Part shown: in pieces, positions 1 through 64,000 of the stretch
Numbering within the stretch: the first letter of the stretch is position 1
How the letters are laid out: each line of letters begins with the position of its first letter
NCBI GenBank assembly: GCA_947623455.1
Contig: OX392532.1
Span: forward strand, 8,560,501 to 8,624,500
Reading direction: 5' to 3'
Length of the DNA stretch: 64,000 bases
From: Mimachlamys varia
Lineage: Eukaryota > Mollusca > Bivalvia > Pectinida > Pectinidae
The notes under the pieces: model-generated
Told to the model about the DNA's origin: nothing
What the model saw: the letters and a program-made list of their open reading frames with translations, nothing else
Databases searched by the model: none
Made by a program: the position numbers and the translations under genes

Positions 1-508
1 AAGTTTGCATATAACCCCATAGAGAAAACAACACAGCGAGGAACAACCTTTTCCTTTTCAAATCCAAAATATTTATAAATACAGTCCAAAATGTAAAAAG
101 TTGTTCCAAGATATTATTGTGGAGACAACACTTGGCAAACAGGAGCCGTCCGCACTTTCCGTAAACGATAAGGTTTTAAAAGAATCTGTTAAATATCCCA
201 TGTGGGGCTCGCCTCCCTGTTAACAAACATTTTACCTACTGTGGTAAATTCTCCATTTTGGCCCCGCCCTGCAGTCCCCAGTTGTAGAACCTAAATCTTA
301 TATTTTTAAAAATATTGCCTACCCCATGAAGTTTCAGACCGTTTTAAAACACAATTTTACTTAATTTCCACCATTTTTGGTTATTTTTTAATTGAGCATG
401 CATATGCAGTTCACTCCTTCCTAATGACGATTTCCCCATCCCACCTTGTCGGACAGAAAACTGAAAAAGAATTTGTTATCAAAACTTACACGACTATCTC
501 CGATCCAG
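1..508. other. Upstream intron or flank of SLC28
   Basis: No coding exon was recognised here. The stretch is AT-rich and should be intron of the SLC28 gene whose first visible exon follows. The N-terminal exons of that gene must lie before the window start. Confidence 0.4.
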
Positions 509-3500
509 GATCTTTACAGCGTTCTTGTTCGTCGCTATTGGAGTGTACATGATCGTAGACCTATATGAAGAGCCGGAGAGACTGATCCCCTTCGGAGGCC
601 TCATTCTGTTCCTGGTCCTCATGTTCGTCACGTCCAAGGCCCCGTCAAAGGTAACGTCACATCTACCACATGTTTCCGACCAATCTCCATGACAACGTCG
701 ATGTTTCACTCTGAGAAAAGAAACAAGACTTTTTGGCGAAATAATCCAAAGATACCGGATTTATATTTGTTTATCTGTAAATTTTAAATATCTTTAAAAG
801 TAATTGAGATGTATTTGCTTCAAAGCATCTGCATCCACAATAATGATTTTATTTCTATGTAGATGGCAAACATGCTCATACTTTTACGAACATGCACAAT
901 TGATTGTTTTCAGCATCTGATACTGTATAACGTGATATTTGACAGGTTCAGTGTACAATTGATTGTTTTCAGCATCTGATACTGTATAACGTGATATTTG
1001 ACAGGTTCAGTGTACAATTGATTGTTTTCAGCATCTGATACTGTATAACGTGATATTTGACAGGTTCAGTGTACAATTGATTGTTTTCAGCATCTGAGAC
1101 TGTATGACGTGATATTTGACAGGTCCAGTGTACAATTGATTGTTTTCAGCATCTGAGACTGTTTGACGTGATATTTGACAGGTTCAGTGTACAATTGATT
1201 GTTTTCAGCATCTGATACTGTATAACGTGATATTTGACAGGTTCAGTGTACAATTGATTGTTTTCAGCATCTGATACTGTATAACGTGATATTTGACAGG
1301 TTCAGTGTACAATTGATTGTTTTCAGCATCTGAGACTGTTTGACGTGATATTTGACAGGTCCACTGTACAATTGATTGTTTTCAGCATCTGAGACTGTAT
1401 GACGTGATATTTGACAGGTCCAGTGGCGAGCGGTGTTGTGGGGCCTGTTACTCCAGTTCCTGATGGGTATCGTGATACTTCGCTGGCCCCCTGGCTACAG
1501 GGTGTGTAAAATGATGGGAGACGCGGTGGCGAAGTTCCTTACATTCACCGACTACGGCTCCAAGTTTGTGTTTGGCGAGAAAAACTATACTATGCACGTC
1601 GTTGCGTTTAAGGTAGGAAGCTGACTAAATAAAACTATATGGGGTGAAATATGTATCAAGTTATCTTAAATAATGTCCACAAACCTCGCCTGTTAAATAA
1701 AGTCCATCATGTTTGTCCCTTCCATTCCAATCAGTTACTAATAAGCATCCCGCCTGGAAGTTCCCCTGTAACATAACTATTAGAAATCGTTCATGGTGCT
1801 AAGAGCGCATGGGTCGGCGTCATTTTGAAGTTTCCCCTTCCGCCTCAAATAACAGGAGACAATCATTAGAACAAACATTTTGGTGACGTTAGGCTGTTCC
1901 AGAAATATCGTTTGCTCGTGACGATCAAACACGTTTACTTAGGAAAAACCTTACATATCTATAATAACGACAATTAAGAATTTAAATAAAAAGATTGTAC
2001 GCCATTTTTCAATGCTAATGATGTTATGCTTATGTACAAAATAATGCCGCGTATTTGTTTTTGTTTTTGCTTTTCCCCAATCACCTCAGTGATTTTCTGT
2101 CTCCACTATTCACTGTGTTGTATGACAACATCCGTTTCCTGTCTCCACTTATCACTGTGTTGCATGACATCATCCGTTTCCTGTCTCCACTTATCACTGT
2201 GTTGTATGACAACATCCGTTTCCTGTCTCCACTTATCACTGTGTTGTATGACAACATCCGTTTCCTGTCTCCACAGATCCTGCCGGTGGTGATATACTTC
2301 AGTGCCGTGGTTTCTATCTTGTATTACTGGGGGGTGATGCAAATCGTCATTAAGGGGCTGGCCAAACTCTTCCAGTACACCATGAAAACCACGGCCATCG
2401 AATCCTTCGCTACCGCGGCACATATATTCATAGGACAGGTAAGAATTGACGAGACTTATCAACAGGGAACAATAAATCGGACTGGTAGTATCTACGGTGG
2501 CTACACACTCTGTAAGACTGACCTCTGTATAACAGATAGTATCTACCATGGCTACACACTTTGTAAGACTGACCTCTATATAACAGATAGTATCTACCAT
2601 GGCTACACACTAAAATGTAAGACTGACCTCTGTATAACAGATAGTATCTACCATGGCTACACACTTTGTAAGACTGACCCCTATATAACAGATAGTATCT
2701 ACGGTGGCTACACACTTTGTAAGACTGACCTCTGCATAACAGATAGTATCTACCGTGGCTACACACTTTGTAAGACTGACCTCTATATAACAGATAGTAT
2801 CTACGGTGGCTACACACTTTGTAAGACTGACCTCTGTATAACTAGGTATCTACTATGGCTACACACTTTGTAAGACTGACCTCTGTATAACTAGGTATCT
2901 ACCGTGGCTACATACTTTGTAAGACTGACCTCTGTAGAACAGGGACCTGAGAATTTGTTTCAGCTAGTTTTGGACCTAAAATAGAGTGTTTAGAGTAATG
3001 TTTATCGAAAATTGATCTTAACCCCCCAAATGTGTAAAATTACTCTAAACACCCTATTTTAGGTCCAAAACTAGCTGTAACAAATTCTCAGGTCCCTGTG
3101 CTTTGTATAACAGGTAGTATCTACCGTGGCTCTAAAGCCGTTCCTCCGTGACCTCACGCTGTCGGAGCTCAACGCCGTGATGACGTCAGGGTTTGCTACT
3201 GTGGCGGGAACAGTGATCGCCGCCTACATCGAGTTTGGGGTACGTATCACACAGAAAGTCTGTTCAATTAAAGTGGCAAAATTCGCCTGATCGCATTATA
3301 TCGGCTAATAAATGGTGGGTGCACGTGATCATAAGAACCGTGTGGAATTGACTGTTGTTATTAGCATTTTAGTTAGATTGAAATAATCGAACAGGAAACT
3401 TGTAATAATTATTACAATCAATTTTAATGTTAATTTTGTTTAACCACTCATATGACACAAACACATTAGCTTTGGCATTTTCGAAGTTCAGGTTCCAGCC

Positions 3501-6500
3501 GAGCACGTGATCACTGCGTCATTCATGTCAGCACCAGCTGCATTAGCAGTGAGTAAACTCAACTGGCCGGAAACGGAAGTACCGAAAGGAGACGAGAAGG
3601 ATGTCTACGTCAGACTGAATGTTGGGTAAGGGTTGAAGGTCTCACAAAAATCGTAAACATTCGTATTTATAAGTAAAATATATTGTCTAAGGTGCATTAC
3701 AACCCAAACAAATTAAACTGGCTGGGGAGCAAGGAAATCAGTCATTGGGAAGAACTCATGTCGTTCTTATATCAATACTTCTGATAAGTTAAATATATGA
3801 AATATCCACTTATTGAACCACAGGCACTAGCTTCGTCTGACAAACACCTATAATATAAACAAGCAGTGTGTTCCATTTAGCGGAACGTTCCGGTGGTTCC
3901 AGAACGAACCAGACGTTCCGCTATATGGAACACGACGTTCCGCCGGAACGAACCTGTTCGTCTGGAACGTCTCATTTGAGGGTACCAAGTTGAAATTTGA
4001 CAGTTTTCTGCTGTTTCGTGACCTCTACAGAAAATTTTACGGCATGATACATGGTAAATGATATACCAAATTAAAGAGAAATTATTTCTCTGTCGATCAA
4101 GACCACTCCAAGTGAGATATCTTAAAGGGTTACGTCAAAATCACATGTTTCCCATAATTAGGTCGTGTCGCCGGCCGATGGAGTTCATAACCTTGTTTAT
4201 ATTATAGGTGTTTGACAGACGAGGCTAGTGCCTGTGATTTAACGTCTATTATGAAAACATATATTCAGACTTGATCGAGCATGTGTCCCAATACTCATTT
4301 GTCCGATCATAGAATTCAAACACTGGCTGTTTTGGTGAAAGGCGAACGTTGTCCACTACGCCCTCTGACCGTCTTAGTTCTTTTTAATACGATGAATGAT
4401 TTGTTAAAGCGGCAGAAATATGGCAAAGCTTCTTAAAAACGTGTTTCCTAATCTGTACAGGAACGAGCATAACGTAATGGAGGCGGCCTCAGCAGGAGCT
4501 CTGACGGCCATCAAACTCATCTCCTATGTCACCGTCAACCTCATCGCCTTCATCTCACTGCTGGCCTTCCTCGACTACTTCTTGTCCTTCATGGGATCAC
4601 GTGTCGGTCACCCAGAGGTCACGTTCCAGGTAAACAATAAAGCAATACCCCGGGGGGACAGAAGATGTTTTTGTTGTCTTGTTTGTTGTTCTATAAGTTG
4701 ATGTTACATTACTGTGACAGTAGATGTCAGACAACGCTTGAGGAATTTGAGATTAAAACGCCGCAGAAACTGTATAATAAGTTCTCAAACTAACGTCTCA
4801 AAACAAGAGGCCTATATGGCCTTAACGGTCACACGACTAATTTCAACTAAGTTAAAGATCTTATTGAGATATTTAATATCTATGCTCACAAGGTCAATGA
4901 TAAGAAAACTGCAAATAGCCATAACGCTGCCAATTACGATCAAATCGGCCCCATTTGCGAACTCGTCCTATTAATTAATATAAGGAGGCATACGACGTGT
5001 CTTCGAATTCATCTTTACTCAAGGTCATAAAAATGCAAAAGGGTCATAACTGTTGTCCATTACTTATATATTGACATTTTGATAGAATTATTGTGCTTTA
5101 TTTAGTTATTTCGTACCGATTTTAAATAGCAAATCAAGTGGAGACAGCAATAAAATTGCTGACGTCACAGTATCACCATAAGCGTATGGTGGCAATTGCC
5201 TCTAAGCATTGTGTCGAGGGGAAAATGCGGAGCAAATGTAAATATTATGTAGATGTTTGTTACAGTTTCTGTGTTCGTACATGTTCCTGTCTCTTACCTT
5301 TGTGATGAGTTTGTTTGATTTTATTACAGTTTCTTTGTTCGTACGCATTCATGCCCCTTGCCTTTTTGATGAGTTTGTTTGATTTTATTCCAGTTTCTTT
5401 GTTCGTACATGTTCTTGTCCCTTGCCTTGGTGATGAGTTTGTTTAACTGTGTTACAGTTTCTTTGTTCGTACGCATTCATGCCCCTTGCCTTGGTGATGG
5501 GAGTCCGATGGCAGGACTGTGGCAAGGTAGCCGAACTTATCGGAAAGAAAATATTCATCAACGAGTTTCTGTCCTTTGCCGATCTCGGTACAATGATCAA
5601 GAACGATGAAATCAACGTAAGTTGTGTACAATCTCAAGTTCATGTAGTGTTATTTTCCGGTAGTACATATTTGAGTCGGACGTCTTAAGTCCGGAAGGTA
5701 AAAAGTCGCCAATAAATGCAAAAAGACAACAATTTTAGTATTTGTTTGCTAATAAGTCATTTAACAACCGAATCTTTTACTGTTAGACTTTTCGAACGAT
5801 GTCATCTGAAACTGAAGAATAGGTTTGCAAGATCACTTTGACGTATGTCTTCTTCTACATTCTTTAGAAACAAGATGTTTTACTTGTAGAAGACCCATTG
5901 GTGATGCCTGCATGTACTAAAGCTCTATTGCTCTGCAAGGCAGACGATGATAAAAACAAATACCATTTTAATAATTTATAAAAGGTGGATTTTCCCAAGA
6001 GAAACCTCGTAGTGCACCTGTTAACATTCCGGCAGTGGTTGTCATGAATCATAATGATTTTAATAGGAACGTTCCGTTGTGATCGCTACCTACATCCTGT
6101 GTGGATTCGGCAGTATAGCTGCCATGGGGATCAACCTTGGTGCGTTTACCGCCGCAGACCCTAGCAGACGACAGGACTACGCAAAGGGCATGCTCAGGGC
6201 CATGGTTGGCGGGAATGTCGCGTGCTTTATGACGGCATGCGTGGCAGGTGAGATACTGTTGCCAATCATTTAGCTATACTCCCTTCAGTTTAACAGTTTA
6301 ACGTGTCAATTCAAAGATCAGTATATCTGTATCAAACGCATGCAAATATGCATTCGTATTTGACGTCTTTTGAAGCCGTTAACGTGAAAATTAATCTTTT
6401 CCAGGAATACTATATCAAGGGAGTGCGATAGAGAACTTAAACGTTACTATGACGACAGCCTTGAATTCCACGGCCATGAACGGTACACTAGTAACCAACA

Positions 6501-6589
6501 TCCCAGTGTTCAACAGTTCATCCTTATTTAATAGCTCCTCAGTGTTGACTAATTCGTCCTTAAGTAATATGGTTAATGGTACATTATGA
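509..6589 (+). CDS. SLC28: Concentrative nucleoside transporter (SLC28/CNT family), 3' nine exons
   Basis: Sodium- or proton-coupled nucleoside importer family of the plasma membrane. Exons: 509 (or 520)-650, 1418-1612, 2277-2438, 3114-3239, 3492-3625, 4461-4629, 5458-5616, 6067-6247, 6405-6589; all junctions are GT-AG and reading phase is kept throughout. Diagnostic segments in order: [110 protein letters not shown] and [16 protein letters not shown]. The C-terminal tail has about seven N-X-S/T sites, fitting the extracellular tail of the family. Odd: the usual GQTESP motif reads GQ-VVSTVAL at the start of exon 4, and the usual GVEWQD reads GVRWQD, so two substrate-contact glutamates are missing. 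The N-terminus is outside the window. Which vertebrate SLC28 member it matches cannot be set by eye. Confidence 0.93.
901..1431 (+). repeat. 59-bp minisatellite (9 copies) spanning SLC28 exon 2 acceptor
   Basis: Copies start at 901, 960, 1019, 1078, 1137, 1196, 1255, 1314 and 1373, exactly 59 bp apart. The unit holds the intron 3' end (GATATTTGACAG) and about eight exon bases (GTCCAGTG). The last copy runs into the real exon at 1418. All upstream copies keep the AG, so there are eight decoy acceptors. Confidence 0.95.
2093..2276 (+). repeat. 42-bp minisatellite at SLC28 exon 3 acceptor
   Basis: Just over four copies of a unit containing TTTCCTGTCTCCAC, ending exactly at the exon 3 boundary. 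In the last copy the motif continues CAG|ATCCTG. In the upstream copies the AG is TT (CCACTTATC), so these decoys are disabled. Confidence 0.92.
2479..2940 (+). repeat. 51-bp minisatellite upstream of SLC28 exon 4
   Basis: About nine copies of a 51-bp (17-codon) unit containing ACAGATAGTATCTACC, GGCTACACAC and TGTAAGACTGACC. A terminal partial copy resumes after the inserted element at 2941-3097 and forms the acceptor and first seven codons of exon 4. Because 51 is a multiple of three, the array is open in the exon 3 frame down to 2873. Confidence 0.92.
2941..3097. mobile_element. Short fold-back MITE, AGGGACCTGAGA family
   Basis: Nearly perfect inverted repeats of about 70 bp, starting AGGGACCTGAGAATTTG and ending CAAATTCTCAGGTCCCT around a small loop. 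It is inserted in the last copy of the 51-bp array, 16 bp before the exon 4 acceptor. A longer relative lies at 38975-39608. No clear target duplication was seen. Non-autonomous, no coding capacity. Confidence 0.9.
3820..4235. mobile_element. Fold-back element with ~50-bp inverted ends in SLC28 intron
   Basis: Left end ACAGGCACTAGCTTCGTCTG is mirrored at the right end by CAGACGAGGCTAGTGCCTGT; the arms continue through ACACCTATAATATAAAC and its complement. The interior has short GGAACGTTCCG-like palindromes. The terminus ACAGGCACT is shared with the element at 11064-11458. No coding sequence. Confidence 0.85.
5060..5250 (+). repeat. Dispersed ~190-bp repeat, copy 1
   Basis: Matches 9366-9580 over most of its length: both contain TTTTGATAGAATTATTGTG, CCGATTTTAAA, CAGCAATAAA/CAATGAAA blocks, a GACGTCAC and GGGAAAATGC-GAGCAAATG. 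It lies in the SLC28 intron before exon 7. Class unknown. Confidence 0.75.
5260..5457 (+). repeat. 64-bp tandem duplication of SLC28 exon 7 acceptor and exon start
   Basis: Exon-like starts lie at 5266, 5330, 5394 and the real one at 5458, exactly 64 bp apart. Every copy has a polypyrimidine tract, TTACAG or TTCCAG, and about 45 bp of exon-like sequence (TTTCTTTGTTCGTAC then GATGAG or GATGGG). Using an upstream copy would shift the frame (64 = 21 codons + 1). Confidence 0.93.
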
Positions 6590-7037
6590 TGACGTCGGTT
6601 ATATATGGTTGTTGATGATGGCCATGCAATCTCAGGTGCTAGTAGTGTTTTACGAGTAGAGCCATGATTTGTAGGATATGTTGATGTCAATATGTGTTGT
6701 GATAAGCTTTTTTGGTGGACCTGTTCAAGGCATGATCTTGTTTTTGTTAAAATTTCATGTTAAAGATATCAATATCAATACGTTGATTAGACAGCCGTTC
6801 AAAAACAGGCCTGTAAATGTTCCAAAAAACCTAAATCTTCGAACTCGTAAACCATCTTCATGCTCAGATTCTGTTTTCGTGGTCAAATCATTGTTCAAGT
6901 AAAGCATTGTGGTTGTTTTTAGATGTTGCCATCACAAATATCGTACATATATTGTTACTGTTTCAATCTTTTAGCACCATGCATTAATCTGAGCACGACA
7001 ATGGTTCTATGATATCTAGAGTCCGTTTGTTTGATAT
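6590..7037. other. 3' flank or 3' UTR of SLC28
   Basis: No gene recognised. Probably transcribed as 3' UTR of SLC28. The first AATAAA followed by an AT-rich tract was noticed only near 8320. Confidence 0.4.
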
Positions 7038-7530
7038 TGTCCACTTCCGTGAGTATAAAAAATATGGTACCGGAAGTGTTAAATATCGCTGATGATAGCC
7101 CGATTGGTTCTGTCCACTTCCGTGAGAATAAAAAATATGGTACCGGAAGTGTTAAATATTGCTGATGATAGCCCGATTGGTTCTGTCCACTTCCGGGAGT
7201 ATAAACAATATGATACCGGAAGTGTTAAATATCGCTGATGATAGCCCGATTGGTTCTGTCCAATTACGGGAGTATAAACAATATGGTACCGGAAGTGTTA
7301 AATATCGCTATTGATAGCCCGATTGGTTCTGTCCAATTACGGGAGTATAAACAATATGGTACCGGAAGTGTTAAATATCGCTGATGATAGCCCGATTGGT
7401 TCTGTCCAATTACGGGAGTATAACCAATATGGTACCGGAAGTGTTAAATATCGCTGATGATAGCCCAATTGGTTCTGTCCACTTCCGAGAATGCAATAGT
7501 ATATAGTTAGACCTACCGGAAGTGTTGTGA
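7038..7530. repeat. 73-bp minisatellite with paired ETS-like motifs
   Basis: Nearly seven copies, starts at 7038, 7111, 7184 and onward. Each unit has CACTTCCG (or a decayed CAATTACG) and, about 20 bp on, ACCGGAAGTG, which are two ETS-family consensus cores in opposite orientation, followed by CTGATGATAGCCCGATTGG. Confidence 0.9.
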
Positions 7531-7674
7531 ACTGGTTTGAAGTTTTAACCTGTTTGGTGCTCTTCACATAACATCCGGTGGTTTTACAAATCAGTATTAT
7601 TTTTAATTTACATATTAAGCTTTAAACATTATTTTCATAAAGAACTGAGCACAAATGACAATTCTTAAATGTCA

Positions 7675-7975
7675 TGGTAACATGGAGCACCATATCGTGT
7701 GTACTGGTGTCATGGTAACATAGAGCACCATGCCGTGTGTACTGGTGCCATGGTAACGGAGCACCATATTGTGTGTACTGGTGCCATGGTAACATGGAGC
7801 ACCATGTCGTGTGTACTGGTGCCATGGTAACATGGAGCACCATATTGTGTGTACTGGTGCCATGGTAACATGGAGCACCATGTCGTGTGTACTGGTGCCA
7901 TGGTAACATGGAGCACCATATCGTGTGTACTGGTGCCATGGTAACGTGGAGCACCATATCGTGTGTACTAGCATT
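7675..7975. repeat. 38-bp minisatellite
   Basis: About eight copies of a unit with GCCATGGTAACATGGAGCACC and ATATCGTGTGTACTGGT; one copy is shorter by a few bases. The unit is partly self-complementary (GGTGCCATG / CATGGAGCACC). Apparent reading frames through it are by-products of the repeat. Confidence 0.9.
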
Positions 7976-8652
7976 CGTATCGATTTCACCGAACGTTGTT
8001 GTATCAGGGTAAATGTTTAGAGTATTTGTATAAATAGTTGTGCTAATATAAGAGAGAATGTAATATCAATAAGTAAGGGTTGTATTTGTAATACAATGTA
8101 GAAATGTTTAAAATATGATTTCAAAAGGAGTTTGTAAGTGGTTCACAAAACTGTGTGGATTGATTGTATGTAAAGTTTGTGTAGAACCCGTGGTATAAAA
8201 GGATGCAAGTGTCATTGTCAGTGTTTAGAAGACATTTCTTGCAGCAATTGAACTTTGTAAAAAGAATAGATGTGTAAATTGTATTGCTATGTACAAGGAG
8301 AAAATCAGGGTATGCAACGAATAAAAATTATACAACTTTAATGTACAACGTAAAGATTTATCAGTCCTGTCGGTCATAGTGTTGCTTGGTGCTTTTTTAA
8401 AGGTATAAAATGGAAGGCATTTTTATTGAGGAGGTGACCATATATATATATATATATAGTCTTGTATTTTGTCAAAACAATGCTTTTAGGTATTGTATTT
8501 TGCCTTCATTTATAGTATAGTAACAAAACATAATTTAGTCTGGGACAATTAAGATATTGTTGTGTAAATGGTAACATTAATTCAACATTCAGTTTTAAAG
8601 GGACAGAGTGTGTTTCTTTATATGTAAAGATTATTTTACAAAACCAATAAAT
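7976..8652. other. AT-rich spacer, possible distal SLC28 3' UTR
   Basis: No gene seen. Holds an AATAAA near 8321 followed by TTATACAACTTTAATG, a possible polyadenylation site for SLC28, and a (TA)n tract near 8441-8458. Confidence 0.35.
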
Positions 8653-8837
8653 GTTTTATCAGACGTTTTGATGACTAGTACGTCGTTATGTACTGTCACC
8701 TTCATCAGATAAATGACCAGCAAAGTGTATGTACACAAAGGTGTAAATTGTGTACGAGTTGGTGATGAAAAATCAGTCATTTCGTCTAAGCTGACAGGGT
8801 ACATATCGTACTAGTCATCAAAACATCACATAAAACA
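8653..8837. mobile_element. Small fold-back element (~185 bp)
   Basis: Arms contain GTTTTGATGACTAGTACG on the left and CGTACTAGTCATCAAAAC on the right, continuing to TTTTAT / ATAAAA. MITE-like, no coding sequence. Confidence 0.85.
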
Positions 8838-9214
8838 GTTATTCATTGTGTAAAATAATCTCTACATCAATCATACTTTCCAACCCGAAGAAAAAGTTAA
8901 CAAATAGAGTCTGTTTCCGAGTGTAAGGGACGATAACTATGGGAATATAATATGACATGGAAATTGACAAATTTCTGCATTTTATTTCTGAAGCTTTAAT
9001 GAAAATTTACAATGTATACAACAATAACCTTTTGATTTTGTTACATTGAAATTGGCTCTACCTATTTTACCAGTAGAGTTTTTGATAATAAATAAACATT
9101 TGATGAAAATACTAATTGTTTGGTCATCATTAATTTTTTGTTTCAGCCTAGTGAGAAATAATGTATCTTTCATTCACTATCCCTCAAGATTCTTTTACTT
9201 GCACTGTGTTTTAT

Positions 9215-9372
9215 TTAAGCAATGAATGTTAGCAAATGTTGTTACAGTCCTATAACACACATTGTTATTGATGACAAACTTTATAAAGCCCGGTTTGGCT
9301 TTGTTAGTTTGTCAGCAATAAAAATGTGTGTTATGGGACTGTAACAATATTTGCTAAAATGTTCATTACTTA
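9215..9372. mobile_element. Small fold-back element (~155 bp)
   Basis: Left arm AGCAAATGTTGTTACAGTCC and CACACATT are mirrored by AATGTGTG and GGACTGTAACAATATTTGCT. It directly precedes copy 2 of the 190-bp dispersed repeat. Confidence 0.85.
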
Positions 9373-9580
9373 TGTTTAACTTTTGATAGAATTATTGTGG
9401 TTTATTTAGTTACTTCTAACCGATTTTAAACAGCAAATCAAGTGTATAAAACAATGAAATTGATAACGTCACAATAACAAATGTAGTTATAGTCTGAGGC
9501 ACTGGGTGTTATAGGTGTATAGCAGCAACTGCCTCTTAGCATTGTTTCAATGGGAAAATGCAGAGCAAATGTAAATATTT
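9366..9580 (+). repeat. Dispersed ~190-bp repeat, copy 2
   Basis: Same family as 5060-5250. The similarity starts at CATTACTTA and ends near GAGCAAATGTAAATATT. Confidence 0.75.
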
Positions 9581-10413
9581 TCATATAACACAAAAACAAG
9601 CTCTTTAAATGAGATGCAAATCCTAGTACATAGAAAACAAGAATCAACCAAACTTTCCACATATTTATTATGTTATCATTGGCAATATAACAAAATTTTG
9701 ATTATGAAATTGAATTTTTTTACTTTCTCTACTCAAAATAGGTATTTTAAAGAGTAACTGTAGTGCAAAACCATCTTTTGTGTATGGAAAGATTGCTAAA
9801 TAGTAAGTGAGATAATTCACACGAAATTTTTTTTTTTGTAAAAATTATGAAGTTTTGACCATTTTTCTAAATTCACACCTGAACGCAAATCAGAAAATCC
9901 CCGATTTTGCCATACGACCGGATGTGACGTCACAACGGTGACCGCACTGATAGACTTGTGTAGTCATTATATTAAATTATATGAATCGTATCACGACTTG
10001 TTATTTGAATAGAGTCTTCTATTCAAGAATATGACACTTATTATATATCAAGGTTGTATGGAGTTCATGTATGACCCTACTGATAATTCCAAGGTGTTGT
10101 ATGCCCCAGGGGGCCGTAATTAGTGGTGAGGGGGGTCGGGAGTTCCACAGGTGTGCGGCACACGTGGTCATGATCACTCGACCATAAATCAATAACCGCC
10201 GGACTCGCTAACATGATTAACAGGTTATTATTTTGCGGAATGACTTCAAAACATGCACTTGATATGATTAGGTTTTAATTTTTTCATATTTTATTTCATA
10301 TAACACCGCTAAAACGGCGTGTGTATTCACTGATGGTCATGTTGATTGCATGCACATATCAGCAGGAACTGATCGTAATACCTTTTAAAATGCACGCTGA
10401 AAAATTTTAATGC

Positions 10414-10668
10414 ATGTCGGTCGGCTGTATAAGTACAAAACTACCTGGAAACAACCTCAAACAAACAGATAAGGAAAAGGATATTTGTGTTGCTTTAGAC
10501 CACGGACTTAGATATAATCTAATTCCGTGTATAGACTCGGAACTTCGAAAACCATATATTTTATTGGACTTCAAAGAAGAACAGTTAGTACCGTCATATA
10601 GAACGACAAGACCAGCCTTTTTATACGTACAATACGATGTACGTATATTGGAAAATAAAAATATATAA
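10414..10668 (+). CDS. Hypothetical 84-codon frame inside the TTAA element
   Basis: Opens at ATG and encodes a hydrophilic product with segments KEKDICVALDHGLRYNLIPC and RKPYILLDFKEEQLVPSY. I recognise no family. It sits well inside the TTAA-flanked element, so it could be element coding sequence or a remnant exon, or chance. No catalytic DDE residues are evident. Confidence 0.25.
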   Translation: MSVGCISTKLPGNNLKQTDKEKDICVALDHGLRYNLIPCIDSELRKPYILLDFKEEQLVPSYRTTRPAFLYVQYDVRILENKNI

Positions 10669-11063
10669 CTTTTATCAATGCTTTCGACCTGTATATATAT
10701 AAACTGTTTTGACGGGTATCACATTTCAACTTTTTTTATCTTTATATATGTTTGAGAAATTATAGGTGTGTATATTAAAAGTTAACAGCTTTCTATCCAT
10801 TGATAATTTATTTATGTCTATGCAGTATAAAAAAACCATTTCAAATCGTGAATATTGTAAAATAAATAGAATATGAGCGAAATCCTGATGTTACCTGTCT
10901 TCAGGCATATACATCGAAATAGAAATCAAGACAATGTATTTCGAATTCTGTTTGAGAAAAAATAAGATTAGATCTTTGAATACCCCTGTGTTTTACTGAC
11001 AAGAAATGAACATGGAACATCTTTTGAAAATAAGATGAGAAGATTACTTAATTGGTTTTAATC

Positions 11064-11458
11064 ACAGGCACTTGTGCCAGGAGAATAGTCATCTAAATAT
11101 ATAGATAATTTGCAAAATATGAATAATTAAAATAAAATATAAAAACTGACTTTAGCAATTTTCTTTTTATGTTATTAATCATCTAAAACCATAATGAAAG
11201 TAATTGCCATATTTCAGCTTGATACGTCAAGCGGTTAAATTTCACAAAAAAAGAGTGTCTGATAGTCGATTTTTTGTTAAATTAAACCACTTGACGTATC
11301 AAGCTGAAATTTGGCAATTACTTTCATTATGGTTTTAGATGATAAATAACATAGAAAGAAAATTTGAAAATTCAGTTTTTATATTTTATTTTAATTATCA
11401 TAGTTTGCTATGTTATCTATATATTTAGATGGCTATTCTCCTGGCCACAAGTGCCTGT
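11064..11458. mobile_element. Fold-back element nested in the TTAA transposon, 9-bp target duplication
   Basis: About 395 bp and almost fully self-complementary: ACAGGCACTTGTGCCAGGAG on the left and CTCCTGGCCACAAGTGCCTGT on the right, with arms continuing almost to a small central loop. It is flanked by the direct repeat GTTTTAATC (11055-11063 and 11460-11468). The 9-bp duplication suggests a Mutator-like or hAT-like mobiliser. The terminus resembles 3820-4235. Confidence 0.88.
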
Positions 11459-12490
11459 AGTTTTAATCCGCATTTTATTCATTTATAAATGTTAAAAATA
11501 AAATATGAAAATACTGTGATACAGACATACCAGGGACGTATATGTGCATATATGTCCCTGAGACATATCAAGCAAGTTTTCAACAGAACTTTTCTCGTTG
11601 AATAGAAGAGTCAAACTCGAAATTAAAAAAAAGTGTCATATACTGTGTGAGTTGACGGTGGGTTACGGAGATTTCAAAAGATACACGTGCACTCGATAGT
11701 CTATGTTCCAGTCGAGATCTACATGTAACTGCAGATTTAGAGTACACATTTTGAATTTATAAAGAGGGGATAATAACCGCAACATACTCAACTATTACAA
11801 TTTAGTTAACTTTGATAGCCCCCCCCCCCTCTCCAATGTTGATTACTTGCTATTTGAGTAACAATTTACGTGTGAAGTTATCGAACTGACCAGGTAGATT
11901 ATCCCGCTAATCTGATTACGTAATATAATGGACAGTAACATGAGATTTACAATATTCAAAGGTATTATTATAAGAGTCACTCATGAATCATTGGATAAAT
12001 GATATGTATAACTGACATTATAAATGACACAGAGTATTGCAATATGATAGCGCATATATATATGGGTCCATTAAAATGAATTTGAACAATCAATAAACAC
12101 TATATTTATGAAAGAATCAAAATAAAGTTATTTCAATGACGATTTCAGATTATTCTCCCGAACCCATATATGGTACGTCCCTTAATTTCATTGTATAATA
12201 CATTTTGAATCATTAATCAACCAGACTAACATATTACTATTATATATAGAGAGACATAGGACCCAATTTCTTGTGTTCCCGTTGTGACGTCACCAATACG
12301 TGTGCACAACTTTTAGCGGTTCGCGGTGCGCTTAATTAGCGTGTGGCAAAACAGGTAAAAAACCAAACTTCAACCTGTCGTAACTTTGTAACCGGTCGGC
12401 CGATTTCGATGCGGTTTTCGACAATGTATTAATGCCGACACAACGAGTCTGATCATTTCAGTGTCTATTTGCACTACAGTTACTCTTTAA

Positions 12491-13755
12491 AGATCTATGG
12501 CCAAGGAAACATTGTAAGTAATAAAATTTGAATCTTTGATTTAAACAATGATAAAACCATTTCAAAAATGTAAAAAAAACACCCTTTCAATACAAAAGTA
12601 ACTTGATCAGTTTTTTAAAACGAAAGGTTGTTAAAATATGACTCAATTGCTTAATTCCTTGCATACTGTATTCAAAATAGTTTAAGAAAGTTCAAAACAC
12701 AAGGTAAAAAGTGCAATTAATATCCGACATAAAATTTCCGTTTATAAAAGTGATACAACAATGTGATCCTTTACAAACTGGTAAGAAAACCCTATATACA
12801 TATATATGTTCATTTAGGCAGGCTCTACCTGAACTAAATTACAAACTAAAATACAAAGATTGATATAACATCCAAACATTGTAAATATTCAGGAGATTGA
12901 TTCGATGCATAATACATTTCTATAAAGATAACATTATATTTACAAATTTTACAACAACTTTCATTTAACTACTTTTCTTTGTATAACATATATATTTACA
13001 AATTCTGTATTAATTTTGCATTCTTCTGCCTTCATTTGTACAATATTTCAATTTTACAAGGGGAGATAATACAAAAAGGGAAGTAATTCACATTTTTTTT
13101 TTACAAAGGGAAGCAATCCAATATTTTCATGTTTGGCACCAACATTGAATTAAAATAATGCTTTTATACATATGTACAATTGTCAACAAAAATGTATAAC
13201 AAACAAATAATAACAACATTGTAATGGATGTTGTTTTGACTCAAATGATTGACTTTGATCTCAACTTATTTTTCTTGTGACATATTTAGCTAAATCTACA
13301 ATATTGCAACAGCTTTTTAACCAGAATTAACATCATACATAGAAAGTACTTATGGAAATATTGAGAGGTATTTTCATATTCAGATTCTTCATATACATAC
13401 AAGTTCTTTGTATAAAGAATTAACAAAAACATCCCAAAACCCAACCTTACTAGTAGGTCCTTTTTTCACTGTGAACCCTCGTAAATACCAATTCCCTGAT
13501 GCTGTGTGGGGTACACAGGGCAGGGTCCGGGTTCTGTTGATGCCATCTTGGACTAGGTCATTTAAATTCAATGTTGCTGTATGGCATCAGTAGTGGATTT
13601 GTAAGACTAAATTGTATCTGTAGCTTTATCATATTGACTGGTAGCACTGTGCGTATACATTCATACTGTTGGGTTATATCTGTAGATACACACAACAGAC
13701 CACGAAACAAGTAGTTATAAACAATGGCACATTGTTTTTATGTTTCCTTATTCAC
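12491..13755. other. AT-rich intergenic spacer
   Basis: No gene or clear element seen. It holds homopolymer runs and short ATATAT stretches, and contains the region downstream of LRWD1 (transcribed leftward). No convincing polyadenylation signal was picked. Confidence 0.4.
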
Positions 13756-13759
13756 CCAA

Positions 13760-13990
13760 TGCTACACATTCACAGACCTGCGCTTCCAGATTCACACATT
13801 CACAGCGCTGTGTTTCCAGATTCACAGCGCTGCATTTCCAGATTCACACATTTGCAGTGCTTCGTTTCCAGATTCACAGCGCTGCAGTTCCAGATTCACA
13901 CTTTCGCAGACCTGCGTTTCCAGATTCACACATTCACAGTGCTTCGTTTCCAGATTCACACATTCGCAGTCCTTCGTTTCCAGATTCACA
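13760..13990 (-). repeat. 30-bp minisatellite running through the LRWD1 stop codon
   Basis: Units of 30 bp (some 21-bp deletions) read on the gene strand as GTGTGAATCTGGAAACGAAG plus a short tail. The first copy is the coding sequence for the last residues (VCIWKRSTANV); the stop TGA (13986-13988) falls at the start of the next copy. Confidence 0.92.
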
Positions 13991-16900
13991 CATTAGCAGT
14001 GCTTCGTTTCCAGATACACACAAGGTTGTTATCTGTCCCACACACCATGTAGTTCCTACTGTGGTTCACAGCTATTGAGTTTATCACAACTCCCTGTAAA
14101 AAAAAAATTAACAGATATAAATCAGAACACAGGGGCCTTGAAAAAAAGTCTATTGTTAATAAAATCAGGTTCAAGAACACCTCGAGACATTAACACCTCC
14201 ATTTTTATCAACTGAACTTTACTTCTTTTGCAGGGCTTTTTCTGGGGTCTCTCAGGGGCCGATATACGGCCCCATTCCCAATAAGATTTGGGCTTCAATT
14301 TTCCCAATGTCAGGTTTTTTTCCCAATTCAATTAACTAAGCTAATTTCCACTTCTTTTATAAAAGTTTAGTGAAAATGTAGTAAGAAAAATGTGTGCACC
14401 ACCGCAAAAATATTAAGACAAAAAAAGATGTATTTCTTGCAGTTGAATATCATTTAAAAAAATATTGAACTATTTTTGCTATGTTGGTGATATTATAAAT
14501 ACATGCAGATGATTTTTCCCAATTTCACTCAGGGGCCTTTTCCTTATTCACCTTTAAAAAAGCCCTGTTTTGGTACTGTATTTGACCTGAAAAGTGCACC
14601 TGCCACTGTGATCACTCCACCTCACCTTCCCTCCCATCGTTTTTTCAGAGGAATAGGATGGGTGCCATAATTAAAACTTTAACAAAGTTCATTTTCCACT
14701 AATCTTCCAATGCAATCTTTAGTTTTATCAAAGACTGTCCAAGCCCAAGATTTTACATAGAAACATTCCCCCTGTATATGGTTCTTTTCAGTGCACCCTT
14801 TTTGTGTATCTGTGCACATTTTGCTTTAAACATTTGATTAGGTTGAACACGGTACATTGCAAAAAGGGAACATAGAAAAAAATGTGAAAATCCATCCCTG
14901 CACCATTACATACCTTCTCAGTGACCAAGTCCTTCATACTGTCTGTGTATCGGCCAAGAGTTATTTCTGGCCAATCCAAAACCTGGTCATAAACACATAA
15001 ATCATAATTTAATATCAAAGTCAATATATTCCAGTGTAAGGACATCTGATTAGTCTTCAGAGACTTTACAATATATGTGTTCTTACTGCTGTTTTATTAA
15101 CCACCTATTAAAGTGAAGATTCTGTTTAATTTGGTTTATATCTTTGGTCCAAGCCAAACTTCAACGTTTTCCTTTCCTACTATGATATTATGAGGTTTTG
15201 ACTTAAGAAGAGAGGCTAGATTGACTTTCTTCTTGAACTGAAAGAGGACTCACCCTTGATTGCTGAAGAACAGTGTCACATGACTTCGCCTTTTCTCCAA
15301 CAAGTTCCTCTAGATTGTACAGGTGAATGGATCCCTTGTCATCTCCAACGGCAACCAGACCTAAAACCGACAAATTGATGGTGAACACTCCCCAACGGTA
15401 ACCAGACCTAAAACTGACATATATTAATTGTGAATACTCCCCCATGATAACCAGACCTAAAACTGACATACATTGATGGTTAATACTCCCCCACGGCAAC
15501 AAAACCTAGAAACCGACACAGTGATGTGAATACTCTCCAAAGACAACCAGACCTAAAACCAACCAATATTGATGGTGAATACTCCCCCACGGCAACCAGA
15601 CCTAAAACCAACACACATTGATGGTGAATACTCCCCCACGACAACCAGACCTAAAACCTACACATATTGATTGTAAATACTCCCCCACACCAACCAAACC
15701 TAAAACCGACACACAGTGATCGTGAATACTCCCCCACATCAACCAGACCTAAAACCAACACACATTGATGGTGAATACTCCCCAACATCAACCAGACCTA
15801 AAACCAACACACATTGATGGTGAATACTCCCCCATGGCAACCAGACCTAAAACCGACACACAGTGATGGTGAATACTCCCCCACGGCAACCAGACCTAAA
15901 ACCAACACATATTGATGGTGAATACTCCCCAACATCAACCTGACCTAAAACCAACACAAACTGATGATGAATATTCCACAATGGCAACACACATGACTAC
16001 AAAATGTGAAAAACAGGTGCCATTAGTTAAATATCCTTATAAAAGTTAGTGAGATACAACATTCCTCAGAACTGACAAGAACAAGAGATCTACAAATAAA
16101 GTATTGTTCACTTGTTATAAAATAAGTTATTATGGCAATAAGAATTTCTTACAAATCTAGTCAAGACAAGTATTACCCATTAACTTTATTTCACTATTAG
16201 GTCTTTGAATGAACCTCAGGAAGGAACACCTACACTTTATTTCCATCTTGTCCCTTGTTTTCCATCTAGCCTTTCCTGAACATAGAAGTTTATTTATCTG
16301 AATCTGACTAAGCTAAGATCATTACCTTGAGAGGCGGCCAGGTAGATGTAATCTACTGTAGTACGTGTATAATTCAGGAGAGCTGTTGGGGTGACTTTCA
16401 CGCTGCGAGTTCGTCTGCCCTGCAGTTTCTTAGGAATGGAGGACTTGAGGTCAAACATGGTTAGACAGCTATTTCCAACACACTTTGTCACTGTTAAAGG
16501 AAAATTAAACACAAACATGATCAGACAGCTGTTTCTTACACACTTTGTCATTGTTAAAGTGGAAATTAAACACAAACATGATCAGACAGCTGTTTCTTAC
16601 ACACTTTGTCACTGTTAAAGTAGAAATTAAACACAAACATGATCAGACAGCTGTTTCTTACACACTTTGTCACTGTTAAAGTAGAAATTAAACACAAACA
16701 TGATCAGACAGCTGTTTCCAACACACTTTGTCACTGTTAAAGTGGAAATTAAACACAAACATGATCAGACAGTTGTTTCTTACACAAGGCTTTGTCACTG
16801 TTAAAGTAGAAATTAAACACAAAACATGATCAGACAGCTGTTTCCAACACACTTTGTCACTGTTAAAGTGGAAATTAAACACAAACATGATCAAACAGTT

Positions 16901-19900
16901 GTTTCTTACACACTTTGTCACTGTTAAAGGGAAATATCTAAGTTAAATCTAAATGTTAATATAATGCTTAATGGTGATCAAAATATGTCTCAGACAGAAA
17001 ACACAGAAATCTTCGACCAAGTTCAAGGTACATTACAACATCAGGCAGATTCTAAGTACAAATAGCTATATAGGGAATCAATTCACTCTCTCAAACTCCT
17101 TTAACTTCTATCTTCTTTCTTTCATCAATACTTTTGCTCCTTTCTTTCAATATTTTTTCTTTTCTTGCTAGCCTAAAACATGTTCTACTTGTAAATATTT
17201 TATACAATTATGGTCAGCCAGAGATTATTAATGTTTGTTAATTATTACTTGAAGGAGATGGCCTAAAATAAGACTATATGTCTTGTCGTCAGATCCTTCT
17301 AACTATGTATTTGTATTTATTAATGTATATGTATTTCTGTAAATAAAAATACTGTTTAAATCAATACTTCTGTTCAATCTGTACTGTCCCAGCCTGTAAC
17401 ACAGATACAGTCTCCATCACTATTGGTAAAATGAGACGGGGGGTGGGTGGGTGGGTGGGTTAAAGATATTTACTGTCCTACATACCAACATAGTTGTCAG
17501 AAAGAAGGACAAGCCCATCAACAATGTCACCGCAGTTACTGTCATTGCTGGAGTCATCACTCTTATCATCTGTTATTGGCAGCGACAACTCCAGGTCCGG
17601 TTCCCTGATAAACAAAGTAGAACATCTAAATATACAGTACTGTATCTACTCCAGATGTATAACATATATAAAATATACAGTACTGTATCTACTCCAGATA
17701 TATAACATATATAAAATATACAGTACTGTATCTACTCCAGATGTATAACATATATAAAATATACAGTACTGTATCTACTCCAGATATATAACATATATAA
17801 AATATACAGTACTGTATCTACTCCAGATATATAACATATATAAAATATACAGTACTGTATCTACTCCAGAAGTATAACATATATAAAATATACAGTACTG
17901 TATCTACTCCAGATATATAACATATATAAAATATACAGTACTGTATCTACTCCAGAAGTATAACATATATAAAATATACAGTACTGTATCTACTCCAGAT
18001 ATAAAACATATATAAAATACACAGTACTGTATCTACTCCAGATATATAACATATATAAAATATACAGTACTGTATCTACTCCAGATATATAGCATATATA
18101 AAATATACAGTACTGTATCTACTCCAGATGTATAACATATATAAAATATACAGTACTGTATCTACTCCAGATATATAACATATATAAAATATACAGTACT
18201 GTATCTACTCCAGATGTATAACATATATAAAATACACAGTACTGTATCTACTCCAGATATATAACATATATAAAATATACAGTACTGTATCTACTCCAGA
18301 TGTATAACATATATAAAATACACAGTACTGTATCTACTCCAGATATATAACATATATAAAATATACAGTACTGTATCTACTCCAGATATATAACATATAT
18401 AAAATATACAGTACTGTATCTACTCCAGATGTATAACATATATAAAATATACAGTACTGTATCTACTCCAGATGTATAACATATATAAAATACACAGTAC
18501 TGTATCTACTCCAGATGTATAACATATATAAAATACACAGTACTGTATCTACTCCAGATGTATAACATATATAAAATATACAGTACTGTATCTACTCCAG
18601 ATGTATAACATATATAAAATATACAGTACTGTATCTACTCCAGATATATAACATATATAAAATATACAGTACTGTATCTACTCCAGATATATAGCATATA
18701 TAAAATATACAGTACTGTATCTACTCCAGATGTATAACATATATAAAATACACAGTACTGTATCTACTCCAGATATATAACATATATAAAATATACAGTA
18801 CTGTATCTACTCCAGATATATAACATATATAAAATATACAGTACTGTATCTACTCCAGATGTATAACATATATAAAATATACAGTACTGTATCTACTCCA
18901 GATGTATAACATATATAAAATATACAGTACTGTATCTACTCCAGATGTATAACATATATAAAATATACAGTACTGTATCTACTCCAGATGTATAACATAT
19001 ATAAAATATACAGTACTCTATCTACTCCAGATGTATAACATATATAAAATATACAGTACTGTATCTACTCCAGATGTATAACATATATAAAATATACAGT
19101 ACTGTATCTACTCCAGATATATAACATATATAAAATATACAGTACTGTATCTGCTCCAGATGTATAACATATATAAAATATACAGTACTGTATCTGCTCC
19201 AGATGTATAACATATATGAAATATACAGTACTGTATCTGCTCCAGATATATAACATATAAAATATACAGTACTGTATCTGCTCCAGATATATAACATATA
19301 AAATATACAGTACTGTATCTACTCCAGATATATAACATATATAAAAGATATTTGTTTTACAGAAACATTCTCTATTCACTAAACTTACAGTTAAAACATG
19401 CCAACAACCTACTGCTAAATGGGAAAAAATTTCATTAAGTTCTTGAGAGTATTCAAAAAGGGCGCGGGGGGGGGGGGGGGGGGGGGTGAATAGTGAATAG
19501 TGAACTTTTGGAGATCCTGCAAGACTTCTTTAGCTTAAAGATTATATTGGCCACCATTTTATTTATGAGTCACGTGACTCTACTTTAAAAGTCATGTGAC
19601 TCTGTGAATTGTACACTCTATCTCACACATATAGTACATAGACAAAACAAGTTTTAATGTACCTGGTAAGTGCTCCACGGAACTAATAAACAACTTGTCA
19701 TTTATCCCAATTCCTGGAAGATGATCGACTCCAATAGGACAGAGAAGTTTGCTCAGTGGTGAGTGTAAAGAATTAATCCCATGCGTAATATAAGTGACTT
19801 ACAGTGATATATGATGTTAAAAGACTGTTGGACTTCTAATATTAAAGTTGATGAGATAAGTGTATTACCAACATTTTATACAAACACACAAAGATAGAAA

Positions 19901-22900
19901 GGCTTTAAGGAAACCTGCCCCATTGTATCATGTAACATACAGTAACTACAATCTGTTATTTTGTTTTAATATGGAGTGACTTTAGCCTTGTAATAATTGG
20001 GTTATTGTTAGACCATTGTTCCTTCTTTAGTTAGATATGGATGTTTTTTTGCTGTTTTCACCTTTCTGAACATGAATTTTCCCCCATTTTCATAAAAACT
20101 TTGCAAGGTAAATCCTTTTTTTCTCCAGAAATGCATAAGTTGTAGCCAGTGTTCTGATTATTAAGTTCCACTTACTTGCTGAGTTTGCCCATGTCTTTGA
20201 GCTTCCATAAGTAGCAGGTACTCTCACAGCCTGCTAGTAAAGTGTTTGTACTCAGGCTAATGGCCATGTTTAGTGGGTCAGTACCCGGGGTAACCAGACA
20301 CTGCAGCTTCCTACAACATAACAGGTCGTCACATCATATATCAACTTTATTTATTTTACAACAATATTATAGAACAAGTTATTCAGCTTATATTAATCAC
20401 TTGTATTGTATAGACAGTTAAAATACTTCAATGTCAATTTTTTTTATGGAGAATGAAATCAGGCTGAGAAGTAAGTATTGCTCTTACGTAACAGCTTGGT
20501 TTGTTTGTACTGACCTGAAGTTTGTTGAGTAGTCGGACAGGTCCGGTATTCCGATGTCCCACATTATAATTCTGTTGTCTTTTCCACCACCTGTTGATTA
20601 TAAATACCCTCAACACTGAACAACACCCTTATATAAAATCAATGTTGTCTTTTCAGTGTCATTTCGTTTAGATTTCACTTTAAGATTTCTGGCTCCAGTA
20701 AAACGTATTGTCCGTAACATGAGGGCTGTAAGCTTGAAAGTCATATGATAAGAGAAGTGTATCGCAAGGGTTGAAACAATTTATTTTTTAAAACTTTTTT
20801 TTATTTCATTTAAAGCAATTTATACAATAAACAAAATGACACTGGAAAAAAGGAACATATTTACAGACACTTACCTAAACCTATCACCATGACTAAACAT
20901 CAACCATAACAATTTGATATGTATCATGATACCTGGGTCACAATACAATATCAATCATGGCACTTGTCACACATTTCGTTACAAACCTGTAACTGCAGGT
21001 TTCTTTGCTTTAAAAACAACCCTTGACATAAACCAAATCAAAAGTGCTAATTATATCTGTTTAACTGAGTTATGATGAAATAGGTCATGTAATCCAAAAT
21101 TATTTCCTAACATAAAACAGCAGTAATTGGCCCTAACTTTTACCAGTACGTTGATACACTAGATACTGTTCATCAAAGCATTGGTAAATTGTTACGTACA
21201 ATGTACAATACACAGAAAATATGCTAAGGCGTCTGAAAATAACACTACTATGGAAGTATAGATATGGAGACATGTTCTTGGGGATATTAGTATTAAGAAG
21301 TGTAGTTTTGACTTAAGATTGTCAGAGAATAACTGACTTCTAAACAGGAACTTAAAAATAATATAGTTTATATATTTTTTGAAAGTATTTTCAATCTTTG
21401 TCATATTAAAATATTTCATATAGCTATATATGGATAATCCATTAATAAACAAGGCCTAAGGGCCAGGTTTTTAAGGTAGAAGTCTTAAATGCTCTATAAC
21501 TAATACAGTCAAACTTCGATATCTCAAAGTCGACGGATTAGAGGAAAACTTTGAGCTATCAAAGTATTCGAGTGACATGAGTTTAAATATTATTGGGATG
21601 CTTGGCAGGACTGAAAATACTTGGAATTGAAGGAGTCTTCAAATTACACGAGTTTGAGATACCAGGGTTTGACTGTAATTGATAACAATAATTTACACAC
21701 ATTAGGAAGCACACTTAAAGCTATTTCAGATGTCAGAGAACTTATTGGGAACTTCAGTCCAATTATAAAATCAAATTGGTATCAATTACAGAATTTGTTA
21801 AATCCTTGATAATTCCATAATAATGCAAATATCCGTAAAACTGAACTATTCTTTATCATAGCTTGACTTGTGTAGACAGACTTACTGAACAGGATGGTAG
21901 GGTAGGAAGGGTGGAAGGCGAGGCAGCTGATGTAGCGTCGGTGACCCTCCAGTGTAGCGTACATAACTAGCTGGGAGGGATGGATCAGTTTCACATCACA
22001 TGCGTCCCCCGCGACCGCGAGGATGTTGGTTGTCTCTGTAGAGTTGTCTTTGTCCATGTGGATCGTAGTCCAGGCCAAAGTGTAGAAGGACTGAGAGAAA
22101 AATAGGATTCCAGTTTTTACACATAACACAACAACATAATAGATGTTCCATGTTTCAACAAACACAAGTAATATAACAGGGATGGGGCTGGGAAGATCAC
22201 ACTGTTAACTAGAATTTAAAGTATTATGTTAGCTAGACATTAAAATTGAATCTGCTTGTTACAGTAGCAAACATAAATACTGACCTTTTCAGTTTAAAAA
22301 GCTGTTACTGTCGTCTACTCATTCATTTTAATAATTAGTTATAAAACTGCCGCTTTATATTCGGCTATCTAACACATGTTGTTATGATGAATGATACTCT
22401 ATATAAATTGGAATACCATAGAGATTTATATTACAAATTCCTCTTTGATAAGTGTATTATGGCTATTGAATTAGAAATGTTTATAGTCAGGTTGACTTTC
22501 TGATGCTGTATCATTGTACCAAAACAAAGTGGAAGGGTAACACAAACAGGACTAATTGTCATGATAGTAGAACCTCTACTTGTGTTTATCTCTTCCTACC
22601 TCTTTTTTGTCTGTATCCTTGAACCTCCTCATGACCTTGCCGGTCTGACAGTCGACCAAACAAACGATCTTCCCGCCAACTGTAGCTACTACATTGGTGT
22701 GCTCATCTATAAACAAACCACAGTATAATTACAGTATAATTACAGTATAACTACAGTATAACTACAGTATAATTACAGTATAATTACTACAGTATAACTA
22801 CAGTATAATTACAGTATAACTACAGTATAACTACAGTATAACTACAGTATAATTACAGTATAACTACAGTATAATTACAGTATAACTACAGTATAACTAC

Positions 22901-24445
22901 AGTATAGCTTAATTACGTATAACTCAATTACAGTATAATTACAGTATCACTACAGTATAATTACAGTATAACTTAATTACAGTATAATTACAGTATTACT
23001 ACAGTATAATTACAGTATCACTACAGTATAATTACAGTATAACTTAATTACAGTATAATTACTGTCCTAATGAGACTTTTATAAAACAAACCATAGTATA
23101 ATTACAGTCCTAACGAGACTTCTATAAAACAAACCACAGTATAATTACAGTTCTAATGAGACTTTTACTGAAGGTTACACCTAAATTTCTTAGATCGGAT
23201 CCCAAGTTGTGCTTTAATTGTACGGTCAGTAAATATTTTACTAAAAGAGTGAAGAATATGCCTCCTTTTGTCTACACTTGGTGGTCAAATGGAAGCAGTT
23301 GATTTCTTCTTTATAACAAATATGAAAACACTTATAAAATACTTTTAATGACCCAGGCAATTTAAGTTACCATATTTTTTATCTCATATGCCTGGAGTGC
23401 ATTCAGCATATGGGTACAGAAATATAGTTTGTCTAAAAGCTGGCAAGCTAGCCATGCTAGTTTTTATGCTTTTCTATCTAATATTGGAACACACATATCA
23501 ATCACTTAAGTAAGTTTTTTATCCAACCTTAGCTCTGGTTGTACAATAATATTTCACAATCAAACACAATTATATTAATATTGAAGATGAATCGCTGTTA
23601 AATGATATAAGTCATTGTTCACTATACTGTAGATATGTTTGAGGACTTTTCACTATACTGTAGATATGTTTGAGGACTTTTCACTATACTGTAGATATGT
23701 TTGAGGACTTTTCACTATACTGTATACTACACTATACTGTAGATATGTTTGACGACTTTTCATTATTATGTAGATATGTTTGAGGACTTTTCACTATACT
23801 GTAGATATGTTTGAGGACTTTTCACTATACTGTAGATATGTTTGAGGACTTTTCACTATACTGTAGATATGTTTGAGGACTTTTCACTATACTGTAGATA
23901 TGTTTGAGGACTTTTCACTATACTGTTGATATGTTTGAGGACTTTTCACTATACTGTAGATATGTTTGAGGACTTTTCACTATACTGTAGATATGTTTGA
24001 GGACTTTTCACTATACTGTATACTACACTATACTGTAGATATGTTTGAGGACTTTTCACTATACTGTAGATATGTTTGAGGACTTTTCACTATACTGTAG
24101 ATATGTTTGAGGATTTTTCACTATACTGTATACTACACTATACTGTAGATATGTTTGAGGACTTTTCACTATACTGTATACTACACTATACTGTAGATAT
24201 GTTTGAGGACTTTTCACTATACTGTATACTACACTATACTGTAGATATGTTTGACGACTTTTCATTATTATGTAGATATGTTTGAGGACTTTTCACTACA
24301 CTGTAGATATGTTTGAGGACTTACCTGGGTTGTTAGGTTTAGGTTCAAATGCACATCGCCACACCTTAGTGTTGTCATCAGACGGACTATCCTCGTCAGA
24401 GTGGCATCGTACAAAGTAGGTCGGATCGTAGTCTGGAACAGGTGC
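13986..24445 (-). CDS. LRWD1: LRWD1 exons 6-16: WD40 propeller
   Basis: Starts APVPDYDPTYFVRCHSDEDS and runs through VATVGGKIVCLVDCQTGKVM, LIHPSQLVMYATLEGHRRYI (exon 8, a GH element), GGKDNRIIMWDIGIPDLSDY (exon 9, WD), LAGCESTCYLWKLKDMG, CGDIVDGLVLLSDNY, VAVGDDKGSIHLYNLEE (exon 14) and VCGTDNNLVCIWKRS. Order and sequence follow vertebrate LRWD1, where this half contacts ORC and methylated histones. Confidence 0.9.
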
Positions 24446-27400
24446 CTGTTATAGAACACAGAGTATAACCCTCCATCAATCAACAAAAACGTAGTTCAAG
24501 TACAGGCAATCATCAAAACAGCCAATCAACTAACAACAATCATCAAAACAGCCAATCAACTAACATCAATCATCAAAACAGCTAATCAACTAACAACCAT
24601 CATCAAAATAGCATATCAACTAACATCAATCATCAAAACAGCTAATCAACTAACAACAATCATCAAAACAGCTAATCAACTAACAACAATCATCAAAACA
24701 GCCAATCAACTAACATCAATCATCAAAACAGCTAATCAACTAACAACAATCATCAAAACAGCCAATCAACTAACAACAATCATCAAAACAGCTAATCAAC
24801 TGACAACAATCATCAAAACAGCTAATCAACTAACAACAATCATCAAAACAGCCAATCAACTAACATCAATCATCAAAACAGCCAATCAACTAACAACCAT
24901 CATCAAAATAGCCAATCAACCAACATCAATCTACAAAACAGCCAATCAACTGACAACAATCTACAAAACAGCTAATCAACTAACAACAATCATCAAAACA
25001 GCTAATCAACTAACAACAATCATCAAAACAGCCAATCAACTAACAACAATCATCAAAACAGCTAATCAACTAACAACAATCATCAAAACAGCCAATCAAC
25101 TAACAACAATCATCAAAACAGCCAGTCAACTAACAACAATCATCAAAACAGCCAGTCAACTAACAACAATCTACAATTCAAAACATTAACTCAACCAATC
25201 AGCTTCCATCTACAAAACAACAAATAACTTACAAAAAAACCTTTTCTTAGCAGTAATAACGCATGCTCCATTACTTACAACAGAAAATCTTTGTCTGGAT
25301 TATTTGATAGAAAATACGTTCAATGAATTTTTACTTTTATCTATGTTTGCAATAACATCACTGAATCTGACATCAGTTCATTATGCTTGTTATAACATAA
25401 AACTTCAGGGTTTTCAGTAAGAATTGACACTGTTAAAATACACTGAACTTTTGGACTGTATATTTGATTACAAATTGCCATATAAGACATCCTGTTAACT
25501 ATAACAGTTAAGCTACTCACCAGTTGATCTACATGTGGGTCCTTTAGGGCTGTGTACTGTGGAGATGTCAGTTGACCTGTCTCTGTTCTGTATGATTTGG
25601 CCTTGGGTTTACATTCTGACTCTGGGGTAGATGATCGTCTGCGTTTCTTGCCTTTGTTTTGAGTTTTGGTTACAGTTGCTGGTGACTTTGGGCTGAACTT
25701 TGGAGATGCTATTTTTCCAGTTTCTGTTCTGTAAGATTTAGAACTTGGTTTTGAGGCTGACCCTGGACTGGAATTTCTTCGTCGCTTCTGGCCCCTTCCT
25801 TCTTTTTTTGGTGTTCTCTCCGAGTCTTGTGTGCTAGCTGCTTCTCCGTGTTTAGGTGTGGGTGGTTTGTCTGTTGGCGTGTCGATCAGCCTTCGGTTGG
25901 GTACAGGGGTGCGTGAGCTATGTCGGACGGGTGTTGTCTCTGGAGACTGGAGGTCGTTGAGACGAGCACTGCGGGGAGTCCCAGGAAGGGACTGGGTGGA
26001 GTTGTATATAGACAAGTTCTTGGCTGACTGGACCATCTCTTTGGCAAGTTTCTCCAGCTAGGGGACAAAGTTTATCATACAGTCTTTACACCTCATTAAT
26101 AAGCATGATTATTGGTATTTGCAACAATCTTTAAAAATGATTGTCAACAAGTGATATGGAGTAATTTTACAAATTATATAAATGAGACTTTAGAAGGCAA
26201 GTTCAAAACTAGATTTGTCAGTATGACATGAATTCCCTCACCAACCAGCAAAGATAAAAGTTTTCCAAATTTTCATGGGTTTTAGTCAAGACTCTCCAAT
26301 ATTGTTCATACCAATAATACCATACAATTATGTACATATATTTTTGTTATGTTCTAAAATAACAACAATTACTAGTGTAATAGTCTGTAATAGTCAATGC
26401 TTCATTTCGTTTTTTGAAACATTCTTTATTTATTTTTTTTCAGATTGACCAAATGCTAGATTCTTAAATGAACTGGTATAAGCAAGTCCTTTAAACAAGA
26501 GAATTCATTAACTAAAAGGCAAAAAGTGAGTCTAGATATTTTTCAAATTACAAAAGCTGCAGGTCTTTACATTACCCAAGTGTCTCACCATATACTTTTC
26601 ACATTTGGAATTAGCATTTTTGAAGAGAGGATCTTTCTTTAGACTGTCCAGGAATTCTTCCGTCACTTGGTCCACCACGTCGTCAGGGATACCAGTGGCG
26701 TATGGCTCCGCAAATAACACCTCCCACTTGGCCTTTACCTGTCAATCAAGTTCAATATCTGGGTCACATTCTGACTTTTGTATTACTTAGTGTAGGTAAT
26801 ACAATATTGTAGTCTACTACTAATGTCATGTCTTTTAACACTTTAGGATCCTCGTTTCATATATGTCATATTTTCATAATACTTACTTTTTGTTTACAAG
26901 GATTTACACATTGAGAAAAATACAATGTCATATATAACCTGTTAAAGGTCTATTAGCTCATTAAGGAAACCTAGAAGGTAGGAAGTAATTTCATTTCAGT
27001 TAAGCATACCCTTTAAATGATCAAACTATAAACTTTTTATGAGTATTGCTGTTGAGTTATTTATACCAACGGTGTTGAGTGAAATGGTCAGAGAAAGGAG
27101 ATCCATTTTGCTTCGTTAGCACATCTGCCTCAAGAAAAACATTTCTTTGCTTGTTACAAATGTAGTTCATCATGAAATTTCAGGGGGTGAGTTGGGAAAC
27201 ACTAAGGGGACAGAATGAAGATCTCCCCTGTATATCAAACTCGCTACGTATCTGTCTGACAGAATGAAGATCTCACCTGTATATCAAACTCGCTACATAT
27301 CTGTCTGACAGAATAAAGATCTCACCTGTATATGAAACTTGCTACATATCTGTCTGACAAAATGAAGAAGCAAAGTTTCTACATATCAGTCTGAGAGATT

Positions 27401-29444
27401 GAAGAACTCACCTGTATATCAAACTCGCTACGTATCTGTCTGACAGAATGAAGATCTCACCTGTATATCAAACTCGCTACGTATCTGTCTGACAGAATGA
27501 AGATCTCACCTGTATATCAAACTCGCTACATATCAGTCTGAGAGATTGAAGAACTCACCTGTATATCAAACTTGCTGCGTAACTGTCTGACAACCTGTTG
27601 AAGTGAGCTGGCCTTCTGGTCATCTAACTGGGTCAGATTAGGGTTCTCTACTATGGCTATCAGACGGTCAGCTTTCTACACGAAACATATAAGTTTAATT
27701 AATGTTGTGTGTTGGTTACTTTTGTTTTGTTGTATCACTGTGACAGCATAATTATTTTACATCTTATTTTATTACAAACTTGGCATACATGTATCAGATT
27801 ATAGTACTGCTTTCTTTTTTATTAGCAAATTATGCAATAAAAAGAAATCTGTCAATCATATGTACAGTAGTTTATATTTTTAAATGTCACTTGGGGTCTC
27901 ATTTTCATAATAACGATAAAAGTAATGGCTAATATAAATAGAAATATACAGATTGGGAAAAAGAATATGAAAATAGTGAAAAATAATATATTTATGATTA
28001 GGAATTTTCTGATAGGAAACCTAATTTCATGTTCTATAAGATCAGTGTCTATGTTATGAAGTGACTACTTACCCCTATATCATGGTTGCCAGCAATGTAT
28101 AGAGAGGTCAGTTTTGGAAAGTTCCGTACAAAAGAGAGGGAGCTCATGGAGTTGTCTGAAATATCCAAGGTGGTCAGTGATGGAAGAAAAATGTCAGCAG
28201 AGATACTGCTGATGTTGTTATTGGACAGGTCAAGACTCTTCAAGGTCGCTAGCTGGTTCATGACCTTTGGATCCAATGTGGTAAGGTTCTTGTCAGAGAG
28301 GCTACAAACAAACGTGATCGTCTAATAGGAAAGGCAACTATATAAACATAACGTTGTATGATACATATCTCAAGGCATCATATATTATTTAAAATGGACA
28401 CACTATAGCAAAGGGAGGTACCGTAAAAACTTGTGTAATCTACGCACCAGAGTAATTTGCGCAATAGTAATGGAAATTTCCATTCAAAAAGGCATCACAT
28501 GACACGATATTCCCATGAAAACCAAAGAATTTACTACAAAAGTTACTCACTTAGAACGAAATGGCGACTTTCGATTTTGATACGAGTTCCTGCGAATTTG
28601 ATGACATTTTGAAATATTTACTGCTAAAGATGTTGCAAGAGCAATTGAAATGGCTGCAGAATTACGTGAAGAAAAGCAAGGAACTTAATTGGACATGCCT
28701 TTAGTGATATTTCGTCTGGAATTGAAAACGAAAGTACCCGTATGTCAAATCAAAGTGATGACGAGATGAAACTTTTACCATGGTCGGAATATTTATCAAT
28801 ACCTGATTTTTCCTAAACTATTAGATAAACTATGGTCTTGGATGACCACAAGAGTGAAATAGAATGCCTGTATTTGCGTTCTATGTTTTGTTTACCTAAT
28901 TGGGCTTATAATTACTTGTCAAATAAACGTTGTATGCCGAGCGGCACTCTCAACTCTGGTCTGGTCCAAATAGTAGAGACGTTTCTAGTTGTTATGGTTT
29001 TTTTTCATCATTTTTGTGTCTGAATTAATTATGAAATGTGCTGCAGATGTCAACATCAACACTATCTAGACTTTTAAGGAAGTCAAACTTTTCTACATTT
29101 AAAAAAAAACAACAAAAAAACAATCAAAATCTTGATAAGTACATAAATCAGTTTGTCTTCAATACAGCATTTTATATACTCCTCCTCCCTCTAGGTCTTC
29201 TGTTACATTATTTAACAAAATTCTTTAATTTTTAACATTAATATTATGTAAAAACACACATTGCTAAGCCCGCCATCTAGAAAATAAAAAGTATGTTTAC
29301 TCAAGAATCAAACTGTCCTGAATCTAACTTTCATACAGTGTATTCCACTTTACTAATCCGTACTCACTCAAGACTTTTAATTTTGGACAGTGCTAGTCCA
29401 TTTCCTGCCTTCCTTATCACAGATTCTGAGAGCGACATTGTAAC
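13986..29444 (-). CDS. LRWD1: Leucine-rich repeat and WD repeat-containing protein 1 (ORC-associated, ORCA)
   Basis: Nuclear protein that binds the origin recognition complex and repressive chromatin. Coding exons 5' to 3': 29444-29368 (ATG 29438), 28301-28073, 27675-27559, 26738-26589, 26057-25521, 24445-24325, 22706-22600, 22090-21886, 20590-20515, 20310-20176, 19751-19663, 17569-17486, 16490-16326, 15360-15254, 14982-14914, 14093-13986. Phases agree at every junction and give 789 codons (human 647). Order: LRRs, basic linker, WD40 repeats, ending CGTDNNLVCIWKRSTANV. The starts of exons 11 and 12 are the least certain; they were chosen to keep phase and avoid stops. Exon 1 begins after an acceptor (TTACAG), so an upstream untranslated exon is expected. 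Nearly every intron carries a minisatellite. Confidence 0.93.
14231..14567. mobile_element. Fold-back element CAGGGCTTTTT...AAAAAGCCCTG
   Basis: Terminal inverted repeats CAGGGCTTTTT / AAAAAGCCCTG in the last LRWD1 intron, flanked by direct TTTTG on both sides. Inner CAGGGGCC motifs are also repeated. CAGGG termini resemble hAT-type MITEs, but the flank repeat is only 5 bp. Confidence 0.7.
15361..15965 (-). repeat. 49-bp minisatellite spanning LRWD1 exon 14 acceptor
   Basis: About 12 copies. Read on the gene strand the unit is CACCATCAATGTGTGTTGG, TTTTAG, then GTCTGGTTGCCGTGGGG: intron end, AG, and about 16 bases of exon 14 (GTCTGGTTGCCGTTGG). Almost all copies keep TTTTAG|GTCTGG, so there are about a dozen decoy acceptors. 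Confidence 0.94.
16491..16940 (-). repeat. 61-bp minisatellite spanning LRWD1 exon 13 acceptor
   Basis: About seven extra copies beyond the real boundary. On the gene strand each reads ACTTTAACAG|TGACAAAGTGTGT followed by AGAAACAGCTGTCTGATCATG, so it includes about 40 bases matching the exon start (TGACAAAGTGTGTTGGAAAT...). At least one copy has AG changed to AA. Confidence 0.94.
17438..17460 (+). other. G-quadruplex-forming tract
   Basis: Five G-runs of three or more separated by single T (GGGTGGGTGGGTGGG pattern), a strong intramolecular G4 motif on the + strand. It lies about 26 bp past the donor of LRWD1 exon 12; the transcript carries the C-rich complement. Confidence 0.85.
17630..19345. 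repeat. 43-bp satellite-like array, ~40 copies, in LRWD1 intron
   Basis: The unit contains the palindrome ATACAGTACTGTAT, CTACTCCAGATGTATAAC and ATATATAAAAT. Copies differ mainly at a TGTATAAC/TATATAAC position and in TATACAG/CACACAG. The array starts close to the exon 12 acceptor and ends about 320 bp before exon 11. The last few copies near 19250 lack four bases. Confidence 0.95.
19465..19490 (+). repeat. Poly-G tract
   Basis: A run of about 20-26 G, followed by GAATAGTGAATAGTGAAC. The length is probably unreliable in the assembly. Confidence 0.8.
22720..23075. repeat. 11-bp repeat CAGTATAATTA / CAGTATAACTA
   Basis: More than 25 copies of an 11-bp unit, starting about 15 bp upstream of the LRWD1 exon 7 acceptor. 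Larger units CAGTATAACTTAATTA also recur. Confidence 0.9.
23620..24318. repeat. 31-bp minisatellite abutting LRWD1 exon 6 donor
   Basis: More than 20 copies of TTTTCACTATACTGTAGATA plus TGTTTGAGGAC, with intermittent TATACTACACTATACTG insertions. On the gene strand the array starts at intron position +3: the donor context GTAAGTCCTCAAAC becomes AAAAGTCCTCAAAC in every other copy, so the GT is lost in the copies. A block around 23735-23790 recurs at 24235-24290. Confidence 0.92.
24481..25175. repeat. 30-bp minisatellite in LRWD1 intron 5
   Basis: About 23 copies of AATCATCAAAACAGC(T/C)AATC AACTAACAAC. It begins about 35 bp upstream of the exon 6 acceptor. The units are directly adjacent, with no spacers. 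Confidence 0.95.
25521..26057 (-). CDS. LRWD1: LRWD1 exon 5: low-complexity basic linker with an internal duplication
   Basis: 179 codons between the LRR and WD40 halves, rich in Ser, Pro, Thr, Lys and Arg, with many SP/TP sites (SPETTPVR, DTPTDKPPTPK). A block of about 45 residues is present twice: GQKRRRNSSP...KSYRTETGKIASP and GKKRRRSSTP...KSYRTETGQLTSP. The KRRR clusters look like nuclear localisation signals. The corresponding region of vertebrate LRWD1 is also disordered but shorter. Confidence 0.9.
27190..27558 (-). repeat. ~50-bp minisatellite spanning LRWD1 exon 3 donor
   Basis: About seven copies downstream of the real donor. On the gene strand each reads GTCTGACAG-like exon sequence, GCGAGTTTGATATACAG|GTGAG, then ATCTTCATTC. 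The exon 3 end is GCAGCAAGTTTGATATACAG|GTGAG. Complete decoy donors are present in almost every copy; one stretch (about 27345-27400) is degenerate. Confidence 0.94.
27559..29444 (-). CDS. LRWD1: LRWD1 exons 1-3: leucine-rich repeat region
   Basis: Exon 1 ends in KIKSL plus two bases, exon 2 supplies the rest of the D codon, giving KIKSLDLSDKNLTTLDPKVM. LRR units follow: LKSLDLSNNNISSI, LTTLDISDNSMSSLSF, LTSLYIAGNHDIG. Exon 3 (KADRLIAIVENPNLTQL...) is a helical cap-like segment. The LxxLxLSxNxI pattern is typical of protein-protein LRRs and matches the N-terminus of vertebrate LRWD1. Confidence 0.9.
28416..28960 (+). other. Unassigned degenerate sequence with short frames in LRWD1 intron 1
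   Basis: Contains GGTACCGTAAAAACTTGTG-like lead sequence and broken frames starting MATFDFDTSSCEFDD (28561) and, in another frame, FTAKDVARAIEMAAELREE. Stops and frame changes interrupt it. It looks like a decayed transposon or processed fragment. I do not recognise the family. Confidence 0.35.
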
Positions 29445-32400
29445 CTGTAATGAAAATAAAACATGGCATGTTATAATATTTATTATCACAAAATACACTA
29501 CTAGTGCTATCCATTGAGTAAACCCATGAAAAATCTCATGGTTGCGTATTAACCCTGTCAATATAAAATTTCCTATAATTGCAGCCCTGTGATTGGTGGT
29601 AAATTTTGAATTAAAGCGATATACCCGGTATTCTAACAAACGCTTTTTCTTTAATTTCAAGGTTCCATAAAAAAGGATGTCTCTTGTCTCAATAGGATCA
29701 GAATAAGATTTTTAGACAATTGTCTAACCAAATGGTTGAAAAGCTATTTCTGCAAGTTAGACAATTTGTGGTTCTATTGTCTTAATGAAAATATTGTGGT
29801 GTTAAGATTCTCGTCATTATTGGATTAAACATAGTTTGCTTTGTATCCTATATGCTAATTATAACATTGTATTTAATTGGATTGTATCAGTTTTTATTGC
29901 TTTACTACAGAAGTGACATGCAGTTTTCTGTGACACCTGAGTGTTCCCTGTCCCATTTTTAGTCAATTTTACAGGGTAATTAATGATTTATGAAAAAAGG
30001 TAACAGAAGTAATTGAGAACATAAAACTTTTCTTTCAATCACAAAAGATCTTGAGTCAGTGTTTTAATGGCATCAAAATGTCCACTATATATACACACTA
30101 GTAAGATAAAGGATTTGTCAATAGCTTGAGGCTACATTGTGTTTAATGTTTATCAGTATTACATCATATCTACTGGTGTATTATCATGTTTGTTGATTTT
30201 TTATGATGCCTATATTTTGCTGATGGCAACGTGAACTGATCCCAATCAATCACGTCTGTATACATAACAAATGTTTGAGAAAAAAAACAAGAAAAGTGAG
30301 AACCTTGTCGTTGTTTGATGTAGCCATCACAATATTATCTTTGACACACTTACAACATTATCTCCAATCATATCTGTCTTTATATTAATTACCTGTTACT
30401 TAACATTGTATGATCACCAAGATATGACCTGGTGCTTATGTTGTGATCCTCAAATGTAGTGAATCAAATAATTTAAGCTGAAAAATTAATCATTGATTCA
30501 CTTTGTATTTAAAGACTATTTAGGAAAAATAGAAGTGACATAAAAAACAAAAACAAAAATTGTTTGTTAAATTGAATTCATTTTTATATGCTGGGTACAA
30601 ATCTTATTTTGAAAATATATCCTTTTATAAACCTGACTGAGTAAGTACATGTACAGAATGTTTTATCAAATAATTACAACCCATTTGTTACATACATGCA
30701 CAATAAAGTTTTATTTCTTTTTTCTTACAGACTCAATTCAATTAATATCAGCTACATTCAAAACACAAAAGTAAATCTCTACAAATGATCACTAAACAAC
30801 TTTTCATAGCAATTGATTAAATATTTTTTAAATTTAAATGAGTAGCAACTTTTGTGATTGAGATTTGAGGTTTCTATACTTTTAGATTAATATAATCACT
30901 ATTATAGCCAACAGTGTGACATCTCTACTTAATTAACAGAGAGACTGTTGTCAATCAAGCAACCCCCCCCTCTATAAACGAAGGATTAATTAAAAAGTTA
31001 TAAACGAATGTTTAATTAAAAAGGTAATTCAGTAATGGCCTAACATTATGTTGAAATATACATTTCAGATTTACAGTCAAAACCATTGCCGTTGCTTATT
31101 TCTATTTTGAAAAACATATAATACAAAATATATGGATGCGGAAAATTTCTACACTGTCTTTCAATTATGCCCAATGATTTACAATATGAATCACTTATAG
31201 ATATCATGTCTAAAGCACATACTGAGTGGTACATGAGTTGTAACAAAATCCCAATCCATTTAAATATATAAAGGAATACTGCACTGCCGCAGTATGATTT
31301 TGCCTCTTACCAAAACATTAAGTTTTTTCCTGACAACACCAGTAACTGACCATGGTTATTGTTTGAGCTCACAATTGCTATCCCTGTCTTGTCAACTTTA
31401 TTTTCATAAAGGTTTTCTTATCATAACTTAAGCAATTGTATACTAATTTTACAATTCAGTTCCAGAACATCACGGCTTAAATCCAACATTGTGACTTAAT
31501 ATTACATAATTTAATAATTTCTCTAAAAGAAATTTTGTGTTACATCAGACTTTAACATCAATATATTTGCATTAAATTCTGCAATAAAACTTTATGTCTC
31601 AAAAGGGCTTCAATCAGCCTTGTATATTTTTATTTCTATTCTCTTTAACAATATTTAGTTCATAAAATCACAGTAATTGTTTTTTGTTGTTATATCATAA
31701 CAACACATGTACTTACAGTACTGCCTGCCACCTGGACCTATATAAACAGCTGACTTCTACACCCTGTCACTCTGACCTCCTCCTGTGTTATGATAGCACT
31801 CTACTGTAACCAGAAAGTTTACCTTTTTAAATAACACGTTATGTATACACACTGTGATAAACTGACCATTGGTGGCAGGTGGCCTTGGCCAAATCACAAG
31901 CTAAACATGTACATCAAAGGTCTAAAGGTCAAGCCTGACTGCCCAGTCATCCATCCGTGTCATAGAGTGGTGACCTTGGCCTAGGGGGACAGGGTAGGGC
32001 CCTTTGGGGACAGGGCACCCTGTGTTGGTTTAACACCAGGGACAATGGTCATACAAACAACATGTTTGACTAATTAAGTCAACTTACAAACCTTGAAAAG
32101 TGAGAAATTCCTTTTATCTCAAAATCTTACATCAGTTATAGTTGTATTCAATTGCATGAGAACCAAATACAATTTATACATGTCAAAAGAGTGGAGGAGT
32201 GAACAATTTCATTTCATTGAAATTGAACAAAAAAAGGTTGGATATCATTCATGGCCTTTTTTGCATATCCTGGCATATATACATGATTTAATGTTAGTAT
32301 ATCAGAACATTCATAATATAATGTTAGTATGCAAGAAAATTTATGATGATATTGGTTATTATAAATGAAATTCACATCATAATCAATAATTTACGACAGA

Positions 32401-33198
32401 GGAAGAGTTGTGGATGTGTTTTCTAATTCTGCATCTACACTGGTTCTTTTCAATTGGAGATGATATAGGTCATAGCTACCGTTGATTTCAGGCCCTTGTT
32501 AACTTAGTATTATTTCAATTTTGTTTCAAGCACATTTTAATGGTACGTGCAGCAAATACAGACTAAGATATTTTGGTATCTAACCTAATCTAGTGTGGCT
32601 GACTACAGACATTCCACAAGAATTTATTTTCATAACAAAGTCATTTCATTTGTCTTAAAAAAGCTCTCCAGAATAAATCTTCTTGTAACTTGTGTATTTT
32701 AAAATAACGACTAAATAATCGTATTATAATCAACTAATATAATCAAAAACACTAGAAATTATCATAAGTATCTGTATCGATTCGTCGCAGATCCCAATTC
32801 TGGTTTTTGCGCGACGGAGAGAGAGAGAGAGGGCACTGCCTTTATTGGCACTGCCTAGAGAGGGATAGTTTGAATCCCTCGACTGTCTTTGCGCACACAA
32901 CAGCCTCTTCTAGGTGGTTCCAATCAATAACAGTTCTTATGATCATCCAATATTATTAGACAATTATCCTGCCATCAATACTCCAACAATTATGAGGTTG
33001 ACCACGGCGAGATACGTTTTGACAGGCGCCGTGTAACAGTTGAAGTCGGCAAAATCATATCTGATAATAAAAAGGCCGACCAGCGGCCTCTAATGTGAAG
33101 GTAGTACCAGCATCCATAGCCGTTTCTGACTGTAATTATGATATCATATTGAACTTCAAATGCATGTGCATCATCTGATAAAACACCAACTACAGTAA
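29445..33198. other. Long AT-rich stretch, probable LRWD1 first intron
   Basis: No coding sequence supported. A GAGA microsatellite lies near 32818-32830. If the candidate untranslated exon ending at 33499 is real, the whole stretch is the first intron of LRWD1. Confidence 0.45.
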
Positions 33199-33348
33199 CA
33201 CGTTACAAAAGTTATGTATATATAATTATGAAATATATTTTTTGGGGGGATGGGGGGGGGGGGGGGTCGATATCGGGGCATCGGATATAATATGTATCGC
33301 CCCCCCCCCCTCCCCAATATATTCATATACATTACTTTTGTAAACGTG
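33199..33348. mobile_element. Fold-back element with G-tract/C-tract core
   Basis: Arms CACGTTACAAAAGTTATGTA and TACATTACTTTTGTAAACGTG, continuing through AATATATT and a G-run mirrored by a C-run. It lies near the 5' side of the LRWD1/ALKBH4 promoter region. Confidence 0.82.
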
Positions 33349-33498
33349 TCTCTGTGCACAAACTGAGATACATATATGTCAAACACACAGAATCGATTGA
33401 AAACAGTAACAATACAAGTGAAGATAAGGCATTGTATAAAGAAATATGTGATAAGAAAATTAGTGGTAATGATTTCACTCAAAAGTTGTTTTGTTTAC

Positions 33499-33784
33499 CT
33501 CAGCTTTTTCCCGCGAAATGACCGTGCTGCCGGATGTTTTGGTTGTTATTTTAAACTACAAAACAGAAGGACGGTACTGTAATATGATCGTTTTATTACG
33601 ACAAAACAAAACCTAAAGGCATCACTTAGATATAACCAAAAGATAATAAAAATATTTCTACTGAGTTTACTATGGAATTTATGTTATATATATTGGTTAT
33701 AATAAAGGAAAATTTGAACGCTGAAATTCCAACCGCTTCGAAATTTACATTGAACCGGAAGTTGCATGTGTCATGATAAACAAC
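33499..33784. promoter_or_regulatory. Putative bidirectional LRWD1/ALKBH4 promoter
   Basis: The interval separates the ALKBH4 start codon from a plausible - strand donor (GCTGAG|GTAAAC, exon end at 33499) that would close an untranslated first exon of LRWD1. No TATA box is obvious. An E2F-type site lies at 33507-33518. The divergent arrangement is as in human. Confidence 0.5.
33507..33518 (+). promoter_or_regulatory. E2F-type site TTTCCCGCGAAA
   Basis: Matches the E2F consensus TTTSSCGC on the + strand and has near-dyad symmetry. It lies about 270 bp upstream of ALKBH4 and inside or beside the candidate LRWD1 leader exon. E2F control would suit a replication-licensing factor such as LRWD1. 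Confidence 0.6.
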
Positions 33785-36700
33785 ATGGCGGCTTGCGGAT
33801 GTAAAGGCATTCGTAGCTGTGTAATATGTGAAGGGAAGGGGAAGCTGTCGGCTGGATCAGAGCAGAAGGTGAACAAATAAGAAAGATGATAAACTTACAG
33901 ACTTAAATAATGTGTTCACATGCAGGTTTAGAGTTTTGTTCCTTAAAGTCCTTGACAGGTAGCCTAATGGATAACATCAGGTGTTTGGACCGGCCCGTTT
34001 GGGCCAGAGGAAACTCCGCCTATCAGGCTACCAGTGCTAGGACATTAGCACACTTTTGCTACTAGCGTGACAGCTTTATCTGCCGATCATCTGTCCAGTG
34101 ATCCTAATTTGCAAGAAGCAATGACTGACAGACTGATATCTAAATATTGATGGTGACATTTCCATATGGCCAAATACGACCCTACATGGGGATAATGTAA
34201 ACAAACACACCGGTACTGGTAGTAATTATCTCGTCTACATTGATACAAATGCTGACCAAACATGTGAGTCGTTGAAATGAAAGCTTTTCATCTAAAAACT
34301 CAATTCTCATTCGTTTAAATTTCATCGTTGCGTTTTTGTCTGGTCAATATACTTCGTTTATGAGTAACAAAGTATTTTGCAGATTTGGCGCATGCTTTCA
34401 TAAGATACATGTCCTTCCGAGTAGAAATGATTACCTGAAAGGAAAGTTGTTTTGGGCCAATATACAGGAAAATATTTGGTGAATTTAAAACAGAAATCGT
34501 TAAAATTTATGTCTCCCACATCAGATACAGAGGATAAAAGATGATAGTACATGTACCAGAAATTGCAACGACGTAAATCAACAAATTCACCGGAAATTTA
34601 GTTCTAAGATAAAAGTTTTTCGTTTCACCATCTCGCTTATTTGGTTACCAATTTTTGTTTTGTTTTGTACAAGGCAATTGCGACTAAAATTGACCTGTTC
34701 GTTTACATTTGCCATATATACGTATAGTCGTATTTGGCCATATGTCCAAATATGGCCAGATTTGCCGGTGCTCCAGTACCTGCATTTAGTTAATGAGCTT
34801 CTGTGATTTTATTACATGAATAGGCTTGTAAAATATCTGTCATTTTCTATTGATATCTAATGTGCATGTTTTGAAATTGTTTGAGCATTTTGAAATTATT
34901 TATATTAAAAGGATTTTGACTCTCCTTATCCGCCAGCTGTCCAAATATTCAGAGAGTCAGAACCCTTCAAACTAATGTAAAAGTTGATAAAACTATGGCG
35001 CATGGTGCCTGTTCTACTTCTACTTCTACCAAGTAATCAACCTACTTCATCGTGTTGAAGGTTGAAATTTTTCACAATGTTCAACCTCTAACATTGTTTG
35101 AGAGAATTTTTTCCTGTCAATTTGCTGCTATCTAATATTAATTATTATAATGTAAATTGTTTTGTTTGCATAGCATAAGATATTGCTGTTATTTCCTGAT
35201 AATTTCTGTGAAAGGACACATCGAAACAGATAAGGCCCATTAGCCTTTTGATATAGAAAAACCTTTATGCTGAAAATTAGCACTCAACTTATTGTCTTAT
35301 GCATCAACTGCTTAAATATATAGGACATTTTTGTGTGTGAAATAATTGCATTTTATTTAGTGCAAATTTTTTTTATAAAAAAATGTCATTTCATAATTGA
35401 GTGGATATATCTGAAGTTATCTCCCTTTACAGTAAGCTGTAGTGCCCATGTCACAGAATCACATTAAAAATTTATCCATTTAAGGGATTGTACATGTAAT
35501 TTCAACACCAGACAGCTTTACCATTGCATTTATAACAACTTTGTTTTCAGGAAGAATGTATGTACTACTGTGAGTACTGTGGCAAGGCGTGGCCAGGGAG
35601 CAGCTCACCATGGAAACAGCATCCGGATCACCTAGACAACCAACTAGATTTTCCAGGAATTAAAATAATCCAGAACTTTGTCTCTGAAGAAGAAGAAAGA
35701 CGTATATGTGAGGAGATATATAAAGTGCCTTTTGCTGTATCACAATCAGGGAGAAGGAAACAGGTTTGTAAGCTATTGTATCAAGGGGAAATAACGCATT
35801 GCAGATTGAAATATTTAAAAACTAAATGGCTTTGGAATGGGAGCTGTATATGTGGCTGAGCTAACAGAACACAATTCTGCATAGTGCTTCGTAAACAAGA
35901 TGAACTGTGAACAGGTGAACATTTTGTACTCTTCATGTTAAACTTTGTTAAAAGTTGTTTGTCCAGTCTGATTAAAAGAAAAATATTAATTGTTTGTGCA
36001 TGTCATTGATATAATGTATTATGAAGATCTGTATTGTAATCAGAATGGAGGTTTATCACAACAGCCATTCACACACCCACTTCCATTTATTTAGACATCC
36101 ATCTATCCATATTAAGACATTATCCTACCCACATTAAGACATCTATCTCTCTGTATTTAGACATCAACCTACCCATATCACAGACATCCACCTATATTCA
36201 CCTACATCAACCTACCTGTATTAAGACATCAAACTACCTGTATTAAGACATCCATCTACTTGTACATTATTATACCACAGGTAAAACTCTGATATAACTT
36301 TCATTGTTATTCATGACCAGGCACTTTTTTTTCTTGATTTTAGGATTATGGACCAAAAGTGAATTTTAAGAAGAAGAAGCTAAAATGTGATGTTTTTACT
36401 GGACTGCCAAATTTTAGTGAACCTCTGTATCGACGTATGACTGAGGTGGCCGAGCTTGCAGACTTTACACCTGTAGAACTGTGTAACCTGGAGTACTCTC
36501 CCCTTAGAGGCTCCGCCATTGATCCACACTTTGATGATTTCTGGTTGTGGGGTGAGAGACTTGTGACCTTGAACTTGTTGTCAGACACTTTTCTGTATTT
36601 TATCAAGGACGGTGAGGATGTTGAGGTCAAAGTGCCTCTGCATCAGAGGTCATTAATTGTGGTGTACGGACCAGCCCGACACGCCTGGAAACATGGTATC

Positions 36701-36847
36701 CACCGAGAGGATATAACTGGTGATCGAATCGCCATTACACTAAGGGAACTGTCAGAGGAGTTCCAAAGGGATGATAAACTGATAGAAATAGGGCAAAAAC
36801 TTAAGGACATTGCGTTGACCTTTCAGGGTCAGATGGTTGGTTCCTGA
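33785..36847 (+). CDS. ALKBH4: Alpha-ketoglutarate-dependent dioxygenase ALKBH4
   Basis: AlkB-family Fe(II)/2-oxoglutarate dioxygenase; in vertebrates linked to actin K84me1 demethylation and to 6mA. Exons 33785-33868, 35551-35763, 36344-36847, all phase 0, giving 266 residues (human 302). The N-terminus has the Cys-rich ALKBH4 signature ACGCKGIRSCVICEGK and CMYYCEYCGKAW. Then comes FPGIKIIQNFVSEEEE and SQSGRRKQ|DYGPKVNFKKKKL across the exon 2/3 junction. Iron ligands are in IDPHFDDFWLWGERL (HxD) and RHAWKHGIHR (distal His), with the 2-oxoglutarate Arg in DRIAITLREL. The end FQGQMVGS resembles the vertebrate terminus. The start ATG is preceded by AAC (good context). It is divergently paired with LRWD1. 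Confidence 0.95.
34160..34745. mobile_element. Degenerate fold-back element in ALKBH4 intron 1
   Basis: Perfect 18-bp inverted pair CATATGGCCAAATACGAC near 34163 and GTCGTATTTGGCCATATG near 34726. Inner arms are diverged but recognisable (GAAATGAAAGCTTTTCATCT against the complement of AGATAAAAGTTTTTCGTTTC). No coding. Confidence 0.6.
36060..36265. repeat. Degenerate ~26-bp tandem repeat in ALKBH4 intron 2
   Basis: Repeated TATTAAGACATC(C/A)A(T/A)CTACC motifs, about seven poorly conserved copies, ending about 80 bp before the exon 3 acceptor. Confidence 0.7.
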
Positions 36848-37617
36848 CACATTTTAATGGTATCAATTATTATGATAAAAACAAAATAATTATGTGCTTT
36901 TAAAGTATATGTGACCTGCTTTCAGAGTAAATTATAGAAATATAATTTTATGTTAGTTGTTTGTATTCAACTTATCTATTGTTGGCCTTTCCCAAGGGAA
37001 CTGTTCTATAACAGTGTTGTGTGGGGAGTAGTACTGTCCGAGTCATAGATTGTCTATAGACCTAGACTACATCTTTAGAGAGCTGTTCCAAAGTGAAAGG
37101 GACATAATAGGTTTATTACATCAGCAATGAAACAAAATTGGAAGTGTACAGCACCTCCTTTGAGAAGGGGTATACATATTGACGTCCGCTTCTTCTCCCT
37201 TGGACCAAAGAAAAGGTTTAGGACCTGTCGCCAGGCATAATTCTCATTGCCAAGGAAGGCATAAAACTTTACTAAGTACATGTTATCAAAATAGCCTTCC
37301 TTGATATTACGCGTACCATGTGATGTACTAAACACAGCATTTACCTTTTGTCCCATTGCATGACCTCATAATCAACGACGGAATGGGGAGAGGGTGAGAA
37401 AGTTCCTGGTTGGATGAGTATAGGGGTGAAGAAAAATGTTGCAAACAATAGATGTAATGAACACTACACCTGGTTGTAAAACTGCTGAGACATAACATTG
37501 TTGTAAAGATTACAAAGTCTAGCAATATTTGAAAAAAACCAACTTCAGCATAATATTTATCGCAAACTGTATGCACAGCAGCCATTCAAATGATACTTGT
37601 TAAAGGGATTAAAGTGT
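36848..37617. other. Intergenic spacer downstream of ALKBH4
   Basis: No gene recognised. It should hold the ALKBH4 3' UTR; no canonical AATAAA close to the stop was noticed. Confidence 0.35.
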
Positions 37618-38219
37618 ACCCGTTCAAATTACGGGGCCTCGAAAGAGTCCCGTATTATTATTTTTCGTCACTACCTCCCCGTGCCAAGAGTTGGTAACAT
37701 GCGCGCCTGCTGCCTTCCTTAGATATGGTAGCCGTTCCTCGTGCTCTCTTTCTGGAAAGGAACCTTGATTCTCCGTTACCCATTAAAACCATATGATAGA
37801 CAGCGCAAGATCCGGTCCAATACATCATGTTTGCGGGGTTGATCAATTGGTGTCTAATGTGTAAGCTTTAAGTTATTTACAGTAACAGAAGGTAATTATA
37901 AAGAAATCTTTCTCTTTAGTTTAGCTGAGAATGTAATATATATATATATATATAAGTCTAGTTGAACAGGAGTAAATATTGAAAATAACTGAAAGTTTCC
38001 ATTAATTTTCAGTTCAATACAATATGCTATATAGTTCATAATGAGTAGGAGTTCTCTCCCCTTAAGCACGTATGGACTCTTATAAAGAAAATCCCGAGAT
38101 TCGGAACCGTTTTTTGACATGAACACCAGCAGTGGTGTACCTGTTTTTTTTTTAGAAAACTCAGTTGACATTGGTCAACAAGATAAACAAGAATTATTAG
38201 GTGCCGTGATTTGAACGGC
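37618..38219. mobile_element. Possible transposon with imperfect inverted ends
   Basis: CCCGTTCAAATTACGGGGCC on the left and GGTGCCGTGATTTGAACGG on the right are imperfect inverted repeats about 600 bp apart. A (TA)n tract is at about 37938-37954. No transposase seen. Confidence 0.45.
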
Positions 38220-38974
38220 TATATCCTCATTAATATCCAGGCCTATTGATAATAAAATATTATTATAAACGACTTCAATTAAAATTTATATTATCATATA
38301 TCTTTACACCATAGTTTCTTAACTGTGTCAAATTAAAGGTAAACAACTTACTTGTATAACTAATTACTTGTAAAGATAAACAAGAAGGTTCACAAGACAG
38401 CATTGGTCAAAATACAAAATATTACCGTTTGAGAGAAAGTCGATGTTATAGGACGTGACACCAGCGGCATCTAGCCAGAACTAGTTTATATTCACACCAT
38501 AGCATTAAAAATCCCCAAAGATCTAATGATAATTTCTATACGTTACAAATATCTACCGTAACGTCTGTACTTGTATTCAGTCCATGTACTCCATAGGCGG
38601 ATCCAGGATTTTGGGTTAGAGGGGGCGTACATCTTTTTTTTCCTGAAATGAACTTTTAGTATAAACAGTATTTATATTCCAAAATTTTGACACAGTTGTT
38701 CAAAATAATAAAGTACATTTTTGTATATTGGAGATTGGAAAACAAGCTGAAAGCCTAATTAAATTCCTCTCCCCGGGAATATTACAAGCAAAGTTATGAT
38801 TGGCCGAACACACTTTTGTGTTTGGGGTGTTCGGCGTCCCATCCATATTGAGTTCACAAAAATATTATAAGATGCATCTTTGTTGTTCACAAAGAGAGTG
38901 TTCGAAATTTTTTGCACGCACCGTATCCTAGAGTATCACTCGATTTACGCGCATTAAACCAGTACGAACCGTAT
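38220..38974. other. Spacer without recognised genes
   Basis: AT-rich; no coding sequence or clear element supported. Confidence 0.35.
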
Positions 38975-39608
38975 AGGGACCTGAGACTTTGTTACAGCTA
39001 GTTTTGAACATAAACTAGGGTGTTTAGAGTAACTTAACACTTTTGGGGGTAAAGATCAATTTTCGATAAAAATGCCCCCCTCAATGGTCATAAAGGCTAA
39101 AGGGTGGAAAGCTTTAAAAACCTCCTTAATGCACGTCAAATGTATTCTTCTTCCGTAAAAATAATCTCGATTTCCTTAAAAAACACGCAAAATTTCATTG
39201 GATGCATTTGTTAAGAGGAATACCGCCATCCAATGACGTCAAAACTCATTACTATGTAGAAAGTGGCACGATAGCTAACGAAAGACACGGACATTTTGCG
39301 TGGGTTTTTTTCAGGGGAAATCAAGATTATTTCTGCGGATGGAGGGTACATTTGGCGTGCATTTAGAGGTTTTTAAAATAAAAATTATCCATCTTTCCAA
39401 CGGTTCCAAGCAATTTTTCGTACCTCTTCTAGAAATGGGATTTTTGATGCAAGACATGAAGATGGGGTCGATTTTTCGAGCAGGAAAGCGTTCCACCCTT
39501 TAGCCTTTTTGACCATTGAGGGAGCATTTGATCGAAAATTGATATAAACCCCCAAAATGTGTAACATTACTCTAAACAAAGCTAGCTGTAACAAATTCAC
39601 AGGTCCCT
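38975..39608. mobile_element. Long fold-back element, AGGGACCTGAGA family
   Basis: About 634 bp. Ends AGGGACCTGAGACTTTG and CAGGTCCCT match the 157-bp element at 2941-3097, as do the next segments (GCTAGTTTTG, GTGTTTAGAGTAA, AATTTTCGAT). It has extra inner arms: CAATGGTCATAAAGGCTAAAG pairs with CTTTAGCCTTTTTGACCATTG, and CGATTTCC, CCGTAAAAATAATC and GCACGTCAAATGTA also have partners on the right. The right arm has a unique block (about 39380-39490). Non-coding. Confidence 0.88.
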
Positions 39609-39719
39609 ATGGTACGTACAAGTTCACTGTTCATCCCGGTATTGTGTGTATAAATCATTAAATCCACTAACCGGTTCCCTTACAGATATTTTTTCTAAAT
39701 TTCATCCTGGTCATGAATC

Positions 39720-40560
39720 GGTTGAAGATGCCCTTTACTCGGAAAGACTTGGGTCTGCGATTCCAAACAAATTGAACGTCAATAAAATCAAGTAAATCAT
39801 TGAGAAAGACTCCCGTTATACGGTCAGACAACTAGCACAGATGACAATCTTGGGTTTAGCATCTGTTCATTCCTTTCAGAAGAAAAATCTCAAGGTTAGG
39901 AAATTAAGTGCTCGTTGTATCCCACATTTACTCACTGACGAGACGAGAAGAAACGTACATGGCTAAGAGACTGCTGAAAAAGAACCTTAACTATCAGAAA
40001 AAGGGCATTAGATAGTATCATAATGGGTGATGAGACATTAGTGCATTTTTATGAGCCTCAGACGAAAGTTGACAATAGGATTTGGGCTTTTAAACATGCC
40101 AAAATGCCCAGTATTGCTAAACGAACAGTAACAGCAAAGAAGGTGTTATACGAAATATTCTTTAGAAATAGTGGAAAAATCATGCACATTACTGTTCGAA
40201 ACGGTAGAGTGTATCTGGAAGCTTCAATAAGAATGAAGTTCTGTCCAGTTGTTACACGGCAAAGCCCAAACCCACAAATCGGCAACTACCGTTTTTCTAA
40301 GTCGGAAAAGGTCAATGGCTTATACCACACCCTCCAATCAGCCCAGCCCTTGCCCCGTGTGATTGCTTTCCTCTTTCCAAAGCTAAAAAACCCCACATAT
40401 CTGATAGGAGAGATAGTTCAAGAAATGAGCGGGAATCTGCAGTTTACCCGTTTCTGATTAGTGTACCCAAAGAATAGTATGAACATTGTTTCATAAATTG
40501 GATTCTAACGGTGTCTTCAAGTTAAAGGTGAATATTTTTTAAGCCAACTAGAAAAATGCA
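39720..40560 (+). pseudogene. Degenerate mariner transposase
   Basis: Tc1/mariner-family relic. Broken 5' frames contain RKLSARCIPHLLTDE-like sequence. The longest frame (40023-40457) begins GDETLVHFYEPQTK, the mariner GDETW motif with the first catalytic Asp. Downstream EKVNGLYHTLQSAQPLPRVIAFLFPKLKN matches the region before and around the third catalytic residue (normally PCD/SPSDxxLFPxLK), but the Asp is gone. The second catalytic segment (HDNA) is not found. A tail CAAGTTAAAGGTGAATATTT matches the usual NGxYFE end. Inactive. Confidence 0.88.
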
Positions 40561-40977
40561 TTCGAATTTTGATAAGCGTTTCTGAGAAACTATGTCATTT
40601 GCAAATGTTTTCGAACAACCCTCGTATAACATCGTCTGATCGATATCAGCCAAATTGTGAGGAGAAAGAAACATGGAAGAGGTGGGGGAGGGGCTAGTTA
40701 ATTGTTAGACGTAACTTATATCACATTCAACTACACTGTAAGATATAGGAATTATAAACTGTGTACATGTAAGTCTGATTTGGGGCGTAGCCCCGATTTT
40801 TTTTTATAAATATTTCTACCAAATATATGGTTCGCAATGCTATCTGATGATGAAAGTTTTAGTTTTAATTCTTGGACAAATTGGTCACTTGACAAATTTT
40901 AGGGGGGGGGGGGGGTCGGTTTTAATCTGTCACGTTTTACATGTTGACCCTTTAGTGGAGTCGGCTGTCAGATGGTC
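40561..40977. other. Spacer between mariner relic and 36-bp array
   Basis: Holds a GAACAACCCTCGTATAA segment that may be the mariner 3' end (40607-40625) and a G-tract near 40902-40916. No gene. Confidence 0.4.
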
Positions 40978-43405
40978 TCCTCGTGAATCCGGCCACCACT
41001 GGTGTTCTGGGTGACTCGTGTTGTAGAGCCACCACTGGTGTTCTGGGTGACTCGTGTTGTAGAGCCACCACTGATGTTCTGGATGACTCGTGTTGTAGAG
41101 GCACCACTGATGTTCTTGTTGACTCGTGTTGTAGAGCCACCACTGATGTTCTGGGTGACTCGTGTTGTAGAGCCACCACTGATGTTCTTGTTGACTCGTG
41201 ATGTAGAGCCACCACTGATGTTCTGGGTGACTCGTGTTGTAGAGCCACCACTGATGTTCTTGTTGACTCGTGATGTAGAGCCACCACTGATGTTCTTGTT
41301 GACTCGTGTTGTAGAGCCACCACTGATGTTTTTGTTGACTCGTGTTGTAGAGCCACCACTGATGTTTTTGTTGACTCGTGTTGTAGAGCCACCACTGGTG
41401 TTCTGGGTGACTCGTGTGGTAGAGCCACCACTGATGTTCTGGGCGACTCGTGTTGTTGAGCCACCACTAATGTTCTGGGTGACTCGTGTTGTAGAGCCAC
41501 CACTGATGTTCTGGGTGACTCTTGTTGTAGAGCCACCACTGATGTTCTGGGTGACTCGTGTTGTAGAGCCACCACTGATGTTCTGGGTGACTCGTGTTGT
41601 AGAGCCACCACTGATGTTCTTGTTGACTCGTGTTGTAGAGCCACCACTGATGTTCTAGGTGACTCGTGTTGTAGAGCCACCACTGATGTTCTTGTTGACT
41701 CGTGTTGTAGAGCCACCACTAATGTTCTTGTTGACTCGTGTTGTAGAGCCACCACTTATGTTCTGGGTGACTCGTGTTGTAGAGCCACCACTGATGTTCT
41801 GGGTGACTCGTGTTGTAGAGCCACCACTAATGTTCTTGTTGACTCGTGTTGTAGAGCCACCACTGATGTTCTGGGTGACTCGTGTTGTAGTGCCACCACT
41901 GATGTTCTGGGCGACTCGTGTTGTAGAGCCACCACTGATGTTCAGGGTGACTCGTGTTGTAGAGCCACCACTGATGTTCTTGTTGACTCGTGTTGTAGAG
42001 CCACCACTGATGTTCTGGGTGACTCGTGTTGTAGAGCCACCACTGATGTTTTGGGTGACTCGTGTTGTAGAGCCACCACTGATGTTCTTGTTGACTCGTG
42101 TTGTAGAGCCACCACTGATGTTCTGGGTGACTCGTGTTGTAGAGCCACCACTAATGTTCTTGGTGACTCGTGTTGTAGAGCCACCAGTGATGTTCTGGGT
42201 GACTCGTGTTGTAGAGCCACCACTTATGTTCTGGGTGACTCGTGTTGTAGAGCCACAACTGATGTTCTTGTTGACTCGTGTTGTAGAGCCACCACTGATG
42301 TTCTGGGTGACTCGTGTTGTAGAGCCACCACTAATGTTCTTGGTGACTCGTGTTTTAGAGCCACCAGTGATGTTCTGGGTGACTCGTGTTGTAGAGCCAA
42401 CACTAATGTTCTGGGTGACTCGTGTTGTAGAGCCACCACTGATGTTCTTGTTGACTCGTGTTGTAGAGCCACCACTGATGTTCTGGGTGACTCGTGTTGT
42501 AGAGCCACCACTAATGTTCTGGGTGACTCGTGTTGTAGAGCCACCACTGATGTTCTGGGTGACTCGTGTTGTAGAGCCACCACTGATGTTCTGGGTGACT
42601 CGTGTTGTAGAGCCACCACTGATGTTCTTGTTGACTCGTGTTGTAGAGCCACCACTGATGTTCTGGGTGACTCGTGTTGTAGAGCCACCACTGATGTTCT
42701 GGGTGACTCGTGTTGTAGAGCCACCAGTGATGTTTTTGTTGACTCGTGTTGTAGAGCCACCACTAATGTTCTTGTTGACTCGTGTTGTAGAGCCACCACT
42801 TATGTTCTGGGTGACTCGTGTTGTAGAGCCACCACTGATGTTCTGGGTGACTCGTGTTGTAGAGCCACCAGTAATGTTCTTGTTGACTCGTGTTGTAGAG
42901 CCACCACTGATGTTCAGGGTGACTCGTGTTGTAGAGCCACCACTGATGTTCTTGTTGACTCGTGTTGTAGAGCCACCACTGATGTTCTGGGTGACTCGTG
43001 TTGTAGAGCCACCACTGATGTTTTGGGTGACTCGTGTTGTAGAGCCACCACTGATGTTCTTGTTGACTCGTGTTGTAGAGCCACCACTGATGTTCTCGGT
43101 GACTCGTGTTGTAGAGCCACCACTAATGTTCTGGGTGACTCGTGTTGTAGAGCCACCACTAATGTTCTGGGTGACTCGTGTTGTAGAGCCACCACTAATG
43201 TTCTGGGTGACTCGTGTTGTAGAGCCACCACTAATGTTCTTGGTGACTCGTGTTGTAGAGCCACCACTAATGTTCTGGGTGACTCCTGTTGTAGAGCCAC
43301 CACTAATGTTCTGGGTGACTCGTGTTGTAGAGCCACCACTAATGTTCTGGGTGACTCGTGTTGTAGAGCCACCACTGATGTTCTGGGTGACTCGTGTTGT
43401 AGAGG
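40978..43405. repeat. 36-bp minisatellite, ~67 copies (2.4 kb)
   Basis: Unit CCACCACTGATGTTCTGGGT plus GACTCGTGTTGTAGAG, strict 36-bp period. Two main variants alternate: TTCTGGGTGAC (A) and TTCTTGTTGAC (B), with rarer TTCTTGGTGAC and CCAGTGATG variants. Since 36 is a multiple of three, several frames on both strands stay open for hundreds of codons, including a 608-codon frame at 41659-43485. This is expected from the period and is not evidence of coding. A five-unit (180 bp) block near 42151 recurs at 42331. Confidence 0.96.
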
Positions 43406-43627
43406 TGAGATATGCATTGTTACGTACAGTACACGGGTATTCAGCTATGTACAGTATTATCCCACAATACAGCCACTTTATTTAGGCTCCATGTACTCTC
43501 TCGACATATAAACATATCTTATTGTGTAAAGGTTATACTGTTCATATCTACGACTGGTATATTTGTTTGTTTGGTTTGTTCTGTTTATGTCTTAATTTAC
43601 GCTCCATTGATGGTTATGGTCATTTAA

Positions 43628-43735
43628 GGTAATGCCAGGTTTTAGTGGTGGGGGAAAGCCGGAGCTACCAGAGAAAAACCTGCGGCCAGCACCTGTCGAC
43701 AGTCCCACGCGCTGGTCTCCAACTGCGACCTACAG
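43628..43735 (+). repeat. Likely dispersed interspersed repeat fragment
   Basis: GGTTTTAGTGGTGGGGGAAA followed by GCCGGAGCTACCAGAGAAAAACC resembles a conserved non-coding repeat module common in marine invertebrate genomes (from memory; not checked). Only one copy here. Confidence 0.35.
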
Positions 43736-44477
43736 ATGTTGTTCTGCCTTTATTGATTACGGACATGTTGACCATAGCTGTTTCCAGTTTTAACTAACTT
43801 GCGTGTGTCATCGATGACGAGAATCGTTCACAACTCATATACGAAACGATAAATGAAATGAATGTAGGGGTCTACGTGTTTTAAATTGTAATATGGTAAG
43901 GGATAGCGTGCAACTGCATAATTATATATGTCTTAACCGCCTTAATATACCTCTGCATAAACATTGTACCGCGGGGGAGGGCAACATATTCTGACGGATA
44001 CTGCCAACCATATTGTACCTTATTTACTGGAGTAACATGTCGTAACCTATTTCAGGCGTACACTCGAAGATATGACGTAAGCATACCCTCTGCCTATAAT
44101 TAGGTACTATAAATTGACGTAAGTTACTAACTCCACGATATATTCGATACACTACAGAAACTATGAACGAGGGCATACACGATGTTTAAAATTGTCCAGG
44201 CCCATAACTTCAACAAAAATAGTCGAATTACGAATTTCTTTTTAACTAAACACATCCAACAAAAGGTTAAGAATGAGTTGCAATGAAAAGGTTTGTGGGA
44301 GTAGAAATGGTCATAACTAATAATAGCACCACGATCACCCCCCCCCCCCCCAAAAAAAAAGTTCGCGTACAAGGGTTATTATGTTGAACGATGTTTGATT
44401 ACAACACACGCCATACTGATTTACGTCAGTTTAGGGGGTAGAAATCAATTCAGGTACACGTGCCTTTTCGATGATTT
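43736..44477. other. Spacer, no gene seen
   Basis: Contains a C-tract/A-tract at 44339-44360. Nothing else supported. Confidence 0.35.
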
Positions 44478-45220
44478 TTGGTACATAGTATTTGAAATAA
44501 TGTTATAAAAATGGCAAAGTTCTGGGGTATTTGAAATAATGGTATAAAAATGGCTTAGTTCTGAGGTATTTGAAATAATGAAATATAAATGGCAAAGTTC
44601 TGAGGTATTTGAAATAATGGTATAAAAGTGGCTTAGTTCTGAGGTATTTGAAATAATGGTATAAAAATGGCTTAGTTCTGAGGTAATTGAAATAATGGTA
44701 TATAAATAGCAAAGTTCTGAGGTATTTGAAATAATGGTATAAAAATAGCAAAGTTCTGAGGTATTTGAAATAATGGTTTAAAAATGACAAAACTCTGTTG
44801 TTTTTGGAAAAATGGTATAAAAATGACAATATTAATCATAATAATGATAATTCGAGGTTCTTATATACCGCTTTATCACGACCTTGATGGTCTTCTCAAA
44901 GCGGTTCACAAATTAGTACCCGTGGTTATAGGGCCTTAGCAACCACCTAATATCGTTTTTAACTCCCTGGAGCGCATACAGCTGGTGCTGCCATTTCGGC
45001 GCTCACAGCTAGCATTCTACAATATCTAGCACTACCCAAACATGTACTCATTTACAGCTAAGTAGACTCGAACAAGCGAAGTAAATTATCAAGTGCCGTG
45101 ACCGGAACTCGAACTCGCAACCCTTCGATCACGAGCCCAGCGTCATACCACTAAATCACCGTGCAAAGCTCTGTTGCATTTGGAATAATGGTATAAAAAT
45201 GGCAAAGTTTGTCACAGTAA
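44478..45220. repeat. ~40-bp minisatellite interrupted by a SINE
   Basis: Eight or so units of GGTATTTGAAATAATGGTAT plus AAAAATGGCTTAGTTCTGA run to about 44828; the last unit stops at AAAAATGACAA, and the sequence resumes after the SINE at 45164 with AAAGCTCTGTTGCATTTGGA and one more unit to 45215. Confidence 0.9.
44832..45163 (-). mobile_element. tRNA-derived SINE (~330 bp) inserted in the 40-bp array
   Basis: On the - strand it begins with a tRNA-like head: GTGATTTAGTGGTATGACGC (A box region) and GCGAGTTCGAGTTCCGG (B box). The 3' tail CTTTGAGAAGACCATCAAGG, GTCGTGATAAAGCGGTATAT, AAGAACC and a short ATT-rich end resembles L2-clade LINE-type tails. It is not a functional tRNA gene, as no cloverleaf closes with an acceptor stem. 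Confidence 0.85.
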
Positions 45221-45417
45221 ATTTGCAAAAAGACTGAAGAGAAAACATGCGATAATCGCAAGTTCTTTTTTTGTGTAGTGATTCCTCCGAGTGATCGCAG
45301 ATTAGACATTTTCTCGTTGGCCATGGTTTTTAATTTGACCCATTCCGTCTTCTAAGTATCTGTAATGTATACATATAATTGCTTGTTAATTCGGCATCAG
45401 GGACGCGGGTATTTCCA

Positions 45418-45510
45418 CCCGGGCCATCGTCGGAAGCCCACGTGACACTGTGCAAACGATTGACTGAAACGTTAAAACGGTGTCACGTGGATTTCCGACG
45501 ATGGCCCGGG
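45418..45510. repeat. Near-perfect 32-bp-arm hairpin
   Basis: CCCGGGCCATCGTCGGAAGC and CCACGTGACAC on the left pair with GTGTCACGTGG and ATTTCCGACGATGGCCCGGG on the right, around a loop of about 28 bp. No terminator or gene context. Probably a small MITE. Confidence 0.88.
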
Positions 45511-46084
45511 CTTATACAATCATATCGTATATGAGTATGTGAAAATTATTATATATATGTGATCAACCTTGTATCTGTATACTGTAGGTATTTCTGTCAT
45601 GAGCCGAACTGATTAACCGAGAATGGCCAGCCGTCGTCAGGGCGACGGATTAAGATGAACAGGTGTAAAACTATACAATATTGATCGTAATTGACGAGAA
45701 CAAAGATTACTGGTTATCGGAGTAACACATCGACATTACAAACCCACACATTCAACCACGAGTAAACGGTGGGATTTTTTGTCAAGAAAATATGAGAACG
45801 CGTGCATAGTTTATCGTTGTAGCATGGGCGTATAATGTTAACCAATAATAAAACAAGTCTACTCCATTTCATGTTTTATTTCAAATTAATCAATGTCGAA
45901 CATATGTTTTCATTCCAACCATATTTACATTCCATGTTTTCGTGTCGCTCGAAAGTAAAATGGCGATTTTATTGCTGTTTGATGATACGACACGCCGAAT
46001 TCAACATTGTAACACGTTCATGTTATCTGACTTCAATGTATCGAACCACGTCATAGCAGGTATTGAATCAAAGTACTGAAAGTA

Positions 46085-46430
46085 CTGCAATTCTATACCA
46101 ATACCGAAGTGTGAACAAAACCATAATCCGACTTCCGAATCGAGTGAACTAGGGACAAAATATGACCGGAGAAAGATTTACTCGGAGACCATTGAAAACT
46201 TAGACGAGAATAAGACCAGGTGTTCCGCAAGGGTGAGCGTCTTCTGCTTCCTGGATGGGTCCCACCATGTAAATGAAGGCCACGATTAAGTAAATGTAAC
46301 GTCCTCAAAGAGAACACTGAGTGACGTATTATTTTTAATCATAACAAGTAGGCATACTAATGAGCATATTAAAAACGTTAATATTCGTATCGTACAAGGA
46401 TACAGAGTATTTCTCAATGAGACAAAGATG
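46085..46430. repeat. Dispersed repeat, copy A
   Basis: Aligns with 54330-54640 over about 300 bp: shared blocks include CATAATCCGA/CATATTCCGA, GGAAAGATTTAC/AGAAAGATTTAC, GAGAATAAGACCA, CATAACAAGTA/CACAACAAGTA and GAGCATA. Type not recognised. Confidence 0.7.
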
Positions 46431-46733
46431 GTAACCACAAAACGTAATCATATTCTTCATCAACCTGCATCTCTCGAATCTTGTGTGGTAAGCTTGTTCG
46501 TCAGCACCCGACGTCTTTCACGGAAAGTGTCGATATTTACAGCAAGAATTTGACTAACGAATCAACTGCGACATGTAAACACCATAACTTTCCCCTACCG
46601 CGGACAGCGATATCCACAGTTTTACTGGTTTTAGGGTTTCTTAGCTCACTCTAGGTTTGAGACGAGCTAAAACTTGCTCTTCGCACGTCCTGAAGAATTG
46701 CATGGCGTCATAGCAACATTAACATGACGTCTT

Positions 46734-46950
46734 AGGGTAGTCGGGTGGTGCAGTGGATAGCGCACTTGCTTTCACCAAGGCGTGAAAAGGTATGGAGTCA
46801 CCTGCCCGACCACGTGGGTTTTCTCCGGTTATACCGGTTTCCCCCGCAATAAGATCCCTTGTGCGCTAACATCCGGGCGAACAAGAGTGATTGATATAAG
46901 TCGGATAACTTGTTTCATAATTGTTGTTAAATGAATACAGTTTTTACATT
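46734..46950 (+). mobile_element. tRNA-derived SINE, second family, copy 1
   Basis: Head GTCGGGTGGTGCAGTGGATA, body with GGTTTTCTCCGGTTATACCGG and CTAACATCCGGGCGAACAAG, tail TTCATAATTGTTGTTAAATGAA. Same family as 53887-54118. The head is damaged compared with copy 2 (B box missing). Confidence 0.85.
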
Positions 46951-46974
46951 ATAAATCAAGAGAAAGAGAAATAG

Positions 46975-47400
46975 AATCATTCACCGCTTTGGAATAAGAC
47001 AGAAGAATCTCAACCCTCCGGGTAAGTTGCCGAGTATTTCACAGCTTAAGAATCTAACCCCGAGGGTTGTGATCCCCCTGTCTCTCTCCAAAGGGGATGA
47101 AAATGATAGTTCGTGATTGGAAAATCTAATTCTTCGCAGTGAGATCTAAGTAAGGAGCTGGTGAAGAGTCTTCTGTGTCCTTGACTTCAAGTTCAGAAGG
47201 TTTGTTGATCGACTAGGCCAGCAAACTCATTAAATTAAGGTAACAACCATATCGTCGATATACCTGAAAGTGGAATTGAAAGCTCAGGTAAGGTTTTTAT
47301 TGCCTTTCTTGACAAATGTTTTCACATATTCAGTCTCGTATGAAATAGAGTTGGGCAGTGTGAGCCAAGAAGGCTATGTTTCACGGCTTGATAATGAATT
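46975..47400 (-). pseudogene. Reverse transcriptase relic (FRYIDD motif)
   Basis: On the - strand one frame gives SYETEYVKTFVKKGNKNLT, a stop, AFNSTFRYIDDMVV, and later ELEVKDTEDSSPAPYLD in a shifted frame. FRYIDD (47251-47268) is the catalytic YxDD box of a retroelement reverse transcriptase; flanking text fits the family with SYEADF...FNxTFRYIDDVLSLNN. Stops and frameshifts show it is dead. A non-LTR versus Penelope-like assignment is not made. Confidence 0.8.
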
Positions 47401-47540
47401 GTGTCAGTTCTTGAATTGTATATATATGGACGTTATCATGGGTGGTTATTCATTTCCTTGGATTGGTATCTCAGCTATAATTGTTTTTCAATCAAATGAG
47501 TTAGAAACATTTTTTTATCCGTATGTTTATATCTGATAAC

Positions 47541-48284
47541 TGATACGAGCATTGATGTGTTCACTGAAACAAATTAAAGATATATCCCCCTTGTTTGTTT
47601 TTATTGATAAAAGATCATAAATCTTATTGTTGAATTGAAAGTTTCGCCTTAAATCTGATACACGGGCTGTTTAATGAAGTGGGTGTTCTTAATATGCGTT
47701 ATTCATTGCTGGTCGTATAAATCGATTTATCAATTCTTTAGTTAAAAGTTCCCGTTTACGGCAATAAAATGTTACAAAAACAATACCGTACATATACTTC
47801 AGTGTCCAGGTAATTGAGAAGAAATTCGATATAATTATAACATACACTTCCGGTTTTTGTTATCGAGACGATACTTAAGCATTGAACTGTTACCAAATGG
47901 AAGGGGCGACATTCTATTTATCTGTCACCCAAAATGTATTCATATTGACTGTATACTTTACACTCATAAAGATGTTCTTTTAACTGCACCTAATGGTGTG
48001 TTTAAATTTGCCGCTTACCATATCACTGACGTTCAAATACCGAAACAGTCAGAGTTCCGGAAGAAATCATCTAGGCCCTCGTGTCGTCACAATAAACAAA
48101 CACATAACAGTTTTTTTACACATACCAAACATCATTTTAGTCACAATTTGTGTAAATTTGTCATTGTAACAACGCTTCTATAATCGTTTACTCTTCGCTA
48201 TTCATATGGAATTGACTTTATCGTGCATGGATATTAATATGTGAACGCGCTTCATTTAATTTGCCTTTGTGAGATGGTACACTC
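47541..48284. other. Spacer, no gene seen
   Basis: AT-rich with a GTTATCGAGACGATA motif (47857-47871) that is a diverged outlier of the 45-bp array beginning at 48285. Confidence 0.4.
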
Positions 48285-48480
48285 TACATACTTCCAGTTT
48301 TGTTATTGAGACGATAGTTTACTGTAGGATATATAATTCCCGTTTTGTTATTGAGACGATAGTTTACTGTAGGATATATAATTCCCGTTTTGTTATTGAG
48401 ACGATAGTTTACTGTAGGATATATAATTCCCGTTTTGTTATTGAGACGCTACCCTGTATTAGTATACTTCCGGTTTTGTA
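48285..48480. repeat. 45-bp minisatellite, 4 copies
   Basis: Unit TTTTGTTATTGAGACGATAG, TTTACTGTAGGATATATAAT, TCCCG. Three copies are nearly identical. Confidence 0.92.
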
Positions 48481-48599
48481 ACTTAGACAGTAGATTGTCT
48501 TTGTATACTTAATGTTTTGCCGTTGACACGATTCACTTGCCAGTCACATAGTATACTTAAGGTTGTTTAACTGTTATTGAGACAGAACACTCGTTGTTT

Positions 48600-49680
48600 A
48601 CTTGTACAGTCGGGACTTTGGATTGACATACCGGCGATTGTTGTTGTGTAGTGGGGACTTTGGAATGACATACTGGCGATTGTTGTTGTGTAGTCGGGAC
48701 TTTGGAATGACATAGTGGCGATTGGTGGTTACTTTGTAGTCGGGACTTTGGAATGACATAATGGCCATTGTTGTTGTATAATGGGGGACTTTGGAATGAC
48801 ATACAGGCGATTGTTGTTGTGTAGTCGGGACTTTGGAATGGATATTGCTGATCGTTGTTTACTTGTGTAGTCGGGACTTTGGAATGGATATTGCTGATCG
48901 TTGTTCACTTGTGTAGTCGGGACTTTGGAATGACATACAGGCGATTGTTGTTGTGTAGTCGGGACTTTGGAATGGATATTGCTGATCGTTGTTTACTTGT
49001 GTAGTCGGGACTTTGGAATGGATATTGCTGATCGTTGTTCACTTATGTAGTCGGGACTTTGGAATGGATATTGCTGATCGTTGTTTACTTGTGTAGTCGG
49101 GACTTTGGAATGGATATTGGTGATCGTTGTTTACTTGTGTAGTCGGGACTTTGGAATGGATATTGGTGATCGTTGTATACTTGTGTAGTCGGGACTTTGG
49201 AATGGATATTGGTGATCGTTGTTTACTTGTGTAGTCGGGACTTTGGAATGGATATTGCTGATCGTTGTTCACTTGTGTAGTCGGGACTTTGGAATGACAT
49301 ACAGGCGATTGTTGTTGTGTAGTCGGGACTTTGGAATGGATATTGCTGATCGTTGTTTACTTGTGAAGTCGGGACTTTGGAATGGATATTGCTGATCGTT
49401 GTTCACTTGTGTAGTCGGGACTTTGGAATAGATATTGGTGATCGTTGTTTACTTGTGAAGTCGGGACTTTGGAATGGATATTGCTGATCGTTGTTCACTT
49501 GTGTAGTCGGGACTTTGGAATAGATATTGGTGATCGTTGTTTACTTGTGTAGTCGGGACTTTGGAATGGATATTGGTGATCGTTGTTTACTTGTGTAGTC
49601 GGGACTTTGGAATGACATACTGGCGATTGTTGTTGTGTAGTCGGGATTTTGGAATGACATATTGGTGATTGTTGTTTACG
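48600..49680. repeat. Two-variant (46/42 bp) minisatellite, ~24 copies
   Basis: All units start GTGTAGTCGGGACTTTGGAA. Long form continues TGGATATTGCTGATCGTTGT and TTACTT; short form continues TGACATACTGGCGATTGTTG and T. Blocks of several long units are punctuated by single short units (near 48920, 49290, 49610). Confidence 0.93.
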
Positions 49681-52600
49681 ACAAACGTATCAAACTGGTC
49701 ACGGTTGGTCCAACTTTTGTAATTGGAGCTTGAAACACAAACTTTAAGAACAATTAGTATATAAATAGTAGAAGACGGGGACAACAGGACGATTTCTTTA
49801 ATATCAAAATACAAAATATAATGTGCAAATTGTTAAAAGGACAATAAGTTATTTTCACTCATCCTTAGACGCAGTGGCAGAAGTAATGCTTGAAGCGCCC
49901 CCTTTTGTTGGACTAATATACCAAGGAGGCGATAACTGTTACCTAAATTACGTATTGTTAACTTGCATAGAGTATAAAATAACTAGTTAGACTACGGTTA
50001 ACATGTAGTAAAATTAACCACTTAAACGTGGTGAGTATTGTGCAGGACACATGCCAATCCGATATATTTCAAACAAAATGGACGGAAATAACTTCCGCAA
50101 AAAAGTTTTTACAATGTAGATAGAAATGTACGCTACTCTAAAATAAGTCCAAGACACTTTCTACTGAAATCTAGCTAACTTATAAATAATATTCGTAAAA
50201 AAAGATTGAAGATGAAAAGTTTGATAAACATTTTAAAAAAATGAACCCCTCTCAAATTTTATCAGATATCTTCATTAATAAAACAAAAGGCACCGTAGCA
50301 CTAATCAAACTTGTAGCGAACTCGGAATTTTTATTGCACGTATTAGGACGTCACTGTAGCAGGAAAACTCTCGGATTCCAGGGAGGTAACTTTCATACTT
50401 GTTTCGCAATACAAACCCCGAACGACTGTACAAACGTTTCGTTTCATAACGTTTACTGGTAACTATCGATACTGTGAAAGGCTTGTCTACTCGTTATATT
50501 TGTTTTAGACCCACAAAGAGTTGTTTCTATAAAAATGTTTTTAACGAGTACAAAACATGATCGTAAATATAAAATTATTCCTGGTTTAGTTAAAGGAATT
50601 TCAGTCGAAATGAAATAAAAGTGATTGATTGAAATTCACTTGATCATGAAAATTTACAGCTACATTATGACAAGGAAACCTGATATTCATGGCTTAAATT
50701 TCAAATTATATGAATGATTTTATTTATAAAAGGAGTGAAGAGATGTGAATAGATTTTTCTCCCTTTTTAAAAATGAATAACATACCAGATACCCCATATA
50801 CAGTATAAGATACCTATTTATGTATGGAACATCTAAGATATTTACAAAGATCTGGTCCTAGGTCTATAAACATTCCTTATCTTAAGAAAATTACTAAACT
50901 TAAAAATCTCTAAAGTATTAAAGAAGTTAGTTCTTTACTTAAGGAACATCCCGCGAAAGCCTAAATGTCAGTTCTTGTATTTACATGTAGTCTGCACTAC
51001 AAGTTACATTTTCCTGCTTTTCCAATATTCAAAGTCCGCTCAAAAGGTCTATATTGACCACATGCAAAATTGCATTCCTCGGGAAAGCCCCCCTTAACTT
51101 AATAGAAATGAAATACACGATCGATTTTACTCTTTTAAATATGTAAAATTGGCTGTCATACGGATTCCTAAGTCAGCGAATACTTTACTAGATCATGGTG
51201 TATCGATATAAGGACTGGCATCAGATAAAAACTCTTTAACGTTGGGTATTTCTAGCCTACTTTATTAATATAAATAATAATCATTTGATCTCAGGTGCGT
51301 GATTTTTTTTTTGTATATTATCAATACAAACAGCAAATATCCATCTGAAAACTGTGTTAGGTGTACTGCACTTGAACGGAAGGCCAACATTCCACATTTC
51401 TATGCTAGATTGGTCACTTTAATCATCATAACACGTATTTCAGGTTCTCTTTGCTGTACAGCGTTATGATGTTCATTATAAGGAGATATTCTTTTTACAT
51501 TACACCTTTGGTATTAATTGTACATATTTACCGAAACACTTTTTATTTTTGACCCCAAATATTGTAAAATTGTCTCTGTAAAAATTATGTACATAAAATA
51601 TTTTTCATTAAAAAATAAGATGTAAGAGTATGTTAAATTCAAGTCATGGGTTAAAAGAATAATCTTAAGAAATTTTACTTCCATAATTAAAAAGAAAATG
51701 CAATTTTTGTCAGTTCTACAAGCATTCATTCAAATCAGAGTCGTCCTGCAATTGGTCGAAGCAGCCAAATTCACTTGAAATCACGTATTATGCCACTTCC
51801 ATGCCATGTCTGACCCGTCATAGCACAATAATGAAGACCAACATATAATTCTATTGGCATTTTATGCTATGCCTTGGACTTAATTTTCCAAACATGGACA
51901 TTAGAACAAAGTTAGTCAAGCACATCCCTAAGTATACCAACACATATATAACAACGACGCCACGTTCTAGAATTGACGGCCTCGTGGTAGGTGTAATCGT
52001 GATGTATACACTTTAGTGTGATTTCGTTTCTTTAATGACCCTGTCATTATTCTCTTTCCGAATGTGATATTTAAGCACAGATTATTCTGCACAAAAAATA
52101 TCAAAACCTATGTGACATGTGGCTAACACAAACATAGCTCTAAGGAATATCAACAAGGTGTAATCCATGGTATACACACAAAAACAAAAAATCACAGATT
52201 AATGCCAAGTTTAAATCAATAATCACAGAACACCGAGGCGCCACCTTGCCAATACGGATCCGACACCGGAAGGAGAGCATTTCTCCCCATCAGAATATGT
52301 GTCAAATTATGGAAAGTTTTTCTGTTCACAAACTGAGCATTTATACTCTTTACTAAGTTGAATCGCAGAAAACTACCGTCACATTATTTATTGTTGTAAT
52401 AACGAAATGCCTAGGAACTGGGAGACAACTCTTGGTGAGCCCTCTTTGCATATAGCCATATTATCATTGACAGGCAACAAGGAATTTATATGGAATGGAT
52501 TAACGAACATATCAGGTAACAAAAGGAAACACGGTTAAACTAGAGATAACGTTACTTTGACCTTCAACAAAAGGTAAACTTTGTATCACGATCGTGAGAC

Positions 52601-52695
52601 CATATTCAAGGTCATGGCCACAATCAACAAAACGTGTCCGTACTGGGACGCCCCACCCCCTATTTGGCTACACGGACGGTACGACGTACACACTG
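49681..52695. other. AT-rich spacer and probable 3' UTR of the Kv gene
   Basis: No coding sequence supported. A - strand AATAAA at 52387-52392, about 300 bp past the Kv stop, is a candidate polyadenylation signal. Confidence 0.4.
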
Positions 52696-53769
52696 TCATA
52701 GCTTGTTGAAATTACCATCCGTGGACTTGGAACTAGAGAGTTCGGATACTCCCGTCTCAAGTGACGGAGTTTTGTCTGTCGGACTTCGGTCTCGTTTGTT
52801 TTTGAAGGACTGTTTTTGGTCTGCTGTTTCACCCTCTGGATTTTCTGAGTAATCTACACAACACTCCTCGTCGTCAGAGTTAAAGTCTAGAAGTTTCGAC
52901 TTCTCGCGCTCGTGTCGGACTATACCGTACTGCACGTGCGTGTAGTATAGAACGAAGTTGCTGACAATGATTGGGACGGTAAATGCTATCATCAGCAAAC
53001 CGGAAATGGCACACAAGGATCCTATGATGTAACCAAACGCTGTGGTGGGATGCATGTCTCCGTAACCTACTGTTGTCATGGTAACGACACTCCACCAAAA
53101 TCCGATAGGTATGTTGTCGAATCCCTTTTTACCTTCCGCAAAATGAATCAACGAGGCAAACACGACCATGCCTATCAATAAGAAAACAAACATGAGCAAC
53201 AATTCGTTGAAGCTAGCTTTAAGGGTATATAACAGAATCCACAACCCAGGGACATGGCGGATCAATCGGAAGATCCTGCATAACCTGAGCATGCGCAAAA
53301 TAACAATAAAGTCCATAAAAGGCAATTCACTTCCTGAAGGATGGAATGCGTGGATAATAAACTCGATATAGTCCGGGACGATTGCTACAAAATCTATAAT
53401 GTTTTGTAAGGCAGTGATAAACTGGACCTTTCTAGGACAAAACACGAATCTAGTGACGAACTCCAGCGTGAAGAATGTGACACAGATGAGGTCGATGATG
53501 AGGAGAGCTGGGTGTGGCACGGTGTTTATGCCCTCCTCCTCATCCCCCGGAAGTGTGCTGTTGTCAACACTCTGCGTGGCGTTGGAGATGTCCCCGACCC
53601 CGGATGTTTCCGTGACGTCAATCATTAGTTTGTCTTTAAGAGCAAACAGATTGTAGAGATCCTCGTAGCCATGTGTGGTAGAGGGGTGGACCTGGAAGTC
53701 GGGATGGGTCTCCGCACAGAACGAGAATATGGACATGAACACAAACACAATGGAGATCCAGGCGTATAT
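52696..53769 (-). CDS. Voltage-gated potassium channel, Shaw/Kv3-like, last exon (S1 to C-terminus)
   Basis: Plasma-membrane K+ channel alpha subunit. The exon starts after TGTTTCAG (IYAWISIVFVFMS) and gives 357 residues to the stop. In order: S1; S1-S2 loop with NATQ and NSTL glycosylation sites; S2 (LLIIDLICVTFFTLEFVTRF with the conserved Glu and FCP); S3 (NIIDFVAIVPDYIEFI); S4 with five arginines at every third position (RMLRLCRIFRLIR); S5; pore TMTTVGYGD; S6 ending AFTVPIIVSNFVLYY; an acidic/Ser-rich tail. Family hallmarks are intact. The usual PVP hinge of S6 reads TVP. The T1 tetramerisation domain is absent from this exon and was not found upstream, so at least one 5' exon is missing, possibly beyond the window. 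The Shaw/Kv3 placement is by resemblance only. Confidence 0.9.
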   Translation of the reverse strand: MYAWISIVFVFMSIFSFCAETHPDFQVHPSTTHGYEDLYNLFALKDKLMIDVTETSGVGDISNATQSVDNSTLPGDEEEGINTVPHPALLIIDLICVTFFTLEFVTRFVFCPRKVQFITALQNIIDFVAIVPDYIEFIIHAFHPSGSELPFMDFIVILRMLRLCRIFRLIRHVPGLWILLYTLKASFNELLLMFVFLLIGMVVFASLIHFAEGKKGFDNIPIGFWWSVVTMTTVGYGDMHPTTAFGYIIGSLCAISGLLMIAFTVPIIVSNFVLYYTHVQYGIVRHEREKSKLLDFNSDDEECCVDYSENPEGETADQKQSFKNKRDRSPTDKTPSLETGVSELSSSKSTDGNFNKL

Positions 53770-53886
53770 CTGAAACACAAGAGCGATCGGTTAAAACTCT
53801 ACACACACGAATAACATTTACATGTAATATACGCACATTATCTCATAGTAAACTCCGGGGAGGTTTGGTTCTCCTATTTACAGCCA

Positions 53887-54118
53887 AGGTCGGATGGTGC
53901 AGTGGATAGCTCACTTGTCGTTTACAAAGGGAGCCGAGTTTCGATTCCCCGATCGGAGTGAAAAAGTTTTGAGTCAACTGTCTGACAATGTGTGTTCCGG
54001 TTTCCTCCACTAATAAGACACTGGGCCTGCTAACATCCGGGTCAACAAGAGTGGCTAATTCAAGATGGATAACTGGTTTTATAATTGTTGTGAAATAAAT
54101 AAAGTTTAAAATAAAAAA
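53887..54118 (+). mobile_element. tRNA-derived SINE, second family, copy 2
   Basis: Head AGGTCGGATGGTGCAGTGGA, A-box-like TGGTGCAGTGGATAGC, B-box GAGTTTCGATTCCCC, body GTTCCGGTTTCCTCCAC and CTAACATCCGGGTCAACAAG, tail ATAATTGTTGTGAAATAAAT. In the Kv upstream intron. Confidence 0.88.
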
Positions 54119-54329
54119 GCTTAGGTAATGTAAGGACGGCCTCTGGTGTGTGCGATATGAGCGAGTGTGTGTTGAGTTCGTGAGTATTTGGGAGGACGCG
54201 GAGTACAACCTACTCGGTCACATTATACTGACAACGGGCAAACCAGTCGAACAGGGAGTAGTTACTGCCATTGTTTGAGACTCTGAAATGTCTCGGCCAG
54301 GGGACAGAGCCCAAATAACTAGTAGTCAA

Positions 54330-54760
54330 AAGTGAGACAGACAGTACCAAAGCGTTAACACAATCATATTCCGAAATCAAAATCGATTAAACCAGGGGCA
54401 AAATATGAACAAAGGAAAGATTTACATGGAGACCCCTGTAAAACTACAAGAGAATAAGACCATATATTCCGGAAGAGAAAGCGTCTTTTGCTTTATCGAC
54501 GACACCCACCATATAAATCAAGTAAACACCAAGTTCTCAAAGTGAGAACCGAGTATCATTGTCAATCACAACAAGTAAACACTATTGAGCATACTCAAAA
54601 ACGTCCATCTTCATAACACTTAAAGATACAGAATATTTTTCAAGGAGAAAGTTCTGAAGAAAAAATGGAAGAAATAAGATCCCAACTTTAGTCGCCTCTT
54701 ACGAATCATGGTCTAGAAGCAGCAGGCACTCCCTGTCTAAAGGAGAGGCCCAGAACGATG
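54330..54760. repeat. Dispersed repeat, copy B
   Basis: Homologue of 46085-46430, extending further right into TTTAGTCGCCTCTTACGA and GCAGCAGGCACTCCCTG, a motif commonly seen in mollusc interspersed repeats (from memory). Confidence 0.65.
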
Positions 54761-56285
54761 TACTAATTATTACATACCGGTATACGTGTATTGTATATAC
54801 TGAGTTGTATCTCCTTCTTTTATAAAGAAATAAGGCTCCCAGTAAGATGAGAAAAAAACATTGCAAAGAACATTCAAAGATGGTTGCCAACAAACTTTTG
54901 AAATCAATTCCGGATATTTCTACTTAGTTTTTGGCTCAAATCAAACAAACTTGAAAATAAGATTGATCTGTATTACTCTTAGAAAAAGTCCCCGTGTTGG
55001 CAATCGTGGATATCGGTCAGTCGCCGTGTTGGCAATCGTGGATATCGGACTGACCCGAAAAAATATTGGTTTCATCTCAGGTTCATTTATGACAATTTTG
55101 GAATTAATCTTGTGAATGGAATTGGGGTCAGTTGACCTAAGACCGGAAACGTCAGCATGAACAGGGAATAGCAAGACATATTTTGTTGGGTGTCGGATTT
55201 ACAAACATATCAGTTTTAACCACTGGGAGCAATTCATACAGATTCTTGTTTGGAACGACGCAACTTCAATTTTCATTCGTGCGGGTTCTGATTGGTTTTT
55301 AGTTGGCGATAAGGGTGCCATCACGTCACATTAACCCCGTCTGCTCCCCGGGACCTCCCCGCCGGTCAGTAATGGCCGTGAGCATGTTCCCGGAGCATTA
55401 CGACTTGTATCCATCCGTACGGGCACTCGTTACGTGTTCTGGCGGGCCAGACAGATATGGACAGCGCGGGACGTACACGCGCCGTCTCGGTCGATACGTT
55501 ATAAGTGACCCGTGATCCGTTCCTTTCTAAGTAGGCTTTCTAGCGTGTGTCCGATCCACACCCCTCGTTAGCCTACCAACACAACTAGGACGATGTATGT
55601 AAACACTACACTGTGACTGGACTTATTTGATACATTTTTGTAACAGTATGACAAACGACGTGTAGCAAACGGACGTACGGATGTTGAAACGGACGAAATA
55701 TGAAAGTCTTATTTGCGTGAACAGTTGTTTTGATATACACAAACTATTGACTAAGTATACCGGTGCTCCCCATTTCTTGGTGTACATATCAAAACATGAC
55801 GGAGTGTTGTGTTTGGCAGGCCTGAGTACCCGGATGAAAGTGATGTTGCGCGGTGAAGATGATACACAGATGTTCCCTGTATTAAATATTAAGCACGCTG
55901 CCAATTTCAGGGTGATAAAGGACAGACGGTATAGCTAGTAACCAACGACAAAACCCAGTCCCGACATCCTACTAAAACTCTGAAATATAAACCCTAACGC
56001 GACCAATCATACAGTCTTATTTTTGACTTCCTGTCATTTTCGTCGACGAAAAAATAGCACGGTTGCCAAAAAGTAAGAAAAAACATGGTTACTGTGATCT
56101 GTCAAATAGTGCTATTTAAAACGTATCGCTACAGCTCTGATACACGTGTGCGTTTGTTACGCACCCGCAACGTCTGTATACCAACCTTGTTTTTTTATAT
56201 TGCTGGAGTAGCTGGTACTACTGGAGGAGCTACTACTTGTCTATGGACTACCATTTCACGAGGCATTGCAACGGGCAGGGTGAAT
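54761..56285. other. Spacer or Kv intron, no exon recognised
   Basis: I looked on the - strand for a Kv T1 exon and found none. A 30-bp direct repeat (GTGTTGGCAATCGTGGATAT) occurs twice at about 54992-55045. Confidence 0.35.
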
Positions 56286-57330
56286 GGGCGATAAAAATGG
56301 CAAGGGCCAGGACAAACAACGGGCAAGTCTAAAACGTCAGGGAAAACAACGGGCGTGTCCAAAAGGTCAGGACAAACAACGGGCGTGTCCAAAAGGTCAG
56401 GACAAATAACGGGAATGTCCAAAAGGTCAGGACAAATAACGGGCGTGTCCAAAAGGTCAGGACAAACAACGGGCAAGTCTAAAACGTCAGGGAAAACAAC
56501 GGGCGTGTCCAAAAGGTCAGGATAAACACTGGGGATGACCAAAAGGTCAGGAAAAACACCGGGAATGACCAAAAGGTCAGGACAAACACCTGGAATGTCC
56601 AAAAGTTCAGGACAAATAACGGGGATGTCCAAATGGCCAGGACAAACAACGGGCGTGTCCAAAAGTTCAGGACTAATAACGGGGATGTCCAAATGGCCAG
56701 GACAAACAACGGGCGTGTCCAAAAGTTCAGGACAAATTACGGGGATGTCCAAATGGCCAGGATAAACAACGGGCGTGTCCAAAAGTTCAGGACAAATAAC
56801 GGGGATGTCCAAATGGCCAGGACAATAAACGGGCGTGTCCAAAAGGTCAGGACAAATAACGGGAATGTCCAAAAGGTCAGGACAAACAGCCGGCATGTCC
56901 AAATGACCAGGACAACACCGGGCATGTCATTAAGGTCAGGGCAAACAGCCGGCATGTCCAAAAGGTCAGGACAAACAATGGGCGTATCCAAAAGGTCAGA
57001 CCAAACAACGGGCATGTCATTCAGTTCAGGAAAAGCACCGGGCGTGTCGTGTCATTAAGGTCAGGACAAACAGCCGACATGTCCAAAAGGTCAGGACAAG
57101 CAATGGGTGTGTCATTAAGGTCAGGACAAACACCGGGCAAGTCATTAAGGTCAGGACAAACAGCCGGCATGTCCAAAAGGTCAGTAAAAACAATGGGCGT
57201 GGCCAAAAGGTCAGGCCAAACAGCCGGCATGTCCAAAAGGCCGGGACAATCACCGGTTTTGTCATTAAGGTCAGGCCAAACAGCCGGCATTTCCAAAAGG
57301 TCAGGACAAACAATGGGTATATCAAAAAAC
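56286..57330. repeat. 30-bp minisatellite, ~34 copies
   Basis: Unit CAAAAGGTCAGGACAAACAA plus CGGGCGTGTC. A subregion (about 56590-56830) is a regular two-unit (60 bp) alternation of GGCGTGTCCAAAAGTTCAGG and GGGATGTCCAAATGGCCAGG. Open frames on both strands follow from the period. Confidence 0.95.
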
Positions 57331-57559
57331 GGTCATTTCGATACTGTGATTTAATCAGATTTGCAAATCTCGAAACTCAGAGATCTCGTTTGATCTGGCT
57401 TGCACCTTTACATGCAGTTCCAATGACACGGGTATATATATGGTAACCACAGACTTCGGGCTACATCTACAGTAGAGATACAGGTGTATCCCAGGTAGCC
57501 ACAGACTCGGGGCTACATTTACATTATATACTGACAAGGTTTTAACCTAGTTAACAGAC

Positions 57560-60500
57560 TCCAGGTTAAATCTACAGTATAGAGTGACACGAGTGTATCG
57601 TACGTACCCACAGCCTCGGGGGTAACATCTAGAGTGAGAGTAATATGGGTGTATCCTAGGTAACCACAGACTCGGGGGTAACAACTAGATTGAGAGTAAT
57701 ATGGGTCTGTCCTAGGTAACCACAGACTCGGGGGTTACAACTAGATTGAGAGTTATATGGGTGTGTCCTTGGTAACCAAAGACTCGGGGGTTACAACTAG
57801 AGTGAGAGTAATATGGGTGTATCCTAGGTAACCACAAACTCGGGGGTGGCATCTAGAGTAGAGAGTGACATGGGTGTATCCCAGGTAACCACAGACTCGG
57901 GGGTAACATCTAGAGTAGAGAGTGACATGGGTGTATCCCAGGTAACCACAGATTCGGGGGTTACATCTAGAGTAGAGAGTGACATGGGTGTATCCCAGGT
58001 AACCATAGACTCGGGGGTAACATCTAGATTGAGAGTAATATGGGTGCATCCTAGGTAACCACAGATTCGGGGGTTACATCTAGAGTAGAGAGTAATATGG
58101 GTGTATGCTAAGTAACCACAGATTCGGGGTAACAACTAGATTGAGAGTAATATGGGTCTGTCCTAGGTAACCACAGACTCGGGGGTTACAACTAGATTGA
58201 GAGTTATATGGGTGTGTCCTTGGTAACCACAGACTCGGGGGTTACAACTAGAGTGAGAGTAATATGGGTGTATCCTAGGTAACCACAAACTCGGGGGTGG
58301 CATCTAGAGTAGAGAGTGACATGGGTGTATCCCAGGTAACCACAGACTCGGGGGTAACATCTTGAGTAGAGAGTGACATGGGTGTATCCCAGGTAACCAC
58401 AGATTCGGGGGTTACATCTAGAGTAGAGAGTGATATGGGTGTATCCCAGGTAACCACAGACTCGGGGGTAACATCTAGATTGAGAGTGACATGGGTGTAT
58501 CCCAGGTAACCACAGACTCGGGGCTTAAAACTAGATTGAGAGTTATATGGGTGTGTCCTTGGTAACCACAGACTCGGGGGTTACAACTAGAGTGAGAGTA
58601 ATATGGGTGTATCCTAGGTAACCACAAACTCGGGGTGGCATCTAGAGTAGAGAGTGACATGGGTGTATCCCAGGTAACCACAGCTTCGGGGGTTACATCT
58701 AGATTAGAGAGTGACATGGGTGTATCCCAGGTAACCACAGCTTCGGGGGTTACATCTAGATTAGAGAGTGACATGGGTGTATCCCAGGTAACCACAGACT
58801 CGGGGGTAACATCTAGATTGAGAGTAATATGGGTGCATCCTAGGTAACCACAGATTCGGGGGTTACATCTAGAGTAGAGAGTGACATGGGTGTATCCCAG
58901 GTAACCACAGACTCGGGGGTTACATCTAGATTGAGAGTAATATGGGTGTATGCTAAGTAACCACAGATTCGGGGTTACAACTAGATTGAGAGTAATATGG
59001 GTGTATACTAGATAACCACAGACTCGGGGTTACATCTAGAGTAGAGAGTGACATGGGTGTATCCTAGGTAACCACAGACTCGGGGGTAACAACTAGAGTG
59101 AGAGTAATATGGGTGTATACTAGATAACCACAGACTCGGGGTTACAACTAGATTGAGAGTAATATGGGTCTGTCCTAGGTAACCACAGACTCGGGGTTAC
59201 AACTAGAGTGACAGTAATATGGGTCTGTCCTAGGTAATCACAGACTCGGGGTTACAACTAGATTGAGAGTAATATGGGTGTATCCTAGATAACCACAGAC
59301 TCGGGGTTACAACTAGATTGAGAGTAATATGGGTCTGTCCTAGGTAACCACAGACTCGGGGTTACAACTAGAGTGACAGTAATATGGGTCTGTCCTAGGT
59401 AACCACAGACTCGGGGGTTACAACTTGAGTGATAGTTATATTGGTGTGTCCTAGGTAACCACAGACTCGGGGTAACACATATAGTAGAGAGTTATATGGG
59501 CGTGTCCTAGGTAACCACAGATTCGGGGTAATACATATAGTAGAGAGTAATATGGGTGTGTCCTAGGTAACCACAGACTCGGGGTTACAACTAGAGTGAT
59601 AATTATATTGGTGTGTCCTAGGTAATTAAAGACTCGGGGTTACAACTAGAGTGAGAGTAATATGGTGTATCCCAGGTAACCACAGACTCGGGGGTTACAT
59701 ATATAGCATAGAGTGCCATGGGTGTATCCTAGGTAACCACAGACTCGGGGGTTCCATCTAGATTGAGAGTGACATGGGTGTATCCTAGGTAACCACAGAT
59801 TAGGGGGTTACAACTAGATTGAGAGTTATATGGGTGTGTCCTAGGTAACCACCGACACGTGGGTTACAACTCGAGTGAAAGTAATATGGGTGTATCCTAG
59901 GTAACCACAGATTAGGGGGTTACAACTAGATTGAGAGTTATATGGGTGTATCCTAGGTAACCACAGATTAGGGGATTACAACTTGAGTGAGAGTAATATG
60001 GGTGTATCCTAGGTAACCACAAATTAGGGGGTTACAACTAGATTGAGAGTTATATGGGTGTATCCTAGGTAACCACAGATTAGGGGGTTACATCTAGATT
60101 GAGAGTAATATGGGTGTATCCTAGGTAACCACATACTCGGCGGTTACATTTAGAGTAGAGAGTGACATGGGTGTATCCTAGGTAACCACAGACTCGGGGT
60201 TACATTTAGAGCAAAGAGTGACATGGGTGTATCCTAGGTAACCACATACTCGGGGGTTACATTTAGAGTATAAAGTGACATGGGTGTATCCTAGGTAACC
60301 ACATACTCGGGGGTTACATTTAGAGTAGAGAGTAATATGGGTGTATCCTAGGTAACCACATACTCGATGGTTACATTAAGAGTAAAGAGTGACATGGGTG
60401 TATGCTAAGTAACCACAGACTCGGCGGTTACATTTAGAGTAGAGAGTGACATAGTATATCCTAGGTAACCACATACTCGGCGGTTACAATTAGAGTAGAG

Positions 60501-63375
60501 AGTGACATAATATCCTAGGTAACCACAGACTCGGGGGTTACATTTAGAGTAAAGAGTGACATGGGTGTATCCTATGTATCACAGATTAGGGGGGTTACAA
60601 CTATAGTAGAAAATAATATGGGTGTGTCCTAGGTAACCACAGACTCGGGGTTACAACTAGGTTGTGAGTAATAAGGGTGTGTCCTAGGTAACCACAGACT
60701 CGGGGGTTTCAACTAGATTGAGATTTATATGGGTGTGTCCTAGGTAACCACTGACGCGGGGGTTACAACTAGAGTGAGAGTAATATGGGTGTATCCTAGG
60801 TAACCACAGACTCGAGGTAACACATATAGTAGAGAGTAATATGGGTGTGTCCTAGGTTACCACAGACTTGGGGGTTACAACTAGATTGAGATTTATATGG
60901 GTGTGTCCTAGGTAACCACAGACTCGGGGGTAACACATATAGTAGAGAGTAATATGGGTGTGTCCTAGGTAACCACAGACTCGGGGGTTACAACTAGATT
61001 GAGATTTATATGGGTGTGTCCTAGGTAACCACAGACTCGGGGGTTACAACTAGAGTGAGAGTAATATGGGTGTATCCTAGGTAACCACAGACTCGGGGTA
61101 ACACATATAGTAGAGAGTAATATGGGTGTGTCCTAGGTAACCACAGACTCGGGGGTTACAACTAGATTGAGATTTATATGGGTGTGTCCTAGGTAACCAC
61201 AGACTCGGGGGTAACAATTAGAGTGATAGTTATATGGGTGTGTCCTAGGTAACCACATACTCAGGGTTACAACTAGATTGAGAGTAATATGGGTGTATCC
61301 TAGGTAACCACAGATTCAGGGTTACAACTAGATTGAGAGTAATATGGGTGTATCCTAGGTAACAAAAGATTAGGGGGTTACATATAGAGTAGATATTGAC
61401 ATGGGTGTGTCCTAGGTAACCACAGACTCGGGGTAACAACTAGATTGATAGTTATATGGGTGTGTCCTAGGTAACCACATACTCAGGGTTATATCTAGAT
61501 TGAGAGTAATATGGGTGTATCCTAGGTAACAACAGATTCGGGGTTACAACTAGATTGAGAGTAATATGGGTGTATCCTAGATAACCACAGACTCGGGGGT
61601 TACATCTAGATTGAGAGTAATATGGGTGTATCCTAGGTAACCACAGACTCGGGGTAACAACTAGAGTGAGAGTAATATGGGTCTGTCCTAGATAACCACA
61701 GACTCGGGGTTACAACTAGAGTGAGAGTAATATGGGTGTATCCTAGGTAACCACAGACTCGGGGGTTACAACTAGAGTGAGAGTAATATGGGTGTATCCT
61801 AGGTAACAAAAGATTAGGGGGTTACATATAGAGTAGATAGTGACATGGGTGTGTCCTAGGTTACTACAGATTCGGGGTAACACATATAGTAGAGAGTAAT
61901 ATGGTGTATCCCAGGTAACCACAGACTCGGGGGTTACAACTAGATTGAGAGTAATATGGGTGTATCCTAGGTAACCACAGACTCGGGGGTTACATCTAGA
62001 TTGAGTGTAATATGGGTGTATCCCAGGTAACCACAGACTCGGGGGTTACAACTAGAGTGAGAGAAATATGGGTGTATCCTAGGTAACAAAAGATTAGGGG
62101 GTTACATATAGAGTAGATAGTGACATGGGTGTGTCCTAGGTAACCACAGACTCGGGGGTTACAACTAGATTGAGAGTAATATGGGTGTATCCTAGGTAAC
62201 CACAGACTCGGGGGTTACATCTAGATTGAGTGTAATATGGGTGTATCCTAGGTAACCACAGACTCGGGGGTTACAACTAGAGTGAGAGTAATATGGGTGT
62301 ATCCTAGGTAACAAAAGATTAGGGGGTTACATATAGAGTAGATAGTGACATGGGTGTGTCCTAGGTTACTACAGATTCGGGGTAACACATATAGTAGAGA
62401 GTAATATGGTGTATCCCAGGTAACCACAGACTCGGGGGTTACAACTAGATTGAGAGTAATATGGGTGTATCCTAGGTAACCACAGACTCGGGGGTTACAT
62501 CTAGATTGAGTGTAATATGGGTGTATCCCAGGTAACCACAGACTCGGGGGTTACAACTAGAGTGAGAGTAATATGGGTGTATCCTAGGTAACAAAAGATT
62601 AGGGGGTTACATATAGAGTAGATAGTGACATGGGTGTGTCCTAGGTAACCACAGACTCGGGGGTTACAACTAGATTGAGAGTAATATGGGTGTATCCTAG
62701 GTAACCACAGACTCGGGGGTTACATCTAGATTGAGTGTAATATGGGTGTATACTAGGTAACCACAGACTCGAGGGTTACAACTAGATTGAGATTTATATG
62801 GGTGTGTCCTAGGTAACCACAGACTCGGGGGTTACAACTAGAGTGAGAGTAATATGGGTGTATCCTAGGTAACCACAGACTCGGGGTAACACATATAGTA
62901 GAGAGTAATATGGGTGTGTCCTAGGTAACCACAGACTCGGGGGTTACAACTAGAGTGAGATTTATATGGGTGTGTCCTAGGTAACCACAGACTCGGGGGT
63001 AACAACTCGAGTGAGAGTAATATGGGTGTATCCTAGATAACCACAGACTCGGGGTTACAACTGGAGTGATAGTTATATGGGTGTGTCCTAGGTAACCACA
63101 GACTCGGGGTAACACATATAGTAGAGAGTAATATGGGTGTGTCCTAGGTAACCACAGATTCAGGGTTACAACTAGATTGAGATTTATATGGGTGTGTCCT
63201 AGGTAACCACAGACTCGGGGGTTACAACTAGATTGAGAGTGACATGGATGTATCCTAGGTAACCACAGACTGGGGGGGTTACATCTGTAGTAGAGAGTGA
63301 CATGGATGTATGCTAAGTAACCACATACTCGGGGGTTACATCTGTAGTAGAGAGTGACATGGATGTATCCTAGGT
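57560..63375. repeat. ~56-bp satellite-like array, ~100 copies (5.8 kb)
   Basis: Unit GGGGTTACAACTAGATTGAG, AGTAATATGGGTGTATCCTA, GGTAACCACAGACTC. Variants alternate ACAACTAGATTGAG, ACATCTAGAGTAGAG and ACACATATAGTAGAG, with TATCCTAGG, TATCCCAGG and TGTCCTAGG. The marker AACAAAAGATTAGGGGGTTA recurs near 61363, 61806, 62087, 62310 and 62591 (spacings 443, 281, 223, 281), that is blocks of 8, 5, 4 and 5 units. Diverged first units reach back to about 57400. Every unit holds AG|GTAACC and ACCACAG, donor-like and acceptor-like strings. Confidence 0.95.
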
Positions 63376-64000
63376 TAAAACATACACATGGTTGTATCAT
63401 ATTCAGTAAGGACTGTGTACATATGTTACCATACTTGGGTTTACATTTATGGTACGGAGTGACACGGGTGTACCAGTATAGTGTTTCCGTTTTCATGTGT
63501 CTCGATATTTCTGTCAACATGGATGTAGATCAGATCCGCTATTTATATGTAAACAACACAAATGCTACAACACAAACCATTTCCACTTTGTTAATTGACA
63601 GTTGAGGAGCTCACTATGTTATGTTTTAGGCAGATGTCTTGGTAATCAAACTACCGGCTGTGAAGCCGTACCTGTATAAACCACTGGTATACGTGGTGTG
63701 CTTCCTCCACCATCGTCAACACCACGTATCCTGTTACCATGGTCACGTCTTTCCCTGACGGTACACTAAATCAGTTAATGGTGCATTTTAACGGTTTTTG
63801 ATCTATTTTTTATTTGCTACAATGATTGGTTTCTATTAACTTTCTCTTACGCTTGTTATTAATTTTATATCTGATAACAAGACCGCACCAACGCCACAAC
63901 TCACATGGACCGCGTCAACAACAAACTAACCGCTTTAACGACTATGCTAAGCTTAACCGCGTTGACGTCAAAGATAACCTAAATCGCGTTGACGTCAAAG
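63376..64000. other. Right-end spacer with TGACGTCA repeats
   Basis: No exon recognised. At the very end CGCGTTGACGTCAAAG occurs twice about 28 bp apart, possibly the start of another array cut by the window; TGACGTCA is a full CRE consensus. Confidence 0.4.

Follow-up and report, generated by a model that had tools for sequence, protein, structure and literature searches.

The window that we analysed, a stretch of 64,000 nucleotides from the scallop Mimachlamys varia (assembly GCA_947623455.1, contig OX392532.1, positions 8,560,501 to 8,624,500), carries an SLC28 gene, encoding a concentrative nucleoside transporter, and, on the opposite strand, an LRWD1 gene (Table 1). When both genes were built exon by exon, the 9 SLC28 exons within the window and the 15 LRWD1 exons gave open frames, and every intron was bounded by GT...AG. 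The SLC28 protein is 91% and the LRWD1 protein 90% identical to the corresponding protein of Mizuhopecten yessoensis. A further, earlier SLC28 exon lies upstream of the window, in one of the loci sampled below (L036). These exon structures account for the proteins of the two genes, and in neither gene was a new intron arising from duplicated AGGT needed. A search of the window with Rfam yielded two matches, none of them on the arrays of SLC28 or LRWD1. In our numbering, the LRWD1 acceptors at 15360 and 16490 belong to exons 13 and 12, which an earlier note on this DNA had counted as exons 14 and 13.

Table 1. Genes and tandem arrays in the window. Positions are those of the window; TRF, Tandem Repeats Finder.
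Feature	Position	Strand	Remarks
SLC28 (concentrative nucleoside transporter)	509..6589	+	9 exons within window, frame intact
59-bp array, 9 copies, SLC28 exon 2 acceptor (exon 2 from 1418)	896..1425	+	TRF; 8 bp of exon per unit
42-bp array, 4.3 copies, ends 2 bp before SLC28 exon 3 (2277)	2093..2274	+	TRF
51-bp array, SLC28 exon 4 acceptor (exon 4 from 3114)	2486..3135	+	TRF extent 2486-2942; rest by eye
64-bp array, 3.8 copies, SLC28 exon 7 acceptor (exon 7 from 5458)	5256..5499	+	TRF; 42 bp of exon per unit
LRWD1	13986..29444	-	15 exons, start-codon exon to stop, frame intact
49-bp array, 12.9 copies, LRWD1 acceptor at 15360 (exon 15254-15360)	15348..15977	-	TRF
61-bp array, 7.9 copies, LRWD1 acceptor at 16490 (exon 16326-16490)	16452..16935	-	39 bp of exon per unit
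43-bp array, 40 copies, starts 23 bp upstream of LRWD1 acceptor 17604	17628..19350	-	TRF; acceptor excluded
11-bp array with 43-bp tail, starts 13 bp upstream of LRWD1 acceptor 22706	22720..23167	-	TRF
31-bp array from intron +3 of LRWD1 exon 6 donor (24325)	23618..24322	-	TRF
30-bp array, 22 copies, 61 bp upstream of LRWD1 acceptor 24445	24507..25171	-	unanchored under the 10-bp rule
49-bp array, 8 copies, LRWD1 exon 3 donor (27559)	27209..27592	-	TRF; 34 bp of exon per unit
LRWD1 exon 2, low end	28073	-	

Tandem Repeats Finder (TRF) placed 11 tandem arrays within the introns of the two genes, each with its copies on the intron side of an undamaged exon. The earlier note had proposed that in both genes the tandem unit itself contains a real splice junction, which was borne out for six of the 11 arrays, five at acceptors (SLC28 exons 2, 4 and 7, LRWD1 15360 and 16490) and one at a donor (LRWD1 27559). 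Two more arrays end 2 bp short of the splice dinucleotide. One of them, at the LRWD1 exon 6 donor, begins at intron position +3 as had been described, and no junction copy was found within it; the other lies at SLC28 exon 3, whose acceptor had been listed among the duplicated ones, an assignment that did not hold, as AG is kept in none of the three copies found, which read ccacTT in place of ccacAG, and the array duplicates no exon sequence. The absence of the splice dinucleotide from these two arrays would fit some selection against decoys. The remaining three arrays (43-, 11- and 30-bp units) contain no junction and lie 23, 13 and 61 bp from an acceptor, rather than at the 15-40 bp that the note had given for them.

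In the six junction-containing arrays, AG is kept in 8 of 9 copies at SLC28 exon 2, in all six copies found at exon 4, in 3/3 at exon 7, in 11/11 copies found at LRWD1 15360 and in 6/8 at LRWD1 16490, and GT is kept in 5/6 copies at the LRWD1 exon 3 donor. By eye, the SLC28 exon 4 array is split by an inverted-repeat element at approximately 2943-3105, beyond which a final partial copy of the 51-bp unit adjoins the exon. The first residues of exon 4 do not include TEAP, a motif that we take to be typical of the SLC28 family; the idea that the array has overwritten this exon was nevertheless rejected, because the closest scallop proteins (P0001-P0004) share its VVSTVAL residues, so that the exon is normal.

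We then asked how far the placement of the arrays departs from chance. In a simulation in which each array was a point placed uniformly within its intron, the observed result for the window, 10 of 11 arrays at most 60 bp from an exon, occurred with a frequency of 2e-5. Under a second null, which allows for the overhang of the unit into the exon, 8/11 arrays touch an exon edge (at most 10 bp away) against 3.0 expected (P=0.0007). This overhang null is generous, since it treats every exon overhang as tolerated. For the split SLC28 exon 4 array, the end entered in this test was 3135, as judged by eye. Because the window had been picked for its odd look, a sample outside it was the fair test. Loci were taken by gene family with repeats ignored: twenty 10-kb loci around myosin exons, loci of SLC28 relatives, and one CCT gene. 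Arrays in these loci had a TRF score of at least 100 and a unit of at least 9. Exon edges were obtained from profile or tblastn hits refined to splice sites with a matrix built from 22 sites, which places some of them wrongly; in the SLC28 paralogs they were trimmed by eye. For myosin, 56 of 74 hits fell inside the fetched loci, and these 56 profile hits together with 57 found by tblastn among the loci gave 113 exon pieces.

Only arrays flanked by two known exons were counted in the overhang test. This admitted 39 of the 56 arrays in the myosin loci and left out 17, two of which (one in L018, and L028 273-1957) contain a splice site, and it admitted 7/8 arrays in the SLC28 paralog loci (L035-L039); in L040, the exon edge and a merged array (1232-1466) were entered by hand, and that array is non-touching at 10 bp. 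In the outside sample, the number of touching arrays was 16 of 47, where the null predicts 7.3 (P=0.0003), and window and outside sample together give 24/58 against 10.3. By family, 12/39 arrays touch in the myosin loci (5.1 expected, P=0.001) and 4/7 in the SLC28 paralogs (1.8 expected, P=0.04), the latter being related to a window gene and so not fully independent, while the single CCT gene sampled has one array, which is non-touching. When raw myosin hits were used as exon edges, the excess over random placement was present at each tolerance: 8/56 arrays against 2.9 at 10 bp (P=0.005), 9/56 against 3.2 at 20 bp (P=0.0012) and 10/56 against 3.8 at 40 bp (P=0.0022). The claim that arrays are anchored at junctions beyond chance was thus supported, and the comparison of arrays and exon edges with random placement that the note had proposed gave an excess in the sampled loci. 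Within the part of the genome covered, neither of the two refuting outcomes named in the note, a lack of enrichment or an assembly artefact, overturned the claim.

These data bear on the simplest alternative, namely that minisatellites are dense and introns short in this genome, so that arrays overlap junctions by accident and are tolerated there, with no preference for junctions. Minisatellites are indeed dense: in the first 232.5 kb of gene loci sampled, 64 TRF arrays occupy 14.8% of the sequence, and 10.3 touching arrays among 58 are predicted even by the generous null. Neither copy number (medians 7.5 and 5, p=0.97) nor copy match (90% and 91%, p=0.95) distinguishes touching arrays from the rest, and touching arrays have longer units (50 against 35 bp, p=0.013), as chance predicts and as is expected if long units reach junctions more easily. 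Mean array coverage at exon edges is no higher than within introns; the idea that arrays raise coverage at exon edges was accordingly rejected, and it is the array ends, not the coverage, that cluster there. Against accident stand the 24 touching arrays observed, the excess outside the window, and the fact that incomplete exon annotation in the sample would hide touching arrays. Together with the word count that follows, this makes chance placement with tolerance an unlikely explanation.

On a genome-wide scale, we counted the donor word CAGGTAAGT and, as control, the same word written backwards, defining a triple as three tandem copies separated by gaps of 15-45 bp. The donor word forms 7,433 triples and its control 188, with 30,635 and 5,463 single copies, respectively. 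Relative to single copies, triples amount to 24.3% for the donor word and 3.4% for the control, an excess of approximately 7-fold that refers to one control word and to arrays not individually placed at gene donors, and that speaks against accidental overlap. Among the matches listed (100 of the 7,433, in C1:2.39-9.98 Mb), we recognized by eye 10 arrays with 10 different units, indicating that in this region the count is not due to one dispersed repeat. At 10 matches per array, extrapolation from these 100 matches gives approximately 740 arrays of CAGGTAAGT in the genome.

Copies of the real site are often numerous and intact. The array in myosin locus L028 holds 56 further donor copies, of which 53 have GT and 47 are at least as strong as the real donor. 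GT is kept in 56 of 63 donor copies in L021, in 30/30 in L026 and in 62 of 77 in the SLC28 paralog L039, and AG in all 29 acceptor copies of L027. Decoys are less well kept in L024 (5/8) and at the L029 acceptor (2/8); at the L029 donor the touching array only abuts, and no copy of the site was found. Probe counts for L030, the L035 donor and L038 were not used, as the probes were misplaced. In a hand-chosen set of eleven junction arrays, with the real site counted as a copy and L026 contributing 4 copies, 33 of 604 splice-dinucleotide bases (5.5%) and 265 of 4,228 flanking bases (6.3%) depart from the array consensus. Since copies within an array are not independent, only a coarse conclusion is drawn from these figures: the decoys are neither purged nor preserved.

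The reading frame gives a similar picture. Unit lengths divisible by 3 occur in 10 of the 24 touching arrays and 10 of the 33 others (counts given without a test), and the idea of frame-keeping units was rejected. Read-through of the four donor arrays in L021, L026, L028 and L039 soon meets stops, whereas the 75-bp unit of myosin locus L030 is open through five copies; on these translations, use of a decoy would often be harmful. That intact copies survive nonetheless suggests that they are rarely chosen, and where copies equal the real site in strength, strength cannot explain the choice; position probably does.

Proteins of related species point the same way. Eight SLC28 relatives and three of four LRWD1 orthologs align without insertion across the array junctions. 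The fourth ortholog, Argopecten model P0124, ends immediately past exon 12; the 12/13 junction is the one that bears the 49-bp array in the window gene. The break may reflect either an error in the model or a disturbance of splicing. The proteins that lack an insert are explained by use of the exon-nearest site, and, judging from these proteins of other scallops, the exon-nearest copy is likely the spliced one.

It had also been suggested that the decoys are used, or act as kinetic regulators of splicing; tandem sites of this kind might control the kinetics of splicing or produce alternative 5' or 3' ends. Consistent with a function are the many copies that keep GT or AG, scores that match the real site in several arrays (as in L028), the open unit of L030 and the truncated Argopecten model. 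The minisatellite of human IFI6 (6-16) has a unit of 12 bp. It contains multiple splice donors, and use of downstream units is reported (Turri 1995, cited in PMC4526556). Like it, the scallop donor arrays consist of units that are splice donors at a real exon end; unlike them, it is a single locus with a short unit and used downstream units, no such use being seen in the scallop as judged from proteins. On the other side, splice dinucleotides are no better kept than their flanks, there is no clear bias to multiples of 3, read-through of the four donor arrays soon ends in stops, and the orthologous proteins other than P0124 lack an insert; the comparable mirage minisatellites of amphioxus, described below, are reported not to disturb splicing (PMC3087553). 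We consider functional decoys very improbable, and the suggestion drew no support from our data.

Comparison of the SLC28 gene with its paralog L035 suggests how such arrays come about. At exon 7, the window gene has 3.8 copies of the unit; the paralog aligns with one copy, and TRF found no array at this junction of L035. At exon 7, a birth in place is thus visible against a single-copy relative. L035 also carries the exon 3 array, at the corresponding junction and with 96% likeness over 56 bp. The two genes are 88-94% alike around exons 3, 4, 7 and 8 and 69-76% alike at exons 2, 5 and 6, and from this patchy likeness gene conversion may have shared the exon 3 array; alternatively, the array is older than the SLC28 duplication.

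The same comparison argues against an artefact in which repeats at exon edges were collapsed or falsely expanded during assembly. Assemblies are known to be error-prone in tandem arrays. However, some two dozen arrays touch exon edges, with diverged copies and different units, one (SLC28 exon 4) is split by an inserted element, the exon 3 array has its counterpart in the paralog, and the assembly comprises 975 Mb in 71 contigs, so that an artefact is hardly credible.

We therefore read the arrays, with a probability of roughly 0.7, as mirage-type minisatellites: segments of approximately 26-180 bp that span or abut real junctions and are repeated on the intron side of intact exons, the exon-nearest copy being the likely spliced one. 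We favour a reading in which minisatellites arise in the ordinary way, preferentially at junctions, and are tolerated there because splicing likely falls to the exon-nearest site. Its first step would be a high rate of minisatellite formation in this scallop, as suggested by the array content of the 232 kb sampled. Founding duplications would then arise at junctions approximately twice as often as under uniform placement in introns, or else junction arrays would persist longer, with selection holding the exon-side copy as a permanent seed. Under exon definition, an established principle, the splice sites that prevail are those close to the exon body and its enhancers. A junction-spanning duplication would thus be tolerated, as the site nearest the exon body is favoured and the extra copies are treated as intron; the copies would therefore be near neutral, and would expand and drift like other minisatellites.

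A more specific account of the founding step holds that junctions are mutational hot spots through transcription or splicing, by polymerase pausing, R-loops or template switching, and that arrays are born there. The junction excess in the myosin sample and overall agrees with it, and both kinds of site are affected: outside the window, 12 touching arrays are at donors and 4 at acceptors, and within it 2 and 6, respectively. The units differ between the genes read, which indicates no shared seed sequence. On the other hand, exon sequence makes up anything between 3% and 100% of the unit, with no significant departure from uniform (KS p=0.18, n=18, lengths entered by hand), which speaks against a fixed point. 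On the same grounds, expansion from a seed exactly at AG|GT, one of the causes offered in the earlier note, was rejected. Longer persistence of arrays holding a selected copy would, moreover, give the same excess. The excess is two-fold in the position test and seven-fold in the word test, and hot spot and longer persistence both fit it; we regard the hot spot as possible but, on balance, somewhat improbable. A wider form of the idea is that scallop junctions are hot spots of minisatellite birth throughout the genome, coupled to transcription or splicing, with approximately 700 arrays (extrapolated) of one perfect donor word and many more of other sites, and that these arrays form the largest natural set of tandem splice sites in competition and a lasting supply of new introns. 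This we offer tentatively, as a possibility a little short of an even chance.

Arrays of this kind are already known as mirage minisatellites. In amphioxus they are reported from Adh3, the globins Gb6 and Gb9, troponin C and PGBD5, as tandem duplications that span a 5' or 3' exon-intron boundary and contain many copies with splice signals, splicing being reportedly undisturbed; length polymorphism and somatic instability are also reported (PMC3087553, PMC3902484). The scallop units likewise span real exon-intron boundaries, at donors and acceptors, and many copies carry splice signals; they differ in the mollusc host, in the number of junction copies detected (up to 77), and in the measured excess and genome-wide word count.

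Other systems are less close. Human segmental duplications are reported to contain internal tandem repeats, with minisatellite expansion at exon-intron boundaries and units of approximately 30 bp, by which the exons of recent paralogs are altered and new introns can be created (PMC2812944), whereas the exons of the scallop SLC28 and LRWD1 genes are unaltered. Tandem dual-specific splice sites, with AGGT units that might serve as donor or acceptor, are described for polyubiquitin UBC and VCX3A (PMC10809524); the UBC repeats are coding and in frame, whereas the donor arrays of L021, L026, L028 and L039 meet stops. In the potato RdRp gene, a duplication across an exon-intron boundary is reported as intron gain by tandem duplication (PMC4974935), whereas the scallop arrays lengthen existing introns. 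The account of C. elegans minisatellites and splicing concerns intron motifs, not duplicated junctions (PMC4039745). Scallop/bivalve and broader searches of the open-licence literature gave, among the matches listed, no scallop or other mollusc case of junction-copying minisatellites. The kind is thus known; what is new is that it occurs in a mollusc, how frequent it is there, and that its excess has been measured; the scale is unexpectedly large.

If full annotation agrees, an oddity of a few amphioxus genes would become a common feature of a mollusc genome. There would then be hundreds of genes in which an exon end competes with near-identical copies of its own splice site, and the rule that the site nearest to the exon wins could be tested from RNA reads alone. 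Intron gain by tandem duplication would likewise find abundant raw material in the arrays, which would also make it possible to examine whether exon edges are fragile sites of mutation. Junction arrays in the scallop are thus likely natural tests of splice-site choice and of the origin of introns.

Two arrays at exon edges, one at the LRWD1 exon 6 donor (24322-24325) and the other at the SLC28 exon 3 acceptor (2274-2277), reach almost to the splice dinucleotide without including it, and their copies are therefore silent; with two cases, the sample is too small to separate selection from chance as the source of such dinucleotide-sparing arrays.

Among the four LRWD1 orthologs aligned, the Argopecten protein model (P0124) ends directly after exon 12. 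Its break point corresponds to the exon 12/13 junction (16326 / 15360), where M. varia carries a 49-bp array, and the break could reflect either a model error or disturbed splicing. At the end of the same gene, a 30-bp array (13764-14022) starts within the last codons and the stop of the terminal coding exon (13986-14093) and extends into the 3' untranslated region. The SLC28 family is large in M. varia: contigs C12 and C9 carry matching exons at numerous sites, in addition to two neighbours on contig C6.

Other features of the window are collected in the table. The unit length of the 36-bp array is a multiple of 3, and a donor-like GTGAGA directly follows the array. The match to the potassium channel signal sits within an apparent coding exon of a Kv channel.

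Additional sequence features of the window
Feature	Position	Strand	Basis or remark
Inverted-repeat element interrupting the SLC28 exon 4 array	2943-3105		Ends like GGGACCTGAGA; by eye
Longer inverted-repeat copy with similar ends, downstream of the SLC28 exon 4 copy	38984-39605		By eye
Degenerate fragment resembling eukaryotic small-subunit rRNA	37558-38089	-	Rfam match, 102.9 bits
36-bp array, 67 copies	40992-43404		
Potassium channel RNA editing signal	52957-53070	-	Rfam RF00485, 70.5 bits
56-bp array, 103 copies, 5.8 kb	57593-63375		Outside SLC28 and LRWD1

Donor arrays with differing units were also observed in five myosin genes, located in 10-kb loci fetched from outside the window (L021, L026, L028, L030, and L032), and in all five the array lies at the donor of the exon encoding the GESGAGKT ATP-binding loop, an exon frequently matched by the profile, so that sampling bias is possible for this pattern. 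In L032, the loop motif reads GAGKTETCK. The intron position is apparently homologous across the five genes, and some other sampled myosins lack an array at this donor. In the L030 gene (444-822), the 75-bp unit consists mostly of exon, and five copies are open in frame. Splicing from a later donor could thereby lengthen the myosin protein.
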